A stretch of DNA of 40,718 bases, from the IMG/VR virus record IMGVR_UViG_3300045885_000294, positions 1 through 40,718 of that record; one strand, written 5' to 3'. The notes under the pieces were generated by a model. The model was not told the DNA's origin. It did not search any database and saw only the letters and a list, made by a program, of their open reading frames with translations. A program made the position numbers and the translations under genes. The stretch is from a virus. The first letter of the stretch is position 1, and the number at the start of each line of letters is the position of its first letter. Positions 1-40,718 of this stretch are shown in pieces.

Positions 1-127
1 GCAGGACGCCGAGCAGGCCAGGGAGCGACATGAGACCTGGCAGAACCTGGACCGCGCGCTCGACTCCAAGAGTGCGACGAACGGCCGCCGGCCGGCCATC
101 TTCGGTGATAGCCGGGACGCTGGGAAC
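1..127. repeat. Terminal direct repeat, left copy (assembly overlap)
   Basis: Bases 1-127 are identical to bases 40592-40718. A repeat of exactly 127 bases lying inside a gene that stays in frame across the junction is typical of a circular contig closed by a k-mer overlap. I read it as an assembly signature of a circular or circularly permuted genome, not a biological terminal repeat. Confidence 0.93.
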
Positions 128-1075
128 GACGGCTCCGGCAGAACAAAGACGGTCCGCCAGTTTCTCGACGAGAGCGCTGAGTATCAGGCCTTCCGCAAGG
201 CTGGCGGCGGGACGGCGCGGCTCGAAATACCGCACGCCTCGCTGAAGACCCTGCTCACGCTGACGGACATCAACAACCCGGCCACGCGGTTGCCCGGCAT
301 CATCCGGAGCGCGCAGGAAGAGCGGACGGTCGCCGACTTGATGCTCCAGGGGACGACCGACAACAACGCTATCTCCTACATGGAAGAGACGACCTTCACG
401 AACAACGCCGCGGAGGTGGCTGAAGGAGGGAGCAAGCCGGAATCGGCGCTCGGCTTCACCGAGCGGACGGAGAACGTCCGCAAGATCGCCACCTGGATAC
501 CGGCGACTTCCGAGCTCCTCGCGGACGTGAGCGGTATCGAGTCCTACATCCGCGAGCGGCTCGTGTTCATGGTCCGCCGGCGCGAGGAGCAGCAGCTGCT
601 GGTGGGCGACGGCACGGCGCCGAACATCTCCGGCATCCTGGACCGCTCCGGCATCCAGACGCAGGCGAAGGGCGCGGATAGCGTCCCGGATGCGATCTAC
701 AAGGCGATGACCAAGATCCGGAACACCGGCTTCGCCGAGCCGACCGCTGTCGTGATGCACCCGAACGACTGGCAGGCGATCCGGCTCCTGACGACCACGG
801 ACGGTATCTACATCTGGGGCTCACCGGCCACTGAGGGCCTGGACAGGATCTGGGGCCTTGAGGTCCGGGTGACCTCGGCGATGACCGAGAACACGGCCCT
901 GGTGGGCGCTTTCCGCCCGGACGCGCAGATCTTCCGGCGCGAGGGAATCACGATCACCATCTCGACCGAGCACAGCACCTACTTCGTGGAAAACAAGGTC
1001 GCGATCTTGGCCGAGGAGCGGCTGGCGCTGGCCGTCTATCGACCTGCGTCGTTCTGCACGGTCACCGGCATCTAG
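2..1075 (+). CDS. Major capsid protein, HK97-like (C-terminal part; 5' end at 40419)
   Basis: Main shell protein of the head. The reading frame is open from base 2 and continues the ATG frame starting at 40419, giving about 415 residues once the ends are joined; any internal start near 290 would be an artefact of the contig break. The N-terminal part (40419 onward) is a charged, helical segment like the HK97 scaffold (delta) domain, followed by a disordered linker. The C-terminal part has the HK97-capsid pattern: an N-arm leading into a segment on residues being hazardous to remove (RKIATWIPATSELL), and later a conserved region ending near FCTVTGI. It lies directly after the prohead protease, the usual order. 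A cleavage site between the delta domain and the mature protein probably lies around window bases 100-240, but I cannot fix it. Confidence 0.92.
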   Translation, partial: QDAEQARERHETWQNLDRALDSKSATNGRRPAIFGDSRDAGNDGSGRTKTVRQFLDESAEYQAFRKAGGGTARLEIPHASLKTLLTLTDINNPATRLPGIIRSAQEERTVADLMLQGTTDNNAISYMEETTFTNNAAEVAEGGSKPESALGFTERTENVRKIATWIPATSELLADVSGIESYIRERLVFMVRRREEQQLLVGDGTAPNISGILDRSGIQTQAKGADSVPDAIYKAMTKIRNTGFAEPTAVVMHPNDWQAIRLLTTTDGIYIWGSPATEGLDRIWGLEVRVTSAMTENTALVGAFRPDAQIFRREGITITISTEHSTYFVENKVAILAEERLALAVYRPASFCTVTGI

Positions 1076-1141
1076 TGCCCCCAGGAAGCCGGGGCCCAGG
1101 GGCGGGAAGCATCTCCCGCCCCGTTCTGAAAGGGGCAAGCA

Positions 1142-1594
1142 ATGGCAGTAATTGAGGTCAACAACCCGATCATCCAGGGTTCCGGCGCCAGCCGGATCCG
1201 CGAGGCGCGGACCGCGCTTACAAACGCGCAGCTACTCGCGTTGCGGGCGACGCCGGTAACGCTCATCGCGGCTCCGGGAGCCGGCAACGCGATCATCGTC
1301 CAGGGCGTCTATCTCGCTTTCGATGTCACGACTACCGGCTACACCGTCGGGACGAATGACCTGGTGGTGGAGTACAGCGGCGGCTCGGACATCCTGACCA
1401 TCGAGACGGTCGGCCTGCTCGACCAGACGACCGATCAGATCCGCCAGCAGCGGGTTGCGGTCGCGCTCAATACTCCGGTCGCCAACGAGGCGGTCCAGAT
1501 CAAGAACAGCGGCGGCTCGGAGTTCACGGGCGGCAACGCCGCGAACACGCTCAACGTGGTCGTGGAATACGTCGTCGTCCCGACCAGCTTCTAG
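1142..1594 (+). CDS. Putative capsid decoration or head-associated protein
   Basis: 150 residues, ATG preceded by a good ribosome site (GAAAGGGG). The protein is rich in beta-branched residues and Gly/Asn, with alternating hydrophobic stretches suggesting a beta-sandwich, and has no membrane segment or cysteine cluster. Its position one gene after the major capsid protein is where many siphoviruses encode a head decoration or stabilising protein. That role is inferred from synteny only; no catalytic motif is visible. Confidence 0.5.
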   Translation: MAVIEVNNPIIQGSGASRIREARTALTNAQLLALRATPVTLIAAPGAGNAIIVQGVYLAFDVTTTGYTVGTNDLVVEYSGGSDILTIETVGLLDQTTDQIRQQRVAVALNTPVANEAVQIKNSGGSEFTGGNAANTLNVVVEYVVVPTSF

Positions 1595-1596
1595 CT

Positions 1597-1716
1597 GTGG
1601 CAGTGGAGGTAGACGAGAACGGCGTAGTCAGGTGCGTGATCTGTGGCGCTCCTAACCTCAGCTGCCGTACCTGGCTCGCGCAGGCCCAGCCGATTCGAGT
1701 CATCAAGGAGTTCTGA
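1597..1716 (+). CDS. Small zinc-finger-like protein
   Basis: 39 residues, GTG start only 2 bases after the previous stop, ending 1 base before the next ATG, so it is packed into the structural operon. It contains CVIC and a later Cys (NLSC) in a short acidic-to-neutral sequence, a possible half zinc ribbon. Its own last codons (AAGGAG) supply the ribosome site of the next gene. Close spacing and coding-like composition support it; function unknown. Confidence 0.5.
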   Translation: MAVEVDENGVVRCVICGAPNLSCRTWLAQAQPIRVIKEF

Positions 1717-1717
1717 C

Positions 1718-1975
1718 ATGACCTACAAGAGTGACCGTCCGCTCTACGCGACGAAGGACGGGCGCGTGGTGGAGGAGGGCGACCCGGACGCGGCGATCGT
1801 CATCGCCAACCGGGCCGGCAAAGAACTGTCGGAGGACATCGTCCGCAAATACAACCTCCGCGGTGAGCAGCCGGAGGAAGGCAGCGAGAGCGCTGAGGAA
1901 CCCGTTGCGGAGCCAGCTGGCAGCAAGCAGGCGCGCGGCGAGAACAAGGCCTTGAAAGGCGTGGAGAACAAGTGA
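1718..1975 (+). CDS. Hypothetical head-region protein
   Basis: 85 residues, ATG chosen because AAGGAG lies 8 bases upstream; a longer frame starting at 1643 would overlap the preceding small gene. The N-terminal 50 residues look folded (YATKDGRVVEEGDP, then a helix ending RKYNLRG) and the rest is a Glu-rich disordered tail. The first part resembles short phage proteins that sit between capsid and connector genes. Its stop overlaps the next GTG (GTGA). Confidence 0.6.
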   Translation: MTYKSDRPLYATKDGRVVEEGDPDAAIVIANRAGKELSEDIVRKYNLRGEQPEEGSESAEEPVAEPAGSKQARGENKALKGVENK

Positions 1976-2115
1976 GCGAACGCGAACCGACGGAGCAGCC
2001 GGAAGAGCCGGTCCAGGGGGGGGAGCCGGACGACGACGAGCCAGTCGCGGATGAGCCATCCGACGACGAAGAGGAAGGACCGGAGGTGAACGATTCCGCC
2101 GAGGAGCCCAAGTAG
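1972..2115 (+). CDS. Small acidic protein
   Basis: 47 residues, almost entirely Glu, Asp, Pro and Ser, start GTG overlapping the preceding stop by 4 bases. The composition is extreme (about half acidic), so it is probably disordered. It could instead be an extension of its neighbour after a frameshift, because both share the acidic style. Tight overlap and a ribosome site for the next gene (TAGGGAG) just after it suggest genuine translation; function unknown. Confidence 0.4.
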   Translation: MSEREPTEQPEEPVQGGEPDDDEPVADEPSDDEEEGPEVNDSAEEPK

Positions 2116-2123
2116 GGAGCCGA

Positions 2124-3017
2124 ATGCTTGAGCGTCACGACGCGCCGCATATCCTCCGGGGCACGCAGGGACTCTTGCGCGTCTCGTTCTACATGGACGG
2201 CGTCCTGACCAACGCCGCCGGCGGCGTGACCCTGACCGCAACCCGGCTCGACGGCACCGTCCTGGTCAATGCCCAGGCCGCTACACCCATCTCGACAGGC
2301 ATCTACGGCTACACGCTGACGCCGGCGCAGACGGCCACTCTGGATCTGCTGACTTGCGTCTGGTCCGGGAGCTTCGAGGGCGCGGTCCAGTCGGTCACAA
2401 CCTACGCGGAAATCGTCGGCGGCGAGCTGTTCACGCTGGCCCAGGCGCGCGCTTACGACGCCGCGGCGATGGCCTCGGAGACGGCCTACCCCGCCGACAG
2501 CATCCTGGCGGCCCGGGACCGCATTACCGATGAGTTCGAGTACATCTGCAATGTCTCGTTCGTGCCGCGCATCGCGCAGGAGATCCTCGACGGCAACGGC
2601 AAGGACTGCATCGCCGTCCCGAGCCTCATCCTGACGGACGTGCGCTCCGTCGAGGAGCGTGCCAGCGGCACCCAGGACTGGACGGCTTATGACGCCGAGG
2701 CGCTCGCGGACCTGTACCTATACGGGACGGGGCGGATTCACCGCGAGTCCCTCGGCGTGTTCACCACCGGCCGGCAGAACATCCGCGTCACTTACGAGCA
2801 CGGGATGCGCTACGTGCCCGGGGAAATCGCGCGCGTCGCCCTGATGGTCCTGCGGGACACGCTTGTCCCGAGCAACCTCACGGACAAGGCGTTCCAGTTC
2901 AGCGACGAGACGGGCACCTATCGGCTGGCGCAGCCGGGACGCGCCTATCCCTATGGCATTCCGACGGTTGACGCGACCCTTGGGCGCTACACAGCGCAGG
3001 CGCTGGCGATTGCCTGA
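2124..3017 (+). CDS. Head-tail connector / head completion protein with N-terminal Ig-like domain
   Basis: 297 residues. Residues 1-100 look like a beta-sandwich (alternating hydrophobics, many Thr/Gly). Residues 120-297 are helical, then contain a beta segment with LILTDVRSVEE and a YEHGMRYVPGEIARVAL motif typical of phage connector (gp6/gp15-like) proteins. The gene is the first of the head-tail joining set and overlaps the following gene by one base (TGATG-type junction). The fused Ig-like front is the odd part: these connectors are usually only about 100-180 residues. Confidence 0.68.
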   Translation: MLERHDAPHILRGTQGLLRVSFYMDGVLTNAAGGVTLTATRLDGTVLVNAQAATPISTGIYGYTLTPAQTATLDLLTCVWSGSFEGAVQSVTTYAEIVGGELFTLAQARAYDAAAMASETAYPADSILAARDRITDEFEYICNVSFVPRIAQEILDGNGKDCIAVPSLILTDVRSVEERASGTQDWTAYDAEALADLYLYGTGRIHRESLGVFTTGRQNIRVTYEHGMRYVPGEIARVALMVLRDTLVPSNLTDKAFQFSDETGTYRLAQPGRAYPYGIPTVDATLGRYTAQALAIA

Positions 3018-3487
3018 TGACTACCTATCAGACGAGCAGCATCCCGGACGTCTTCGATTTCCTCGAGGACGAGCTGCTCGCGTTGCCCGCGCTCACTGGC
3101 GTGCAGCTCCTCTCGGCGCCGCCGTCGGTCAAGGAGGCGGCCTATCCGGAGGGCATCTATCTCGGGCGCGTGCCGCTTTCCCTGGACCGGGCAGCGGTCG
3201 AGGGCAATGTGACCCGAGCGGAGGAATACAGCATCGAGGCGGCCGTGTTCGTGCAGCAGCCCGGCGCCGGTCGGGAAGTCATCCGGACAGTGCGCCGGCG
3301 CGCCTTCGAGCTGGTGGCCGCCGTCGAGGAGTTCATGCGCTCGCCGGAGGGCTTCACCTGTGGCGGCGCCGTGCTGTTTGCCGAGGTTGCAGGCAAGGGA
3401 CTGGAACAGGGGCTCGACGAGGCGAACCGCGCCGTCGTCGTGCCGTTCCAGATCCGCATCCAGGCGCGCCTGGCGAGGTTGGATTGA
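3017..3487 (+). CDS. Putative tail terminator / tail completion protein
   Basis: 156 residues, ATG overlapping the previous TGA. An alpha/beta pattern starts with a helix (VFDFLEDELLALPAL), followed by strands and the segment VPFQIRIQARL near the C-terminus. This fits tail terminators, which cap the tail tube and lie just before the HK97 gp10 relative and the major tail protein. Assignment rests on order and size, not on a diagnostic motif. Confidence 0.5.
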   Translation: MTTYQTSSIPDVFDFLEDELLALPALTGVQLLSAPPSVKEAAYPEGIYLGRVPLSLDRAAVEGNVTRAEEYSIEAAVFVQQPGAGREVIRTVRRRAFELVAAVEEFMRSPEGFTCGGAVLFAEVAGKGLEQGLDEANRAVVVPFQIRIQARLARLD

Positions 3488-3897
3488 TGGCGAAGGCAAT
3501 CGAGATAAGCACTGAAGGCTTCGACGAGTCGATAGCGGCGCTGTCGCAGTCGGCGCACTACATCCGCGAGCGCATTGCAAAGCCGCTCGAGGTCCTGAAC
3601 GAGGTCCGCTCCCGCGTGGTGGCGGGTGCCCCGACGAAGACGGGCGCGTTGCGCGCCAGCATCACGCAGACGCGGCTATCCGCGAGCGCCAGCACGGGCG
3701 CCGTCTCCGCCGAGATCCGGGCCGGGCGCAAGCTCCCGCGCCCTTATGACTACTGGGTGGAGTACGGGACCGCGCGCATGTCCGCGCGGGCGTTCTTCTG
3801 GCCGCCCATCGAGGGCAGCGAGCCGCGCATTGCCCAGGAGTTCGGGCTCGCCGTCGACGACATCGTGAAGCACCTGGCAGGAGGCCTTGCCGTATGA
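3487..3897 (+). CDS. HK97 gp10-like head-tail joining protein
   Basis: 136 residues. The family signature is visible: a central segment AGAPTKTGALRASI followed by a YWVEYGTARMSARAFFWPPIE stretch, matching the 'TGxLrxSI ... vEyGT ... a.pF..pa' pattern of HK97 gp10-type head-tail joining or tail components. The ATG overlaps the preceding stop. It acts at the head-tail interface and sits between the putative terminator and the major tail protein as expected. Confidence 0.82.
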   Translation: MAKAIEISTEGFDESIAALSQSAHYIRERIAKPLEVLNEVRSRVVAGAPTKTGALRASITQTRLSASASTGAVSAEIRAGRKLPRPYDYWVEYGTARMSARAFFWPPIEGSEPRIAQEFGLAVDDIVKHLAGGLAV

Positions 3898-4190
3898 GTA
3901 CCGAGCTAAAGTTCCGCGGCAAGTTCCGCACTCTGCCTGACGGCTCGCGCGAGCCGGAGGCCGCGATGCCGGGCATACCAGCGTCCGATCTTAGCGACGA
4001 GGACCTGCAGCGCCTTGCTCGTCAGCGCGGCATGACGCCGGCCGCGTTGCGCAAAGAACTGGTCGGCAGCGGCTACTACCGAGAGGCAACCCGCAAGGGC
4101 AAGGCGGACGAAGACGAAGCGGGTGCAGACGACGACAGCGCCGGCGAGCCCGGTGACGACAACGAGGACGAGGAGTCCGAGGAGGAGTAG
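3894..4190 (+). CDS. Acidic-tailed tail-region protein
   Basis: 98 residues, ATG overlapping the previous stop (ATGA). A conserved-looking front (FRGKFRTLPDGS) and a small helical segment (LSDEDLQRLARQRGMTPAALRKELVG) precede a C-terminus made almost wholly of Asp and Glu. The helical part resembles a short SAP/HeH-like fold sometimes seen in phage structural operons. The acidic tail echoes the two small genes near 1.7-2.1 kb. Function unknown. Confidence 0.55.
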   Translation: MSTELKFRGKFRTLPDGSREPEAAMPGIPASDLSDEDLQRLARQRGMTPAALRKELVGSGYYREATRKGKADEDEAGADDDSAGEPGDDNEDEESEEE

Positions 4191-4192
4191 CC

Positions 4193-5224
4193 ATGCCGGC
4201 CGGTAACAGAGCATTTAGGTATCTGCAGGTAGGTAAGCAGGGCAATGTCGGCGCGCTCGGCTCAAGCGTAGCGGCGAGCGCGATCCTCAAGCCGGACGCC
4301 GGCACGCTGAAGTTGACACAGAACCTGCAGTTTCATGAGCAGGAGCTAGAGGTCGCACACCTCGCCGCCTACCACGGCAGCGAGCTCCTTGCGCAAGGCC
4401 CGTACGACGTCACCTACAACGCGGACGCGACCTACCAGCAGATCCTCTACCTGCTCGAGGGGATCATCGAGCCGGCGACGATTACCACGCCGACTAATGG
4501 CGTCTTGACCAGGCTCTGGACTTACGACCCTCCCTGGACGTCCGCGCCGGGGCAGCGCGTCTATACGCTCGAGTTCGGCGATGACCTGATCGCCTACACG
4601 ATCGACACCTGTTACCTGGAGTCGATGCAGATGACGCTCGGCCTGGCTGCGCCGGTCAAGGTATCGAGCACCTTCAAGGGCTTCAACCGGACCGAGGAAG
4701 CGAAGACCGCGGCGCTCACGGTGCCGACGACGGAGACGATGATCTCCGGCATGGCGACGCTCTACATGGAGGACACCGGGGCGGCGATCTCCGGAGCCGC
4801 GCCGACCGAGATCGCGGACGTCCTGATCGACGGCCAGCTGACGATTAACTCCGGCCTGAAGGCGGAGCGGCGGCTCAACGGCGACCTCGGCCTGGCGGTC
4901 ATCGCGCAGGACAGGCGGCAGATGATCGAGTTCACCGGGACGGCCGAGCTCAACAGCGACTCGGACGCCTGGGCCGGCCTCCTCGACGCGAACACCAAGA
5001 AGTTCTTCAAACTGCAGGTACAGGGCAGCCTGATCGAGTCGGTCACGCCGGACTACTTCCAGAAATTCGAAGTCATGTGGTGCGGCCGCTTCCGGAGCTT
5101 CGACCCGTTCGGCGAGCTCGCCGGCATCAACACGGTGCCGTTCTCGACTAACAGCGAGTTTGACTCGACCTGGGGCAAAGAGGCGCTGGTGAGGGTCCAG
5201 ACGACGGTCACGACGCTGCCGTAG
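4193..5224 (+). CDS. Major tail (tube) protein
   Basis: 343 residues, just after the joining genes and just before the frameshifted chaperone pair and tape measure, the standard site of the tail-tube gene. The protein is beta-rich, with segments such as TLEFGDDLIAYTIDTCYLESM and VKVSSTFKGFNR resembling the tube strands of siphovirus tail proteins. It is longer than a minimal tube protein (about 200-250 residues), so an added Ig-like or decoration domain is possible. A ribosome site precedes the ATG (GAGGAGTAGCC). Confidence 0.8.
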   Translation: MPAGNRAFRYLQVGKQGNVGALGSSVAASAILKPDAGTLKLTQNLQFHEQELEVAHLAAYHGSELLAQGPYDVTYNADATYQQILYLLEGIIEPATITTPTNGVLTRLWTYDPPWTSAPGQRVYTLEFGDDLIAYTIDTCYLESMQMTLGLAAPVKVSSTFKGFNRTEEAKTAALTVPTTETMISGMATLYMEDTGAAISGAAPTEIADVLIDGQLTINSGLKAERRLNGDLGLAVIAQDRRQMIEFTGTAELNSDSDAWAGLLDANTKKFFKLQVQGSLIESVTPDYFQKFEVMWCGRFRSFDPFGELAGINTVPFSTNSEFDSTWGKEALVRVQTTVTTLP

Positions 5225-5232
5225 GAGGCCTG

Positions 5233-5700
5233 ATGGAAACGAGTGAGCAGGCGGAGCAGGTAGGCCTCGGCAGGAAGCCGCAGCCGGCACCGAAGAAGTA
5301 CACCACGATCGCCTTCGATGACATGGGCTACGAGGGCTGGGAGGCGCTCGTCTGGTACAACGCGCCGACCCGCTACTACGCCGAGATGTTCGATATCCGG
5401 GACAACCCGGAGAAGGCGATCAACCGCATCCTCGACGTCGTCGTGGAGTGGAACTTCATCGATGAGGACGGCGAGCCGGTACCGCATGACCTGGACGGGC
5501 TGAACAGCGGCGCGCTGCCGACGGAGATCCTGCAGGAGATGGTGCTGAGGGCGCGCAATGCCGCGAACGAGTACCGCGGCCTGGACCCTCGGATCGCCGG
5601 GAGATCATCGCCTACCTCTCCCGGCGATTCTTCGCCCGGGGGCGAAAGTCCGACGCCGACGCCATCGCCGTCCCTCGTGTCTTCAGCCGCTACCGGCTAG
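5233..5700 (+). CDS. Tail assembly chaperone, unshifted product (gpG-like)
   Basis: 155 residues in the unshifted frame. The folded part (about residues 20-115) carries the chaperone-like segments YEGWEALVWYNAPTRYY and NRILDVVVEWNFIDEDG. The final 30 residues (Ser/Pro/Thr/Gly runs) look like an out-of-frame tail, which suggests that part of translation leaves this frame before the stop. It precedes the tape measure, where chaperones of this family bind the tape measure during tail assembly and are not in the virion. Confidence 0.82.
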   Translation: METSEQAEQVGLGRKPQPAPKKYTTIAFDDMGYEGWEALVWYNAPTRYYAEMFDIRDNPEKAINRILDVVVEWNFIDEDGEPVPHDLDGLNSGALPTEILQEMVLRARNAANEYRGLDPRIAGRSSPTSPGDSSPGGESPTPTPSPSLVSSAATG

Positions 5701-5906
5701 CCGAGCAGCTGCACCGCTGGCCCTGGACGTTGCCGGAGGACGAGATGGGGCTCGCTCGAACAGTGTTGGCAGCGCGCTACGGAGGCCAGCCGGAGGACTT
5801 CGAGGACGCGCCGTTAGGCGCGTTCGAGGAGATGGCTGAGATAGCACATTACGAGGAGCGGCTGCGAAACCTTGGCTCCTGGGAGCCGCCCGCCGCGCCT
5901 AGATAG
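5601..5906 (+). CDS. Tail chaperone extension reached by -1 frameshift (gpGT-like)
   Basis: This frame is one base back from the 5233 gene and encodes a protein-like sequence starting EIIAYLSRRFFARG and containing RYRLAEQLHRWPWTLPEDEM, ending at TAG 5904-5906, 15 bases before the tape-measure start. It has no usable start codon near its beginning, so it must be reached by a -1 shift from the upstream gene. The likely slip zone is around 5587-5603 (CCT CGG ATC GCC GGG AGA in the upstream frame). I see no textbook X-XXY-YYZ heptamer, so the exact site is uncertain. Confidence 0.75.
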   Translation, partial: EIIAYLSRRFFARGRKSDADAIAVPRVFSRYRLAEQLHRWPWTLPEDEMGLARTVLAARYGGQPEDFEDAPLGAFEEMAEIAHYEERLRNLGSWEPPAAPR

Positions 5907-5921
5907 CAGGGAGCCGGCGAC

Positions 5922-8900
5922 GTGGCCGATCGTGACCTCCGGTTTCGAGTAAGCGCCAAGGACGACACTGGTGCCGTCCTCGTCTCCATCCGCGGTAAGC
6001 TCGGCGACCTGGACAAGGCGGCGGGCCAGGCCGCCGGCGGCTCCAATCTCCTGGGCGGTGCTTTAGGCAAAGTCTCGGCTATAGCCGGCGGTTTCACCGT
6101 TGGCGCAGCGCTCACGCAGCTTCCTGGGATCCTCATGGCCGGCGCGAAGGGCGCGGCCGCGGACGAGGCTGCGCTCGCCGCGCTTGACCAGGCGATAACC
6201 GCCGCCGGCGGGAGCGCCGAGGCTCTCCGCTCGCAGCGGGACGCGCTCATCTCCCAGGGTCAGCAGTTAGCCTTTACGGACGGCGAGATAACCGAGGCGC
6301 TCTCGACGCTTGTCCAGATGACCGGCTCGGCCGAGGAAGGCTTCAGCCGGCTCGGGCTAGCGCAGGACCTGGCGCGCGCAAAGAACATCTCACTGGCGCA
6401 GGCAGCGACGCTGGTCGGCAAGGTCAACGAGGAGACGGCGACAGGCCTATCTCGACTCGGCATCCAGATAAGTGCCACTGCGACAGAGACGGAGAAGCTC
6501 GCCGCCATCGAGGCGCAGGTTGGCGGGCAGGCCGGGGTCTATGCCGAGACTGCGGCCGGCAAGTACGCACTATTCCAGAATCAGCTGGTTGAACTCCAGG
6601 AGACAGTCGGCGGCGCATTGCTGCCGATCTTCGAGGCATTAGTCCCGATAATCGCCGCCGCCGGCGAGGCGATTACGCCGTTCGCCGAGGCGCTCGGCGA
6701 CATTACCGGGACGAGCGTCAAGGTGATAACGGAGGCGCTCGGATTCCTGCAGGACATTTTTGACTCCCTGCCGGAGCCGCTTCAGAAGGTTATTGAGTTC
6801 CTCGGGAAGCTCGGCGTCGCCTTCGCGTCGCCGGTCGCCGGGATGGTGATCTTCAAGGAGGAGCTTCTCTCCGTCGCTGCAACAGTCATCGACGGCGTTG
6901 CCAGCATCCTCGACGCGCTCTCCTTTCTGGCTGACGCCTGGAATGAGACGGTAGGCCGGCTCCCGGGCGTCCCGGACATCAATCTGGACGAGGTCGCTGA
7001 GACGCTCCGTGGCTTTGCTGAGGACGTGCGCGGCGCATCCGGCGGATCAGAGGAATTAGCCGAAGGAATAGACGCCGTAGGGCAGTCGGCGGCTGGGGCC
7101 GCCGGGCCGCTAGCCGAGGTTGCGGATGGCGTTGCGGAATTGTTCGCTGCGGCCTCCGGAGATGCGCCCAAGAACCTCCAGGACATGGTGGGGAATGCCG
7201 AAGAACTTGCCGGTATCAAGTTCGACTCGTTCCTCGATGGATTGGTGGGGATCGAGAAACGCGCCAAGGAAGCGGAGATCGCTCAGCTAGAGCTACGGAA
7301 GGCGAGCGAGACAGATCCGGCAGTCATCCAGGGACTCGAAGACCAGATAACCAAACTCGAGGACGAGATAGACGCGCTCGGCCTGACAGAGGACGCGTGG
7401 CGGACGTGGTTCGACACGCTCGCGGACAACCGGACGACGCTCGGCGGGACTAATGAGGACGTTCTCCGGTTGCGGGACGCAATGATCGGCCTCGGCGATA
7501 AGACGGGCGGGGCAAACGAGACGATCGCGCTCGCCAACGATCTGATCTTCTTCATGGGTCCGCGCGCCGACGAGACGGGCGCGAAGTTGAACGACCTGGC
7601 GGAGGACGTCAATGCGACCACCGTCAAGGTGGACGACTTCGGCAACGCCGTCATCACGCTGCCAGACGGCAAGACGGTCACCATCTCCCTCAACGACCTG
7701 GCAACGGTGCCGCTTGAAGGCTTGAAGCTACTGATCGCCGGCGTCCCGCGGGACATCGTCATCCGTGCGAGTTACCAGGCTTCCGGACTGTCGGCGCTCA
7801 ACGACTTGACCATGCCGCGTTCCGGCGGCGGCCTTGCTCCTGGCGTGGGACGTGCCGGAGGCCGCGGGCCGCTCGCCGGCCTCGAGGCGTTCGTCGCGAC
7901 GGCCGAGGAGATAGGGCAGGCGATTCAGAACCTGCCGCAGCTAGGCGACGAGATAGCGGACGGCATTACCAATTTCATCGGGCTCGTCCAGGACGCGGTC
8001 TCGCTCGCTCCTGACCTGGTAGAGGCGCTCGACGTCCTGCCGGAGATCAGCGTCCCGCTCGAGCAGGACATACAGGAGTTCTTCGGAGCCGTCCTGAACC
8101 TGGGCTATATGGTGAGCCGGCTGCCGGGACTGGCCGACGAGATAAGCGGCGAAATCGGCAATTTCGTCGGCACGCTCGGAGACGCGCTCGGGCTGCTGCC
8201 GGACCTGGTCGAAGGCCTAGCAATCATTGACGAGGTAATCGTCCCGACCAACCTCGCGATCGCGCGGTTCACCGAGGCCATCCGCATCCTCGGTAACGCC
8301 GTCTCAAAGCTGCCTGGCCTCGGTGACGAGATCAGCAGCGATATCTCCAACTTCATCGGGACGACGGGCGACGCGCTCGGCACTATCCCGGACCTGGTGG
8401 AAGGCCTGGCGCTGATAGACGAGGTTATCCCGCCGTCCACGCTAGCGATGGCGCGCTTCACGGAGGCCATCCGGCTGATAGGCGGCTACGTCGCTAACCT
8501 GCCGGGACTCGGTGAGGATATAGCCGAGGACATCTCGAACTTCCTCGGCGTGACCGGCGACGCGCTCGGCCTCATGACTGACCTGGTCGAGGGACTGGAT
8601 GCGCTGGACGGGTTGGGCCGGATATCGGTAATGAAGGTCCGCGCCTTCGCGGACGCGATCGAGCTTGTCGGCAACCAGTTCGCCGTCCTGCCGGGAATCG
8701 GCACGGAGATCGCCGAGGAGATACAGGCGTTTCTGGCCGTCGCCGGCGACGCGCTCTCCCTGATACCGGACGCCGTGGAAGGCTTCGCCGTCCTGCCGGA
8801 CATCGTTGTCCCGATGGAGGACGACGTTCAGGCGTTCACGGACGGCCTGGTGGCTGCGGTCGACGCGCTGCTCACGTCCCTGGAGGAGGCCGGCATCAAG

Positions 8901-10016
8901 ATCCGGATCGGCCTCAGCGAGCGCCTGCAGGCCTTTGCCGAGGCCGGCGGCGCGCTGTTCGAGGCGCTGCTCGGCTCGCTGGACTTTTTCTCGCGGTGGC
9001 AGGAAGCGCTCGATGTCATCCGCAAGAACGAAGAGCGGTTCACGCGCGTAGTCGACGAATTTACGGACCGCTTCGCCTACGTGGTCGAGCAGGCGATTCA
9101 AAAGATCCAGGCGCGGCTCACGCTGGACCAGGCCGAACTCGGCGAGGCGATAGCCAGCGCGGCCGGCGCGGTCTTCCAGGCCATCACTGCTGGCACGGAC
9201 GCGATGAACGCGATCCTCGAAGGAACGCTGCCGGCCTTCCGTGACAACGTGACTGCGGTGATGGACGGCGTGGTCGCCGCTATCGAGATCATCAACACCT
9301 ACGAGGGAGTGCTGACGCAGAACGCCGCGCTGGCGCAGACCCTGGTGGAGCAGGTAATGGCCATCCTGGAGCCGCTAGGCCTGCTCAGCGGTGCAGGTGG
9401 CGGCAGTAAGCCGGGAGCGCCTGGAGCGGGCGGAGCTGGGGGCGGCGGTGGTGGCGCAGGCCTGGATCTGGCAACGGCGCTTTACCGAGACAAGTCGACG
9501 CCGTGGTTACAGGTCATCTCCGAGCAGCTGGCCGATGGCATCGCCGTTAGCGGTGGCGGCACAGGCGGCGGGACGGCCGGAGGTGGTGGTGGTGGCGGCG
9601 GTACGCTGGCCGGCGCGCTCGCTCCCGGCTCTCCCGGCGGAACGGCTATCGCGTCGAGCGAGTGGGGCGACATGCTCCAGGTCCTGCTCGGTAATGTCCC
9701 GGAGCAGGCTAAGACGGGCAAGATCGGCCGGCTCCTGGAGGCGCTCGGCGGCGCAGAGGAACTAGAGCGCCTGCTGCGCCAGCTGGAGCCGGAGCCCGGC
9801 CCGCTTGCTGAGTTGTCGCCCTGGCACCGCCTGCTCGTAGAGGCAGCGGCTTTTAACCAGGAGTATCTAGCCTCCAGAGGATCAGGGACGCTTGAGTTTC
9901 CGCAGTACACGACGCCGCTCGAGATAACCCTCGTCATGCCTAACGGCGACGTTCTGGGCCGCGCCTCGACGGAGTGGCGCTCGACAGAGGCGCGTTTGCG
10001 GGGCTACCTGACATGA
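5922..10016 (+). CDS. Tape measure protein
   Basis: 1364 residues, the longest gene, GTG start after GGGAGCC. It sets tail length and enters the host envelope at injection. Long helical, Ala/Leu/Glu-rich stretches run through most of it. Hydrophobic segments occur near residues 50-70 and 240-330. About residues 670-985 consist of five copies of a 63-residue unit (core LPGLGDEI...NF.G..GDAL...PDLVEGL). Near the C-terminus two glycine-rich linkers (about residues 1155-1185 and 1210-1235) separate small domains. It overlaps the next gene by 4 bases (ATGA). The repeat unit is a natural way to change tail length in steps. Confidence 0.93.
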   Translation: MADRDLRFRVSAKDDTGAVLVSIRGKLGDLDKAAGQAAGGSNLLGGALGKVSAIAGGFTVGAALTQLPGILMAGAKGAAADEAALAALDQAITAAGGSAEALRSQRDALISQGQQLAFTDGEITEALSTLVQMTGSAEEGFSRLGLAQDLARAKNISLAQAATLVGKVNEETATGLSRLGIQISATATETEKLAAIEAQVGGQAGVYAETAAGKYALFQNQLVELQETVGGALLPIFEALVPIIAAAGEAITPFAEALGDITGTSVKVITEALGFLQDIFDSLPEPLQKVIEFLGKLGVAFASPVAGMVIFKEELLSVAATVIDGVASILDALSFLADAWNETVGRLPGVPDINLDEVAETLRGFAEDVRGASGGSEELAEGIDAVGQSAAGAAGPLAEVADGVAELFAAASGDAPKNLQDMVGNAEELAGIKFDSFLDGLVGIEKRAKEAEIAQLELRKASETDPAVIQGLEDQITKLEDEIDALGLTEDAWRTWFDTLADNRTTLGGTNEDVLRLRDAMIGLGDKTGGANETIALANDLIFFMGPRADETGAKLNDLAEDVNATTVKVDDFGNAVITLPDGKTVTISLNDLATVPLEGLKLLIAGVPRDIVIRASYQASGLSALNDLTMPRSGGGLAPGVGRAGGRGPLAGLEAFVATAEEIGQAIQNLPQLGDEIADGITNFIGLVQDAVSLAPDLVEALDVLPEISVPLEQDIQEFFGAVLNLGYMVSRLPGLADEISGEIGNFVGTLGDALGLLPDLVEGLAIIDEVIVPTNLAIARFTEAIRILGNAVSKLPGLGDEISSDISNFIGTTGDALGTIPDLVEGLALIDEVIPPSTLAMARFTEAIRLIGGYVANLPGLGEDIAEDISNFLGVTGDALGLMTDLVEGLDALDGLGRISVMKVRAFADAIELVGNQFAVLPGIGTEIAEEIQAFLAVAGDALSLIPDAVEGFAVLPDIVVPMEDDVQAFTDGLVAAVDALLTSLEEAGIKIRIGLSERLQAFAEAGGALFEALLGSLDFFSRWQEALDVIRKNEERFTRVVDEFTDRFAYVVEQAIQKIQARLTLDQAELGEAIASAAGAVFQAITAGTDAMNAILEGTLPAFRDNVTAVMDGVVAAIEIINTYEGVLTQNAALAQTLVEQVMAILEPLGLLSGAGGGSKPGAPGAGGAGGGGGGAGLDLATALYRDKSTPWLQVISEQLADGIAVSGGGTGGGTAGGGGGGGGTLAGALAPGSPGGTAIASSEWGDMLQVLLGNVPEQAKTGKIGRLLEALGGAEELERLLRQLEPEPGPLAELSPWHRLLVEAAAFNQEYLASRGSGTLEFPQYTTPLEITLVMPNGDVLGRASTEWRSTEARLRGYLT
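7930..8870 (+). repeat. Five tandem 63-residue (189-base) repeats inside the tape measure
   Basis: Successive units begin NLPQLGDEI, RLPGLADEI, KLPGLGDEI, NLPGLGEDI and VLPGIGTEI, each followed by an N-F/A-F-x-G/A segment, GDAL/QDAV and DLVEGL/DAVEGF. The first two spacings are each 63 residues by direct count. Repeats are degenerate at base level, so the expansion is not recent. Confidence 0.85.
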
Positions 10017-12259
10017 CGCATGCCTTCCCGATCGAGATGAACGGCAACGACATCTCCGCGTATGTCGTCCCGGCCAGCCTCCGCATCCAGCGCGAATGGG
10101 GTAGCCGTAACGGGTACGCGGAGTTCATCGTCTCGAAGTACGGCAGCACCACGGGCTATTACGACCACCCGGAGGACGTGCCGAACATCCGCGCCTGGTG
10201 GCACATGCACGAGGCTTCCGGGAACCTCGCCGACGCGAGCGGTAACGGCAGGACGCTGACCGCGGTCGGGAGCGCGGTTTACGGACGGGCGGCGCTCCCG
10301 AAGGGCTACGGTGGGCGGTCCATCCGCTTCCAGGGAGACGGCGATTATTTTTCGTCCTCTGCCTCGGGACTCAAGTTCCTGGGCAACTTCACCTTCGGCG
10401 TCTGGATTCGCCTGTCCCTCGGGCAGATAGGCCTTACCGGCAAGCCGATCATGGGCAACTATGGCGGCGGCTCGAGCGACGGCTGGCGGGCGAAGATCAT
10501 CAACACGGGAGCCGACTACCGGCTCTCGATGGAGGTTGCCGGCACCGGCTCGGACACCGTTGAGGTTGTCCTGAGCTCGGCGCTCGGCGACGCCAAGCCG
10601 CACTTCCTGGTCGTCACGTTTAACAACACGACGCGCGTGATGGAGGTCTGGCTGGATGGCGAGAGTCAGGGCACAGATACCTCGAGCGTGAGCTTCGCTG
10701 CTCCCGGCGGCGACTTCGTCCTCGGCTATTGGGACCCGTCGGTCTATTACGAGGGCCGGATGCAGGAGGCCTTCCTGTGCGACGCCGTCCTGGCGGACGC
10801 CGTTATCGAGGACCTTTACGCGCAGGGCTCGACGGTCACGTCGATCACGCGCCTGGAGAACCTGTCGGAGATCGTCATCTACGCAGACGACGGCACGGCG
10901 CGTTTCGGCGGCTATGCCTCGGCCGTCGTCCCGGTGAGCGAAGGGGCGCTCGACGCGGCGCAGAAAATAACCGTCATCGGCTGGGAGCGCAGGTTCGACA
11001 GCATCCGCGTTACCGGGCGCTGGTTCAACAACCGGACGGACGAGATCATCGCCGATATCTTCGCCTCGGACTCCCGGCTCACCGGTTACTCGCTGACCAA
11101 GGTCCGGCGCGGCCGGCAGGTTGACCAGTACGAGAAGGCGGACGCGAAGCTGTCGGACATCCTCGACCAACTAGCCGCCTGGGACGTCTTCACCTGGTTC
11201 GTGTCGGCGGACGGGACGCAGCTGGTCTATCAGCCGCTCTCCCTGCAGGTTAAGCGCCGCTGGTACGTGACCGACGACACCGACCAGATAGAGACGGATA
11301 GCTACGCGCATGCCGTCGAGAACTTCGACTTCGAGATGAGCCTGCTTGCTCCGCTGAGCAAGGTGATCGTCAAGGGCGGGACGAGGCTGCAGGACCTGAA
11401 CCCGTACTCCCTGGACGCCGGGAGCGCGCAGTCCGGCGCGGAGTTCGGCGCGGACGTCGCCTACGTCATTCCGTTCGATATCGTCCCGCGCGCCGGCGAG
11501 GACGAGATCCGCGTCGAGATCAACGATGGCACCGGGACCAGCGCCGTCTGGAATTCGCTCGACTTCGGCCGCGTGGACCGGGATGAGCTCCTGATGAATG
11601 GCGGCGACAAAGAGGTCTTGTACAGCCCGTTAACGCGGATGTTCCTCTTCGACGAGACGGCGCGTCCGCCGTTCATTCTCCGCGGCTATGCCTGGCGCTT
11701 TTACGCGCAGAAGCGCATCGCGGTCAAGGCAATAGTCCGGGACGCGGCAGCGGAGGCGCGGCTGGGCGGGCTCTACGAAGACGTGATTGTGGATACGGCG
11801 ATTCTGACCGAGGAGGATGCTTCCCGGCGCGGCCGGCAGGAGATAGCCAACCGGAGCAAGGAGCGGCCGAGCGTGCGCTTCGTCGCCAACTTCGAAATCG
11901 ATGGGAATAGCAACCAGACGCCGGTTAAGATCGGCGACTTGCTCCACGTCATCAACCTGAAGCGCGGCCTGGACACCAGGGACGTCGGCGATGGCCTGCA
12001 GGTACAGCGCATCGTTTCCACTGTCCACCAGCACGGCGGTGGCAGTAGCCGGCACGAGGTCTTCGCCGGCTACTGGCCGAAGGACGACATCGACATGCAG
12101 TATCAGCTGAGCCGGCGCATCGAGCGCATCGAGGTCGACGACTTTTTTGACGCAGAGGAGGAGATCAACGTCATCGACTGGGGCTACGACGGCGACCCGA
12201 GCGACCGCGAGGGAGTCATGGTGATAACGGAGCCAACGTGGGGAATCACGCGGACCTAG
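10013..12259 (+). CDS. Distal tail/baseplate protein with inserted LamG/ConA-like lectin domain
   Basis: 748 residues from ATG 10013, which overlaps the tape-measure stop; a GTG at 9974 is possible but less likely. Residues 1-50 (FPIEMNGNDISAYVVP...) and 270 onward look like a baseplate-hub/tail protein with phage-tail domains. Between them, about residues 50-265, lies a LamG-like jelly roll: AWWHMHEASGNLADASGNG, RSIRFQGDGDY, FTFGVWIR, FLVVTFNNTTRVMEVWLDG and a final YEGRMQEAFLCDAVL. Such lectin domains bind sugars or surface polymers. It probably joins the tail tip and may help host recognition. Confidence 0.77.
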   Translation: MTHAFPIEMNGNDISAYVVPASLRIQREWGSRNGYAEFIVSKYGSTTGYYDHPEDVPNIRAWWHMHEASGNLADASGNGRTLTAVGSAVYGRAALPKGYGGRSIRFQGDGDYFSSSASGLKFLGNFTFGVWIRLSLGQIGLTGKPIMGNYGGGSSDGWRAKIINTGADYRLSMEVAGTGSDTVEVVLSSALGDAKPHFLVVTFNNTTRVMEVWLDGESQGTDTSSVSFAAPGGDFVLGYWDPSVYYEGRMQEAFLCDAVLADAVIEDLYAQGSTVTSITRLENLSEIVIYADDGTARFGGYASAVVPVSEGALDAAQKITVIGWERRFDSIRVTGRWFNNRTDEIIADIFASDSRLTGYSLTKVRRGRQVDQYEKADAKLSDILDQLAAWDVFTWFVSADGTQLVYQPLSLQVKRRWYVTDDTDQIETDSYAHAVENFDFEMSLLAPLSKVIVKGGTRLQDLNPYSLDAGSAQSGAEFGADVAYVIPFDIVPRAGEDEIRVEINDGTGTSAVWNSLDFGRVDRDELLMNGGDKEVLYSPLTRMFLFDETARPPFILRGYAWRFYAQKRIAVKAIVRDAAAEARLGGLYEDVIVDTAILTEEDASRRGRQEIANRSKERPSVRFVANFEIDGNSNQTPVKIGDLLHVINLKRGLDTRDVGDGLQVQRIVSTVHQHGGGSSRHEVFAGYWPKDDIDMQYQLSRRIERIEVDDFFDAEEEINVIDWGYDGDPSDREGVMVITEPTWGITRT

Positions 12260-12858
12260 GCGGGACGATCCTCCTGGACGGCTACTTTCGGATCGAGAGC
12301 TACGACGGCGAGCCGGAGTGGGAGTTCCGGAAGGCCGGCGGCGGGACGCTCGTTATTCCGTTCGTCACCGCGCCGGAAGTTACGCGGCTCTATAGGGACC
12401 TGGGCCAGCCGCTCGAGTTCGTCCGCATGCGCGGCCGGAAGCTCGACGAGGCACGCTATCCGAACCTGATCCTCAACGAAGGCCTGCAGCTGGTGGCGAA
12501 GTTCCTGGCGACGGAGAGCGTGACCGGCATCGGGAAGATGGAAATCTCGGATGGCAACGGGACGACGGTAGAGCCGGACGAGGACGACACGATCATCGCC
12601 GGCTCCACGAACCGCGCGCGCGTCACGGTTAACACTCCTTCCAGGAGCGGCGCGGAGATCACGATATCGGCTCCGTTCACGGCCGGTCAGTCCAACTACG
12701 TGGTCCGGGATATCGGCCTGTACGGGAACAGCACCTCCTCGACGTTCGGCGTCGGCGACATGCTCGACCACTCCTCCACGAGCTTCGATAACACCAGCCC
12801 GAACACGGCGCTCCTGATCTCCGGCGTCATCTCGATCCAGCGCAAGGGAGAGATCTAG
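12238..12858 (+). CDS. Tail tip/fibre-associated protein
   Basis: 206 residues, GTG start overlapping the preceding gene by 22 bases. The middle (EGLQLVAKFLATESVTGIGKM) and the later segment YVVRDIGLYGNSTSS resemble phage tail-collar or 'minor tail' proteins in which a structural element is followed by a beta-rich domain. A conserved-looking N-terminal stretch (EWEFRKAGGGTLVIPFV) is not familiar to me. Placement between baseplate and fibre genes supports a distal-tail role. Confidence 0.6.
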   Translation: MGNHADLGGTILLDGYFRIESYDGEPEWEFRKAGGGTLVIPFVTAPEVTRLYRDLGQPLEFVRMRGRKLDEARYPNLILNEGLQLVAKFLATESVTGIGKMEISDGNGTTVEPDEDDTIIAGSTNRARVTVNTPSRSGAEITISAPFTAGQSNYVVRDIGLYGNSTSSTFGVGDMLDHSSTSFDNTSPNTALLISGVISIQRKGEI

Positions 12859-14052
12859 ATGCCGACGCGCGGGACGGGTTTCGAGGCGGACGTGAACACG
12901 AGCGGCGACGGCATCCTGTACGGTGGCCGGGCTGCCAGCGTCAACCTGCGCCTTCGCTCCACCAGGGATAGCACCAAGGGCTATGTGATGGTGCCGACCG
13001 GCGAAACGCTGAAGCCGGAAACCAACAGCGCGTTCATCCTGCCGCAGACCGGCGCTGGGGCACCGACGCACACGGCTCCCGAAGGTCAGGCCTACTGGGA
13101 CACCACGAACAACGTTGCTTACGTGAACAACAGCGGTGGGTCTGGCGCGGGTGCCTGGACGCGCCAGGCAGCTTATTCGGAGATCACGTCTGTCTCGCCT
13201 TATGGCAGTGACGCGGCAGCCGTGGGCGACCCTGACGCTGGCGCGTCGGCGCTCTACGCCAGGGGCGACCACGTCCACGGCATCGAGCGCGGGGCGACCG
13301 TCGGGTCGCCCACCTATAATTCAGCGCCGTACTTCAACACCGACCACCACCTGTTCGGCGTCCGCGCCAACGGTCTTTATCGCCCGCTGCAACTGCTGAC
13401 CTACGTTGACGACGACTTCATGACTGGCGCGACATCCGTCGGCTTTGCGGGCCGTGAAGGATGGACAACGACAGCCTTTGCGGCGGGCGGATCGGTCGCA
13501 CTGGTTGGGCTATCGGGTCATCCGGGCATCTGCAAGATAAACAACCAGACGGTTAGTAACGGTGGCGCACGTGTAAGGCTGGGCGATAACGCTGATAACT
13601 GGGTGCTGGCTGGTGACGAATGGTTCGCCGCACTCATCAAGATCTCGGGCACGGCGTCATCGGCATCCAAATTCATGGTTGGCCTGGGCAACGCTCCAGC
13701 GTCCAGTGCTGCGGACACGAACGCGATCGGCTTCCAGGACAACAACAGCACCGCCATGCGCGGGTTCTGCATGGCAGCCAGTTCGCAGTCGAACACCGGG
13801 ACGACGTTTAGCTACAGCGGCGACACCTGGTATTGGCTGGTTGCAAAGATGAACCTGTCGCTGATCACGTTCTACATACTCGACAACGACGGCGATACCC
13901 TATGGAACGACACGGTAAGCACAAATATCCCGACCGGCGATGCGTCGCCAACGTTGCGCTTCTGGACGACGAACAGCACCACCCGCGACATGTCGGTCGA
14001 TTACTTCGGCATGGGCGGCGGCATTGGCCGTTCGTTCTGGAGAAAGTCCTGA
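12859..14052 (+). CDS. Tail fibre / receptor-binding protein
   Basis: 397 residues, ATG right after the previous stop. N-terminal region (about 1-100) includes a fibre-like stretch with FILPQTGAGAPTHTAPEGQAYWD, common in phage fibres. The centre has a DHVHGIERGA segment, and residues 185-397 form a beta-rich jelly-roll-like domain ending VDYFGMGGGIGRSFWRKS. It likely makes a trimeric fibre with a C-terminal binding domain. From about 13,450 the base composition is less GC-rich than neighbours, consistent with a swapped receptor-binding module. Confidence 0.7.
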   Translation: MPTRGTGFEADVNTSGDGILYGGRAASVNLRLRSTRDSTKGYVMVPTGETLKPETNSAFILPQTGAGAPTHTAPEGQAYWDTTNNVAYVNNSGGSGAGAWTRQAAYSEITSVSPYGSDAAAVGDPDAGASALYARGDHVHGIERGATVGSPTYNSAPYFNTDHHLFGVRANGLYRPLQLLTYVDDDFMTGATSVGFAGREGWTTTAFAAGGSVALVGLSGHPGICKINNQTVSNGGARVRLGDNADNWVLAGDEWFAALIKISGTASSASKFMVGLGNAPASSAADTNAIGFQDNNSTAMRGFCMAASSQSNTGTTFSYSGDTWYWLVAKMNLSLITFYILDNDGDTLWNDTVSTNIPTGDASPTLRFWTTNSTTRDMSVDYFGMGGGIGRSFWRKS

Positions 14053-14564
14053 TGAGCAAGTTTCATCTCCGGACCCGCGGCGCGTTGGAAGTGAACAACC
14101 CACACACCCTAGAGATTGGTGCAGACGGCACCACCTATCAGGTCGCAGGACGCATCGACAGTCTGCGCGATCCTCGTCCTGACGTTCCATCCAAGCGTCA
14201 CTCCATGCTTCCCTGCTGGCACGGTCAGGTCCAGTTCGACTCCGTGCGTGTGATAGGGGATGTCGCCACTCTCGACGGTCACTACGTGGACGAGGGCACT
14301 AAGTTCCGGTTCATCCTGCGCCTGGATAACGCCGGCAATATCCTCACTGGCAGCAACTTCGAACGCGTAGACATCTCCTCCTCGGAGGTGATCGAGGCCC
14401 AGGAGAACTGGCAGCACTACAAGGGTCTCAGCGGACGAAACGACCCGAGCGACCGGCTCGTGCATTCCTGCTGGCGGGACCGAATATGGGACGTCACCGT
14501 TACCGGAAGCTACGTGGACAACAAGCTGACGGCCGAAGTGTTCGGCGATTATCGCCTGGTCTAG
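14052..14564 (+). CDS. Hypothetical fibre-region protein
   Basis: 170 residues, ATG overlapping the previous stop by one base. Short Gly/Asp turns and alternating beta pattern, with motifs like VRVIGDVATLDGHYVDEGTKFRF, suggest a small beta domain. No signal peptide or membrane segment. It follows the fibre gene immediately and has the same composition, so it may be a fibre accessory or chaperone. I do not recognise the family. Confidence 0.6.
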   Translation: MSKFHLRTRGALEVNNPHTLEIGADGTTYQVAGRIDSLRDPRPDVPSKRHSMLPCWHGQVQFDSVRVIGDVATLDGHYVDEGTKFRFILRLDNAGNILTGSNFERVDISSSEVIEAQENWQHYKGLSGRNDPSDRLVHSCWRDRIWDVTVTGSYVDNKLTAEVFGDYRLV

Positions 14565-14574
14565 GAGGTGATTG

Positions 14575-14658
14575 GTGGCTAACTTTCCCTACTGGCCGGC
14601 GCTCTTCCTCGCCGTCTGCATCGTCGTAGCTATTCTCGCCTGGGAGACGTGGAGCTAG
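14575..14658 (+). CDS. Tiny single-pass membrane peptide
   Basis: 27 residues from GTG 14575, with an excellent ribosome site (CTAGGAGGTG) just upstream. A hydrophobic segment (ALFLAVCIVVAILAW) spans residues 9-23. Lying two genes before the GH25 endolysin, it could be a small holin-like or lysis-timing peptide, though 27 residues is very short for a holin. The strong ribosome site is the main evidence that it is translated. Confidence 0.5.
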   Translation: MANFPYWPALFLAVCIVVAILAWETWS

Positions 14659-14660
14659 GC

Positions 14661-14825
14661 ATGCCGTTCAAAGATCCGGACCAAGGGCGCGCGTATCACA
14701 AGGTCTACCACATGGTGCCGCTCATCCGAGGCGGCGAACACTCGCCGGATAATGTCGTTCCCTGTTGTCAGTCCTGTAACTCGCGCAAGGGTCTGTGCTC
14801 AATGTTCACGATGGTGGTGGCATGA
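14661..14825 (+). pseudogene. Truncated HNH nuclease remnant
   Basis: 54 residues. The front (MPFKDPDQGRAYHK) matches the start of common small phage HNH nucleases, and the back (YHMVPLIRGGEHSPDNVVPCCQSCNSRKG) matches the second half of the HNH motif. The middle zinc-binding part and the Asp of the usual D-H pair are missing. It looks like an internal deletion that kept the frame. It overlaps the endolysin start (ATGA), so its translation may now serve mainly to couple the endolysin. Confidence 0.7.
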
Positions 14826-15775
14826 GTGGAGTAAAAGGTATAGACAGCAGTCATTGGCAGGGTGTGCCGTCCCTCGCGCAGATGGACTGCCTGTGGGGGC
14901 ATGGTGCGCGTTTCTGGATAGTCGGCCTGCAGGACCCGGCCGTATTCATCCCGGCTATCAAGGCACTTCGCCTCCAGGGACGCTGGCGTATCGAGGCCTA
15001 CGAGTATCTTTACCAGTCGCAGGGACCGGAGCAGATGGTGCGGACGAGCATCCACCAGCTGCAGGCCGGCGGCGTCCTGCAGGACGTGTGCAGGTTATGG
15101 CTCGATTACGAGAGCGGCGCAGAGATGTGGGGCGACGGCGAGGCAGACCAGGCATTGCACCTGGCGGACGTCTGCGAGAGCTACGGCCTGCCGTCCGGGA
15201 TCTACTCGTCGCAGGGTTGGCTGGCCGGCAACATCTCGAGCGCTGCGCTTCACCGGCTCAGCGTCCTCGAGCTATGGCTGGCCTACTGGAACAACCAGCC
15301 GAACGAGTCGATGCCGTGGCCGGCTCCGCCGCTCTGGGGCTGGCAGACCTTCCACACGAAACAGTACAGCGGCGACCAGGGAAGCCTATGCGGGCTGACC
15401 GTCGATTGGAATTGGCGACCGGATAGCGTCTGGGACGCGGAGGAGGACGACTTGGCAACACCGGAGAGCCTGCTCGCGGCGGCGCGGGCGATGAACCGCG
15501 CGCAGTTGGGCGAACTCAACAACATCCTGCAGCAGGGAGTCATGTCCCTGGTCGGCGCGCCGTCTCCCGTCCAGGAGCCGGGGCTCTACGCGCACGATGA
15601 CAACCAGTACCACGATCCAGGCGACCTGACGCGCGGGAGCTTCGACCACTGGATAAAGGACCAGGCCGAGGATGGCGGCGGCGGACCTGGTGGCGTGACA
15701 GAGCAGGAGGCGCGGCGGATGGCGCGCGAGGAGATAGCCAACTCCACGATAATGCCGAAGGGAGGCCTGGGATGA
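14822..15775 (+). CDS. Endolysin, GH25 muramidase-like
   Basis: 317 residues, ATG overlapping the HNH remnant stop. Residues 1-200 have GH25 features: GIDSSHWQG at the N-terminus (first catalytic-site Asp), the D-x-E pair in RLWLDYES near residue 98, GIYSSQGWL, LWLAYWN, and WGWQTFHTKQYSG near the end of the barrel. The enzyme should hydrolyse the MurNAc-GlcNAc bond of peptidoglycan for lysis. Residues 205-317 are Ala/Glu-rich and Gly-rich with no recognisable wall-binding domain. No signal peptide, so a holin is needed for release. Confidence 0.85.
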   Translation: MSGVKGIDSSHWQGVPSLAQMDCLWGHGARFWIVGLQDPAVFIPAIKALRLQGRWRIEAYEYLYQSQGPEQMVRTSIHQLQAGGVLQDVCRLWLDYESGAEMWGDGEADQALHLADVCESYGLPSGIYSSQGWLAGNISSAALHRLSVLELWLAYWNNQPNESMPWPAPPLWGWQTFHTKQYSGDQGSLCGLTVDWNWRPDSVWDAEEDDLATPESLLAAARAMNRAQLGELNNILQQGVMSLVGAPSPVQEPGLYAHDDNQYHDPGDLTRGSFDHWIKDQAEDGGGGPGGVTEQEARRMAREEIANSTIMPKGGLG

Positions 15776-15894
15776 GCGGACAGCTGAAGATGGGCGGCGG
15801 CGTCGGAATGCGTATCAGGCGCGCCGGCGAGCAGCCGCGGGAAAGCAGATGGCAGCGAGTGCTGAGGAGGGTCAAGCGATGGTTTCGGACGTAA
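15772..15894 (+). CDS. Short basic peptide
   Basis: 40 residues, ATG overlapping the endolysin stop (ATGA). It is strongly basic in its second half (RWQRVLRRVKRWFRT), an amphipathic cationic helix, so a membrane-active or lysis-helper role is possible. It also contains the ribosome site of the next gene (GAGGAGGGTC). Function inferred from composition only. Confidence 0.5.
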   Translation: MSGQLKMGGGVGMRIRRAGEQPRESRWQRVLRRVKRWFRT

Positions 15895-16598
15895 TGATGC
15901 TCGGTGAGAAGGGATTCCCGGTGGTCACGGTCAAAGACGGCTGGGTGCCGGGCGAGCTAGCGGCGCGGCTCGCCCGCTACAACCCGCGGACCGAGTTGGG
16001 GCGCGTCATCCGGGACTGCTTCCAGTACCTGCCGCCGGCGATGGCCGGCGAGCTTCTGGACCGTGTGAGCAGCGTGGTTGTCCTGCAGTCGGCGCTGAGC
16101 ATCCGCGTCCTGCGCGCCTGCAGCGAAAGCACCCATCCATTTCTAGACAATCGTGGCCGTTGCCTCGAGTGCCATAAATACGCCGTCGAGGACTGGGGCG
16201 AGGTCGGACACAAGGTCATCACGACGACAGGCGTGGGCTTCCTGGTGGACGCCTGGCAGGGGTCGACCGAGATGGAAAACATGAAGTACCACGGTCTCGG
16301 GACGGGCTCGACGGCAGAGGCGGCGAGCGATTCGGCGCTGGTGACGGAGTTAACGACCGAATATACCGGCAACGTGCGCGCCACCGGCTCGACCACCGAG
16401 GCGAGCGCGACCGTGTTTCGCTCAGTCGGCTCCAACCTGCTCGATGGCACGCCGGGCGCGGCGCTGCGCGAGCACGGGCTGTTCTCGGCGTCGTCTGCGG
16501 GCGTGCTCTGGGACCGGACGGTCTACGCGGCGATCACGCTGAGCTCAGGCGATACACTTGAAAGTACGTATGACATGTCAGCATCAAGTGGAGGTTAG
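15879..16598 (+). CDS. Phage tail/fibre protein with recoded C-terminus
   Basis: 239 residues from ATG 15879, chosen for the GAGGAGGGTC ribosome site 8 bases upstream; an ATG at 15849 lacks one. Residues 130-239 match a common phage structural domain (KYHGLGTGSTAEAASDSAL, then TEYTGNVRATG, EHGLFSASSAGVLWDRTV and a final TYD...GG). The last 12 codons (16563-16598) use AT-rich codons unlike the rest of the gene and end TYDMSASSGG. An orphan copy encoding TYDMTGSTGG lies past the homing endonuclease at 17177-17212. The C-terminus has thus been replaced by the mobile element while the product stays full length. Confidence 0.8.
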   Translation: MVSDVMMLGEKGFPVVTVKDGWVPGELAARLARYNPRTELGRVIRDCFQYLPPAMAGELLDRVSSVVVLQSALSIRVLRACSESTHPFLDNRGRCLECHKYAVEDWGEVGHKVITTTGVGFLVDAWQGSTEMENMKYHGLGTGSTAEAASDSALVTELTTEYTGNVRATGSTTEASATVFRSVGSNLLDGTPGAALREHGLFSASSAGVLWDRTVYAAITLSSGDTLESTYDMSASSGG

Positions 16599-16602
16599 TC
16601 TG

Positions 16603-17154
16603 TCATACAGACCGAGAATGGTTCAGGAGCTTCATTTGGGAGCGGTAGCCATCCAGCCAGGTTTTGTCGGCCTTGAGGCTCGGGACTCGCAGGCGGGCTA
16701 TAAAGTCCAGTGCGAGGTCCGCCTGGGCGGTCTTGATCCGCATGTAAGGTCGGATCTGCTCCAACAACCCCGCTGCGGATTCGCCGTGCGTCTGCCAGAA
16801 ATAGCCCTGCTGATGGTGACGGGCGAGACGCGGCTTGTTGTGAATCGCTCCCAGGCCCGTTACCTCAATCAACCACTCCAGGACGCCGCGGTGGGTGTTC
16901 GTGATGTTTACCCGCAGCGTCAAGCTCAGTTCCGACCGGCGGTAAAGCATGATGCTCCCCTCGCCGTCGATAAGCCCGGCGAGATAGGCCGCGTCCGTAG
17001 GCGAGAGTTGAACGCAAGTCCGGCTCGTCCGATAGCGGGCTGCCCGCTGGCACTCAAGGGAACAGAACCGCTGATAGCGATAAGTTCCTCCACTTCGCGG
17101 AACCTCAAACGATTTCGCGCAGGCCTCGCAGGTTTTCTCTAGGAGTGTTCGCAT
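16603..17154 (-). CDS. LAGLIDADG homing endonuclease, free-standing
   Basis: 183 residues, the only leftward gene in the late operon. One LAGLIDADG motif is clear (YLAGLIDGEGSIML, about residues 57-70), so it probably works as a dimer; the Asp/Glu of the motif bind the catalytic metal. An N-terminal zinc-finger-like segment (CEACAKSF ... RFCSLEC) may help DNA binding. The gene is inserted precisely at the 3' end of the upstream tail gene. No intron or intein elements flank it: only 4 bases separate its stop from the host gene's stop. A weak leftward promoter may lie at about 17160-17175 (GGTAAACT read on the minus strand). Confidence 0.93.
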   Translation of the reverse strand: MRTLLEKTCEACAKSFEVPRSGGTYRYQRFCSLECQRAARYRTSRTCVQLSPTDAAYLAGLIDGEGSIMLYRRSELSLTLRVNITNTHRGVLEWLIEVTGLGAIHNKPRLARHHQQGYFWQTHGESAAGLLEQIRPYMRIKTAQADLALDFIARLRVPSLKADKTWLDGYRSQMKLLNHSRSV

Positions 17155-17176
17155 GTCGCGAGTTTACCACATCTTA

Positions 17177-17212
17177 TCGACGTACGACATGACTGGTTCG
17201 ACGGGCGGGTGA
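17177..17212 (+). pseudogene. Displaced original 3' end of the upstream tail gene
   Basis: Read in frame these 36 bases encode STYDMTGSTGG and a TGA stop, the same peptide ending as the gene stopping at 16598 (STYDMSASSGG), but in GC-rich codons. It has no start and is cut off from its gene by the endonuclease. It includes GGGCGGGTGAG, the apparent ribosome site of the next gene (GTG 17216), which may explain why it was kept. Confidence 0.85.
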
Positions 17213-17215
17213 GCC

Positions 17216-17488
17216 GTGGCGCTGCTACCTGCAGGAAAGCTGCTCGTCCTCCAGGGCTACACGGTGGACCCGGCCGCGAACGGTATCCAGCTGCACTTCG
17301 TCTGCAGCGACCCCGGTCCGGGGCTGCCCACTGACTATTACCTGTTCATGCCGCACGACGAGCTCGAGGGCGCGACGAACCTGACGCAGCTGCGGACGCT
17401 GATTAACGGGCGCATTGACAGGTATATCGGGACGGACGCGGTGATTGACCGTGTGAACCAGATAACCGGGGAGACGTTCACGGTATGA
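17216..17488 (+). CDS. Hypothetical structural-operon protein
   Basis: 90 residues, GTG start 3 bases after the orphaned tail-gene stop, showing that this gene originally followed the tail gene directly. An alpha/beta pattern is visible: LVLQGYTVDPAANGIQLHFVCSD then a helix (NLTQLRTLINGRIDRYIG). Overlaps the next ATG by 4 bases. No family recognised. Confidence 0.65.
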   Translation: MALLPAGKLLVLQGYTVDPAANGIQLHFVCSDPGPGLPTDYYLFMPHDELEGATNLTQLRTLINGRIDRYIGTDAVIDRVNQITGETFTV

Positions 17489-18021
17489 GCGACTGGCCTG
17501 CGCCGACCTCGTATACCGGGCTGGAGGGCGGCTTCTACTCAACAGCGATGGCTTTGGCCTGCCTCAATGGGGTCGCGCCGACCAGTACTGCTTGGCCTTC
17601 GGCCAACCACGCCTTCTATATCCCCTGGCGCGTTCCCGTCCCGGTAACCGTCTACAAAATGGCGACTGGCTCAGGGGCGACGACGGGAAGCAACAACTTT
17701 GATGTCGGCATTTACGACTGCTTCGGCAACCGCCTGGTGAGTAGCGGCGCGACGGCAAAGGGTAACAGCGTCGAGCACATCATCGACGTGACGGACACGC
17801 GCATCGGGCCGGGACTGTATTACCTGGCGATGTCGGCGGACAACACGGGTAATTACGTGATGGTCACGCCGGCCGGCACGTCGCCTGTTCCGCTCCAAAA
17901 GGTGAGGCTGTACGGCGTCCTCCAGCAGGCATCGGCCTACACACTGCCGAATCCGGCGACGTTCGCAGCCTCGACACAAGTAACAATTCCATCCGTTAGC
18001 GTCTGGTTCAGGTACTACTGA
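17485..18021 (+). CDS. Beta-rich surface/fibre protein, paralogue A
   Basis: 178 residues, ATG overlapping the previous stop. It shares an extended pattern with the next gene: YxPWR..., a GAT-x-x-GS/GN-x-x-DVGIYD motif, LVSSG.TA, a TDT..GPG.YYLA block and a LPNP...C-terminal section. Such sequences suggest a jelly-roll binding domain on the tail. Compared with its paralogue it has lost or changed much of the interior, so the pair is old. Confidence 0.65.
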   Translation: MSDWPAPTSYTGLEGGFYSTAMALACLNGVAPTSTAWPSANHAFYIPWRVPVPVTVYKMATGSGATTGSNNFDVGIYDCFGNRLVSSGATAKGNSVEHIIDVTDTRIGPGLYYLAMSADNTGNYVMVTPAGTSPVPLQKVRLYGVLQQASAYTLPNPATFAASTQVTIPSVSVWFRYY

Positions 18022-18022
18022 G

Positions 18023-18577
18023 ATGGACTGGCCCAATGTCGCTCTCCCGCCACCGGCAATCCTAACGCCGTACAGCCTGGACACGATGGGCCTTGCAGTA
18101 GGAGCCGGCACGGCAGGAAATGATCTCGGCAGCGCGGCATCGGGCTCCTGGTCGGTCAACAACAAGGCGTATTTCTACCCGTTCCGGCTCCAGTCCCATG
18201 CGGTTGCTTATCAACTGCTTTTCTGGGTAGGTGCCACATCATCCGGCAACATCGACGTTGGTATCTACGACTCGCAAAAGAATCTGGTTGTTTCGTCGGG
18301 CTCTACGGCGATGAGTGCCACCGTTAACACCGTGCAGGAACTTAACATCACGGACACCGCGCTGCCGCCCGGCGACTACCTGCTGGCGGGCGCATGTTCC
18401 ACCACGGGCGGAACGTGCTTTCGAGTTGCCTCAAACGACGAATTGGCCCTAGCGTCCTATCCCGTTTACGAGCAGACTTTGGCGCTTGCGTTACCTAACC
18501 CCTGTACGCCTGTGGCTTGCACGGACACTGCGCCGATGCGCTGGGTAATCGGCATCCAGTTCGTGCCCACGTTCTAG
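18023..18577 (+). CDS. Beta-rich surface/fibre protein, paralogue B
   Basis: 184 residues, ATG 1 base after the preceding stop. Clearly related to the gene before it (FYPFRLQ..., GATSSGNIDVGIYD, LVVSSGSTA, DTALPPGDYLLAG, ALPNP). Cysteines CTPVAC and ACSTTGGTC might form disulfides or bind metal. Tandem divergence of receptor-binding modules is the simplest explanation; its target is unknown. Confidence 0.65.
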   Translation: MDWPNVALPPPAILTPYSLDTMGLAVGAGTAGNDLGSAASGSWSVNNKAYFYPFRLQSHAVAYQLLFWVGATSSGNIDVGIYDSQKNLVVSSGSTAMSATVNTVQELNITDTALPPGDYLLAGACSTTGGTCFRVASNDELALASYPVYEQTLALALPNPCTPVACTDTAPMRWVIGIQFVPTF

Positions 18578-18586
18578 GAGCCTGCG

Positions 18587-18940
18587 ATGACGCTCTCCGC
18601 TCATGCCACCGGCACCCAGACCGCGACGGGCGGCGGCGTCGAGGACTTCCTGAGCTCGCCGAATGTCGCCGGCACGTTCCAGCTCTACGTGGACACTAAC
18701 GCGATGGTGGCGGGCGACGTGCTGGAGCTAAAGGTGTATTGCATGGTGCTCACGGGCGGGACGCAGCGGGTGGCCTACTACCAGCGTTATGAAGGCGCGC
18801 AGCCGACGAACGACCTGATAAAGGTCAGCGTGCCGATCTCCACGGAGTTGGCGGAGACGAACGGCTTGCGCTTCTCGCTCACGCAGTCGGGCGCGGGTAC
18901 CGACAAGAACTATCCCTGGAAGCTGCTCCGCTGGACGTGA
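18587..18940 (+). CDS. Beta-rich tail-associated protein
   Basis: 117 residues, ribosome site TAGGAG overlapping the previous stop. A short beta-sandwich-like protein with TFQLYVDTNAMVAGDVLELKVYC, a pattern seen in several small phage tail-operon proteins, and a C-terminal region LRFSLTQSGAGTDKNYPWKLLR. No membrane segment. Role inferred only from its place in the fibre block. Confidence 0.6.
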   Translation: MTLSAHATGTQTATGGGVEDFLSSPNVAGTFQLYVDTNAMVAGDVLELKVYCMVLTGGTQRVAYYQRYEGAQPTNDLIKVSVPISTELAETNGLRFSLTQSGAGTDKNYPWKLLRWT

Positions 18941-18945
18941 CCTAG

Positions 18946-20292
18946 ATGGCCGCTCCCGGCATCCGCCACATCGAGATCCTGCTGCCGACGGCGGCAGGGA
19001 TTACGGAGACCATCTCTCCCGGCGGGACGCTGACGACTGCCGGGGCGCTGACCGTCAAGGCCCAGCAGCGAGCCGGCCTGGGCGGGACGCTCAGCTCTGC
19101 AGGTTCCCTGGTCCGCAAGGCGACGCAGGCGCTTGCCGGCACGCTGACCTCGAGCGGCGCGCTGGTCCGCAAGGCGACGCAGTCCCTGGCGGGGTCGCTC
19201 GCGACGGCGGGCAGCCTGATCGTTTCGCGCGTGGTCACGCAGACCGGCGGCGGCACGTTGACCACGGCCGGCGCGCTGGCGGCGAAGGTCCTGCAGGTCT
19301 ACGCGGGCACGCTCTCGACGTCGGGCGCTCTCGTCCTCGAGGCGGGCAAGGCGCTCGGCGGCACGCTGACCAGCGCTGGCGCTGTCGCCCTGCGCGTCCA
19401 GGCGGCGTTCTCAGGCACGCTCGGCACGGCGGGCAGTCTGACCGCCTCGCGGGTGCAGCGCATCGCCCTGGACGGCACGCTGGGCACCGCCGGCAGCCTG
19501 GCCGTCGAGGTCGCGCGCAGCCTGGCCGGGACGCTCGGGACGGCAGGGACGCTGGCGACCGATATCCAAAAGGCGCTCGCTGGCACGCTGGCCTCGAGCG
19601 GCTCGCTAGTCCGGCGGACCTCCAGGACGTTAGCCGGCACGCTGAGCACGAACGGCACACTCGCCGTCCGCGTGACGCAGAGCCTGGCAGGAACCCTCGC
19701 GACGTCCGGCGCGCTCGAAGTCCAGAAGCTGACCGGCATTTTCCACCAGGACGCAGCCGGCACGTTCAGCACTAACGGTTCGCTTGCCTGGAGAGTCCTG
19801 CAGGGATTAGGCGGGACGCTCGCTACGGCTGGAAGCCTGACGCGCCGCCTGGACCTGCATCTGGCGTTCTCCGGCACGCTTGGGCTGGCCGGCGACTTAG
19901 TGCGTCGGCTGGATCTCCATCTCAGCTTTGCCGGCACGCTGGCGACGGCCGGCTCCGTCATCCTCTCGCGCGTCCAGGGACTTGCCGTGGGAGGGACGCT
20001 GGCGACGGCCGGCGCGCTCGTCGTCTCCCGTGTCACCGCGCTCCAGGTCAGCGGCACGCTCGGGCTGGCCGGCGAGGCGACGCTGGTTGAGCCGGAGATA
20101 AGCAACCCTGCGCCGCCGGTCCTCCTCGAGGCCAGCTACCTGCCGCTCCTGGAGCTTGCCGCGGCGCATACTGCGACCATCAACCTGCAGGGACGGCTGA
20201 CGCCTACGATCGCACTCCCGGCCAGCTACGAGCCGGAGGAACTACACGCCGGCAGCGCGGGAATTCTGGAGCTTACAGGGAGTTACGGGTAA
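18946..20292 (+). CDS. Repetitive structural protein with 19 GTL-x-x-(A/S/N)G-x-L repeats
   Basis: 448 residues. From about residue 26 to 375 the protein is 19 imperfect repeats of 17-23 residues with core (A/G/S)GTL-(T/S/A/G)-(T/S)-(A/S/N)G-(S/A/T)L, separated by short spacers such as VRKATQSL. The regular GTL..AG.L rhythm suggests a beta-solenoid or stacked beta-hairpins. The last 70 residues are different (repeated LEASYLPLLEL / LPASYEPEEL / LELTGSYG), probably a cap or attachment. It probably forms an elongated fibre or spike. It ends overlapping the next gene (TAATG). Confidence 0.75.
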   Translation: MAAPGIRHIEILLPTAAGITETISPGGTLTTAGALTVKAQQRAGLGGTLSSAGSLVRKATQALAGTLTSSGALVRKATQSLAGSLATAGSLIVSRVVTQTGGGTLTTAGALAAKVLQVYAGTLSTSGALVLEAGKALGGTLTSAGAVALRVQAAFSGTLGTAGSLTASRVQRIALDGTLGTAGSLAVEVARSLAGTLGTAGTLATDIQKALAGTLASSGSLVRRTSRTLAGTLSTNGTLAVRVTQSLAGTLATSGALEVQKLTGIFHQDAAGTFSTNGSLAWRVLQGLGGTLATAGSLTRRLDLHLAFSGTLGLAGDLVRRLDLHLSFAGTLATAGSVILSRVQGLAVGGTLATAGALVVSRVTALQVSGTLGLAGEATLVEPEISNPAPPVLLEASYLPLLELAAAHTATINLQGRLTPTIALPASYEPEELHAGSAGILELTGSYG

Positions 20293-20636
20293 TGGCAGAG
20301 CAGGCGGATATCACGGCGGATGACGGCTGGTTCATCGGCGAGGACAAGACGCTCGAGTTTACGGTCCTGGAGGCGGACGGCTCGGCGCAGGACCTGAGCG
20401 GCTGGGCGATCGAGTGGGTGTTGAGGCGGGAGCCTGGCGGCAGCGCGCTCGTGACCAAGGAGGTCGGTTCCGGAATAACCGTCTCGACGCCGGCGAGCGG
20501 CGTCCTGCAGGTTGCGGTGGCCGACGTCGACACGGACCCGCTGCCGGCCGGCCGGTACTGGCACGCGCTGCGCCGGGCGGACAGCGGCACCGAGGCGGTC
20601 CTGGCCTACGGGCAGGTGGCGCTGCGGGCCCGCTAG
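20292..20636 (+). CDS. BppU-like N-terminal / Ig-like tail protein
   Basis: 114 residues, ATG overlapping the stop of the repeat protein. The pattern DKTLEFTVLEADGSAQDLSGWAIEW...VLRREPGG and later PAGRYWHALRRAD matches small phage beta-domain proteins related to the N-terminal part of upper-baseplate proteins. It is the last structural gene before a promoter at 20653. Confidence 0.65.
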   Translation: MAEQADITADDGWFIGEDKTLEFTVLEADGSAQDLSGWAIEWVLRREPGGSALVTKEVGSGITVSTPASGVLQVAVADVDTDPLPAGRYWHALRRADSGTEAVLAYGQVALRAR

Positions 20637-20652
20637 CCGCTGGATTGCCTGC

Positions 20653-20661
20653 TGGTATAAT
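20653..20661 (+). promoter_or_regulatory. Extended -10 promoter for the second lysin unit
   Basis: TGGTATAAT: a perfect TATAAT preceded by the TG of an extended -10 element, 17 bases after the stop of the last structural gene. No good -35 is visible at 17-18 bases. The expected start is near 20668, giving a leader containing the hairpin at 20694-20718. Confidence 0.6.
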
Positions 20662-20693
20662 CCGCGCGGTGGCTTAGCCATTTGCCGGTGCAG

Positions 20694-20718
20694 GGGCGGG
20701 TAGTGCGAGTACCCGCCC
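20694..20718 (+). promoter_or_regulatory. Perfect 9-bp stem-loop in the leader
   Basis: GGGCGGGTA, a 7-base loop, then TACCCGCCC. No T-run follows, so it is not a standard intrinsic terminator. It sits between the extended -10 promoter and the small ORF and lysin start, where it could stabilise the transcript or modulate translation. Confidence 0.6.
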
Positions 20719-20751
20719 ACTGCGTTGCACCAGAAGGGAGTGAGCCTTCCG

Positions 20752-20826
20752 ATGCCCGTTGATCTCATCACCACAGGAGCGGGCGGGGCAATGCCCTGGC
20801 CGCTGAATTCCGGAGGCGGAGGCTAG
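20752..20826 (+). CDS. Possible 24-residue leader peptide
   Basis: ATG with AAGGGAG about 13 bases upstream, ending 13 bases before the lysin start. The product is MPVDLITTGAGG... with a glycine-rich end. It may be a genuine small protein or an upstream ORF that couples translation to the lysin. Support is weak, from position and a ribosome site only. Confidence 0.35.
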   Translation: MPVDLITTGAGGAMPWPLNSGGGG

Positions 20827-20839
20827 CAGAGCCTCGCCT

Positions 20840-21418
20840 TTGCTGAGGAAATTCGCCCCGCTGGGCTTGCCGGCGGGAATGGTGGGCTTTGCCCTTGTGT
20901 TCATGGCCGTGTACGCAGCGCGGCCGGCAGAGTCTCCTCCCCGGGCCGTCCCCGGGCACATTGCGCAGGACGCCGCCCAACCGTCGACGACGCCCTGGCC
21001 GTCGTTGCTGACGGACGAGCGCGCAGCCAGGCCGCCGCAGGGACTGCTGAAGGTGGCGACCTGGACGCCTACTCCGACGGCTACACCGACGCCCACGGCA
21101 ACTCCAACACCGGAGCCGACGTGGACGCCGGAGCCCGTGTACGTCTACGAGGAGCCGGAGTACGTGGCGCCAGCGCCGTCAGGGGACTGGCAGATTGCCG
21201 TCTGCTCGCTGGCCTGGTCCTGCAGCGAGGCGCTCTACGTCATAGCGCACGAGTCCGGCGGCAACATGTGGGCGACAAACCCGAGCTCAGGCGCCTGTGG
21301 GCTATTCCAGCTGCTGCCTTGCCCCGGCTACGACCTGCAGACGCAGCTGGCCGGAGCCTGGGCCAAGTACGTGGATGGCGGCTATTCGTTCTGGAGACAT
21401 TGGTTCCAATGGTGGTGA
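20840..21418 (+). CDS. Secreted or membrane-anchored lysozyme-like (SLT-type) lysin
   Basis: 192 residues from TTG 20840; ATG 20879 with GGCGGG upstream is an alternative. Residues 10-28 form a hydrophobic signal anchor. Residues 75-110 are a Thr/Pro linker with TPT repeats and EP pairs. Residues 120-192 are a compact lysozyme/transglycosylase-like domain: CSEALYVIAHESGG (probable catalytic Glu in HES), NPSSGACGLFQLLP and a terminal WAKYVDGGYSFWRHWFQWW. It should cut peptidoglycan from outside the membrane, unlike the cytoplasmic GH25 enzyme. It might aid lysis, virion entry or cell-wall remodelling in lysogens. The linker type is common in Chloroflexota secreted proteins. Confidence 0.75.
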   Translation: MLRKFAPLGLPAGMVGFALVFMAVYAARPAESPPRAVPGHIAQDAAQPSTTPWPSLLTDERAARPPQGLLKVATWTPTPTATPTPTATPTPEPTWTPEPVYVYEEPEYVAPAPSGDWQIAVCSLAWSCSEALYVIAHESGGNMWATNPSSGACGLFQLLPCPGYDLQTQLAGAWAKYVDGGYSFWRHWFQWW

Positions 21419-21433
21419 GAACCTGAAGGGCGG

Positions 21434-21916
21434 TCAGCCTGCATCGTCGAAGAGCGCCCGTGCTTCCGCCATCATCTCCGTCGCATCATCCAGCAACTCG
21501 CCGCTGAGGTTGATGTCCTCCACCGTGCCGCCCGGCTCGAGGCCGGTCTGGAGGGCGGCCATCGATAGGTCCAGCGTGGCGACCGCTTCCTCGATTGCCG
21601 TGTCCGCTTCCTCAAATTCAGGCAAGTCCGGCTCCAGGGCGCTGACTACTCCGGTCTGAGCGGAGACTTCCTGAGCCTTGGCAAGCAGGTCATTTACTGC
21701 CTGGTCAGGATCCTCAGCACTGGCGATATCGCTGGCCATCTCATCCACGTCGTTCATCAGGTCGCTGAGCGTGTCCAGCTCCTCTTCCATCTGTTCCTGG
21801 TAAGACGAGGCGGCGGAGTCGTCACTGTCGGCGCTGCTATCGTCGTCGTCGCTGCTGCAGGCTGCCCCGAATAGAGTGAGGCCTAGAATCACGGTGCCCA
21901 AAATAGAAATGCGCAT
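21434..21916 (-). CDS. Lipoprotein, probable lysogenic-conversion gene
   Basis: 160 residues, ATG with AGAGGAGATG upstream. A signal peptide with lipobox (LFGAAC, Cys at residue 20) is followed by an Asp/Ser tract (SSDDDDSS...) and then long acidic helices likely to form a helical bundle. It is leftward in an otherwise rightward region, separated from the lysin by only 15 bases, and downstream of the RHH gene. Surface lipoproteins carried by prophages often block superinfection by related phages; that role is inferred here. Confidence 0.75.
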   Translation of the reverse strand: MRISILGTVILGLTLFGAACSSDDDDSSADSDDSAASSYQEQMEEELDTLSDLMNDVDEMASDIASAEDPDQAVNDLLAKAQEVSAQTGVVSALEPDLPEFEEADTAIEEAVATLDLSMAALQTGLEPGGTVEDINLSGELLDDATEMMAEARALFDDAG

Positions 21917-21958
21917 ATCTCATCTCCTCTGAGAAATAGGGTTGGGGGGAATGGGGCC

Positions 21959-22168
21959 TCAGCCGGTGACGGTCTGGAGGCCGAGGGTTTCCAGTTCGGC
22001 CTGGAGGGCGCCGTTGCCGGCGTCGGCCTGCTGGCGCGCTATCTGGTGCAACTGCACCAGCCGCTCGAGGTAACGGCCGACGGTGAGGCCGCGAACGGCG
22101 GCGGCGTGTTTGATTTCCTCGACAGCGTCGCTATCGATGTTGCGGACATTGAGCGTGGTGTCGGACAT
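21959..22168 (-). CDS. Ribbon-helix-helix DNA-binding protein
   Basis: 69 residues, ATG with AAGGAG 8 bases upstream. The N-terminus has the RHH pattern: a short strand (TTLNVRNID) and two helices (SDAVEEIKHAAAVRGLTVGRYLERLVQ). Such proteins are antitoxins or small transcription factors; no toxin gene is beside it. Upstream are two CAGGATA repeats spaced 10 bp, likely its own operator, suggesting it controls this leftward unit including the lipoprotein. Confidence 0.75.
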   Translation of the reverse strand: MSDTTLNVRNIDSDAVEEIKHAAAVRGLTVGRYLERLVQLHQIARQQADAGNGALQAELETLGLQTVTG

Positions 22169-22203
22169 GGCGGCTCCTTGCTCTTGTTATCCCAAGGCTA
22201 CAT

Positions 22204-22220
22204 CAGGATACCGCAGGATA
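22204..22220. promoter_or_regulatory. Direct repeat CAGGATA x2, putative RHH operator
   Basis: CAGGATA at 22204-22210 and 22214-22220, spaced by one helical turn and 36 bases upstream of the leftward RHH gene. RHH dimers commonly bind such phased short repeats. Assignment to this protein is inferred. Confidence 0.4.
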
Positions 22221-22275
22221 GCAAGGCGAGCACGCGGCCGTGTCAATCAGGCGACACCGGCTGTCGCGAGATAGG

Positions 22276-22311
22276 TGCTATAGTGCCCCTGCTGTACAGA
22301 ACAAGCGTTCT
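22276..22311 (+). promoter_or_regulatory. LexA-type box over an extended -10 promoter
   Basis: TGC-TATAGT (22276-22284) is an extended -10; a start near 22291 is expected. Just downstream, 22298-22311 reads AGAAC AAGC GTTCT, a perfect 5-bp inverted repeat containing GAAC-N4-GTTC, the LexA box form of Gram-positive bacteria and Dehalococcoides. LexA there should block the promoter until DNA damage. The transcript runs into the small gene at 22333 and antisense to the repressor gene. Confidence 0.7.
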
Positions 22312-22332
22312 AAGGAACGTGAGGGAGGGATA

Positions 22333-22542
22333 GTGGCCGAGCGAACGTACGTCGTCATCGTGAAGTCCTCAGACCGGCGGCGCCTGAAGCGCGACCTGTC
22401 GCTCTGCGGCCAGATTGTCTTGGGGCCTGCGTACCTTCCTGCTCGCGCCGAAACACGAGTAATTGCGTGTGTACAAGCAAGTACTCCTGATCGTCGGGGT
22501 CCAGCCGCAGATAGTAGTCGAGAAATTCCGGGGGCAGCTTAG
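22333..22542 (+). CDS. Putative SOS-induced antirepressor-type small protein
   Basis: 69 residues, GTG start with GAGGGAGGG a few bases upstream. The front (ERTYVVIVKSSDRRRLKRDL) is strand-then-basic-helix and looks protein-like. From 22355 it overlaps the C-terminal part of the convergent repressor gene on the opposite strand, so its second half may be constrained by that overlap. It is driven by the LexA-box promoter. By analogy with phage 186 Tum it might inactivate the repressor, or the transcript might interfere with repressor expression. Its family is not recognised. Confidence 0.5.
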   Translation: MAERTYVVIVKSSDRRRLKRDLSLCGQIVLGPAYLPARAETRVIACVQASTPDRRGPAADSSREIPGAA

Positions 22543-22774
22543 CGCCTGGATCGAGGTCGAGCTTTACGTCGAGGACAAGCTCGAACAGGCGCGACTTCGA
22601 CAGCCCGAGCTGATCGCCCAGCGCGACGATCTGATCCATGTCCGGACGGAGCTTCCCGACCTCCCACCGGCTGAGAATCGAACGGTCGACGCCCAGGCGC
22701 TCCGCAAGTTGCTCCTGCGTGAGCCTCCGTTGAACACGGGCCTGGCGGACGTAGCGGCCGAAATCCTCGAGCAC
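22355..22774 (-). CDS. HTH XRE-family immunity repressor (CI-like)
   Basis: 139 residues, start GTG 22774. A classic helix-turn-helix lies at about residues 17-50 (RLTQEQLAERLGVDRSILSRWEVGK). The middle (EFLDYYLRLDPDDQEYLLVHTQLL) is helical and probably an oligomerisation domain; there is no LexA-like self-cleavage domain. That fits a need for a separate SOS-induced antirepressor. The last 25 residues are Arg/Gly-rich and low complexity. It faces the rightward early operon across an 84-base control region with GTGCAC sites. Confidence 0.85.
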   Translation of the reverse strand: MLEDFGRYVRQARVQRRLTQEQLAERLGVDRSILSRWEVGKLRPDMDQIVALGDQLGLSKSRLFELVLDVKLDLDPGAKLPPEFLDYYLRLDPDDQEYLLVHTQLLVFRREQEGTQAPRQSGRRATGRASGAAGLRTSR

Positions 22775-22782
22775 CAGAAAAG

Positions 22783-22811
22783 ATTATGTGCGCTGTGTGC
22801 ACTCCGCTCGA
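22783..22811 (-). promoter_or_regulatory. Repressor promoter, probably leaderless
   Basis: On the minus strand a CATAAT -10 (22783-22788) lies 9-14 bases before the GTG at 22774, with a weak -35 (TCGAGC, 22806-22811) at 17-bp spacing. The predicted start is about 22776, so the mRNA would begin at or within two bases of the start codon. A GTGCAC operator-like site (22797) lies in the spacer, suggesting autoregulation. Confidence 0.5.
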
Positions 22812-22858
22812 AAGATGAGGGTTGACAGCGCGGACGCACCGTGCACATACTCGTGCAC
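22797..22858. promoter_or_regulatory. Three GTGCAC operator-like palindromes
   Basis: GTGCAC occurs at 22797-22802, 22841-22846 and 22853-22858, with a near copy (GTGCGC) at 22788. One lies in the repressor promoter and two flank the -10 of the early promoter (12 bp apart). This is the layout of repressor or Cro operators that block divergent promoters. Binding is not proven. Confidence 0.55.
22822..22851 (+). promoter_or_regulatory. Early rightward promoter (PR-like), probably leaderless
   Basis: Perfect TTGACA (22822-22827), 18-base spacer, then CATACT (22846-22851, 4 of 6 matches). A start seven bases later falls on 22858, and the ATG of the first early gene is at 22859, so the transcript should be leaderless. 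Confidence 0.65.
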
Positions 22859-23095
22859 ATGGCACACGGTACCAAGACGGCCGGGCACCTGTCGGCGGCG
22901 GACTCGACTCCGAAGGGCGTCCGGCTGCCGAAGTGGCTCTGGGCCGCGATCGATGCTGAGGCGGCCGCTCTGCAGATGACCCGTAACGAGATACTGTTCC
23001 TGCGCCTGCGGCAGGTTTTTCCTGTGCCCGCTGATGTGCAGAGCAAGCCCGCAGTCGTGTTAAATGCGAACACCATCGACATGGAGCTCGTTTGA
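22859..23095 (+). CDS. Cro-like ribbon-helix-helix regulator
   Basis: 78 residues from ATG 22859, picked over upstream GTGs at 22841 and 22853 because those lie inside the operator and promoter. The segment GVRLPKWLWAAIDAEAAALQMTRNEILFLRLRQV is a strand plus two helices like an RHH/Arc-type DNA-binding domain. First gene of the rightward early operon opposite the repressor, the usual place for a Cro function. Stop overlaps the next ATG (TGATG). Confidence 0.65.
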   Translation: MAHGTKTAGHLSAADSTPKGVRLPKWLWAAIDAEAAALQMTRNEILFLRLRQVFPVPADVQSKPAVVLNANTIDMELV

Positions 23096-23340
23096 TGCCG
23101 CGGATCAGCAGGGAGGACCTGCAGACGCGGCTGGAAGGCCTCCGCGAGCGCGCCCACCTGGACCTGGCCTTCGCGATGGAGAGCTACCGGGAAACGATGA
23201 ACGAGACGGACAGCCTGTGGAGCCTGCTCCTGGGCGAGGAACCTCCGGCGAGCCGGCTGAAATCGCTCACTGGTAAGGCCACGACGCAGGCGACGTCCCG
23301 GCAGCTGCCCCTGGCGAGGGCGCTCGAGGAGAGCGCATGA
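23095..23340 (+). CDS. Hypothetical early protein
   Basis: 81 residues, ATG overlapping the preceding stop. Helical and charged (ISREDLQTRLEGLRERAHLDLAFAMESYRET...), with a short possible coiled coil in the first 45 residues and a basic, Ser/Thr-rich end. No known motif. Operon context suggests a small regulatory or replication-accessory protein. Confidence 0.6.
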   Translation: MPRISREDLQTRLEGLRERAHLDLAFAMESYRETMNETDSLWSLLLGEEPPASRLKSLTGKATTQATSRQLPLARALEESA

Positions 23341-23378
23341 GAGTCCCGGCCTGACAGCGGGGCAGTGCCCTGAGTGCG

Positions 23379-23816
23379 GTGACGAAAGCAAATGAAAGCC
23401 GCTCGCCTCTTGCAGTAGACGAGCGGCAGGCGTCCTACAGAGGGACTGCTTCCGAAGTGAACAATAACACACACGGTTTCACACGAGTAACCCGCCGAGT
23501 CCATGACCGGGACGCCCAGGGCAACCTGCGCGGCGAGCGCCCGGGCGGCAGCGAATACATCAACCTGGCGCTGGTCGCCCGCATCGTCGACGCCGGGACG
23601 GCGGGCTCGGTCATCGTCTTCCAGGACCTGGACGGCTGGGACGCCCGCTACCGCCATGCACTCGACGTCTACGAGTCGCCGGCGGAAATCCTCGCCGGCC
23701 TCGAGGCGCCGCCCGCTCTGCCGGACTCGGCGACCCTCTGCGACTGCGGCATCGACCGCGCCGACTACAACGACGATTGCCCGCGCTGCGATCCGCGGAC
23801 CGAGGCAGCGCTGTGA
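23379..23816 (+). CDS. Hypothetical early protein with C-terminal zinc ribbon
   Basis: 145 residues from GTG 23379 (a later GTG near 23458 is possible). The middle (SEYINLALVARIVDAGTAGSVIVFQDL) is alpha/beta-like, and the end has CDCGIDRADYNDDCPRC, a four-Cys zinc-ribbon pattern. Base composition changes at about 23,460 suggest the first 25 codons may be spurious. Overlaps the following GTG by four bases. Confidence 0.6.
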   Translation: MTKANESRSPLAVDERQASYRGTASEVNNNTHGFTRVTRRVHDRDAQGNLRGERPGGSEYINLALVARIVDAGTAGSVIVFQDLDGWDARYRHALDVYESPAEILAGLEAPPALPDSATLCDCGIDRADYNDDCPRCDPRTEAAL

Positions 23817-24031
23817 GCGCCCACGCCATCGAGCGTGTTGACGGTAGCGCGCGTTGCGCGCGCCCGAGCGCGAGGTTCACGGCGCTGCACGGCGGGCAAT
23901 GCCCGTCGCTGGCCGGCTACCGGGTGGACGGGCGGCTGGTCTGCGCGCGCCACGCGAAGGTGTTCATCGCCTGCCGGGGCGCCTGCCGCGGCCACCAGTG
24001 GCCGGAGCCGCTTGAAGTGCGACCGTCGTGA
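23813..24031 (+). CDS. Small Cys/His-rich early protein
   Basis: 72 residues, GTG overlapping the previous stop and GTGA junction with the next gene. Cysteines at CARPS, GQCPS, VCARH and CRGACRGH suggest a zinc-binding fold. No match to a family that I can name. Confidence 0.55.
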   Translation: MSAHAIERVDGSARCARPSARFTALHGGQCPSLAGYRVDGRLVCARHAKVFIACRGACRGHQWPEPLEVRPS

Positions 24032-24516
24032 CTAAGACAGAACAGGCGCGGGCGTTACTCCTGGCGCGCTATCCATGCGCCCAGGTTCCGACGGGCGGGC
24101 TCGCGGCAATTGCGTCGGAGCTGGGGGTCAGCCGGGAGCTCGTCCGCCAGCAGGCGGCACGCCTGGGCATGAAGTGGCGGGCCAGGCCAGCGTCCCCGGC
24201 GCTCTATACATGCGCGTGTGGGCGGCTCAAGTCTGGTCCGGCGCTCTGCGCTGAATGTCGCTGGGTCACGCTGCCGTGCGCGACCTGTGGCATCCCGGTA
24301 AAGCGCAGCGCGGCGAGGCTGGCATACGAAACTCAGCGCGGCTATAGCCAAGGGCTGGTCTATTGCTCCCGGAGTTGTTTTCTCGACCGCCCCACGCACA
24401 ACCGGGGGTTCGAGGGTGCATGCGTGGTCAAGAAAGTCTGTCCTCACGGGGCTCCGTCCATGCGTCTGTCGGCGCGCGGAGTTCTCTATTGCTGTTGCAG
24501 GGGACGGGGCGGATGA
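24028..24516 (+). CDS. HTH and zinc-finger early regulator
   Basis: 162 residues. Residues 22-45 (LAAIASELGVSRELVRQQAARLGMKW) are a helix-turn-helix; residues 60-160 hold several Cys pairs: CACGRLKSGPALCAEC, CATCGIPV and YCSRSCFL, then CPHGAPSM, pointing to zinc fingers. It may be a sequence-specific DNA-binding factor or a nuclease-like relic, since similar zinc fingers accompany phage HNH proteins; no HNH residues are seen. Confidence 0.6.
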   Translation: MTKTEQARALLLARYPCAQVPTGGLAAIASELGVSRELVRQQAARLGMKWRARPASPALYTCACGRLKSGPALCAECRWVTLPCATCGIPVKRSAARLAYETQRGYSQGLVYCSRSCFLDRPTHNRGFEGACVVKKVCPHGAPSMRLSARGVLYCCCRGRGG

Positions 24517-24653
24517 ACCTGGCGGATATGGAGGCGTGGTTCTGGCAAGAGTCGCCTACCGGCTGGTGGGAACTTCACTTCGACTTCTCTTACCCCGCTG
24601 TCGATGCCATCAAATCCATCCCGCCGGAGCACGAGGCGACGAAATCTGAATGA
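24513..24653 (+). CDS. Short hypothetical early protein
   Basis: 46 residues from ATG 24513 after GGGGCGG; its stop overlaps the next ATG (ATGA). Trp-rich front (MEAWFWQESPTGWWELHFDF). Packing between two overlapping genes supports it; function unknown. Confidence 0.45.
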   Translation: MNLADMEAWFWQESPTGWWELHFDFSYPAVDAIKSIPPEHEATKSE

Positions 24654-26068
24654 CCACCTGCAGCGCGTGGACAGAGGCCCGGCTGCGTGCCGCCCAGGAC
24701 AGAGGCACGCGCTGCCTGGCGGTGCGTCGCATCATGCGGCAGCACACGTCGCACGAGCTCTGGGGCGTCTACCCGGGCGGGGAGCGCTACGTCATAGCCG
24801 GCGGCGACGTCCTGCCGCTCGCCGACTACGTGGCGCGGCACGGCGAGGGTGAGTGGGCATGGTTCCGCCCCCACTCGCCCCTCCCGGCGGACGGGCCCGT
24901 CTACTTCGTCCGCTACTTCGACCCGGAGACGGAGGAGCCGCAGCGCTGCGGGTCGAAGCACAACTGCGCGCGCTCGGCGGACATCGTCGAGCCGCGCCCG
25001 CTCTGCCTCGGGCACGGCGGGCGGATGATCGAGCGGAACCTCGAGGAGCGGTTGTCCCGGTCGAGTGGCCGGGACTCGGACGTTGGCCGGCCTCCCGCCA
25101 CAGCGCCCGAGTCTCCCGGCCACGCGCCCGAGACTTGCGAATGCGGGCATGGTTTCACCGACCACGTTCTCGGAAGCGAATCCAACCAGGGTTGCGAGGT
25201 CTGCGCCTGTGACCTATCGCGCGGAGTTGCCGAAAGCCGCGCGGCGGCAGCGGAAGAAGCGGCACTCGATATACCGAGCAAGAAGCTGCGCCGCTTCAGC
25301 CATTCAGCAATCAGCGAGTACCTCACCTGCCCGCGGCGCTTCTACTTCCGCTACGTCGAGGACCTGCCGGCGCGCGCCTCGGGCGCCCTGGTCAAGGGGA
25401 CGGCCTGCGACCGCGCCTGGTCCTACGACCTGCAGCAGAAGATAGCGAGCGGCGTCGACCTGCCGGAAGACGAGCTGCTCGAGCGCACGGAGCAGTCGTT
25501 CCGTGACGACGTGAAGGAGCGCGGCGGCAAGGCGGAGGTCGATTGGGGCAACGATGAGGGTCCGCGCAGGGCGCTGGACTCGGCGCTGGCGATGAGCCGG
25601 CAATGGCTGGCGAGGCTGGCGCCGAAGATCCGGCCCGAAGCGGTCCAGGTCGAGCGGCACGTGACCCTGCCGTCGGGCCGCGATTTCATCGGCTACTACG
25701 ACTGGATGGGACAGTTCGATGGCCGCGTTGCGATCGGGGATAACAAGACTGCCCGGCGGCGGATGAGCCAGGAGCAGGCGGACAAAAACCTGCAGCCGAC
25801 GGCCTACGCCTACCTCGCCGGGGCGCCGATTACCTTCGTGTTCGCCCGGGCCATCGACACCGGGGCGAGCAGCTACTCGGAGGCCGTGGTCACGACCCGC
25901 TCTGCGGAGGAAATCGCCTGGTACGGCGACCTGGCCCTCGAGGTCGAGAAGGCGATGGTCGCCAATGTCTACCCGGTCAACCCGTCCTCGAACCTCTGCA
26001 GTAAGAGCTACTGCACCTACTGGGGCGTCTGTCCAGTCGGAAGGGCACGGACCGTACACGCGACCTGA
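24650..26068 (+). CDS. RecB/Cas4-like PD-(D/E)XK exonuclease with N-terminal extension
   Basis: 472 residues. The nuclease is about residues 210-472: LRRFSHSAISEYLTCPRRFYFRYVE is the first helix with a cluster Cys, GYYDWMGQ gives motif II Asp and IGDNKTA gives motif III (D-x-K), and NLQPTAYAYL is the QxxxY-type motif IV. The last Cys set, LCSKSYCTYWGVCPVG, completes a likely Fe-S cluster. Such enzymes resect DNA ends in phage recombination. The first 150 residues are not nuclease-like and carry a CECGHGF...CEVCAC zinc segment, so this is a fusion or an oversized start. Confidence 0.8.
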   Translation: MTTCSAWTEARLRAAQDRGTRCLAVRRIMRQHTSHELWGVYPGGERYVIAGGDVLPLADYVARHGEGEWAWFRPHSPLPADGPVYFVRYFDPETEEPQRCGSKHNCARSADIVEPRPLCLGHGGRMIERNLEERLSRSSGRDSDVGRPPATAPESPGHAPETCECGHGFTDHVLGSESNQGCEVCACDLSRGVAESRAAAAEEAALDIPSKKLRRFSHSAISEYLTCPRRFYFRYVEDLPARASGALVKGTACDRAWSYDLQQKIASGVDLPEDELLERTEQSFRDDVKERGGKAEVDWGNDEGPRRALDSALAMSRQWLARLAPKIRPEAVQVERHVTLPSGRDFIGYYDWMGQFDGRVAIGDNKTARRRMSQEQADKNLQPTAYAYLAGAPITFVFARAIDTGASSYSEAVVTTRSAEEIAWYGDLALEVEKAMVANVYPVNPSSNLCSKSYCTYWGVCPVGRARTVHAT

Positions 26069-26138
26069 GCCTCGCGCTTGTTGCCTGCCGGCAACCAGGG
26101 CGACTTCAGGCCCGGAGACGAAACAAGGAGAAAGCGAA

Positions 26139-26645
26139 ATGGTGAAGAGCTACGGCAAGGTGCGCGTTGGGGCAGGGCTTCCCCAGATCGAGGAGGGCAC
26201 CTACAACGCGCAGATCAACGACATCAACGACACGGAGAACAAGCGCTACGGCGGCGAGCAATACGTCGTCGAGTGGGCGCTGGCCGACCTCGAGAAGGAG
26301 GACGGCTCGCCGTTCACGCTCGTGCAGTGGGTGAACATCCCGGACGGCCTGGACGCCGGCGAGCTCAACCCGGACTCGAACCTCTTCAAGCTGATGGAGG
26401 CGATCGGCTGCGACATGGAGGAGCCGGACGTTTCGCCGCAGAAGTGGCTGGGCAAGAAGGCGCGGATCTGGATTGAAAACAAGGTGGTGAAGGAAGGCGA
26501 CAACGCGGGGCAGGTGCGTCCACGCATCGTCAAGGTCACGTCCCTGAAGAAGGGCGGACCGGCACGCCGGGAGGAGCGCGAGCCTGTCGGCGCCGGCGCG
26601 AAGGCCGCGGCGCGCCCGGCCGTCGATGATGACGAAGATTTCTAG
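26139..26645 (+). CDS. Phage ssDNA-binding protein, DUF669-like
   Basis: 168 residues, ATG with AAGGAG 8-10 bases upstream. Fits the DUF669 pattern: GAGLPQIEEGTYNAQINDI, YVVEWALAD, FKLMEAIGC and WLGKKARIWIENK, then a disordered tail ending in acidic DDDEDF, typical of ssDNA-binding proteins whose acidic tips recruit partners. It lies between exonuclease and primase, the expected replication-recombination cluster. Confidence 0.75.
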   Translation: MVKSYGKVRVGAGLPQIEEGTYNAQINDINDTENKRYGGEQYVVEWALADLEKEDGSPFTLVQWVNIPDGLDAGELNPDSNLFKLMEAIGCDMEEPDVSPQKWLGKKARIWIENKVVKEGDNAGQVRPRIVKVTSLKKGGPARREEREPVGAGAKAAARPAVDDDEDF

Positions 26646-26804
26646 GCTGATTTAACGTCCTCACCCTGTCCGCCAGGCGGCTGGCGGGCGGGGAGGGCGA
26701 GCGTCCCGGCCGGCGGGTCCACCTCGCCGGGCTCGGCCGGCCGGACGTAAATCGCCCTCCCTGCCGGAAACAGGTGAGGTGGCCATACAGGACGGGGACG
26801 CCTG
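26646..26804. other. Non-coding GC-rich gap with inverted repeats
   Basis: 159 bases without a supported gene. It contains GCCAGGCGGCTGGC and several overlapping GGCCGGC/GCCGGCC inverted segments able to fold, but no T-run, so I do not call a terminator. The last 25 bases hold the primase ribosome site region (GGACGGGGAC). Confidence 0.5.
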
Positions 26805-28886
26805 ATGGACGACGAGCTGGTCAAGCAGTTTGCGGCGCTCTTCCGCGGCCGCAGGGACGCGTACGGACTGAGGACAGGAATGACGGTCAAGGAGCCAGTC
26901 GGCAGGTCGACCTACCGGGCCCACCTCGAGGGCCGGGAGGCCATTGGCATCTTCCCAGTGACCGATGACGGGACCTGCCACTTTGCCGCCGTCGACTTCG
27001 ACCGCGTCCGCGGCAACTTCACGCCGCAGGAGATTGATTCCCTGGCCCTGCACGACGCCGGGCTCTTCATGGAGCAGTGCGACCGCTTCGGCCTCAACCG
27101 GCTGTGGCTCGAGCGCAGCCGGCGCAAGGGCTGCCACGTCTGGGTGTTCTTCGACGGCGCGGTCAAGGCGGCAGAGATCCGGCGGGTGTTCAGCGCCGCC
27201 CTGGCGGCCGCGGGCATTACGCAGTACGAGCTCTTCCCCAAGCAGGACACGGTCTATCCCGAACTGGAGCCTCTCGTTGACAAAACCTTGCAAGACCTGC
27301 GGCACCTTATTTCGAGCTCACCCGAAGGGGCTGGCCAATTGCCCGCTGCATCGGCGAGCAAGGAAGCCGAACGGTGGAATGATTCAGAAACCGTGTCAGG
27401 TTTGCGGCGTACTGTTCGAGACGGAAGCCAGCCGGACACGCTTCAAGACGACATGTCCCGTTCATCACCGTGGGGGGTACACGCGCGATCGACATTACTG
27501 GTGGAAGGGTGGTCGAGAGCAACGGGGGAACGGTTATATCGGGATCTTGTTACCGGGCCACCCTATGTCCGACAGCAAAGGGGTCGTTTTGGAGCATCGC
27601 CTGGTAGCGAGTCAGATGCTAGGACGGCTTTTGACAGGGGACGAAATCGTGCATCACAAGGACCACAACCGAGCGAACAACTCACCCGACAATTTGCAGA
27701 TATTGTCGAGAGTCGAGCACTCGCGGTTGCACAGATTAAATCCACCCCACGCTTCGGAAACTATTTGAATCTCCCCTACCCCGGCGGGAACAATGACGCC
27801 GGGCGGCAGATGATGCTCGACCGGGCGACGCACGCGCCGGTCCTGCTGCTCGACTTCCTCAAGCTGGTCGAGCGTTTCCCCGCCGGCAGCCTCGGGCTGG
27901 TGCTCGACGAGCTGCCGGAGCAGCAGGACAGCGGGCCGCGCAGTTTCGGCCGGGTGAGGGTCGGCGGTGGCGGGCGCTCGAGCTGGTATCCCTGCACGGC
28001 GCCGTTGCTCAACGTCAACCTGCACGACGGCGGCGGCCGCAACGAGCTGGCGCTCGTGCTGGCCCGCCGGCTGCAGGCCTCGCCCCTGAGCGGGGCGGCG
28101 AAGGCGATTTACGACCAGTGGAACCAGGGCAACACGCCGCCGCTGTCGGAGCACGAGGCGGACCGCACCTGGGACTCTGCCGAACGTTACCAGGGGATGT
28201 TCTGCGAGAAGGTCCGCGAATGGCAGGGCGACGAGAGCGAGGTCATCCGCGCGACCTGCGTGGAGTCCTGCGCAATTCATCCCTCGAAGGGAATCGGCAG
28301 CTATCGCAGGCTGCGCAAGGAGCAGACGGACCCGCCGACCTACTATCTGGCGATCGGCGGCGAAGACACCCGCCTGACGGCCAACGAGCTATGGCGGCAC
28401 TCGGAGCTCTGCCGGGCTGTGATGACGCAGATCGACCGCGTCGTCCCGCCGATGAAGGACGCGCGCTGGCGGGACATCCTGCAGCAGCTGCTAGACGACA
28501 TCCAGGTCCTGCAGGTACCGGCAGAGATGACGCCGCGTGGCGAGCTCTGGTCGGCGATGTGCGACTGGTTCAGCGGCTCGTCCGAGCACGAGGAGGACAT
28601 CGAGGCGAAGCCGGTGCAGCGGGACGAGCATATCTACTTCAAGTTACGCGGGCTGGGCGCCTTCCTGCGCCGCCAGGGCCTGAATCCAAAACGGGATGTT
28701 ATGTGGGCGGTCCTCAAGGATCGTGGCGGTTGTAACGGCACGAGCAGATTCGCAGGCGTTGTGCACCGTGTTTGGTGGCTGCCAGCGGTGGAGTTTTCCG
28801 AGCAGACGTTACAGGACGAGCCGTTTTTAGATTCCCGTAACGCTTTAACTCGTAACGCGCGAAAAATTTCCGAGAACGATTTCTGA
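26805..28886 (+). CDS. Archaeo-eukaryotic-type primase with PriCT domain, interrupted by an HNH gene
   Basis: The frame is open for 693 residues, but only about 530 belong to the primase. Residues 1-150 hold the catalytic core of a TOTE-like primase: HFAAVDFDRV (metal-binding Asp pair), WLERSRRKGCHVWVFF (S-x-x-x-G-x-H), and ELFPKQD. The next core motif, FGNYLNLPY, comes only after an extra 163 codons (27264-27752) that encode, in another frame, an HNH nuclease. Then follow a PriCT-like section (GGGRNELALVLARRL) and a C-terminal DNA-binding region. Read in the primase frame the insert is low-complexity and charged. How active primase is made is unclear. Confidence 0.82.
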   Translation: MDDELVKQFAALFRGRRDAYGLRTGMTVKEPVGRSTYRAHLEGREAIGIFPVTDDGTCHFAAVDFDRVRGNFTPQEIDSLALHDAGLFMEQCDRFGLNRLWLERSRRKGCHVWVFFDGAVKAAEIRRVFSAALAAAGITQYELFPKQDTVYPELEPLVDKTLQDLRHLISSSPEGAGQLPAASASKEAERWNDSETVSGLRRTVRDGSQPDTLQDDMSRSSPWGVHARSTLLVEGWSRATGERLYRDLVTGPPYVRQQRGRFGASPGSESDARTAFDRGRNRASQGPQPSEQLTRQFADIVESRALAVAQIKSTPRFGNYLNLPYPGGNNDAGRQMMLDRATHAPVLLLDFLKLVERFPAGSLGLVLDELPEQQDSGPRSFGRVRVGGGGRSSWYPCTAPLLNVNLHDGGGRNELALVLARRLQASPLSGAAKAIYDQWNQGNTPPLSEHEADRTWDSAERYQGMFCEKVREWQGDESEVIRATCVESCAIHPSKGIGSYRRLRKEQTDPPTYYLAIGGEDTRLTANELWRHSELCRAVMTQIDRVVPPMKDARWRDILQQLLDDIQVLQVPAEMTPRGELWSAMCDWFSGSSEHEEDIEAKPVQRDEHIYFKLRGLGAFLRRQGLNPKRDVMWAVLKDRGGCNGTSRFAGVVHRVWWLPAVEFSEQTLQDEPFLDSRNALTRNARKISENDF
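27277..27768 (+). CDS. HNH homing endonuclease nested in the primase gene
   Basis: 163 residues from TTG 27277 (ATG 27378 is the fallback). Two zinc-ribbon-like halves, KPCKTCGTLF...NCPLH and KPCQVCGVLF...TCPVHH, show the upstream start is used. The HNH part is clear: EHRLVASQMLGRLL, EIVHHKDHNRANNSPDNLQIL and EHSRLH. Its TGA (27766-27768) overlaps TTG in the primase frame. The gene uses the +1 frame relative to the primase, is more AT-rich at its ends, and fills the whole insertion, so no room remains for an intron ribozyme. Confidence 0.88.
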   Translation: MTKPCKTCGTLFRAHPKGLANCPLHRRARKPNGGMIQKPCQVCGVLFETEASRTRFKTTCPVHHRGGYTRDRHYWWKGGREQRGNGYIGILLPGHPMSDSKGVVLEHRLVASQMLGRLLTGDEIVHHKDHNRANNSPDNLQILSRVEHSRLHRLNPPHASETI

Positions 28887-28907
28887 AAATGGCGTTACAA
28901 ACGTTAC
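28732..28907. repeat. Cluster of six GTAACG/CGTTAC motifs, possible origin iterons
   Basis: GTAACG or its complement occurs exactly at 28732, 28807, 28837, 28852, 28893 and 28902, in an AT-richer patch spanning the primase end and the following gap. Copies 3-4 are 15 bp apart and copies 5-6 are 9 bp apart. A clustered short motif with AT-rich DNA beside a primase gene fits a replication origin or a regulator-binding array; neither is proven. Confidence 0.5.
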
Positions 28908-28924
28908 TGACGTTCCGTAATAAA

Positions 28925-29092
28925 TCAGGCCTCGGTCGAAGACTTTCCGAACCGGCGATGAGACTGCACGGGCTCACCCGGAGGCATGCCGAGGAGCCGC
29001 CTGATCACGGCATTCGGCCTCTCTTCACCGGGCTGCGCCTGCCGGTCAAGCTCCTCGTAAACGTCCTCGTCAACCCTGATCACGATCGACAT
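28925..29092 (-). CDS. Short RHH-like DNA-binding protein (leftward)
   Basis: 55 residues, ATG 29092 with strong AGGAGGG 8 bases upstream. Starts MSIVIRVDEDVYEELDRQAQ and continues PNAVIRRLLGMPPG, matching short SeqA-N/RHH-like proteins where a strand and two helices bind DNA. It is antisense to the surrounding operon. The inverted repeat at 29105-29126 sits just upstream and is a likely operator. It overlaps nothing and was too short for a typical 60-residue cut-off. Confidence 0.75.
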   Translation of the reverse strand: MSIVIRVDEDVYEELDRQAQPGEERPNAVIRRLLGMPPGEPVQSHRRFGKSSTEA

Positions 29093-29104
29093 CGCTGCCC
29101 TCCT

Positions 29105-29126
29105 GTATCGGGTGTAACAACGATAC
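29105..29126. promoter_or_regulatory. Inverted repeat GTATCG-N10-CGATAC, putative operator
   Basis: A perfect 6-bp inverted repeat with centres about one and a half turns apart, lying between the leftward RHH-like gene (ATG 29092) and the rightward helicase (GTG 29146). A small RHH protein could bind here and regulate both directions. Confidence 0.55.
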
Positions 29127-29145
29127 CAGTCACGGGGATATACGA

Positions 29146-30753
29146 GTGACCGGTCCTCTCTTCAGCCATCCGAAGGCGCTCAAGATCTTCGGGCCGGCGG
29201 GCGCGGGCAAGACGCACGAGCTGGTCAACATCCTCGGCGAGCACGTTGCCGAGGAGGACTTCGACCTGCTGGACGGGATCATCGTTTCGTTCACCCGAGC
29301 GGCCGCCTACGACATAGCCAGGCGGGCCAACTCGGACCGCGCGCCGGGGCGCTACCACACGACGCTGCACGCGCTCTGCAAGCGCTACTACGGCTTTGAG
29401 GGCGAGATAGCGGATCTCCGGCTCAAGGAGTTCTTCAAGCAGGAGAACATCCCCTACGTCCCGGGGCGCGTCGGTGACGGCGAGGAGTGGGCGGCGAGCG
29501 ACGCCTGGACAAAGAGCGAGGGCGGCCAGCTGATGGCCTTCTTTTCGCTCTGCCGCAACCAGTTTCTCTCCATCGAGGAGGGACGGCGGCTTTATCCGCC
29601 GGGCGCCGGCGCCGAGCACTGGTGGGTGGGCAAAGGACTGGAGTCGGTCTGGAGCCGCTACCTGGCGTGGAAGCGCGAGAACGATCTCTACGACTTTACG
29701 GACATGCTCGAGTATGCGGTCGCCAACCCGCCGCAGCGGTCGCGCTGGGCGTTCTTCGTCCTGGACGAAGGGCAGGACGCCAGCCCGCTCCAATGGGCGG
29801 TGGCGCAGTCCTTCGCGGCGCGCGCCGAGGTCGTCTATCTCGCCGGGGATGACGACCAGGCCATTTACCAGTGGTTAGGGGCATCGCCGCGCGAGTTCCT
29901 CGAGGCGGCGACGTCACTCACAGACATCCTGCACGTCAATCACCGCTCCGGGCGGGCGATCGTCGACCGCGCCCAGGAGTTCATCCGCAAGAACAGGCAG
30001 CGCCAGGACAAGGCGACCATGGCAACCCGCGACGGCGGGGTTATCACGACCGTGGACATGCCGGACCTGGACATCAATGAATCAACCTTCGTGATGGCGC
30101 GGGCGCACTACGTGAACGAGCCGCTGATGCTCGAGCTGACGCGGCAGGGCTTTCCTTTCGTCGACAAGCGCGGCAAGTACGGCGTCAACGGCAAGGCTGC
30201 GACCGCCTACCACCGCTTTCTCTCCCTATATAGGGGCCAGGCAATCACTCTCGACGAGCTGCGCCTGCTGTACGACGCCATTCCCTCGGCCGGCCCGTGG
30301 CTCTCACGCGGCATCAAGAAGCGGCTCCGGGAGATGGACAAGGAGCAGCTGCGCTCGACGCACGTGCGCCTGTCCGACCTCACGAGCTACGGGGCAATGG
30401 AGCAGCTGGTCGACGCGGTCCGCGCCGAGGACGTGAAGCCGCTCGGCCGGCTCGGGCCGGAGGGGCAGGAGCGCCTGCAGTACCTGCGCAACGTGGAGCG
30501 CCGCTGCGGCGTGGACTTCCTGGATGAGCGGCGGGCCGCCCAGGTCTGCAGCGTGGGGCCCGTTCATTCTTTTAAGGGGCTCGAGGCCGACCACGCCGTG
30601 ATCCACGAGGCCTGGTCGCCGGCGGCGCTCAGGGAGGCCTCCATCGACCCCGAGCCGGAGAGAAGGGTCGCCTACGTCGCAATGACGCGCGCGAAGGACC
30701 GGATCACGTTTGTTCCAGGGCGCTGGGATCACGACTACAAGACGGTGCTATAG
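29146..30753 (+). CDS. Superfamily 1 UvrD/PcrA-like helicase
   Basis: 535 residues, GTG start with no clear ribosome site, so translation may be promoter-linked. Motif I GPAGAGKTH (residues 16-24), motif II FVLDEGQDASPLQ, motif III YLAGDDDQAIYQWLGA, a motif-IV-like NHRSGRAIV, motif V VHSFKGLEADH and motif VI RRVAYVAMTRAKDR are all present in order. It is a shortened SF1A 3'-5' helicase for phage DNA replication or recombination, next to the primase. Confidence 0.9.
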   Translation: MTGPLFSHPKALKIFGPAGAGKTHELVNILGEHVAEEDFDLLDGIIVSFTRAAAYDIARRANSDRAPGRYHTTLHALCKRYYGFEGEIADLRLKEFFKQENIPYVPGRVGDGEEWAASDAWTKSEGGQLMAFFSLCRNQFLSIEEGRRLYPPGAGAEHWWVGKGLESVWSRYLAWKRENDLYDFTDMLEYAVANPPQRSRWAFFVLDEGQDASPLQWAVAQSFAARAEVVYLAGDDDQAIYQWLGASPREFLEAATSLTDILHVNHRSGRAIVDRAQEFIRKNRQRQDKATMATRDGGVITTVDMPDLDINESTFVMARAHYVNEPLMLELTRQGFPFVDKRGKYGVNGKAATAYHRFLSLYRGQAITLDELRLLYDAIPSAGPWLSRGIKKRLREMDKEQLRSTHVRLSDLTSYGAMEQLVDAVRAEDVKPLGRLGPEGQERLQYLRNVERRCGVDFLDERRAAQVCSVGPVHSFKGLEADHAVIHEAWSPAALREASIDPEPERRVAYVAMTRAKDRITFVPGRWDHDYKTVL

Positions 30754-31278
30754 ATGGTTGAGCTGAAGAGAACGTCGGCCGCGGTCGCCGAGCCCGAGCC
30801 GGAGACTTCCGAGGCGGACCGCGAGTTCGAGGAGGCGGTCGCCTACTTTCACAAGCCGGACGACGTCGACCCCGCGCTCAAGCGAAAGTTGGCGCCGGTC
30901 GCTGCCAAGCAGCTCGAGGAGCTGCGCGCCCAGGCGGTAGCAAACATCCAGCGGCTCGGCAAAGGCGCCGCGCGGTGGGCGGAGAAGGGCTGGGAGTGGG
31001 AAGAGCCGGACTGGAGCGAGAGCCCGGAGAGCTGGCCACCGGTCGCGAAGATACTCTACCTGCTCGTCCTGGTCGACGTGCTGCGGGACAAGATTTCGAT
31101 GCTGCGCTATTACGCGGCCTGGCCGGAGTGGTGCCCGGAGTGCCACCCGGGCGAAAAGCGCGAGAAGGGTTATCGCGGCACGGCCTGCATCGTCCACTGG
31201 CCGGTCGCCAGGGCGGTCCGGCAGCGTGCGGCCGACTTCCTCGGTGTGGAGTTCCCGGAGGAGTTCGAGGATGCCTAA
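30754..31278 (+). CDS. Hypothetical replication-region protein
   Basis: 174 residues, ATG directly after the helicase stop. The acidic front is followed by helical segments; the later PEWCPECHPGEKR and GTACIVHWPVARA regions carry a Cys/His set that may bind zinc. Overlaps the next ATG by 8 bases. No family recognised. Confidence 0.6.
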   Translation: MVELKRTSAAVAEPEPETSEADREFEEAVAYFHKPDDVDPALKRKLAPVAAKQLEELRAQAVANIQRLGKGAARWAEKGWEWEEPDWSESPESWPPVAKILYLLVLVDVLRDKISMLRYYAAWPEWCPECHPGEKREKGYRGTACIVHWPVARAVRQRAADFLGVEFPEEFEDA

Positions 31279-31579
31279 GACGCTCACGCACCCGGTCCTC
31301 TCCGAACGAGAGTTTCAAGAGCAGGTCATGCAGCTCGCAAAGCTAACCGGCTGGGCCTGTTATCACACCTGGCTCTCGGTGCGTTCGACGGCCGGTTTCC
31401 CAGACCTGGTCCTCGTCCGGCCGCCACGCGTTTTGTTCGTCGAGCTGAAGACTGAAGGAGGAAAGGTCACGACGGCGCAGCGAGATTGGATGTTGAACCT
31501 TGGCGCCTGTCCCGGCGTCGAGGTCAAGCTATGGTGGCCGTCGGACTGGAATGACGTCGAGGAGACGCTGAAGCGATGA
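31271..31579 (+). CDS. VRR-NUC-type PD-(D/E)XK nuclease
   Basis: 102 residues, ATG inside the tail of the preceding gene. Core motif is complete: a helix with E (EREFQEQVMQLAKLTGW), then STAGFPDLVLVRPPRVLFVELKTE (PD...E-x-K) and a Q-containing helix (TTAQRDWMLNL). Single-domain VRR-NUC proteins in phages cut structured DNA such as Holliday junctions. Overlaps the next ATG (ATGA). Confidence 0.85.
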   Translation: MPKTLTHPVLSEREFQEQVMQLAKLTGWACYHTWLSVRSTAGFPDLVLVRPPRVLFVELKTEGGKVTTAQRDWMLNLGACPGVEVKLWWPSDWNDVEETLKR

Positions 31580-31860
31580 CGCACCTGACGCGGGCCGGAT
31601 TGGAGCGGGAGCTAGAGCTTCAGCGGGAGGATCTCTATCGGGTAGCCGCGCTCTTTCGCAAGGGCGACAAGCCCCTCCAGTCCTTGCGCCTACGCATCCG
31701 TCGCTACGGAGCCGCCTGCCGTGCGCTGGGCGAGTACGACGGGCGGGAGCAGGCGGGCAGCGACCGGGCCGACGCCATCCACGCCGCCTACGCGCTGGGC
31801 TTCGAGAAGGGCAAGGCTGTGGGGCGAGAGGAAGAGGAGCAGGAGGGCGGGCGCGGATGA
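31576..31860 (+). CDS. Hypothetical protein
   Basis: 94 residues, ATG overlapping the nuclease stop. Highly charged and helical, beginning with TRAGLERELELQREDLYRVAALFRKGD, ending with a Glu-rich tail. The TGA overlaps the next ATG, so it belongs to the operon. No known domain. Confidence 0.55.
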   Translation: MTHLTRAGLERELELQREDLYRVAALFRKGDKPLQSLRLRIRRYGAACRALGEYDGREQAGSDRADAIHAAYALGFEKGKAVGREEEEQEGGRG

Positions 31861-32156
31861 GCAACTACCCGTGGACGCCCGGCCCTTGGGTTGCTGATCG
31901 CCCCGAGGTCTGCGGGCCAGAATCAGACTTCGGCGTCTGGACAGAGGACGCAGGGCCGATCTGCTACGTGGGCGATCCCTACGAACGCGGAGATAATAAC
32001 CCGGTCGAAAACATGCGCCTGATCGCCGCCGCCCCCGACCTGTATGCGGCCCTCGACGCTCTGCTCGGCTGCGACAGCGTATGCGACTTCCACCGGCAAC
32101 TTGCCACCGCCGCCATGCGCAAGGCCATCGACCCCGACGAGGCCCCCGCACCGTGA
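31857..32156 (+). CDS. Conserved phage hypothetical protein (TPGPW...LIAAAPDL type)
   Basis: 99 residues. Carries two hallmarks of a widespread but uncharacterised phage/bacterial group: a front YPWTPGPWVADR and NMRLIAAAPDLYAALDALL in the middle. These proteins are found in early or accessory phage regions; function is not known to me. Its stop overlaps the next GTG. Confidence 0.7.
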   Translation: MSNYPWTPGPWVADRPEVCGPESDFGVWTEDAGPICYVGDPYERGDNNPVENMRLIAAAPDLYAALDALLGCDSVCDFHRQLATAAMRKAIDPDEAPAP

Positions 32157-32518
32157 GCGAGCCGCGCGAGGTAATGACGCTGCCCCAGGTCTGCGAGTAC
32201 CTGGCCATCTCGCCAAAGACTTGCCGCGCCTGGATGGCTGACGAAGGGCTGCCGTCCTTCACCGTCGGCTCGCTCCGCCGCTTCCTTAAGGCCGCCCTCG
32301 ACGAATGGCTTGCTGAGCGCCAGCGAATCGCCAAACTAGCCACAGAGGTGGAACCATGCGAGTCGTCAGGAACCGCTACGGCGGCTGGGACGCCATCGAG
32401 GAGGCCCCTGGCCGTGGTCAGCGCCGGCGAATCGTCCGCTCTGGCCGCACCCAGCGCGAGGCCAAAGAGCGACTCCGCGAAGCCGTGGGAGTCCCGCTGG
32501 GAAGCGGCACGCCGCTAG
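32153..32518 (+). CDS. HTH (MerR/excisionase-like) protein overlapping the integrase
   Basis: 121 residues in full. Residues 8-50 (VMTLPQVCEYLAISPKTCRAWMADEGLPSFTVGSLRRF) are a winged-helix excisionase-like motif as in small recombination directionality factors. From 32356 it overlaps the integrase in another frame for 163 bases, where its sequence becomes low-complexity; a shorter functional part seems likely. Directly before an integrase, it is a good candidate for a directionality factor. Confidence 0.65.
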   Translation: MSEPREVMTLPQVCEYLAISPKTCRAWMADEGLPSFTVGSLRRFLKAALDEWLAERQRIAKLATEVEPCESSGTATAAGTPSRRPLAVVSAGESSALAAPSARPKSDSAKPWESRWEAARR

Positions 32519-33432
32519 CCGACTACCTGCGCGAGTGGCTGCGCAGCAAGGAGCGCGCCCTGGCGCCGGGCACTTTCCGCAGCTACGAGCAGAAGCTCCG
32601 CACGGGTATCGTCCCGGTGCTCGGCGACGTCCGGCTGCGCGACCTCTCGGCGCCCATGATCGAGGAAGCCCTGGCCTTGATGCCGCAGAGTCAGCGCACG
32701 ATCCACAGCACGAAGGCGGTCCTCTCCACGGCCCTGCGCGCGGCGGTCAAGAAGAAGCTGATCGCCTCGAATCCCTGCGATGGCGTGGAGGGAGTCGTCC
32801 GCGGGCCACGGCCCGAGATTGTCTACCTAACGCTTGACCAGGCAGCAGCGCTCCTCGAGACCTGCGAGGCACGAGATGACGCTTACGGCGACCTGGTGGC
32901 GCTCGCCCTGCTCACGGGCATGCGCAAGGGCGAACTGCTAGGGCTGCGCTGGGGCGACGTCCGCCCTGCCGCGCTGCTTATCCAGCGCTCGCGCGTAGAT
33001 GCGCCGGGCGGACTCCTCGAGAAAGCGCCGAAGTCGAAGGCCGGCGTCCGTGCTGTACCGCTAGGTCCTGCAGGAAAAGCGACTCTCGCCCGCGCTCGAG
33101 CCCGCCTGGTAGCCGCGCCGCTGCCCACGGCCTACGTGTTCGACCTGCACTCCACGCAGCTCCAGAAGCACTTCAAGCGCATCCTCAGGCAGGCAGGACT
33201 TCCCTCCGTTCGCCTCCACGATCTGCGCCACACAGCCGCCACGCAGCTCGGCGCCGTAACCGACATCAAGACGATCCAAACGCACCTCGGGCACAGCTCG
33301 ATCGGCGTGACGGGCGACATGTACATGCACGCCGTGACCGCCCACGCGGTCGCCGCGGTGGAGGCTTACGAGGCGCTCCTGCAGGAATTCCGGCATGGCG
33401 GCGGCATGGCGAACGCCGCAGACATAGGCTAA
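32356..33432 (+). CDS. int: Tyrosine recombinase integrase
   Basis: 358 residues. N-terminal arm-binding region (RYGGWDAIEEAP...), core-binding helices at 55-150, and a catalytic domain with TGMRKGELLGLRW (first Arg), a Lys around KAPKSKAGVR, HDLRHTAA (His-x-x-Arg), LGHSSIGVTGDMYMH (His and Tyr nucleophile). All catalytic residues are present. The gene lies just before attP, as usual, so the phage is temperate and integrates by site-specific recombination. Confidence 0.92.
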   Translation: MRVVRNRYGGWDAIEEAPGRGQRRRIVRSGRTQREAKERLREAVGVPLGSGTPLADYLREWLRSKERALAPGTFRSYEQKLRTGIVPVLGDVRLRDLSAPMIEEALALMPQSQRTIHSTKAVLSTALRAAVKKKLIASNPCDGVEGVVRGPRPEIVYLTLDQAAALLETCEARDDAYGDLVALALLTGMRKGELLGLRWGDVRPAALLIQRSRVDAPGGLLEKAPKSKAGVRAVPLGPAGKATLARARARLVAAPLPTAYVFDLHSTQLQKHFKRILRQAGLPSVRLHDLRHTAATQLGAVTDIKTIQTHLGHSSIGVTGDMYMHAVTAHAVAAVEAYEALLQEFRHGGGMANAADIG

Positions 33433-33467
33433 TCTCGTGAATCTGAATCTGAGGCGCCAGCTGCGAA

Positions 33468-33500
33468 TGGTGGGCGGTGGGGGACTCGAACCCGCGAGAG
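33468..33500. other. attP: attP core: 3' end of a host tRNA gene
   Basis: The minus strand reads CGCGGGTTCGAGTCCCCC then ACCGCCC-A-CCA, the T-arm, acceptor 3' strand, discriminator and CCA of a tRNA, but no matching 5' part exists. Integrases commonly target tRNA 3' ends, leaving the gene intact. Its position 35 bases after int supports attP. A small GAATCT direct repeat at about 33440-33451 may be an integrase arm site. Expected tRNA 5' acceptor strand is GGGCGGT. Confidence 0.72.
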
Positions 33501-33580
33501 CCCTATCTGCCCGCTATTGCCCGAATCTACTACACCCGGCAAGAGCGCTCCAGAGCGGCATAGTTTCGCCGAGTTTCGGC

Positions 33581-34174
33581 ATGGGCGCGGCATGGCGGCC
33601 GCTGGCTGGTGTTGCCCTGGTGCTGGCCCTTGCTACCTGCCCGGCTGCCAACGCTGACGCGGGAGAGCCGCGCCCCACCTGGGCGACGGGCGCCGTGACC
33701 TACTACTTCAACCCGTCCGGCTACGTGGGGGATTTGACGCTCGGCGAGTTAGAGGCGGCCATTGTGGAAGGGCTGGCCGTATGGAACGACCGCGCTGCCT
33801 TCGAGCACGCCTACGGCGGGCTGACCGACGCGCCCGCCGACACCCACGACGGCGTGAACGTGATCGCCTTCGGCGAAGTGGGGAACATCGCGGGCGCCCG
33901 CTCTCGCGAGGCGGACGGCTGGATAACCGAGACGGACATCACTCTGCGGGCGAACATCCCCTTCAGCATCGGCGGCTGGTACGACCTTGCCTTCGTGGTC
34001 GCTCACGAAGCGGGCCACGGCCTCGGGCTGAGCCACACGGACACGTACCCCTGCGACACTCGCGAGGACCGCGCCGTCATGTGTGAGGGCTACGCCTTTG
34101 ACCCGGAGTGGGCCATTCACCCTGACGACGTCAGGCGCTTGCGCGACCTGTACCTGCCGGAGTTCGCCAGATGA
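33581..34174 (+). CDS. Secreted matrixin-like zinc metalloprotease (cargo gene)
   Basis: 197 residues from ATG 33581. A signal peptide (about residues 5-26) is followed by VTYYFNPSGYV and a helix. The zinc motif HEAGHGLGLSH (HExxHxxGxxH) lies in FVVAHEAGHGLGLSHTDTYP, and a Met-turn-like VMCEGY follows. This is the metzincin/matrixin arrangement. Placed immediately beyond attP, it is a typical site for lysogenic cargo that would be expressed from the prophage. It probably cleaves extracellular proteins; substrate unknown. Confidence 0.82.
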   Translation: MGAAWRPLAGVALVLALATCPAANADAGEPRPTWATGAVTYYFNPSGYVGDLTLGELEAAIVEGLAVWNDRAAFEHAYGGLTDAPADTHDGVNVIAFGEVGNIAGARSREADGWITETDITLRANIPFSIGGWYDLAFVVAHEAGHGLGLSHTDTYPCDTREDRAVMCEGYAFDPEWAIHPDDVRRLRDLYLPEFAR

Positions 34175-34217
34175 ACGCGCCTTCCTACAGCCTGGACGCG
34201 GCCGGCTAAGGTCCGGC

Positions 34218-34400
34218 ATGGCTGGCCGTCCTCGCCGCAAGGTCTACCGGCCGGACGAGGCGGCGCTCGTCCTCGGCATCAGTCGCGCCGCCGTCCTCAA
34301 ACTCCTCCACAACGGCGAGCTGCAAAGCGTTAAGGTCGGCCGCACGCGGCTCATCCCCGAGGCCAGCCTGCGCGCGCTCATCGCCAGGCTTGCCAGCTAA
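34218..34400 (+). CDS. Excisionase/MerR-like HTH protein
   Basis: 60 residues, ATG 34218 chosen because the upstream part of the frame lies in the metalloprotease end. Sequence RKVYRPDEAALVLGISRAAVLKLLHNGELQSVKVGRTRLIPEASLRALI is a winged-helix HTH of the 'helix_turn_helix_17'/Xis kind. It could be an alternative excisionase or a regulator of the cargo or packaging genes. Confidence 0.75.
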   Translation: MAGRPRRKVYRPDEAALVLGISRAAVLKLLHNGELQSVKVGRTRLIPEASLRALIARLAS

Positions 34401-34439
34401 ACGCGACCCTCTCGTTACGGCCAGCGGAAAATCCCTATC

Positions 34440-34498
34440 TATACGCGCACGCGTAATGTAACGACTCCTCGCGCGCGCGCGCGTTGCGTGCGTGTATA
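34440..34498. repeat. Long stem-loop with alternating purine-pyrimidine tracts
   Basis: TATACGCGCACGC (34440-34452) pairs with GCGTGCGTGTATA (34486-34498), 13 pairs with one G-T wobble, around a 33-base loop containing an alternating GC tract (34470-34484). It is the only sizeable structured gap before the packaging genes, so a cos or pac element or a regulatory hairpin is possible. Alternating CG/TA DNA can adopt Z-form. Confidence 0.6.
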
Positions 34499-34505
34499 TA
34501 TAGGA

Positions 34506-34871
34506 ATGCCGCAAGCTCCCTCGCGCCCATGCTCTAACGCCAGCTGTCCCAACCTACAGCCCTGCCCGGTCCACAAGCGTTCTCGCACGCACGACAATGC
34601 CCTGGTCGGTGGCTCTGGCTGGAAGTGGCAGCGCACCCGCGAGCGCATCCTTGCCCGCGACAACTACTGGTGCCGCTGCCTGCACCGCTTTGGTTGCGCG
34701 GCCAGCTGCTCGGGCGTCGCCACGCAGGTCGACCACATCGTCGAGCTCGCCGACGGCGGCGTCACCGCGGACGAAAACCTATGCTCTATGTGTTATAATT
34801 GTCACCAGAAAAAGACTAACCAGAGTAGGCGGATGCGTAGTGGCAGTCCCGATCAAGATCGAGGCCGGTGA
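34506..34871 (+). CDS. Terminase-adjacent HNH endonuclease with recoded 3' end
   Basis: 121 residues from ATG 34506. HNH signature: [48 protein letters not shown]. Proteins of this type lie beside terminase genes and assist DNA packaging and cos/pac cleavage. Its last codons from about 34780 become AT-rich, and the tail continues as [13 protein letters not shown]..., overlapping the inserted endonuclease. The original ending (CLQCHQVKTNAARV...) is orphaned at 35461-35529. The core zinc/HNH residues are retained, so it should be active. Confidence 0.85.
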
Positions 34872-35460
34872 TAGGTTTGGGCGGTGGGTAATTACGGAAG
34901 GGCGGGAGAACCCGAAGAGCCGCGCGATTCGAGCTCGGTGCGACTGCGGAACTGAGAAGACCGTCGATCTACACCATCTCCGTTACGGAAAGTCGCAGTC
35001 GTGTGGCTGCCTCGCAGTTGAACTCGCATCTGCTCGGGCCAAACACGGGCTCAGCCCTCACGGAGTTGGGGATCGGCGGGCTCAGGGTCATCCTCTTTAC
35101 GCGACATGGAACGGAATGAAACAGCGCTGCACTAATCCGAAAAACAATAGGTACCCTGGCTATGGAGGCCGAGGGATCGTTGTTTGCGATCGCTGGATGT
35201 CTTCTTTCGAGGCCTTCATTGCCGACATGGGCGAACGCCCTGCGGGTCAATCGTTGGATCGTATTGATAACGATGGACCGTACTCGTCGGAGAATTGCAG
35301 ATGGGCGAGCAAGTCTGAACAGTCTCGGAATCGACGGTACTCCGATGGCCGATTAGGTCCCTGCCGTGCCTGCGGGCGTGAGGATGGGAGATTTCGGCTG
35401 AATCTGTGCGGCTCTTGCTACATGAAGGACTGGAAGCGCAGGCGGGCTGGCTCGGCATAG
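34840..35460 (+). CDS. HNH/AP2-like homing endonuclease inserted in the HNH gene
   Basis: 206 residues from GTG 34840 (the start is set by the insertion; no strong ribosome site). Zinc segment with CDCG and SCGCL at residues 34-61; a catalytic region like phage HNH/AP2 proteins: [65 protein letters not shown]; and a C-terminal zinc finger CRACGRED...[10 protein letters not shown]. The gene overlaps the host HNH 3' end by 32 bases. Its TAG is immediately followed by the displaced original host end. AT-richer than neighbours, so acquired. Confidence 0.85.
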
Positions 35461-35529
35461 ATCTGCTTACAATGCCACCAGGTAAAGACGAACGCGGCGC
35501 GCGTAAGACGAGGACGAGCGAGACGGTGA
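35461..35529 (+). pseudogene. Displaced original 3' end of the HNH gene
   Basis: Starting right after the inserted gene's stop, the frame ATC TGC TTA CAA TGC CAC CAG reads ICLQCHQVKTN then AARVRRGRARR and TGA 35527-35529. The CxxCHQxKTN motif equals the ending of the HNH gene at 34795-34820 ([10 protein letters not shown]). It has no start and carries the junction sequence to the next gene (GTG 35526). Confidence 0.85.
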
Positions 35530-35831
35530 GCGTTGCTGTATGTCCGAACTGTAAACAGCCACGATGGCGTCAGGATCGGGAACCGGATCAATGCCCCTCG
35601 TGCCGCGATCAGCTTGCTAATCCTGGTCGCTCCTGGCAGGAGATAGAGCAGTCGTGGCACCTGTCCCGACTTCAGGAAAGTCGGGTCTCACGACATGCGC
35701 CCAAGCCTGAACGTGATGCGGAACTCATCAGACTTCGGGCCACGGGTCTGACGTACGCGCAGCTTGGGAGGCAGTTCCAGATCTCAACGGAGAGGGCCCG
35801 GCAGATTGTGAAGCGAGGGGAGGGCCGGTGA
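35526..35831 (+). CDS. Sigma-like HTH protein with N-terminal zinc ribbon
   Basis: 101 residues from GTG 35526, which overlaps the orphaned HNH stop (GTGA); ATG 35472 would extend it into the displaced tail. The front CPNCKQPRWRQDREPDQCPSC is a zinc ribbon, and the end (DAELIRLRATGLTYAQLGRQFQISTERARQIV) is an HTH resembling sigma region 4. Located before small terminase, it may regulate late genes or bind the packaging site. Confidence 0.7.
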   Translation: MSVAVCPNCKQPRWRQDREPDQCPSCRDQLANPGRSWQEIEQSWHLSRLQESRVSRHAPKPERDAELIRLRATGLTYAQLGRQFQISTERARQIVKRGEGR

Positions 35832-35900
35832 AAATCTCTGGAACCGTGAGTGCCCTGGAGGCGCTGCCAACCAGATTTTTGCGCCTACGGGTTTCGAGTG

Positions 35901-36338
35901 ATGGGCGTTAGAGGTCCTGCACCTAAAGACCCTACCGTGAGGCAGCGAACCAATCGCGTGTCCACCAGGGCAGACCTACCCGCTGCGGGGAGTGGACTGA
36001 GAGTGCCCCCGCTGGCGAAGGTGAAGGAGTGGCACCCGGCGACGCGGGCTTGGTGGCGTGACGTATGGCGAAGTCCGATGGCGCCGCAGTTCCTGCAGGT
36101 TGACCGGCATGCATTGCTAAGGCTGGCGCACCTGGTAGACCTGGCGCATTGGTGTCCCGGAGACGTGAAGCTCGAGGAGACTATCGCACGGATGGAGCAG
36201 CGCTTCGGGCTGACGCCGCTGGACAGGCGGCGACTGGATTGGAAGATTGACGAGCCGCCGCGGAGTGTTTCGTCTGCCAGATCACAGCGAGAGGCTGAGC
36301 GGATTGATCCTCGGGGGGTATTGCGCGCCGTCCAGTGA
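35901..36338 (+). CDS. terS: Terminase small subunit
   Basis: 145 residues from ATG 35901. Typical P27-like small-terminase features: MGVRGPAPKDPTVRQRTNR at the front, LPPLAKVKEWHPATRAWWRDVWRSPMAPQFLQVDRHAL in the middle, and a C-terminal helix with LDWKIDEPP. It recognises phage DNA and loads the large subunit. Overlaps the large terminase start by 4 bases. Confidence 0.85.
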   Translation: MGVRGPAPKDPTVRQRTNRVSTRADLPAAGSGLRVPPLAKVKEWHPATRAWWRDVWRSPMAPQFLQVDRHALLRLAHLVDLAHWCPGDVKLEETIARMEQRFGLTPLDRRRLDWKIDEPPRSVSSARSQREAERIDPRGVLRAVQ

Positions 36339-37966
36339 CCATCCTTTCCATCCCCGAAGTTGACGAGGGTTACCCGAGCCTCGGCGGTGCGGTCTGTGAC
36401 TGGATGGAGCGTAATCTCGTCTTTGGCCCGGGCGACCTTCGCGGGATGCCTGCCCGGCTCGACGACGAAAAGCGGGCGCTCATTTGGCGCTTCTATGAAA
36501 TCCAGCCCAGGGGCGCGAAGGACGCGAACGGCAAGCTGATAGAAGGTCGGCGTCGCTTTCGTCGCTGCGCGATTTCGCTCGCCAAAGGCTCTGCGAAGAC
36601 GGAGCTCGCTGCCTGGATTGCGGCCGCGGAGCTGCACTACGAAGGGCCGGTCAGGTTTGACTACTTTGACGGCCACGGGAAGCCGGTAGGTCGCGCCGTC
36701 CAGGGACCGTACGTGCCGCTCTGTGCATATACGGAGGAGCAGGCTGACGACCTCGCGTATTCAGCCCTGAAGACGATCCTCGAACTGTCACCGATCGCCA
36801 ACGACTTTGACATCGGCCTCGAGCGCATCATGCGGCGGAGTGGAGACGGCAAGGCGGTAGCGCTGGCCGGGGCTCCAAGCGCCCGTGACGGCGCGCTGAC
36901 CACATTCGAGCACTTCGACGAAACCTGGCACTGGTCGCTGCCACGGCTGCAGCGCGCCCACGTCACGATGCTGGCGAACCTGCCCAAGCGCCTACTGGCT
37001 GACCCGTGGGCGCTGGAAACCAGCACTATCTACGTGCCCGGTGAGGATTCGGTCGCCGAGCGGACGGCCGCCTACGCAAAGGAAGTCAACGAGGGGAAGA
37101 TCAGCGACCCGCGCTTGTTCTACTTCCACCGGCAGGCGAGTGATGGTTACGACCTGAACGACGCCGCGCAGCTACGGGCTGCCGTCACTGAGGCGGCCGG
37201 GCCGACGGCGCCCTGGCGGGATATCGAGGGGATCTGTGACCAGTGGCAGGACCCGGGCGCGGATCGAGAGTACCTGGAGCGCGTGTATCTCAATCGCCCC
37301 GTGGCCACGGCTGCGCAGGCCTTCAACGCGACAGCATGGCAAGCCGCGGCCCGGGACTATCGCGTCGAGGAAGGCGCCCGGATCACGCTCGGCTTCGACG
37401 GCTCGATAAGCGATGACGCCACGGCATTAATAGCGACCGAGCTCGCCAGCGGGTTCCAGTGGCCGATTGGCATTTGGGAGAAGCCGCCTGGGCGTGCCGA
37501 ATGGACCGTTGACAAGGAGGGCGTCGACGCGAAGGTCCACGCGGCTTTCGACGAGTTCGAGGTTGCGCGTATGTATGCCGACCCGTCGAAGTGGGACTCC
37601 TGGATCGCTGATTGGGCTGGCGAGTTCGGGGCGAAGCGTGTCACGGCCTGGCCGACGACGCTCTATCGCAAGACGGCAACAGCGCTCAAGGCCTACGCCA
37701 ACGCTATCGATGCCGGCGAGGTCACTCACAACGGTGATGTGGCTTTCGCCCGGCACATTGGAAACGCGCAGCGAAACGTGCAGCCGTACCGGGATGACGA
37801 CGGTTCTCCACTGTGGCTGATTCAGAAGGACCGTCCCGGCAGCCCAAACAAGATTGACGCGGCAATGGCCGGGATGCTGAGCTGGCGAGCGCGGCTGGAC
37901 GCGCTGGCCGCCGGTGAGCTGACTGAGGGCGAGCTCTCATTGCCGGGCATTCTCCCTCTCTCCTGA
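36335..37966 (+). CDS. terL: Terminase large subunit (ATPase-nuclease)
   Basis: 543 residues, GTG start overlapping the small subunit stop. Walker A-like SLAKGSAKTELAAW near residue 85, a Walker B-like TTFEHFDETW region, and a C-terminal RNase H-like nuclease with GFDGSISDDATALIA and the later Asp/Glu positions (YADPSKWDSW, IDAAMAGMLSW). It pumps DNA into the prohead and cuts concatemers. The sequence suggests an HK97/phi-like large terminase; headful versus cos use cannot be read directly. Confidence 0.92.
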   Translation: MTILSIPEVDEGYPSLGGAVCDWMERNLVFGPGDLRGMPARLDDEKRALIWRFYEIQPRGAKDANGKLIEGRRRFRRCAISLAKGSAKTELAAWIAAAELHYEGPVRFDYFDGHGKPVGRAVQGPYVPLCAYTEEQADDLAYSALKTILELSPIANDFDIGLERIMRRSGDGKAVALAGAPSARDGALTTFEHFDETWHWSLPRLQRAHVTMLANLPKRLLADPWALETSTIYVPGEDSVAERTAAYAKEVNEGKISDPRLFYFHRQASDGYDLNDAAQLRAAVTEAAGPTAPWRDIEGICDQWQDPGADREYLERVYLNRPVATAAQAFNATAWQAAARDYRVEEGARITLGFDGSISDDATALIATELASGFQWPIGIWEKPPGRAEWTVDKEGVDAKVHAAFDEFEVARMYADPSKWDSWIADWAGEFGAKRVTAWPTTLYRKTATALKAYANAIDAGEVTHNGDVAFARHIGNAQRNVQPYRDDDGSPLWLIQKDRPGSPNKIDAAMAGMLSWRARLDALAAGELTEGELSLPGILPLS

Positions 37967-37996
37967 CACCTACTGTCATAGTGCTAAACTTGCGGC

Positions 37997-38155
37997 GTGG
38001 AACGGCTGAGGAAACTGAGCGGTAGCAGGGGGCCGCTGATAGCCGTCCAGGTCGCCGGCGTTGCAGCAGTCGTTGCCGGCGTCGCTTTCATCTACTGGCC
38101 GGCCGCGCTCATCGTCGGCGGCATGGGCGCCTATCTCATCGGGGAGGCGGAGTAA
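37997..38155 (+). CDS. Small membrane protein between terminase and portal
   Basis: 52 residues from GTG 37997. Two closely spaced hydrophobic segments (IAVQVAGVAAVVAGVAFIYW, PAALIVGGMGAYLI) form a helical hairpin with a basic front. Its end gives the portal's ribosome site (GGGGAGGCGGAG). A hairpin of this size can be a small holin or membrane protein, though the position is unusual for lysis genes. Confidence 0.65.
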   Translation: MERLRKLSGSRGPLIAVQVAGVAAVVAGVAFIYWPAALIVGGMGAYLIGEAE

Positions 38156-38156
38156 G

Positions 38157-39452
38157 TTGGGACTTACGAAGGCGATCGTCCGCGGCCTGAAATCCTACCC
38201 GCTTCCGGCGCGCGATTACGAGTCCTATCTACTCCAGGGCGGCGGCTCGGTCCGCCTGACGGGCAGCGTTTCCAGCTCCTACGCGACGCTCTACCAGACG
38301 CAGATATGGGTCTACGTCTGCGTCAACAAGCTCGCGCGTGGCATCGCCCGGCTCCCGTTAAAGGTCTACCGGCGCGACGGGCTCGAGCGCGAACGCTCGA
38401 CGTCCGGGGCGCTCCTCGACCTGATGCTGCAGCCGTACCCCGGCGGCTCGCCGTTCGCCTTCAAGGAAGCGGTAATCGGCAACCTCTGCCTGTACGGGAA
38501 CGCGATCGCGGTCAAGGTGCGTGCTTCTCCGGCACGTCCACCGGAGGAGCTGTGGCCCGTTGCCTGGCCGAACTGGGAGATTGTAAGAGGGATTACCAAT
38601 CCCATCGACTGGTACGTCTGGCACGGGCCCGACGGCAAGGACTTTCCGTTCCGGCCGGAAGAGGTCGTGCACTGGAAATGGTGGGCGCCCGGCAGCCGTG
38701 GCGACATTCTCGGGCTCTCTCCGCTGGAGCCCTTGCGCCGCACGCTGGTCGCCGAGGACGCCTCACAGCGCCTGGTCGCCGCCAGTTTCGAGAACGGCGC
38801 GCGCCCGACGGGAGCGATGACCTCCGAGGCGCAGTACGACCTCACCAAGCCGGGACACAAGGCAGCTTACGACCGGCTGCGTGAGGACCTGGAGCAGGCC
38901 TACGGTGGCGTCGACAAGGCCTTCCGCATCATGCTCCTGCACGGCGGGCTGAAGTGGGAGTCGTTCTCCCACACCTTTGAGGAGGCCCGCGTCATCGAGT
39001 TCCGCAAGCTGGCGCGCGAGGAAGTGCTCGCCGCCTACGACATACCGCCGCCGATCGTCGGTGTCCTCGATCACGCGACGTTCTCAAACATCGACGAGCA
39101 GCACCTGATGCTTTACATGGACACGATGGGTCCGCCCTGCACGATGGTCGAGGAGACCCTGCAGGTGCAGCTGCTCAACGGCGAGCCGGCGTTTGCCGGC
39201 CAGTTCCTCGAGTTCGACTTCAAGGAGGTCCTGAAGGGTGACTCCCTGAAGGAGCAGACAGCGTTGCGGATGGCGACCTACATGACGCCGAACGAGAAGC
39301 GGGCGCGCATGAACCTGGCGCCTATCGAGGATCCGCGCGCCGACTCCATCTTCGTGCCACTCAACGAGTACCCGATCGGCGACGACGCCGAGGTGATGGC
39401 CGAGCTGATGGCGCCGCCGGCGCCTGCGAGGAACGGCAATGGCCGCGGTTGA
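38157..39452 (+). CDS. Portal protein, HK97-like
   Basis: 431 residues from TTG 38157, the only start in frame after the strong ribosome site GGGGAGGCGGAG. HK97-type portal pattern: QTQIWVYVCVNKLARGIARLPLKVY, LMLQPYPGGSPFAFKEAVI, HWKWWAPGSRGDILGLSPLEPLR, ENGARPTGAMTSE and EEVLAAYDIPPPIVG. Forms the dodecameric DNA gate of the head. The following gene starts before its stop. Confidence 0.92.
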   Translation: MGLTKAIVRGLKSYPLPARDYESYLLQGGGSVRLTGSVSSSYATLYQTQIWVYVCVNKLARGIARLPLKVYRRDGLERERSTSGALLDLMLQPYPGGSPFAFKEAVIGNLCLYGNAIAVKVRASPARPPEELWPVAWPNWEIVRGITNPIDWYVWHGPDGKDFPFRPEEVVHWKWWAPGSRGDILGLSPLEPLRRTLVAEDASQRLVAASFENGARPTGAMTSEAQYDLTKPGHKAAYDRLREDLEQAYGGVDKAFRIMLLHGGLKWESFSHTFEEARVIEFRKLAREEVLAAYDIPPPIVGVLDHATFSNIDEQHLMLYMDTMGPPCTMVEETLQVQLLNGEPAFAGQFLEFDFKEVLKGDSLKEQTALRMATYMTPNEKRARMNLAPIEDPRADSIFVPLNEYPIGDDAEVMAELMAPPAPARNGNGRG

Positions 39453-39585
39453 CCTTCCACGGTTGCCGGTTATCAAGTGCCAGAATTGCGGCAAGCCGGT
39501 CGGAGAAGGCGCCTTTTCCGGCGGTGTTTTGCGGCTATTATGCAAGTGGTGTAAGCGAGCTAGTATTTACACCAGCAGTCGCTGA
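39439..39585 (+). CDS. Com-like small zinc-finger protein
   Basis: 48 residues from ATG 39439, overlapping the portal end by 14 bases. Contains IKCQNCGKPVGEGAFSGGVLRLLCKWCKRA, the CxxC...CxxC pattern of phage Mu Com, a zinc-binding protein that controls translation of a neighbouring gene. Here it precedes the prohead protease. A translational-control role is plausible but unproven. Confidence 0.7.
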   Translation: MAAVDLPRLPVIKCQNCGKPVGEGAFSGGVLRLLCKWCKRASIYTSSR

Positions 39586-39652
39586 TCCTCTCCGGCCCTA
39601 GAGCCGAACACTTCTCCTTCCCGCCGAGAGCGGACCGAGTTCCAGAGCGAGC

Positions 39653-40405
39653 TTGGCTTTGCCTTTCGGCGACGAATGCCAGTACCACGATTTCGCGGCT
39701 TGTCTGAGGGCGCACGCCGATAAGGACAACCCCGACGCTTTCTGCGCGGAGCTGATGCACCGCACGGAGGACCACTGCGCTGGGAAGAGCACTGGCTCCA
39801 CCTGCAAACACCAGGAGCGGACCGGCCTCCGGACCAAGCTCGGCATGTTCACGGTCGGCGGCGACGATTCCGAAGGCCGCGTCACTTCCGTCTTCGCCAC
39901 CTTCAACACGATCGATCGTGACGGTGACGTAGTCCTTCCCGAGGCCATCCCCAGCAAGCGCGTCATCATGAGTGCCGCCCATGATTGGGGCCTCAAGGGC
40001 TGGATAGGTGAAGGCAAGATTGCCCCGGTCGGGAACGAGGCCCTGTTCGAAGGGCGCTTCTACCTGGAGACCGGCGACGGGCGCGACGCCTACGAGAAGG
40101 TCAAGGCAGCCGGCGACCTCGTCGAGTGGTCCTGGGGTTTCCAGGTTCTCGAGGGCGAATGGGGCAAGCAGGAAGAGCGGGACGCCTTCTTTATCAAGAA
40201 GGCTGACGTCTTCGAGGTTTCGCCCGTGCTGGCCGGCGCCGGCGTCAATACCCGGACCCTGATGCTCAAGTCGGCAGCGTGTCCGCGCTGCGCGGCTCCC
40301 TCCTCGTCTCAACGCGAACTATCGCCCGGCCGCAAGCGGTGGGCGGAGCTCGGCTGGGATCTTCGTTTCCCCCAGATTCAGGGCGCGGCCCGCGCCACCT
40401 CATAG
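39653..40405 (+). CDS. Prohead protease, HK97 family (U35)
   Basis: 250 residues from TTG 39653. Serine protease of the HK97 type: catalytic His in VIMSAAHDWGLKG and catalytic Ser in LVEWSWGFQVL; the later acidic residues around VLEGEWG and EVSPVLAGA complete the fold. It cleaves the capsid delta domain during maturation. Cys/His-rich front (QYHDFAACLRAH, FCAELMHRTEDHC) is an unusual extension. Its stop region carries AGGAGGT for the capsid gene. Confidence 0.88.
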   Translation: MALPFGDECQYHDFAACLRAHADKDNPDAFCAELMHRTEDHCAGKSTGSTCKHQERTGLRTKLGMFTVGGDDSEGRVTSVFATFNTIDRDGDVVLPEAIPSKRVIMSAAHDWGLKGWIGEGKIAPVGNEALFEGRFYLETGDGRDAYEKVKAAGDLVEWSWGFQVLEGEWGKQEERDAFFIKKADVFEVSPVLAGAGVNTRTLMLKSAACPRCAAPSSSQRELSPGRKRWAELGWDLRFPQIQGAARATS

Positions 40406-40418
40406 GAGGTCTAAGGAC

Positions 40419-40718
40419 ATGGCGACTGCGACGGCAGAGAAGCACGAGGAGCTGCGGGCTCAGGCCCAGGAAGCCTACGTGAAGGCGGCGGAGCTCAAGG
40501 CGAAGTTCAAGGAGGAGGGACTCGACCCGGACGAGCACCCGGACAAGGTCACGGAGATCGAGAACCTCTACAAATCAGCGCAGAAGCTCGAGCAGGACGC
40601 CGAGCAGGCCAGGGAGCGACATGAGACCTGGCAGAACCTGGACCGCGCGCTCGACTCCAAGAGTGCGACGAACGGCCGCCGGCCGGCCATCTTCGGTGAT
40701 AGCCGGGACGCTGGGAAC
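40419..40718 (+). CDS. Major capsid protein, N-terminal part (continues at base 2)
   Basis: ATG with perfect AGGAGGT site. These 100 codons give the charged, coiled-coil-like delta domain (EKHEELRAQAQEAYVKAAELKAKF, then EIENLYKSAQKLEQDAEQARERH). The frame joins the one starting at base 2, where bases 40592-40718 are repeated. The protease just upstream would remove this region in proheads. Confidence 0.92.
   Translation, partial: MATATAEKHEELRAQAQEAYVKAAELKAKFKEEGLDPDEHPDKVTEIENLYKSAQKLEQDAEQARERHETWQNLDRALDSKSATNGRRPAIFGDSRDAGN
40592..40718. repeat. Terminal direct repeat, right copy
   Basis: Exact copy of bases 1-127; joining the ends through this overlap restores a single capsid frame. 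The unique genome length is 40,591 bases. Confidence 0.93.

Follow-up and report, generated by a model that had tools for sequence, protein, structure and literature searches.

We report a phage tail gene that has two versions of its own ending, one in use in front of a LAGLIDADG homing endonuclease gene and the other stranded behind it, and we consider it quite probable that intronless homing by this free-standing endonuclease of the I-CreI type produced the insert at 16545-17176. Positions are those of the window, by which we mean the whole stretch of DNA analysed, namely one IMG/VR virus record of 40,718 nt (IMGVR_UViG_3300045885_000294). A wider reading, to which we give about even chances, is that a phage endonuclease lineage has become specialised for the 3' ends of a single tail-gene family and spreads between unrelated phages as a "home-and-rescue" drive: the codons of the last beta-strand would be cut, a respelled ending would restore the protein and block re-cutting, and the old ending would be left stranded; in phages whose ending is not respelled, a group I intron at the site would give immunity, and HNH endonucleases would have converged on the site. 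The features on which the argument is built are collected in Table 1.

Table 1. Features of the tail-gene locus of the window, and the probable intron in the related locus L114
Feature	Position	Strand	Basis or remark
Tail gene, phrog_5417 family	15849-16598	+	start possibly ATG at 15879
Recoded 3' end of the tail gene	16545-16598	+	GC3 0.24 vs 0.86 upstream
Position homologous to the L114 intron insertion	16558-16559	+	DTL^ESTYD (window) vs DSI^QFTYD (L114)
Ending in use, STYDMSASSGG-TAG, within the last beta-strand	16563-16598	+	ORF translation, predicted model
LAGLIDADG homing endonuclease gene	16603-17154	-	phmmer, Foldseek, PHROG
Leader 5' of the endonuclease ORF, forming the right-hand limit of the insert	17155-17176	-	between endonuclease start and displaced ending
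Mini-ORF of 19 codons through the displaced ending	17153-17212	+	in-frame ATG at 17153
Displaced native ending, STYDMTGSTGG-TGA	17177-17212	+	peptide class; junction as in L038
Next gene, 90 aa, GTG start	17216-17488	+	ORF; without family
Probable group I intron, 224 nt	L114 4599-4822	-	restored frame, splice pairing, shared core

The bases 1-127 of the window are seen again at 40592-40718, which indicates terminal redundancy or circular closure, and the genome is therefore probably complete and terminally redundant. The tail ORF, the LAGLIDADG ORF, both endings and the start of the gene at 17216 were found at the coordinates and in the frames which a preliminary description of this DNA had given for them. 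The antisense endonuclease ORF begins 4 nt beyond the end of the tail gene, and the orphan ending at 17177-17212 is separated by 3 nt from the GTG of the next gene. No gene had been seen in front of this orphan, which is right, with the qualification that a mini-ORF runs into it from an in-frame ATG (peptide MSRVYHILSTYDMTGSTGG, then the stop); as this stop falls 3 nt before the GTG, one may speculate that the mini-ORF and the next gene are translationally coupled.

The tail gene matches PHROG 5417 (E=1.9e-12). Its product was modelled with moderate confidence (pLDDT 72), and the predicted fold is most similar to a Haloferax tailed virus 1 tail protein and to the fibre-tail adaptor of phage GP4; because the model resembles a haloarchaeal virus tail protein and this adaptor, "tail gene" seems a fair name for 15849-16598. 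The last beta-strand of the model (residues 236-247) is encoded at the site where the two endings are at issue, and losing it would therefore take away a core strand of the predicted protein. Homologues of the gene are found in more than 100 IMG/VR records, and there are none in the annotated phage records searched. The C-terminus common to the IMG/VR relatives is GD-x-L-x-x-TYD-x-T-x-x-SGG, and most of them run straight into the next gene (gap of at most 30 nt in 49 of 61, median 5 nt).

The two endings of the window agree at 8 of 11 residues and at the stop; of their 36 bases 21 are identical, where a count of about 20 had been given before. The best GC3 break of the tail gene is located at codon 16545, the codons after it being AT-rich, as the preliminary description had noticed. 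A break of this strength was reached by 1 of 5000 permutations, and the drop exceeds that of every one of the 62 homologues which carry no endonuclease. We then scored the first 21 nt of each ending with a matrix of the native site, built from 52 endonuclease-free homologues, most of them GC-rich. The ending in use obtains -1.2, below all 52 homologues (12.2 to 29.0), and the displaced copy obtains 14.5, inside their range. From these scores and from the fall of GC3 we take the ending in use, 16545-16598, to be foreign or respelled and the orphan to be native.

That the sequence at 17177-17212 is the native ending, displaced, can also be read from its right-hand junction: the intact tail gene of L038 ends in TTYDMTASAGG, tga, GCCGTGG and the displaced copy in STYDMTGSTGG, tga, GCCGTGG, so that L038 shows the window's own junction. 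L038 is no close relative of the window, and what the comparison with this insert-free gene establishes is the shape of the ending and the junction. An uninterrupted relative of this kind had been predicted, together with a homologue of the 17216 gene right after it. The first part is found in L038; for the second, a search of viral_contigs gave no relative of the 17216 gene, and the comparison of the next gene consists of the spacing and 8 identical bases only. This gene has no match in Pfam or PHROG either, and the 92-aa gene which follows the tail gene of L003 has no similarity to it by BLAST. The collections searched did not yield a close relative of the window with an empty site. The earlier proposal that the right copy is old and the left copy was brought in agrees with the shape of the family's endings, the spacing to the next gene, the GC3 break and the matrix score. 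Of the two observations that had been named as speaking against it, neither was made: a natural doubling of the ending is absent from the relatives, and none of those lacking the endonuclease has an ending as diverged as that of the window.

The product of 16603-17154 has an N-terminal CxxC...CxxxC zinc knuckle and a single LAGLIDADG motif, LAGLIDGEGS. It matches natural I-CreI by phmmer (E about 1e-6; I-MsoI is matched too) and by Foldseek (E about 1e-8, TM 0.6-0.7), as well as PHROG 5046 (E=2.3e-24). With one LAGLIDADG motif per chain, its acidic residue in place, and the predicted fold of I-CreI, the gene is, as far as sequence and model tell, that of a homing endonuclease of the I-CreI/I-MsoI type. 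It behaves as an optional, free-standing and intronless gene, being absent after more than 50 distinct tail homologues and present after 8. Annotated phage records contain only distant endonucleases, and the same is true of the genome_contigs scan, where these come mostly from Clostridia.

Other endonuclease-like frames were observed at several places. At about 27230-27720 of the window (in the ORF 26965-27768), an HNH endonuclease frame lies inside an AEP-type primase gene (26805-28886) without interrupting the frame of the latter, with low GC3 at 27564-27690; Rfam found no intron in this region of the window. The window also has a free-standing HNH endonuclease gene (PF01844) at 34488-34868, overlapped by an ORF, 34597-35460, of which the C-terminal half, judged from its sequence, seems similar to homing endonucleases of the AP2/HNH type. 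In L049, an HNH-like frame with a zinc knuckle, at about 3897-4430, appears to interrupt a DNA methylase gene.

Searching with the endonuclease, we obtained a group of eight from unrelated phages: the window, L110, L113, L114, L117, L163, L164 and L047, the last one being reached through its tail gene. All eight lie directly beyond a homologue of the window's tail gene, on its 3' side (in L117 the homology is weak, E=0.004), as against 0 of the 16 more distant endonucleases of the tree set (Fisher p about 1e-6, for a contrast picked after the pattern had been seen). Judged by where its genes stand, this group is dedicated to the 3' end of one tail gene. Four members are antisense and have one or no zinc knuckle (window, L113, L114, L117), and four are sense and have two (L047, L110, L163, L164). 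The tree places the eight on one side of a branch with weak support (36/0), and a single origin for them would go beyond what this value carries. L150, considered as a further case, was rejected, its endonuclease being next to a different tail paralogue, on the 5' side of it, and not at this site. A recognisable displaced copy is absent from five of the eight members (L113, L114, L110, L047, L163); none can be read in L047 and L163, since there the coding sequence for the C-terminus of the endonuclease reaches the start codon of the next gene. Shorter candidates precede the next gene in two members, L164 (STVGG, stop) and L117 (TGNGG, stop). Two such ends in the five non-window spacers have a shuffle probability of 0.003, calculated post hoc, and we regard them as suggestive only of displaced endings. 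Separately, we noted that the same tail gene is directly followed by an HNH endonuclease with zinc knuckles in L285 (2990-3702) and by the remnant of an HNH endonuclease in L268 (2985-3308).

Breaks of GC3 are visible at other insertions: 54 codons before the stop in L163 (p<0.0005), 16 codons before the stop in the tail gene of L285, whose endonuclease is HNH (a drop, p=0.0012), and 136 codons before the stop in L047 (p=0.002). The break is borderline in L113 (p about 0.05) and insignificant in L110, L114, L117 and L164. If only falls of GC3 at p<0.01 that lie no more than 60 codons from the stop are counted, 3 of 9 tail genes with an endonuclease show one, vs 0 of 62 other ones (Fisher p=0.0015, exploratory). 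For L114, where p is 0.98 and where low GC weakens the test, the lack of a break would fit with protection by an intron and not by respelling.

Indeed, the tail gene of L114 is broken after GATTCCAT, and the removal of 224 nt joins ACAGTTTACCTACGATCTC, which restores SADSIQFTYDLTFTSGG and the stop; without these 224 nt the gene reads DSIQFTYDLTFTSGG, then the stop. The element starts beside a GTGG able to pair with CCAT and ends in G. It has a strongly conserved core in common with an element that separates two coat-protein fragments in the phage record MW202674.1, and the P7 strands of both, ACGACUA and UAGUC, are identical. The group I model of Rfam matched neither in L114 nor in the window, and the folding energy of the L114 element is ordinary (z -1.1). 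The case for an intron is made by the restored frame, the U-G splice pairing seen by eye and the core in common with MW202674.1, and we call it a probable group I intron only, because Rfam did not recognise it. As for MW202674.1 itself, the element which shares its core with L114 4599-4822 splits a P22-type coat gene. The preliminary description had seen no intron at the tail gene, and Rfam found none in the window; its relative L114, however, has this probable one at the same site. The insertion point in L114 corresponds to 16558/16559 of the window, and the displaced copy begins at the serine codon 4 nt downstream. The window's fragment thus begins where the intron inserts in L114, which fits with a double-strand break near that point, and 16558-16559 is presumed to be at or near the cleavage site.

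We propose the following course of events. The target of the enzyme would be the DNA coding for the conserved last beta-strand of the tail protein, around GD-TLE-STYD, and the cut would fall near 16558-16562 of the empty gene. The donor would carry the endonuclease gene just past the stop codon of its tail gene, which would be intact for that reason; its site would be diverged, and the donor allele would be spared through these sequence differences. Repair would enter from the left by tail-gene homology, copy the end of the donor's tail gene and the endonuclease, and close on the right-hand end of the break, since the right flank of the donor would offer no homology there. The recipient would gain in this way a complete, differently spelled C-terminus and an endonuclease, and its former C-terminal codons, those to the right of the break, would be left stranded before the next gene, where they may have been kept for the translation start region of that gene. 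The recoded left site would then be immune to cutting. From the architecture of the locus, the native right copy, the foreign or respelled left copy and the group's dedication to this gene end, we infer the cutting, its exact site, the origin in a donor, the one-sided repair and the immunity.

Ordinary two-sided co-conversion from a donor could have delivered the insert as well, the right copy being then the leftover of an earlier version of the tail gene or of a tandem duplicate mostly deleted at insertion. Further tail genes do follow in the window's cassette, and in the five phages without a recognisable displaced copy the conversion may have been two-sided. Against this, the conserved C-terminal motif is doubled in the window only, tandem endings being absent from the other tail-homologue loci retrieved, and about 4 nt separate the start of the displaced piece from the L114 intron point, its junction to the next gene being that of intact relatives. 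We consider this explanation improbable. The native ending might also have been duplicated locally on insertion, and its left copy respelled in place by selection against cutting, so that a foreign donor would have had no part in it. In favour of this, GC3 is 0.24 in the ending in use and 0.73 in the endonuclease, and one AT-rich donor does not explain both; the ending may either have been selected for its difference from the target or have a separate history of its own. However, the respelled tract starts 18 nt upstream of the duplicated segment, which fits with copying of donor sequence across the break and would not be foreseen for a simple duplication of the last 36 nt, and a drop in composition at or upstream of the site is seen in three phages (window, L163, L285); local duplication has, in our opinion, little chance of being right. 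Finally, that an unrelated endonuclease came to lie between two genes beside a meaningless peptide match, or that two strains were joined in assembly, is hardly credible in spite of the match being 11 residues long and the contig metagenomic, for of 12 letters 9 agree, namely 8 residues and the stop, in a match that is correctly placed and in frame (best other match elsewhere in the window 7 letters, and 6-7 in five shuffles), seven other phages have a member of the endonuclease group at this site, and a chimera is unlikely because the copies match at 21 of 36 bases with no long exact stretch in common.

One-sided repair after homing, our preferred reading, would describe a route by which a free-standing endonuclease can settle inside an essential coding end without intron or intein. 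Gene drives made in the laboratory rescue the gene which they cut by means of a recoded 3' end. Apparently the same solution has evolved in phages, where it would recur in several lineages. One target seems to be seen here in two states, recoded and protected by an intron, which bears on the origin of collaborative homing and of mobile introns, and the phage genomes concerned are small enough for tests in laboratory hosts.

The enzyme of the window resembles I-CreI and I-MsoI in having one LAGLIDADG motif per chain and the same predicted fold; unlike them, it is free-standing in a phage, has added N-terminal zinc knuckles and would have a different target. Among phage systems, F-CphI and the psbA intron of cyanophage S-PM2 were reportedly the subject of Zeng et al. 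in 2009. This pair is a case of collaborative homing (PMC6083498), in which an endonuclease acts together with an intron, as is known from phages (PMC10448857). L114 is similar in that an endonuclease of the group is next to a tail gene whose presumed target contains a probable group I intron. An intron of this kind is seen, as a probable one, in L114 only and was not found in the window, whose allele would be protected by respelling instead; moreover, the endonuclease of the window is LAGLIDADG whereas F-CphI is of the Endo VII type.

Free-standing phage endonucleases which cut a neighbouring gene are known (PMC2988022). As in the intronless homing of the Seg and Mob enzymes of T4 described there, the endonuclease of the window stands beside a conserved gene, its presumed target, and spread by repair from a donor allele is what we propose for it too (PMC2988022). 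The T4 enzymes differ in being GIY-YIG or HNH, and the sections cited mention no displaced gene end or replacement C-terminus (PMC2988022). We found no phage case combining a replacement C-terminus with a displaced native end in the open-licence literature.

Fungal rps3 genes had been put forward as a precedent. The closest one that we found is another, the mORF hybrids of mitochondria, in which the core of the gene is followed by a foreign C-terminus, an endonuclease ORF and the native C-terminus; they are known for atp6, atp9, cox2 and nad3 of Glomus, and the same layout exists in atp6 of Allomyces macrogynus (PMC3630166). Their endonuclease ORFs are mostly LAGLIDADG, and in Glomus the two ends have 64-81% DNA identity while the proteins agree (PMC3630166). 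C-terminal duplications with endonuclease ORFs have also been reported from Endoconidiophora (PMC6279837). The window has the same order, a foreign C-terminus on the side of the gene and a native one beyond the endonuclease ORF, and its two ends likewise agree in protein and differ in DNA. It departs from the mORF hybrids, which are organelle genes, in that the host gene is a phage tail gene, in that the enzyme has a single motif of the I-CreI type with a zinc knuckle and is antisense to the host gene, and in that the displaced end adjoins the start of the next gene. Hence, an architecture of the mORF kind being already known from fungi, the newer part, as far as these sequences indicate, would be a group of endonucleases dedicated to one site.

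Follow-up and report, generated by a model that had tools for sequence, protein, structure and literature searches.

Doubled gene ends and an out-of-frame insertion: three probable free-standing homing endonuclease genes in one phage genome

Free-standing homing endonuclease genes are commonly thought of as harmless occupants of the space between genes. The 40,718 nucleotides of phage DNA analysed here (the window) raise the question of how three such genes can lie within coding sequence while their host genes stay readable. A sequence-only reading had proposed that all three share one insertion strategy, in which the element brings its own replacement for the codons it disrupts, leaves AT-rich flanks and may belong to a distinct, under-described class of mobile gene.

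The window does contain three endonuclease genes without introns, each from a different family, where that reading placed them. They match phrog_5046 (locus E1), PF13392 (E2) and phrog_374 (E3) and carry the LAGLIDADG or HNH motifs of their families, although the "AP2-like" label attached to the middle HNH gene finds no support in Pfam. An Rfam search of each of the three regions returned no intron, even at E ≤ 1, and no recognisable group I ribozyme core surrounds any of the genes. We give a probability of about 0.77 to the reading that all three are free-standing homing endonuclease genes, with E1 and E3 swapping the end of their host gene and E2 being an out-of-frame insertion. Judging from sequence, the three endonucleases would be translated, cleave and home. 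A further HNH gene reported earlier is also real, and is plausibly a decayed endonuclease remnant:

14,661 to 14,825, plus strand: HNH fragment of 54 codons (PF01844, E = 1.4e-8, residues 6-44)

Two copies of a host gene end at E1 and E3

The first locus lies at the end of a tail gene and consists of four parts.

15,849 to 16,598, plus strand: host gene, phrog_5417-like tail protein (phrog_5417, E = 2e-12)
16,566 to 16,598, plus strand: element-borne 3' end, TYDMSASSGG and stop, recognised by its low GC3
16,603 to 17,154, minus strand: LAGLIDADG endonuclease whose N terminus bears a zinc finger; convergent with the host gene (phrog_5046, E = 2e-24)
17,180 to 17,212, plus strand: relict of the native tail-gene 3' end, TYDMTGSTGG and stop, not joined to the gene, recognised by GC3 and junction spacing

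The final 11 codons and the stop of the tail gene are the element-borne copy, and the same TY...SGG ending stands directly ahead of the next gene in eight tail-gene relatives. The duplication exceeds chance (p = 7.5e-5 in a shuffle test), and four of the six residues that are identical between the copies have different codons. GC3 is 0.30-0.35 in the element-borne end, whereas the relict has 0.80 and the remainder of the host gene 0.84. The TGA-NCC-GTG spacing from the relict to the next gene is identical to that of an empty-site relative (L003). By these two measures the upstream copy is foreign and the downstream copy native. The endonuclease itself has the invariant GLIDGEG motif in A3.

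The third locus has the same arrangement, with all parts on one strand.

34,488 to 34,871, plus strand: host gene for a small HNH protein, ahead of the packaging genes (phrog_144, E = 3e-22; PF01844, E = 3e-9)
34,791 to 34,871, plus strand: element-borne 3' end, the last 27 codons of the host gene, with low GC3
34,840 to 35,460, plus strand: zinc-ribbon HNH endonuclease of the phrog_374 family (E = 1.4e-58)
35,464 to 35,529, plus strand: relict of the native 3' end, CLQCHQVKTNAARVRRGRARR and stop, starting with CLQCHQVKTN and overlapping the next gene by GTGA

The GTG start of the endonuclease gene falls within the 3' end of its host gene. The duplication is short at this locus, with eight of 14 residues identical and four of those eight encoded by different codons, and the test used for E1 gives p = 3e-3 by shuffling alone. 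Its support comes from its register with the conserved CxxCHQxKTN motif, which is repeated in both copies, and by the native GTGA overlap of the relict with the next gene. GC3 is 0.45 in the element-borne end versus 0.80 in the remainder of the host gene; with the GTGA overlap, this identifies the upstream copy as foreign and the downstream copy as native.

For these two of the three loci, the reading that fits best is that the element brought a replacement for the gene end it disrupted. The endonuclease would cut a conserved site close to the 3' end of its host gene, and an occupied donor, used as the repair template, would lead to the endonuclease gene and the donor version of the host 3' end being copied in, so that donor codons complete the host gene. 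Behind the endonuclease gene, the native end would remain as a short relict that still provides the next gene's start or spacing. As the new end lacks the native DNA site, the recoded gene would be expected to be immune to re-cutting.

An assembly artefact could also double a gene end, if a metagenomic chimera had joined two related phages there. The sequence comes from one IMG/VR metagenome record, and nothing closely related turned up in the collections searched. Nevertheless, three independent joints would each have needed a correct stop and a native junction to the next gene, and the isolated, cultured phages Vibrio 1.133.O and Lactobacillus Lb share the architecture, which makes this explanation highly improbable.

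Recurrence at the same host sites

The five closest full-length relatives of the E1 endonuclease (L190, L193, L194, L195 and L197, 40-44% identical) come from unrelated phages, and each occupies the 3' end of a phrog_5417-type tail gene, whichever way the endonuclease gene points. Outside the window, the sole match to an E2- or E3-family profile near a phrog_5417-type gene adjoins L197's own. In L197 a frameshift has degraded the relict, which is what one expects of an untranslated remnant; among the screened loci, L190 and L195 have the endonuclease gene at the gene end without a relict.

One of these relatives is relevant to the idea that E1 is a detached group I intron endonuclease acting at the same site (collaborative homing), with the doubled end resulting from intron loss. 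At the same codon position, the tail gene of L194 has an insertion of about 240 nt that weakly resembles intron-bearing loci of other phages and has a GACUA/UAGUC pairing like that of the group I P7 helix. Phages are also known to have free-standing endonucleases that cleave intron sites, F-CphI being an example. That said, Rfam does not recognise the insertion as an intron, the window has none, and the intron-less relatives L193, L195 and L197 occupy the same site. We consider such an origin very unlikely.

Doubled ends are also found beyond the E1 family, flanking HNH or LAGLIDADG genes at about ten further loci. Divergent-codon copies of the 3' end occur for ninB (L029/L031), a DUF7484 gene (L120) and a cell-wall hydrolase (L038, L040 and L203), among others, and there are 5'-end versions at L164, L088 and L095. 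In Vibrio, Escherichia and Acinetobacter phages, a MazG-like gene has an E3-type gene at its 3' end. Because doubled ends recur in other phages, in one case with the alleles resolved (see below), they are not peculiar to this genome.

Our estimate of how common they are depends on the screen. A first flank screen, using BLOSUM scores, was inflated by low-complexity G+C-rich frames, and the flank score of 75 that it gave for E2 was discarded as an artefact of this kind. When repeated peptides in the flanks were sought without anchoring, they were no more frequent than in random intervals. Rates are taken from the stop-anchored screen only, because control loci also contain repeats. With a score of at least 40, six of 177 endonuclease loci were found, compared with five of 1061 random intervals (p = 0.002); with a score of at least 32 the counts were 7/177 and, for mismatched flanks, 0/1052 (p = 1e-6). 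The gene-end type is a minority, at about 4-6% of the 177 screened endonuclease loci. Matches at L063 and L057 were set aside because the repeats were non-coding or of low complexity, and L128 and other weak stop-anchored matches were not accepted as cases.

Donor and recipient alleles are inseparable in the window, because no close empty-site relative was found; a near-identity search with 22 kb of the window against the phage collection gave no match. They can be separated in isolated Vibrio phages, where the occupied 1.133.O can be compared with 1.266.O and 1.165.O (allele 1) and 1.233.A (allele 2), the site being empty in 1.165.O and 1.233.A. Just upstream, the MazG-like host gene of 1.133.O carries allele 2 at four consecutive diagnostic sites. 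Its 3' end then carries allele 1 at 12/12 sites, and the relict returns to allele 2 (5/5). This switch is the pattern that donor-borne end replacement predicts.

The competing explanation for these observations is passive mosaicism, in which the endonuclease gene entered a gene boundary through ordinary illegitimate or homologous recombination of two phages, cleavage was not involved and the doubled end is merely a sloppy joint. Mosaicism at gene boundaries is a feature of phage genomes, an imprecise joint would yield doubled ends of two alleles, and the excess over random intervals, though real, is modest. On the other hand, E1 relatives return to the tail-gene end in six phages and E3-type genes to the MazG-like 3' end in phages of three host genera, and in every instance the end is rebuilt in frame and has a stop. 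We judge mosaicism unlikely and retain end replacement for E1 and E3.

An HNH gene out of frame within the primase

The middle locus has a different anatomy.

26,805 to 28,886, plus strand: host gene, AEP-TOTE-type primase (PF22548, E = 7e-22), its frame open through the insert
27,277 to 27,768, plus strand: HNH_3 endonuclease with a zinc finger, +1 frame relative to the primase (PF13392, E = 4e-11; phrog_20891, E = 2e-22)

The HNH gene starts at a TTG (27,277), stops within the conserved FGNYLNLP codons and fills an insert of about 27,255-27,752. This insert, between FPKQ and GNxxNLP, is absent from six primase relatives. No true repeat of a host end was found here. The three elements do not share one strategy: the replacement of disrupted codons in the original proposal describes E1 and E3, with their doubled ends of lower GC3, but E2 is an out-of-frame overlap without duplication in which the host frame is open.

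In our reading, the element would occupy a variable loop of the primase and keep the host frame free of stops. The primase frame across E2 contains no stops where 6.8 are expected from the element's own codons (p = 5e-5), and the other genes in the window have no such stop depletion. With its frame stop-free, the primase would be translated through the insert, gaining about 165 residues, and the enlarged protein may be active. It is not an intein, as the insert in the host frame has neither a Cys/Ser start nor an HN end.

Might the open frame be an accident of high G+C content, and the primase be broken or in two pieces, like the Aeh1 nrdA gene split by mobE? In G+C-rich DNA an alternative frame is often open. 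Of the 163-codon windows in the other genes of this phage, about 4% have no stop in the corresponding frame, the chance of an open primase frame is about 2% with host codon usage, and split yet active genes are on record (PMC2988022). However, the chance is far lower with the element's own codons, as given above, and nothing splits a protein whose frame is uninterrupted. Moreover, among host-spanning cases in 895 open-frame tests, only E2 and two inteins (L049 and L053) reach such significance. An accident thus seems improbable, and we keep to an out-of-frame insertion. L160 also passes the open-frame test, but its open frame does not reach into a host gene. Antisense cases such as Barsten were left unscored, as permutation is uninformative for a codon-aligned antisense frame. 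The arrangement is known here from one example, and no close primase relative for comparison was found, either with the primase C-terminus against viral contigs or with the whole primase against 19 viral records.

Known systems and what the loci mean

The gene-end strategy looks general, but it is not categorically new; the closest relatives of the window loci are fungal elements and ShiLan. In fungal mitochondria, mobile ORFs with a carried C-terminus are found in atp6 of Allomyces macrogynus and in atp6, atp9, cox2 and nad3 of Glomus (PMC3630166). As in E1 and E3, and not in E2, an endonuclease gene (LAGLIDADG or GIY-YIG in fungi) lies at a gene 3' end between two copies of that end, with a foreign C-terminus joined in frame and the native one downstream, the same peptide being written in divergent codons. 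The fungal cases differ in being mitochondrial and in having much longer replaced ends, whereas the phage cases involve LAGLIDADG and HNH genes and include 5'-end versions. Since the fungal elements are well described, to speak of a distinct, under-described class is too strong. In the literature searched we found no phage precedent for the gene-end type, which does not prove that there is none.

The counterpart of E2 is ShiLan, an out-of-frame HNH insertion in a methylase, described as a domain in 2025 (PMC11855218). Both have a zinc-finger HNH gene in another frame, a stop-free host frame and no intron or intein features. They differ in the host gene, an AEP primase for E2, whose frame openness was tested statistically, and in that the first 11 host-frame residues of ShiLan resemble the peptide after the site, a repeat that E2 lacks. 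L049 and L053 use the out-of-frame HNH trick within real inteins.

The T4 genes segF, segG, mobA and mobE are free-standing, lie beside their targets and propagate through repair of double-strand breaks, in which the flanks are co-converted (review, PMC2988022). Like the window genes they adjoin their target, and some overlap the upstream gene; the passages of that review consulted here mention no doubling of a host gene's end at an endonuclease, and its inside-gene cases, mobE and mobA, split their host genes, unlike the window loci. Group I introns and inteins carrying endonucleases also target conserved codons and protect the host product, but the window regions contain no splicing element.

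We suggest, tentatively and at slightly less than even odds, that phage homing endonucleases have, in addition to introns and inteins, a third general means of residing in essential genes, namely gene-end replacement, with lineages dedicated to particular ends (tail, MazG-like and ninB genes) that swap 3' or 5' ends between phage lineages while homing and so actively spread divergent protein termini. The Vibrio breoganii phages make this question directly testable, as the occupied and empty alleles are both available in cultured relatives. The loci suggest that some homing genes invade coding ends and mend the damage with donor sequence. If this is true, unrelated phages would exchange protein termini by way of homing genes, and some gene calls that look split or end oddly would have an explanation.

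Three endonuclease genes in one genome

The window is a complete virus record from IMG/VR, 40,718 bases long. It carries three intron-less endonuclease genes, and their positions in the sequence-only reading were borne out. We put the probability at roughly three in four that they follow two strategies, with E1 and E3 swapping the ends of their host genes and E2 inserted out of frame in a host frame that is kept open.

16603-17154, minus strand: E1, LAGLIDADG endonuclease gene
27277-27768: E2, HNH_3 endonuclease gene
about 34840-35460: E3, zinc-ribbon HNH endonuclease gene, family phrog_374

Rfam RNA families, including the group I and group II introns, gave no match in the E1, E2 and E3 regions, the permissive threshold included. 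Elsewhere, a 54-codon HNH fragment (14661-14825) overlaps the start of the next, lysin-like gene. Head genes lie at both ends of the record (1-1075 and 39653-40405), so the contig break may fall in the head region of a permuted or circular genome.

Doubled gene ends at E1 and E3

E1 has a phrog_5417-type tail gene as its host, which terminates in ...ESTYDMSASSGG* with its last base at 16598. On the far side of E1 the DNA ACGTACGACATGACTGGTTCGACGGGCGGGTGA (17180-17212) reads TYDMTGSTGG*, without any upstream joining. The joined and the abandoned end are identical at 7 of 10 residues, and 4 of the 6 comparable codons differ. By GC3 (0.84 for the gene, 0.30 for the joined end, 0.80 for the abandoned end), the composition of the joined end is foreign, and the abandoned end looks native. 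In L003, a relative without the insert, TGA-CCC-GTGG links the gene end to the start of the next gene. The abandoned end in the window has TGA-GCC-GTGG at this place, and the native junction to the next gene is retained behind E1.

E3's host is a small HNH gene that precedes the packaging genes. The conserved CxxCH...KTN segment of this host occurs in two copies, joined (34791-34871) and abandoned (35464-35529), and the abandoned end leads into the next gene via a GTGA overlap. Similarity alone is modest evidence for this duplication; the argument rests on register and junction.

The closest full-length relatives of E1 are five distinct loci (40-44% identical), and in all five the endonuclease lies at the 3′ end of a tail gene, in either orientation. 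Hosts of four of these (L190, L193, L194 and L195) match phrog_5417; that of L197 matches, at 6e-67, a profile built from the tail-gene family in which L197 itself is included. Among E3- and E2-family loci the profile has only one other match near such a tail gene, beside L197's own. The window terminase has no match at 1e-5 in the phages of the five relatives, an empty answer that is weak evidence. In L197 the endonuclease is followed by a decayed relict (an abandoned native copy) with a frameshift, and in L193 the site sequence is all that remains. A cluster of three endonuclease-like genes surrounds one tail gene in L197. In L194 the tail gene is interrupted, at the codon position of the E1 joint, by an insertion of ~240 nt (L194:3056-3297). 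The insertion has a group-I-like P7 pairing, and Rfam gives no match to it.

An out-of-frame gene in the primase

The host of E2 is an AEP-TOTE-type primase, and the HNH gene occupies its +1 frame between motifs FPKQ and GNYLNLP; at this place six primase relatives have a short variable loop and no insert. The single strategy that the sequence-only reading proposed for all three genes thus stands for E1 and E3, with their doubled ends, but not for E2, which is out of frame and has no duplicated host peptide.

The primase frame has no stops across the 163 HNH codons of E2. When E2's own synonymous codons are permuted, a mean of 6.8 stops arises and zero stops occur in 5e-5 of trials; under phage codon usage the chance of the open frame is about 2%. 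Such stop depletion is absent from the other window genes. This is the arrangement of the ShiLan domain, described in 2025 (PMC11855218), here in a replication gene. Across 895 frame tests in the screened loci, only E2 and two DNA polymerase A inteins (L049:1106-1783 and L053:2959-3630) join such significance with a spanning host frame. The intein frame is open throughout, and both hide a phrog_374-type HNH gene in the +1 frame, the relative frame of E2. In the Gordonia phage Barsten (L240:971-4078), a minor capsid gene has a product with intein-like ends and a LAGLIDADG match on the opposite strand.

Probable gene-end replacement in other phages

We compared the two flanks of 177 non-redundant endonuclease loci from viral contigs, anchored at the stop. 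Scores of at least 40 were reached by 6/177 endonuclease loci and by 5/1061 random intervals outside the window's own site (p=0.002), and scores of at least 32 by 7/177 loci versus 0/1052 mismatched flanks (p=1e-6). Random intervals also reached at least 32 in 25 of 1062 cases, therefore internal repeats are a real background. The sequence-only reading had proposed such a screen of phage genomes; anchored cases were found in several gene families, but an unanchored general search of the endonuclease flanks gave no excess.

Accepted cases, picked by eye after the screen and to be read as leads rather than counts
ninB, 3′ end: L029 (45 residues), L031
DUF7484 gene, 3′ end: L120 (15/16 residues identical, 12/15 codons different)
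Cell-wall hydrolase, 3′ end: L038, L040, L203
Mirror cases at the gene start: L164 and L095 (DNA methylase), L088 (glycosyltransferase)

Clear or partial end duplications are found in 3 of 19 further loci, all from named phages. In Vibrio phage 1.133.O and Escherichia phage vB_EcoM_APEC a MazG-like gene has its 3′ end duplicated, and in Lactobacillus phage Lb (L260:1406-2569) two copies of the SSB gene's 5′ end flank an HNH gene. Related HNH genes lie at the MazG-like 3′ end in Acinetobacter, Vibrio and Escherichia phages (L243, L257 and L258), with an endonuclease C-terminus similar to the end of the MazG-like gene; in Acinetobacter phage YMC-13-01-C62 the endonuclease lies 3′ of this gene and its C-terminus resembles the gene's end.

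Close relatives of 1.133.O without the element (1.266.O, 1.165.O and 1.233.A) present two natural gene-end alleles. Along its host gene 1.133.O carries allele 2 at four diagnostic sites in a row and then allele 1 at all 12 remaining sites of the upstream end, whereas the copy behind the endonuclease carries allele 2 at 5/5. To judge by these sites, this is the trace expected if a donor end replaced the recipient's end. One earlier site, at position 260, has the allele-1 letter, and alleles 1 and 2 are mixed downstream of the relict; the recipient therefore differed from 1.233.A.

The same anatomy is known from fungal mitochondrial genes, where an endonuclease ORF comes with a carried C-terminus (PMC3630166); in the part of the literature searched we found no account of doubled gene ends in phages. 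When free-standing endonucleases of the T4 type home, the flanking sequence is co-converted, and some of these endonucleases split genes (PMC2988022).

As the most likely mechanism, we propose that an empty genome would be cut near the gene end and repaired from an occupied donor, resolving upstream before the gene end and downstream in a short shared segment. Cleavage, homing and recoded-end immunity are inferred here from established homing endonuclease behaviour. Donor sequence would then complete the host gene, with the endonuclease gene next, and the recipient's own end would stay behind as a relict. The relict would keep the next gene's start intact and may be translated as the C-terminus of the endonuclease itself (L040, 1.133.O).

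Follow-up and report, generated by a model that had tools for sequence, protein, structure and literature searches.

How could DNA damage reach the lysogeny switch in a temperate phage whose immunity repressor carries no self-cleaving domain? This question is raised by positions 22276 to 22542 of a virus record of 40,718 bases, which was analysed at full length and is called the window here. The ends of the record overlap by 127 bases, which indicates a circular assembly, and another contig (L002) shows the identical sequence across the end join. The genes include capsid, portal, terminase, endolysin, a tyrosine integrase (32356–33432, plus strand; match to the PHROG 1 integrase, E 2.7e-65) and an excisionase-like protein. 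Because integrase and excisionase-like protein are encoded, the phage is temperate. The gene immediately 3′ of the integrase (33437–34174) matches matrixin-type (M10) metallopeptidases, and an ORF of 448 aa at 18946–20292 is built from numerous imperfect repeats (GTLxTAGSLxx).

The immunity repressor, a protein of 139 aa, is encoded on the minus strand (22355–22774; Pfam HTH_3, E 3e-13). A Pfam scan matched only HTH families and no S24/LexA-type peptidase domain, as had been claimed in a sequence-only reading of this DNA. Candidate repressor operators lie between divergent promoters at 22788–22858, namely three copies of GTGCAC (22797, 22841, and 22853) and one GTGCGC (22788), and thus three of the five GTGCAC copies of the window fall into this stretch. 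The early rightward promoter TTGACA-N18-CATACT (22822–22851, plus strand; 10 of 12 matches) was the only promoter-like site within 21900–23100. The first gene of the early operon, in the cro position, encodes 78 aa from an ATG at 22859 (22859–23095, plus strand) and has no informative family match in Pfam or PHROGs. Its ATG directly follows the CATACT -10 element, beside the GTGCAC operator array (22841–22866), which suggests a leaderless or near-leaderless message. Next to the switch (21434–22168), a leftward lipoprotein-like ORF (21434–21916) and a further leftward ORF, whose ribbon-helix-helix match is sub-threshold (21959–22168), are possibly expressed in the lysogen.

Direct reading of the sequence showed an extended -10 element of a rightward promoter, TGC-TATAGT (TGCTATAGT, 22276–22284, plus strand), for which a -35 element was not recognisable. 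Closely 3′ of it, at about +6 to +20, lies the LexA-type box AGAAC-AAGC-GTTCT (AGAACAAGCGTTCT, 22298–22311), and a purine-rich ribosome-binding site (GAGGGAGGG, 22320–22329, plus strand) precedes a small gene of 69 aa with a GTG start (22333–22542, plus strand). The small gene overlaps the convergent repressor gene by 188 nt. Promoter, box, and overlapping gene were all found as the sequence-only reading had described them. An exact GAAC-N4-GTTC occurs only once in the window, in this box. Simulation gave an expectation of 0.48 copies per 40.7 kb for this 8-base core and of 0.007 for the full AGAAC-N4-GTTCT. As 0.48 copies are expected and one was seen, the core alone is weak evidence; from the sequences compared, the remarkable part is the full palindrome together with its recurrence in relatives, and the case for the box rests on these relatives. 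The E. coli-type CTGT-N8-ACAG box was not enriched (106 matches versus 133 expected).

The closest relatives of the terminase in cellular genomes include many Chloroflexota, the remainder being largely Actinomycetota, and the tetranucleotide composition of the window is nearest to the DNA of genomes G738 and G270 among the loci compared. G270 presumably belongs to the Dehalococcoidia, because its class includes G040, a Dehalococcoidales MAG genome, and the phage host is probably a member of the Dehalococcoidia (Chloroflexota) as well. In nine of these Chloroflexota genomes, GAAC-N4-GTTC was present upstream of lexA at eight of ten loci, six times exactly and twice with one mismatch, and no upstream box was seen at the other two. 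The lexA promoters of G270, G601, and G738 contain CGAAC-N4-GTTCG a few bases 3′ of the -10 element and directly before the lexA start, and in G601 TGC-TAAAGT is found upstream of the box. The pattern MGAAC-N4-GTTCK has 25 sites in G270, compared to 4 for the reversed pattern, and boxes lie 13–16 nt before genes for a dnaE2-like protein (PHP + DNA_pol3_alpha), a Y-family polymerase (IMS), and an sbcD-type metallophosphoesterase. This set looks like an ordinary SOS regulon. The flanks of the Y-family polymerase box (AGAACACATGTTCT) are the same as those of the phage box, which matches the boxes of lexA, dnaE2-like, Y-polymerase, and sbcD-like promoters of the presumed Dehalococcoidia host class. 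The host-side sequences show GAAC-N4-GTTC to be the SOS motif of the group to which the host probably belongs, in agreement with the earlier designation of the box as LexA-type.

The window repressor was searched by protein similarity against 400 Chloroflexota genomes. On the 3′ side of a homologue in G270 (L133), TGC-TAGCAT is followed by 11 nt, AGAACATTAGTTCT, AAGGGTGGGG, and the ATG of an ORF that is antisense to the repressor gene. The locus is part of a prophage running from integrase to tail, and its integrase, terminase, portal, protease, and capsid are related to those of the window (identities of 43% for the capsid and 39% for the protease). In G601, a homologue of the G270 repressor (L270) is also opposed by an antisense ORF. 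The palindrome preceding this ORF, GTGAAC-GAAGGT-GTTCAC (L270:400–419), has an N6 spacer, unlike the lexA gene of G601, which carries a normal N4 box. The distances between repressor stop and small-gene start are 22, 13, and 82 nt in the window, G270, and G601, respectively, and by codon count roughly 35 codons separate the start of the small ORF from the antisense of the repressor motif LLxxREER in each of them. The three small proteins were then combined into a profile, in which the box was not used. It was searched against 393 genomes, and weak matches below L273 were left out. A fourth small protein was found in G738 (E 1.8e-6 for one genome), the gene of which has GGAACAGGTGTTCT 6 nt 5′ of its ATG. 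An HTH_3 repressor was absent opposite this gene and within the 35 kb read, so the G738 protein must act on something else, act in trans, or be a relic. The family thus has four known members, and in three of the four copies, those in the window, G270, and G601, the small gene lies opposite a repressor gene. By comparison of these loci, the arrangement of box and small gene is more than chance. The antisense arrangement appears to be a conserved layout and is possibly an extra layer of control, rather than a demonstrated cause of repressor loss.

Two further repressor homologues (L106 and L110, 38–39% identity) were considered as the same layout and were rejected, the box being absent at their 3′ ends. 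AGAAC-N4-GTTCTAAGG was found in 113 stretches of viral contigs, and the layout was absent among those examined. In the 393 class genomes the same pattern had 3 matches, a number that does not exceed that of the reversed control, and is not enriched by itself. One of these matches (AGAACGTGAGTTCTAAGG) is placed where a radA-like gene starts (L263, G427:C40:19623).

The conservation of the small gene was analysed at the protein level. The conserved core comprises about residues 1–50 (22333–22482), and the tail is variable. In shuffle tests, the window protein scored z 4.4 versus the G270 protein and z 5.2 versus the G738 protein, and its first 34 residues alone scored 3.9 and 6.3, respectively. 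The five remaining frames of the same DNA yielded z values of only -1.1 to 1.4 against the two proteins, showing that the similarity is confined to the frame of the small ORF. It is not a by-product of reversed homologous repressors, because the repressor tails are unlike each other and G738 has no HTH_3 repressor within the 35 kb read; the C-terminal tail of the repressor, which lies opposite the small-protein core, is not conserved among homologues. The alignments indicate that the small protein is conserved as a protein, in a family of four members in which the window and G601 proteins, compared as a pair alone, are not significantly similar (z 0.4). AF2 run on the single window sequence predicted a beta-alpha-beta-beta fold over residues 6–48 with a low-confidence tail, at a pLDDT of 57, which is low overall. 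No informative family match was obtained in Pfam, PHROGs, or, by profile search, the PDB, and tblastn of 50,697 phage records at E 10 gave no match. Neither the small protein nor the repressor, each used singly as a query against the viral contigs, gave a match, and no relative turned up in viral contigs, in phage records, or in plasmids.

These results lead us to propose that the DNA-damage input of this lysogeny switch is probably a LexA-controlled protein antirepressor. In the lysogen, host LexA would sit on AGAACAAGCGTTCT 3′ of the extended -10 element and block the rightward promoter. After DNA damage, RecA would prompt self-cleavage of LexA, and the promoter would fire. The product would be a folded protein of about 50 residues with a free tail, which would bind and inactivate the HTH-only repressor that is itself unable to self-cleave. 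The early rightward promoter would then open, and the phage would be induced. As the small gene covers the variable end of the repressor gene in a tail-to-tail orientation, its mRNA would also be antisense to the repressor mRNA and, with no clear plus-strand terminator found between 22542 and 22999, might continue into the early operon; antisense interference and read-through would be secondary boosts. LexA binding, damage induction, and repressor inactivation are proposed by analogy to Gifsy and Tum (PMC3121763), and binding of the repressor by the small protein is suggested by genomic position together with this analogy.

The sequence-only reading had placed antisense transcription, together with the small protein, at the centre of the damage circuit. 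Its box, promoter, small gene, overlap, and non-cleavable repressor were retained, but antisense transcription as a main cause of repressor loss was not supported, since the conserved part is the protein and since in G738 both box and protein are kept although no repressor gene lies opposite. An antisense transcript could nevertheless be the effector by colliding with or annealing to the repressor mRNA, possibly also entering the early operon, and the ORF would then be incidental or minor. The promoter is aimed into the repressor gene across the 188-nt overlap, the transcript has the direction of the early operon with no clear terminator in between, and the layout recurs in G270 and G601. However, an RNA effector would not explain conservation in the small-ORF frame only, nor the G738 copy. 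Even lambda OOP, likewise a phage antisense RNA facing a lysogeny gene and acting as RNA through RNase III, has a minor role at most after SOS induction (PMC2327240); OOP opposes cII and not the CI gene, whereas here the small gene opposes the repressor gene. We consider an RNA effector unlikely, and the conserved, frame-specific ORF with its ribosome-binding site favours a protein effector. As the core mechanism, a protein antirepressor is preferable, with antisense transcription and read-through as possible additions. An extended version, in which one SOS transcript would encode the antirepressor, be antisense to the repressor mRNA, and read through into the early operon, with the overlap under selection for this coupling and the G738 element using the protein on helper prophages in trans, is speculative and improbable as a whole.

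A different role of an SOS-induced small gene, such as excision, host takeover, LexA modulation, or exclusion, with induction of the phage by another route, would agree with the G738 element, which has gene and box but no HTH_3 repressor, and with the lack of an informative family match in Pfam, PHROGs, and PDB. The position of three of the four copies against a repressor gene, and a window repressor that has no damage-sensing domain, speak against it, and it appears rather doubtful. The palindrome might also be due to chance or be part of the repressor's own terminator, accompanied by an accidental antisense ORF in GC-rich DNA. The expected frequency of the 8-base core and a weak terminator-like hairpin of the minus strand (22319–22306) that overlaps the box would be in line with this. 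Nevertheless, the rarity of the full palindrome, its reappearance at the corresponding position in G270 and G738, which were found without using the box, and the occurrence of the host motif in lexA promoters largely refute a chance origin, and we regard it as very unlikely.

The proposed antirepressor can be compared with several known systems. The GfoA and GftA proteins of the Gifsy prophages of Salmonella are small and are expressed from a LexA-controlled promoter of the prophage; they bind repressors that are not cleaved, and can act in trans on other prophages (PMC3121763). The locus described here resembles them, as read from sequence alone, in having a small protein behind a LexA-type promoter and a repressor without a cleavage domain. 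In contrast, the Gifsy genes and a dinI homologue belong to a LexA-regulated operon that follows replication genes, whereas the small gene is convergent with the repressor gene, and no sequence relation to GfoA/GftA was detectable. Tum of coliphage 186 and AntC of N15 are summarised in the same source as LexA-controlled antirepressors (PMC3121763). Tum binds its own repressor and holds it off the operator. Tum has 146 aa with a DinI-like second half, unlike the core of about 50 residues without family match that overlaps the repressor gene here. The smORF antirepressors of Vibrio and Aeromonas phages are likewise very small and homologue-poor and inactivate the repressor of their own phage without proteolysis (PMC10432266). 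However, they are triggered by phage transcription factors or quorum sensing, are SOS-independent, and are divergent from an activator gene. The switch also differs from that of lambda/LexA-type self-cleaving repressors, the S24 peptidase domain of which is absent from the repressor (Pfam). No recognisable similarity to the families of Tum, GfoA, and GftA was found for the small protein (Pfam, PHROGs; tblastn, 50,697 phage records, E 10).

SOS-controlled antirepressors have been known chiefly from enterobacterial phages. The logic is already known from LexA-controlled antirepressors, and the protein is, by sequence comparison, unrelated to Tum and GfoA/GftA. In the part of the literature covered, neither an antirepressor gene antisense to its own repressor gene nor SOS control of Dehalococcoidia prophages was found to be described. 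If the proposal is true, an unrelated protein family would do the same job in Chloroflexota phages, from a gene overlapping that of its target. It would also offer a way in which DNA damage could induce phages whose repressors are non-cleavable, and a sequence tag for spotting such phages. In addition, an SOS box is supplied for a bacterial class for which nothing on prophage induction was found in the literature covered.

Several other loci have features of their own. At a Chloroflexota repressor homologue (L119:1206–1881), TAGAACACCAGTTCTA overlaps the stop codon and is followed by an unrelated gene of 82 aa, which lies on the strand of the repressor gene, a possible second SOS layout. The G738 small gene belongs to an integrative element (L291, G738:C1:1–16342), which begins at a contig end and has an integrase 59% identical to that of the G270 prophage. 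Apart from the LexA-boxed small gene it contains a type I restriction system, a HepT-like gene, a DUF927-type protein, and an excisionase-like HTH gene; no phage structural genes were seen in it, and it looks satellite-like from its gene content. The G270 prophage gene at L290:1447–1740 (G270:C1:~422000) encodes a protein of 97 aa that consists of a LexA-like N-terminal DNA-binding domain only.

Follow-up and report, generated by a model that had tools for sequence, protein, structure and literature searches.

An out-of-frame HNH endonuclease gene nested in a loop of a phage AEP primase whose reading frame stays open

The window analyzed here is a 40,718-nt stretch of viral DNA (IMG/VR record IMGVR_UViG_3300045885_000294), and it contains a primase gene that encloses a second, HNH endonuclease gene in another reading frame. 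How can a replication gene hold a foreign gene between two active-site motifs, and why is its own frame still open? An earlier sequence-only reading had described this arrangement and offered three fates for the insert: tolerated, spliced or bypassed. We consider it likely that the primase is enlarged and tolerates a homing HNH gene within a variable loop. The features on which the argument depends are as follows.

26805–28886, + strand: primase open reading frame (ORF), 693 aa
26805–27263, + strand: N-terminal part of the primase (PF22548, alignments), with DxD at 64/66, the R-S...G.H motif and FPKQ
27264–27749 (or 27752), + strand: insert, ~486–489 nt or ~162–163 codons, a multiple of three, edges uncertain by a few codons
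27266–27269, + strand: GGAG, a possible Shine-Dalgarno sequence, 7 nt ahead of TTG 27277
27277–27768, + strand: HNH endonuclease gene hidden in the +1 frame (primase frame as reference), 163 aa, TGA at 27766–27768
27283–27303, + strand: zinc-finger knuckle 1 of the HNH protein, a 71% DNA repeat of 27388–27408
27595–27726, + strand: HNH_3 catalytic domain (PF13392), with HH and N residues conserved in alignments
27750–28886, + strand: C-terminal part of the primase (ORF; colinear with relatives by blastp)
27753–27770, + strand: FGNYLN, the right primase edge, written in codons ending in A or T; it also encodes the last HNH residues and the HNH stop (TTGA overlap)

The primase frame has no stop codon along its entire length. 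A profile search matched PF22548 (AEP-TOTE) to residues 31–150 (E 7e-22; 78.5 bits against a curated cut-off of 27), and the D, D, S, G and H residues that form invariant columns in the family alignment are present; the window primase is a predicted member of the AEP-TOTE family. Together with the PF13392 match, these ORFs bear out the earlier description of an HNH gene lying between FPKQ and FGNYLNLPY.

The two motifs are normally close neighbors. In the window, FPKQ (27234–27245) and FGNYLNLPY (27753–27779) are ~170 residues apart, whereas FPKQ or NPKQ is separated from GN..LPY by 7–14 residues in primase relatives. This spacing was measured in 86 loci (6 phage records and 80 viral contigs) and in a second set of 160 viral loci, pooled from two scans that overlap, which yielded 143 motif occurrences and 17 loci lacking the motif. 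Rows missed by the regular expression were short by eye (25 plus a false value of 362 in the 86-locus set, and one in the 160-locus set). The insert is missing in all 143 motif-bearing relatives, whose spacing is 7–13 residues. When the two primase flanks were compared separately with the relatives' ORFs by blastp, the relatives proved colinear and without a gap; alignment with such uninterrupted genes, as had been proposed, places the insert edges to within a few codons. Both flanks are intact, with conserved residues and a strong codon bias. The codons at the right edge are rare within the gene (GGA 3/44 Gly, TTG 1/50 Leu, AAT 2/15 Asn), as the sequence-only reading had remarked.

No primase carrying the same insert was found among the loci of the two scans. 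One candidate whose match extended to residue 222 (L326) was discarded, as its loop is ~9 residues long. Searches of viral_contigs with the primase parts returned no close relatives, and a search of the phage collection with the primase DNA found no match. At its end, within a low-GC stretch, the primase gene carries several repeats containing GTAAC or GTTAC (28727–28910), which could be origin iterons.

The insert itself bears the marks of an HNH gene. Its GC content is ~0.56, as against 0.66–0.67 for the remainder of the primase gene, and its +1 frame matches PF13392 (HNH_3) at 44.8 bits against a curated cut-off of 24.8 (E 5e-13; 1e-10 in another search). GC by codon position is coding-like in the HNH frame (.56/.47/.63), whereas the primase frame across the insert shows a reversed pattern (.65/.56/.48, compared with.67/.44/.90 in the N-terminal part). 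By this positional signal, the real coding frame of the insert is the HNH frame and not the primase frame. The two zinc-finger knuckles form a DNA repeat at 27283–27303 and 27388–27408, 105 nt (35 codons) apart, and free-standing HNH relatives likewise carry at least one knuckle ahead of the HNH domain. An AlphaFold2 model of the HNH protein has a mean pLDDT of 84.9, which rises to about 95 or above in the HNH domain. The HNH start had been placed at ATG 27379; the best start is probably TTG 27277 instead, and the open stretch that extends upstream as far as 26965 probably just reflects the high GC. The GGAG ahead of TTG 27277 does not stand out, as equally good pairing is seen at 13 of the 63 other start-like codons of the primase gene; we therefore dropped it as proof of this start.

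Is the open primase frame then a coincidence? We made 20,000 permutations of the HNH reading that shuffled only synonymous codons. The permuted readings gave an average of 6.8 stops in the primase frame, compared with none observed, and an open frame had a probability of 0.0001 (TTG start) or 0.00175 (ATG start). The third frame across the insert holds six stops, matching expectation. As a control drawn from real genes, we counted HNH relatives with the same phase (off 2) open over the matched stretch. There were 4 among 159 (L110 and L113 of 80 loci, L262 and L284 of 79), none of them clearly nested; the permutation value of 0.0001 may therefore overstate the rarity and is to be read as "unlikely" rather than as an exact figure. 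An accidentally open primase frame is unlikely, in agreement with the earlier judgment.

These numbers bear on the idea that a recent insertion inactivated the primase, that the phage uses the host primase and that the frame is open by accident. The insert GC of 0.56 without amelioration would suit such an event, as would the position of the insert-bearing loop between conserved motifs and the 4/159 relatives with the same phase open. We nevertheless judge inactivation quite improbable, given the low permutation probability, the intact state of both flanks, and a search that found no second AEP and no DnaG zinc ribbon elsewhere in the viral record.

The host could also have been cut into two proteins, its in-frame continuity being fortuitous and its C-terminal part restarting at TTG 27765. 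That codon overlaps the HNH stop, and the resulting TTGA at 27765–27768 fits this arrangement. There are also known precedents: mobA and mobE are HNH insertions that split their host genes (PMC2988022). However, ~162 open codons and a length divisible by three are unlikely as chance, and a restart at 27765 would lose FGNY of the conserved motif. By ORF reading, moreover, the primase is not broken into separate frames, unlike the hosts of split-gene HNH insertions. We regard a split primase as unlikely.

Removal of the insert, whether by RNA self-splicing of an unrecognized kind, by an intein-like protein or by ribosomes that bypass it, would explain how the active-site region survives. The evidence speaks against it. 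No Rfam family matched at the gathering threshold over the whole window, so that no intron was recognized; three sub-threshold matches near the insert belong to unrelated miRNA and snoRNA families. Folding of the insert RNA gave a z-score of -0.47, that is, no excess structure. Intron structure, which the sequence-only reading had named as what would overturn its view, was thus not found, and we rejected a group I or II intron on the grounds that Rfam recovered no catalytic core and the fold was unexceptional. The HNH ORF occupies nearly the entire insert and consequently leaves no space for an intron core. No Pfam or intein family matched the in-frame translation of the insert. Inteins end in Asn and are followed by Cys, Ser or Thr (PMC11855218). 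The right junction, as read from the sequence, has neither Asn before it nor Cys, Ser or Thr after it, and an intein was rejected on both counts. As for bypassing, no identical take-off and landing codons closely flank the insert. Removal by any of these routes appears very improbable, and of the three fates first offered, splicing finds no support.

Tolerance of the insert is the fate that best fits the structural models. The AlphaFold2 model of the primase (693 residues; 40 aligned sequences; pTM 0.49) shows an AEP core mostly at pLDDT 82–96 on either side of the insert. Residues 175–285 fall below 50 and are flanked by helices at 154–171 and 289–313 (about 76–82); the middle part beyond residue 370 is also lower. 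In this model, the in-frame insert is predicted to be mostly disordered. With Foldseek, the AEP core matched the Marinitoga CRISPR-associated Prim-Pol (7nqd, E 1e-10). The loop between FPKQ and GN..LPY varies from 7 to 14 residues among relatives and may for that reason be a permissive insertion site.

We propose a selfish, splicing-free homing element: a gene for a two-zinc-finger HNH protein, bringing little beyond its ORF, entered a phage AEP primase at the variable loop that separates FPKQ from GN..LPY. Ribosomes on the primase mRNA would start internally, at TTG 27277 (or ATG 27379), to make the HNH protein in the +1 frame, while the primase would be read straight through as a 693-residue protein, its ~162 extra residues looping out, mostly disordered, with the core intact. 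The nuclease may nick uninterrupted primase alleles during mixed infections, and repair would copy in the HNH gene plus a little flanking sequence, which would account for the A/T-rich right edge. As the primase would have to be made, selection would remove any insert that puts a stop into its frame. In viral_contigs, no pair of near relatives was found in which one carries the element at this site and the other lacks it, and the distant relatives all lack the insert; mobility is accordingly inferred from the HNH family.

The closest precedent is the ShiLan domain of mycobacteriophage methylases, a 202-residue stop-free insertion with an HNH gene in the third frame and without intron or intein signals (PMC11855218, 2025). 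In a FastTree phylogeny built from 95 aligned columns of 53 HNHs, the window HNH groups with free-standing genes (L098, L102, L103 and L114; local support 0.70), away from the methylase-nested HNHs; wider groups have support of 0.75–0.85, and one node 0.0. The different phase, the different host and the tree position therefore suggest, with modest support, a separate nesting event, and the nesting in the window probably arose independently of the methylase lineage.

To see how widespread nesting is, we scanned viral_contigs with the nested methylase HNHs and obtained 80 loci, of which 79 were new and were screened. The off-1 frame was open across the HNH match in 46 of the 79, against 14.4 expected by permutation, and the off-2 frame in 2, against 0.05. 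At 44 loci the HNH was nested in a long host frame with methylase motifs or a Pfam methylase match: 42 hosts have one or more methylase motifs and the other two (L260, L263) match Pfam N6_N4_Mtase. These 44 include apparent known mycobacteriophages (L222, L224), the near-duplicates L232–L234, and L217, which is the same contig as L168. Several lie on low-GC contigs, where an open frame is improbable by chance (L228, 0 of 2000 permutations; L246, 0.0015; L238, 0.0025). Applied to methylase loci one at a time, the permutation test has little power (ShiLan 0.037, Bipolar 0.027, Mantra 0.34, Cr-LKS3 0.20, L148 0.35, L168 0.45). At L241 and L250 (around 4001–4450), the HNH frame has one stop and the methylase frame is still open, as would be predicted if maintenance acts on the host frame, though in two cases only. 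A scan of genome_contigs (18 loci) added one nested case, L193, again in a methylase. The 80 nearest loci of the window HNH include just two nested cases, L148 and L168, each with a methylase as host, and a further 20 loci screened yielded no nested HNH.

Neither off-2 locus of the methylase-HNH scan was counted as nested. L284 is open in that phase without nesting. At L262, the only other off-2 case in that scan with a long host frame, the apparent host frame overlaps a methyltransferase in the third frame, which we take, from its sequence, to be a C5-methyltransferase. The open frame at L262 (2818–4545) overlaps the methyltransferase ORF and the HNH gene, so that three frames are involved; it has PHROG profile matches and may represent a genuine gene, overlapping or frameshifted. 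The "nucleotide kinase" of Gordonia phage GAL1 (L013) was set aside: DUF3310 follows the HNH, and the open upstream frame has P 0.26. This gene (1059–2102) consists of an HNH-overlapping frame and then DUF3310, and a partial DUF3310-like duplicate precedes the HNH.

Out-of-frame nesting may thus be a general and repeatedly evolved lifestyle of HNH genes, a kind of "splicing-free intein", of which the primase case would be an independent instance in a different phase; we put this forward tentatively, at a little under an even chance. If it is true, nesting survives as host selection need only purge stops, even beside the catalytic motifs of a replication primase.

Among the hidden methylase HNHs, GGAGG precedes a GTG in ShiLan, Bipolar and Mantra and an ATG in Cr-LKS3, the start lying three to five codons ahead of the first CxxCG in each; few other start-like codons pair as well (2/114, 2/82, 1/78 and 3/74, respectively). 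L168 has GGAG before GTG (4/84 others pair as well), and the site in L193 is ordinary (16/93). The starts proposed here differ from the GTG chosen by the ShiLan authors. A good Shine-Dalgarno sequence thus lies upstream of the hidden methylase HNH in L010, L011, L012 and L016, at a start other than the published one, contrary to the statement of those authors that no ribosome-binding site is detectable (PMC11855218).

Portal and prohead protease genes lie at the right end of the window (38061–40405) and the major capsid gene at its left end (290–1075), which suggests a circularly permuted, near-complete 40.7-kb genome. Beside the terminase genes are two more HNH genes, 34488–34871 (PF01844, phrog_144) and 34849–35457 (phrog_374), in different frames and with overlapping ends, the second forming the tail of ORF 34597–35460. 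A gene with a Matrixin-type metalloprotease domain (PF00413) follows the integrase at 33437–34174.

The primase locus suggests that hidden HNH insertion is not peculiar to phage methylases, which are possibly dispensable, and extends to a replication gene. It offers a direct test of long-loop tolerance, of translation in two frames and of homing. Viral metagenomes commonly contain the methylase form, as the screen shows, and the screen supplies a statistical test of host-frame maintenance. Annotation pipelines that allow one frame per locus would overlook such genes.

Another methylase case besides ShiLan has reportedly been published. The literature we searched, which covered subscription papers sparsely and bioRxiv not at all, contained no primase-hosted case, and the word primase is absent from the ShiLan paper (PMC11855218). 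Hidden out-of-frame HNH insertion was known from phage methylases; what is new here is the primase host, the different frame phase, an element that is almost only ORF and, on modest tree support, a probably independent origin of the nesting.

Comparison with known systems places the window element accordingly. With the ShiLan domain it shares a stop-free in-frame insertion, a zinc-finger HNH in another frame, a stop at the right edge and the lack of intron or intein signals; the ShiLan-type methylase HNHs are also related to the window HNH (35–37% over ~94% of the query). The two differ in host (methylase versus primase), in HNH frame offset (2 versus 1) and in insert size (~202 versus ~162 residues). 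ShiLan has an 11-residue resemblance to the right exon, whereas none was seen in the window, and no direct repeats such as those of ShiLan were found at the insert edges. The window element works like the ShiLan element, yet is not the ShiLan element itself. Like mobE in Aeh1 nrdA and mobA in T4 gene 60 (PMC2988022), it is an HNH gene inserted in a critical region of a DNA-metabolism gene; those hosts are split into separate ORFs, whereas in the window a single frame runs through. Its nearest relatives by tree and profile, the free-standing zinc-finger HNH_3 phage genes (PHROG 20891), have no open host frame around them, whereas the window HNH is nested.
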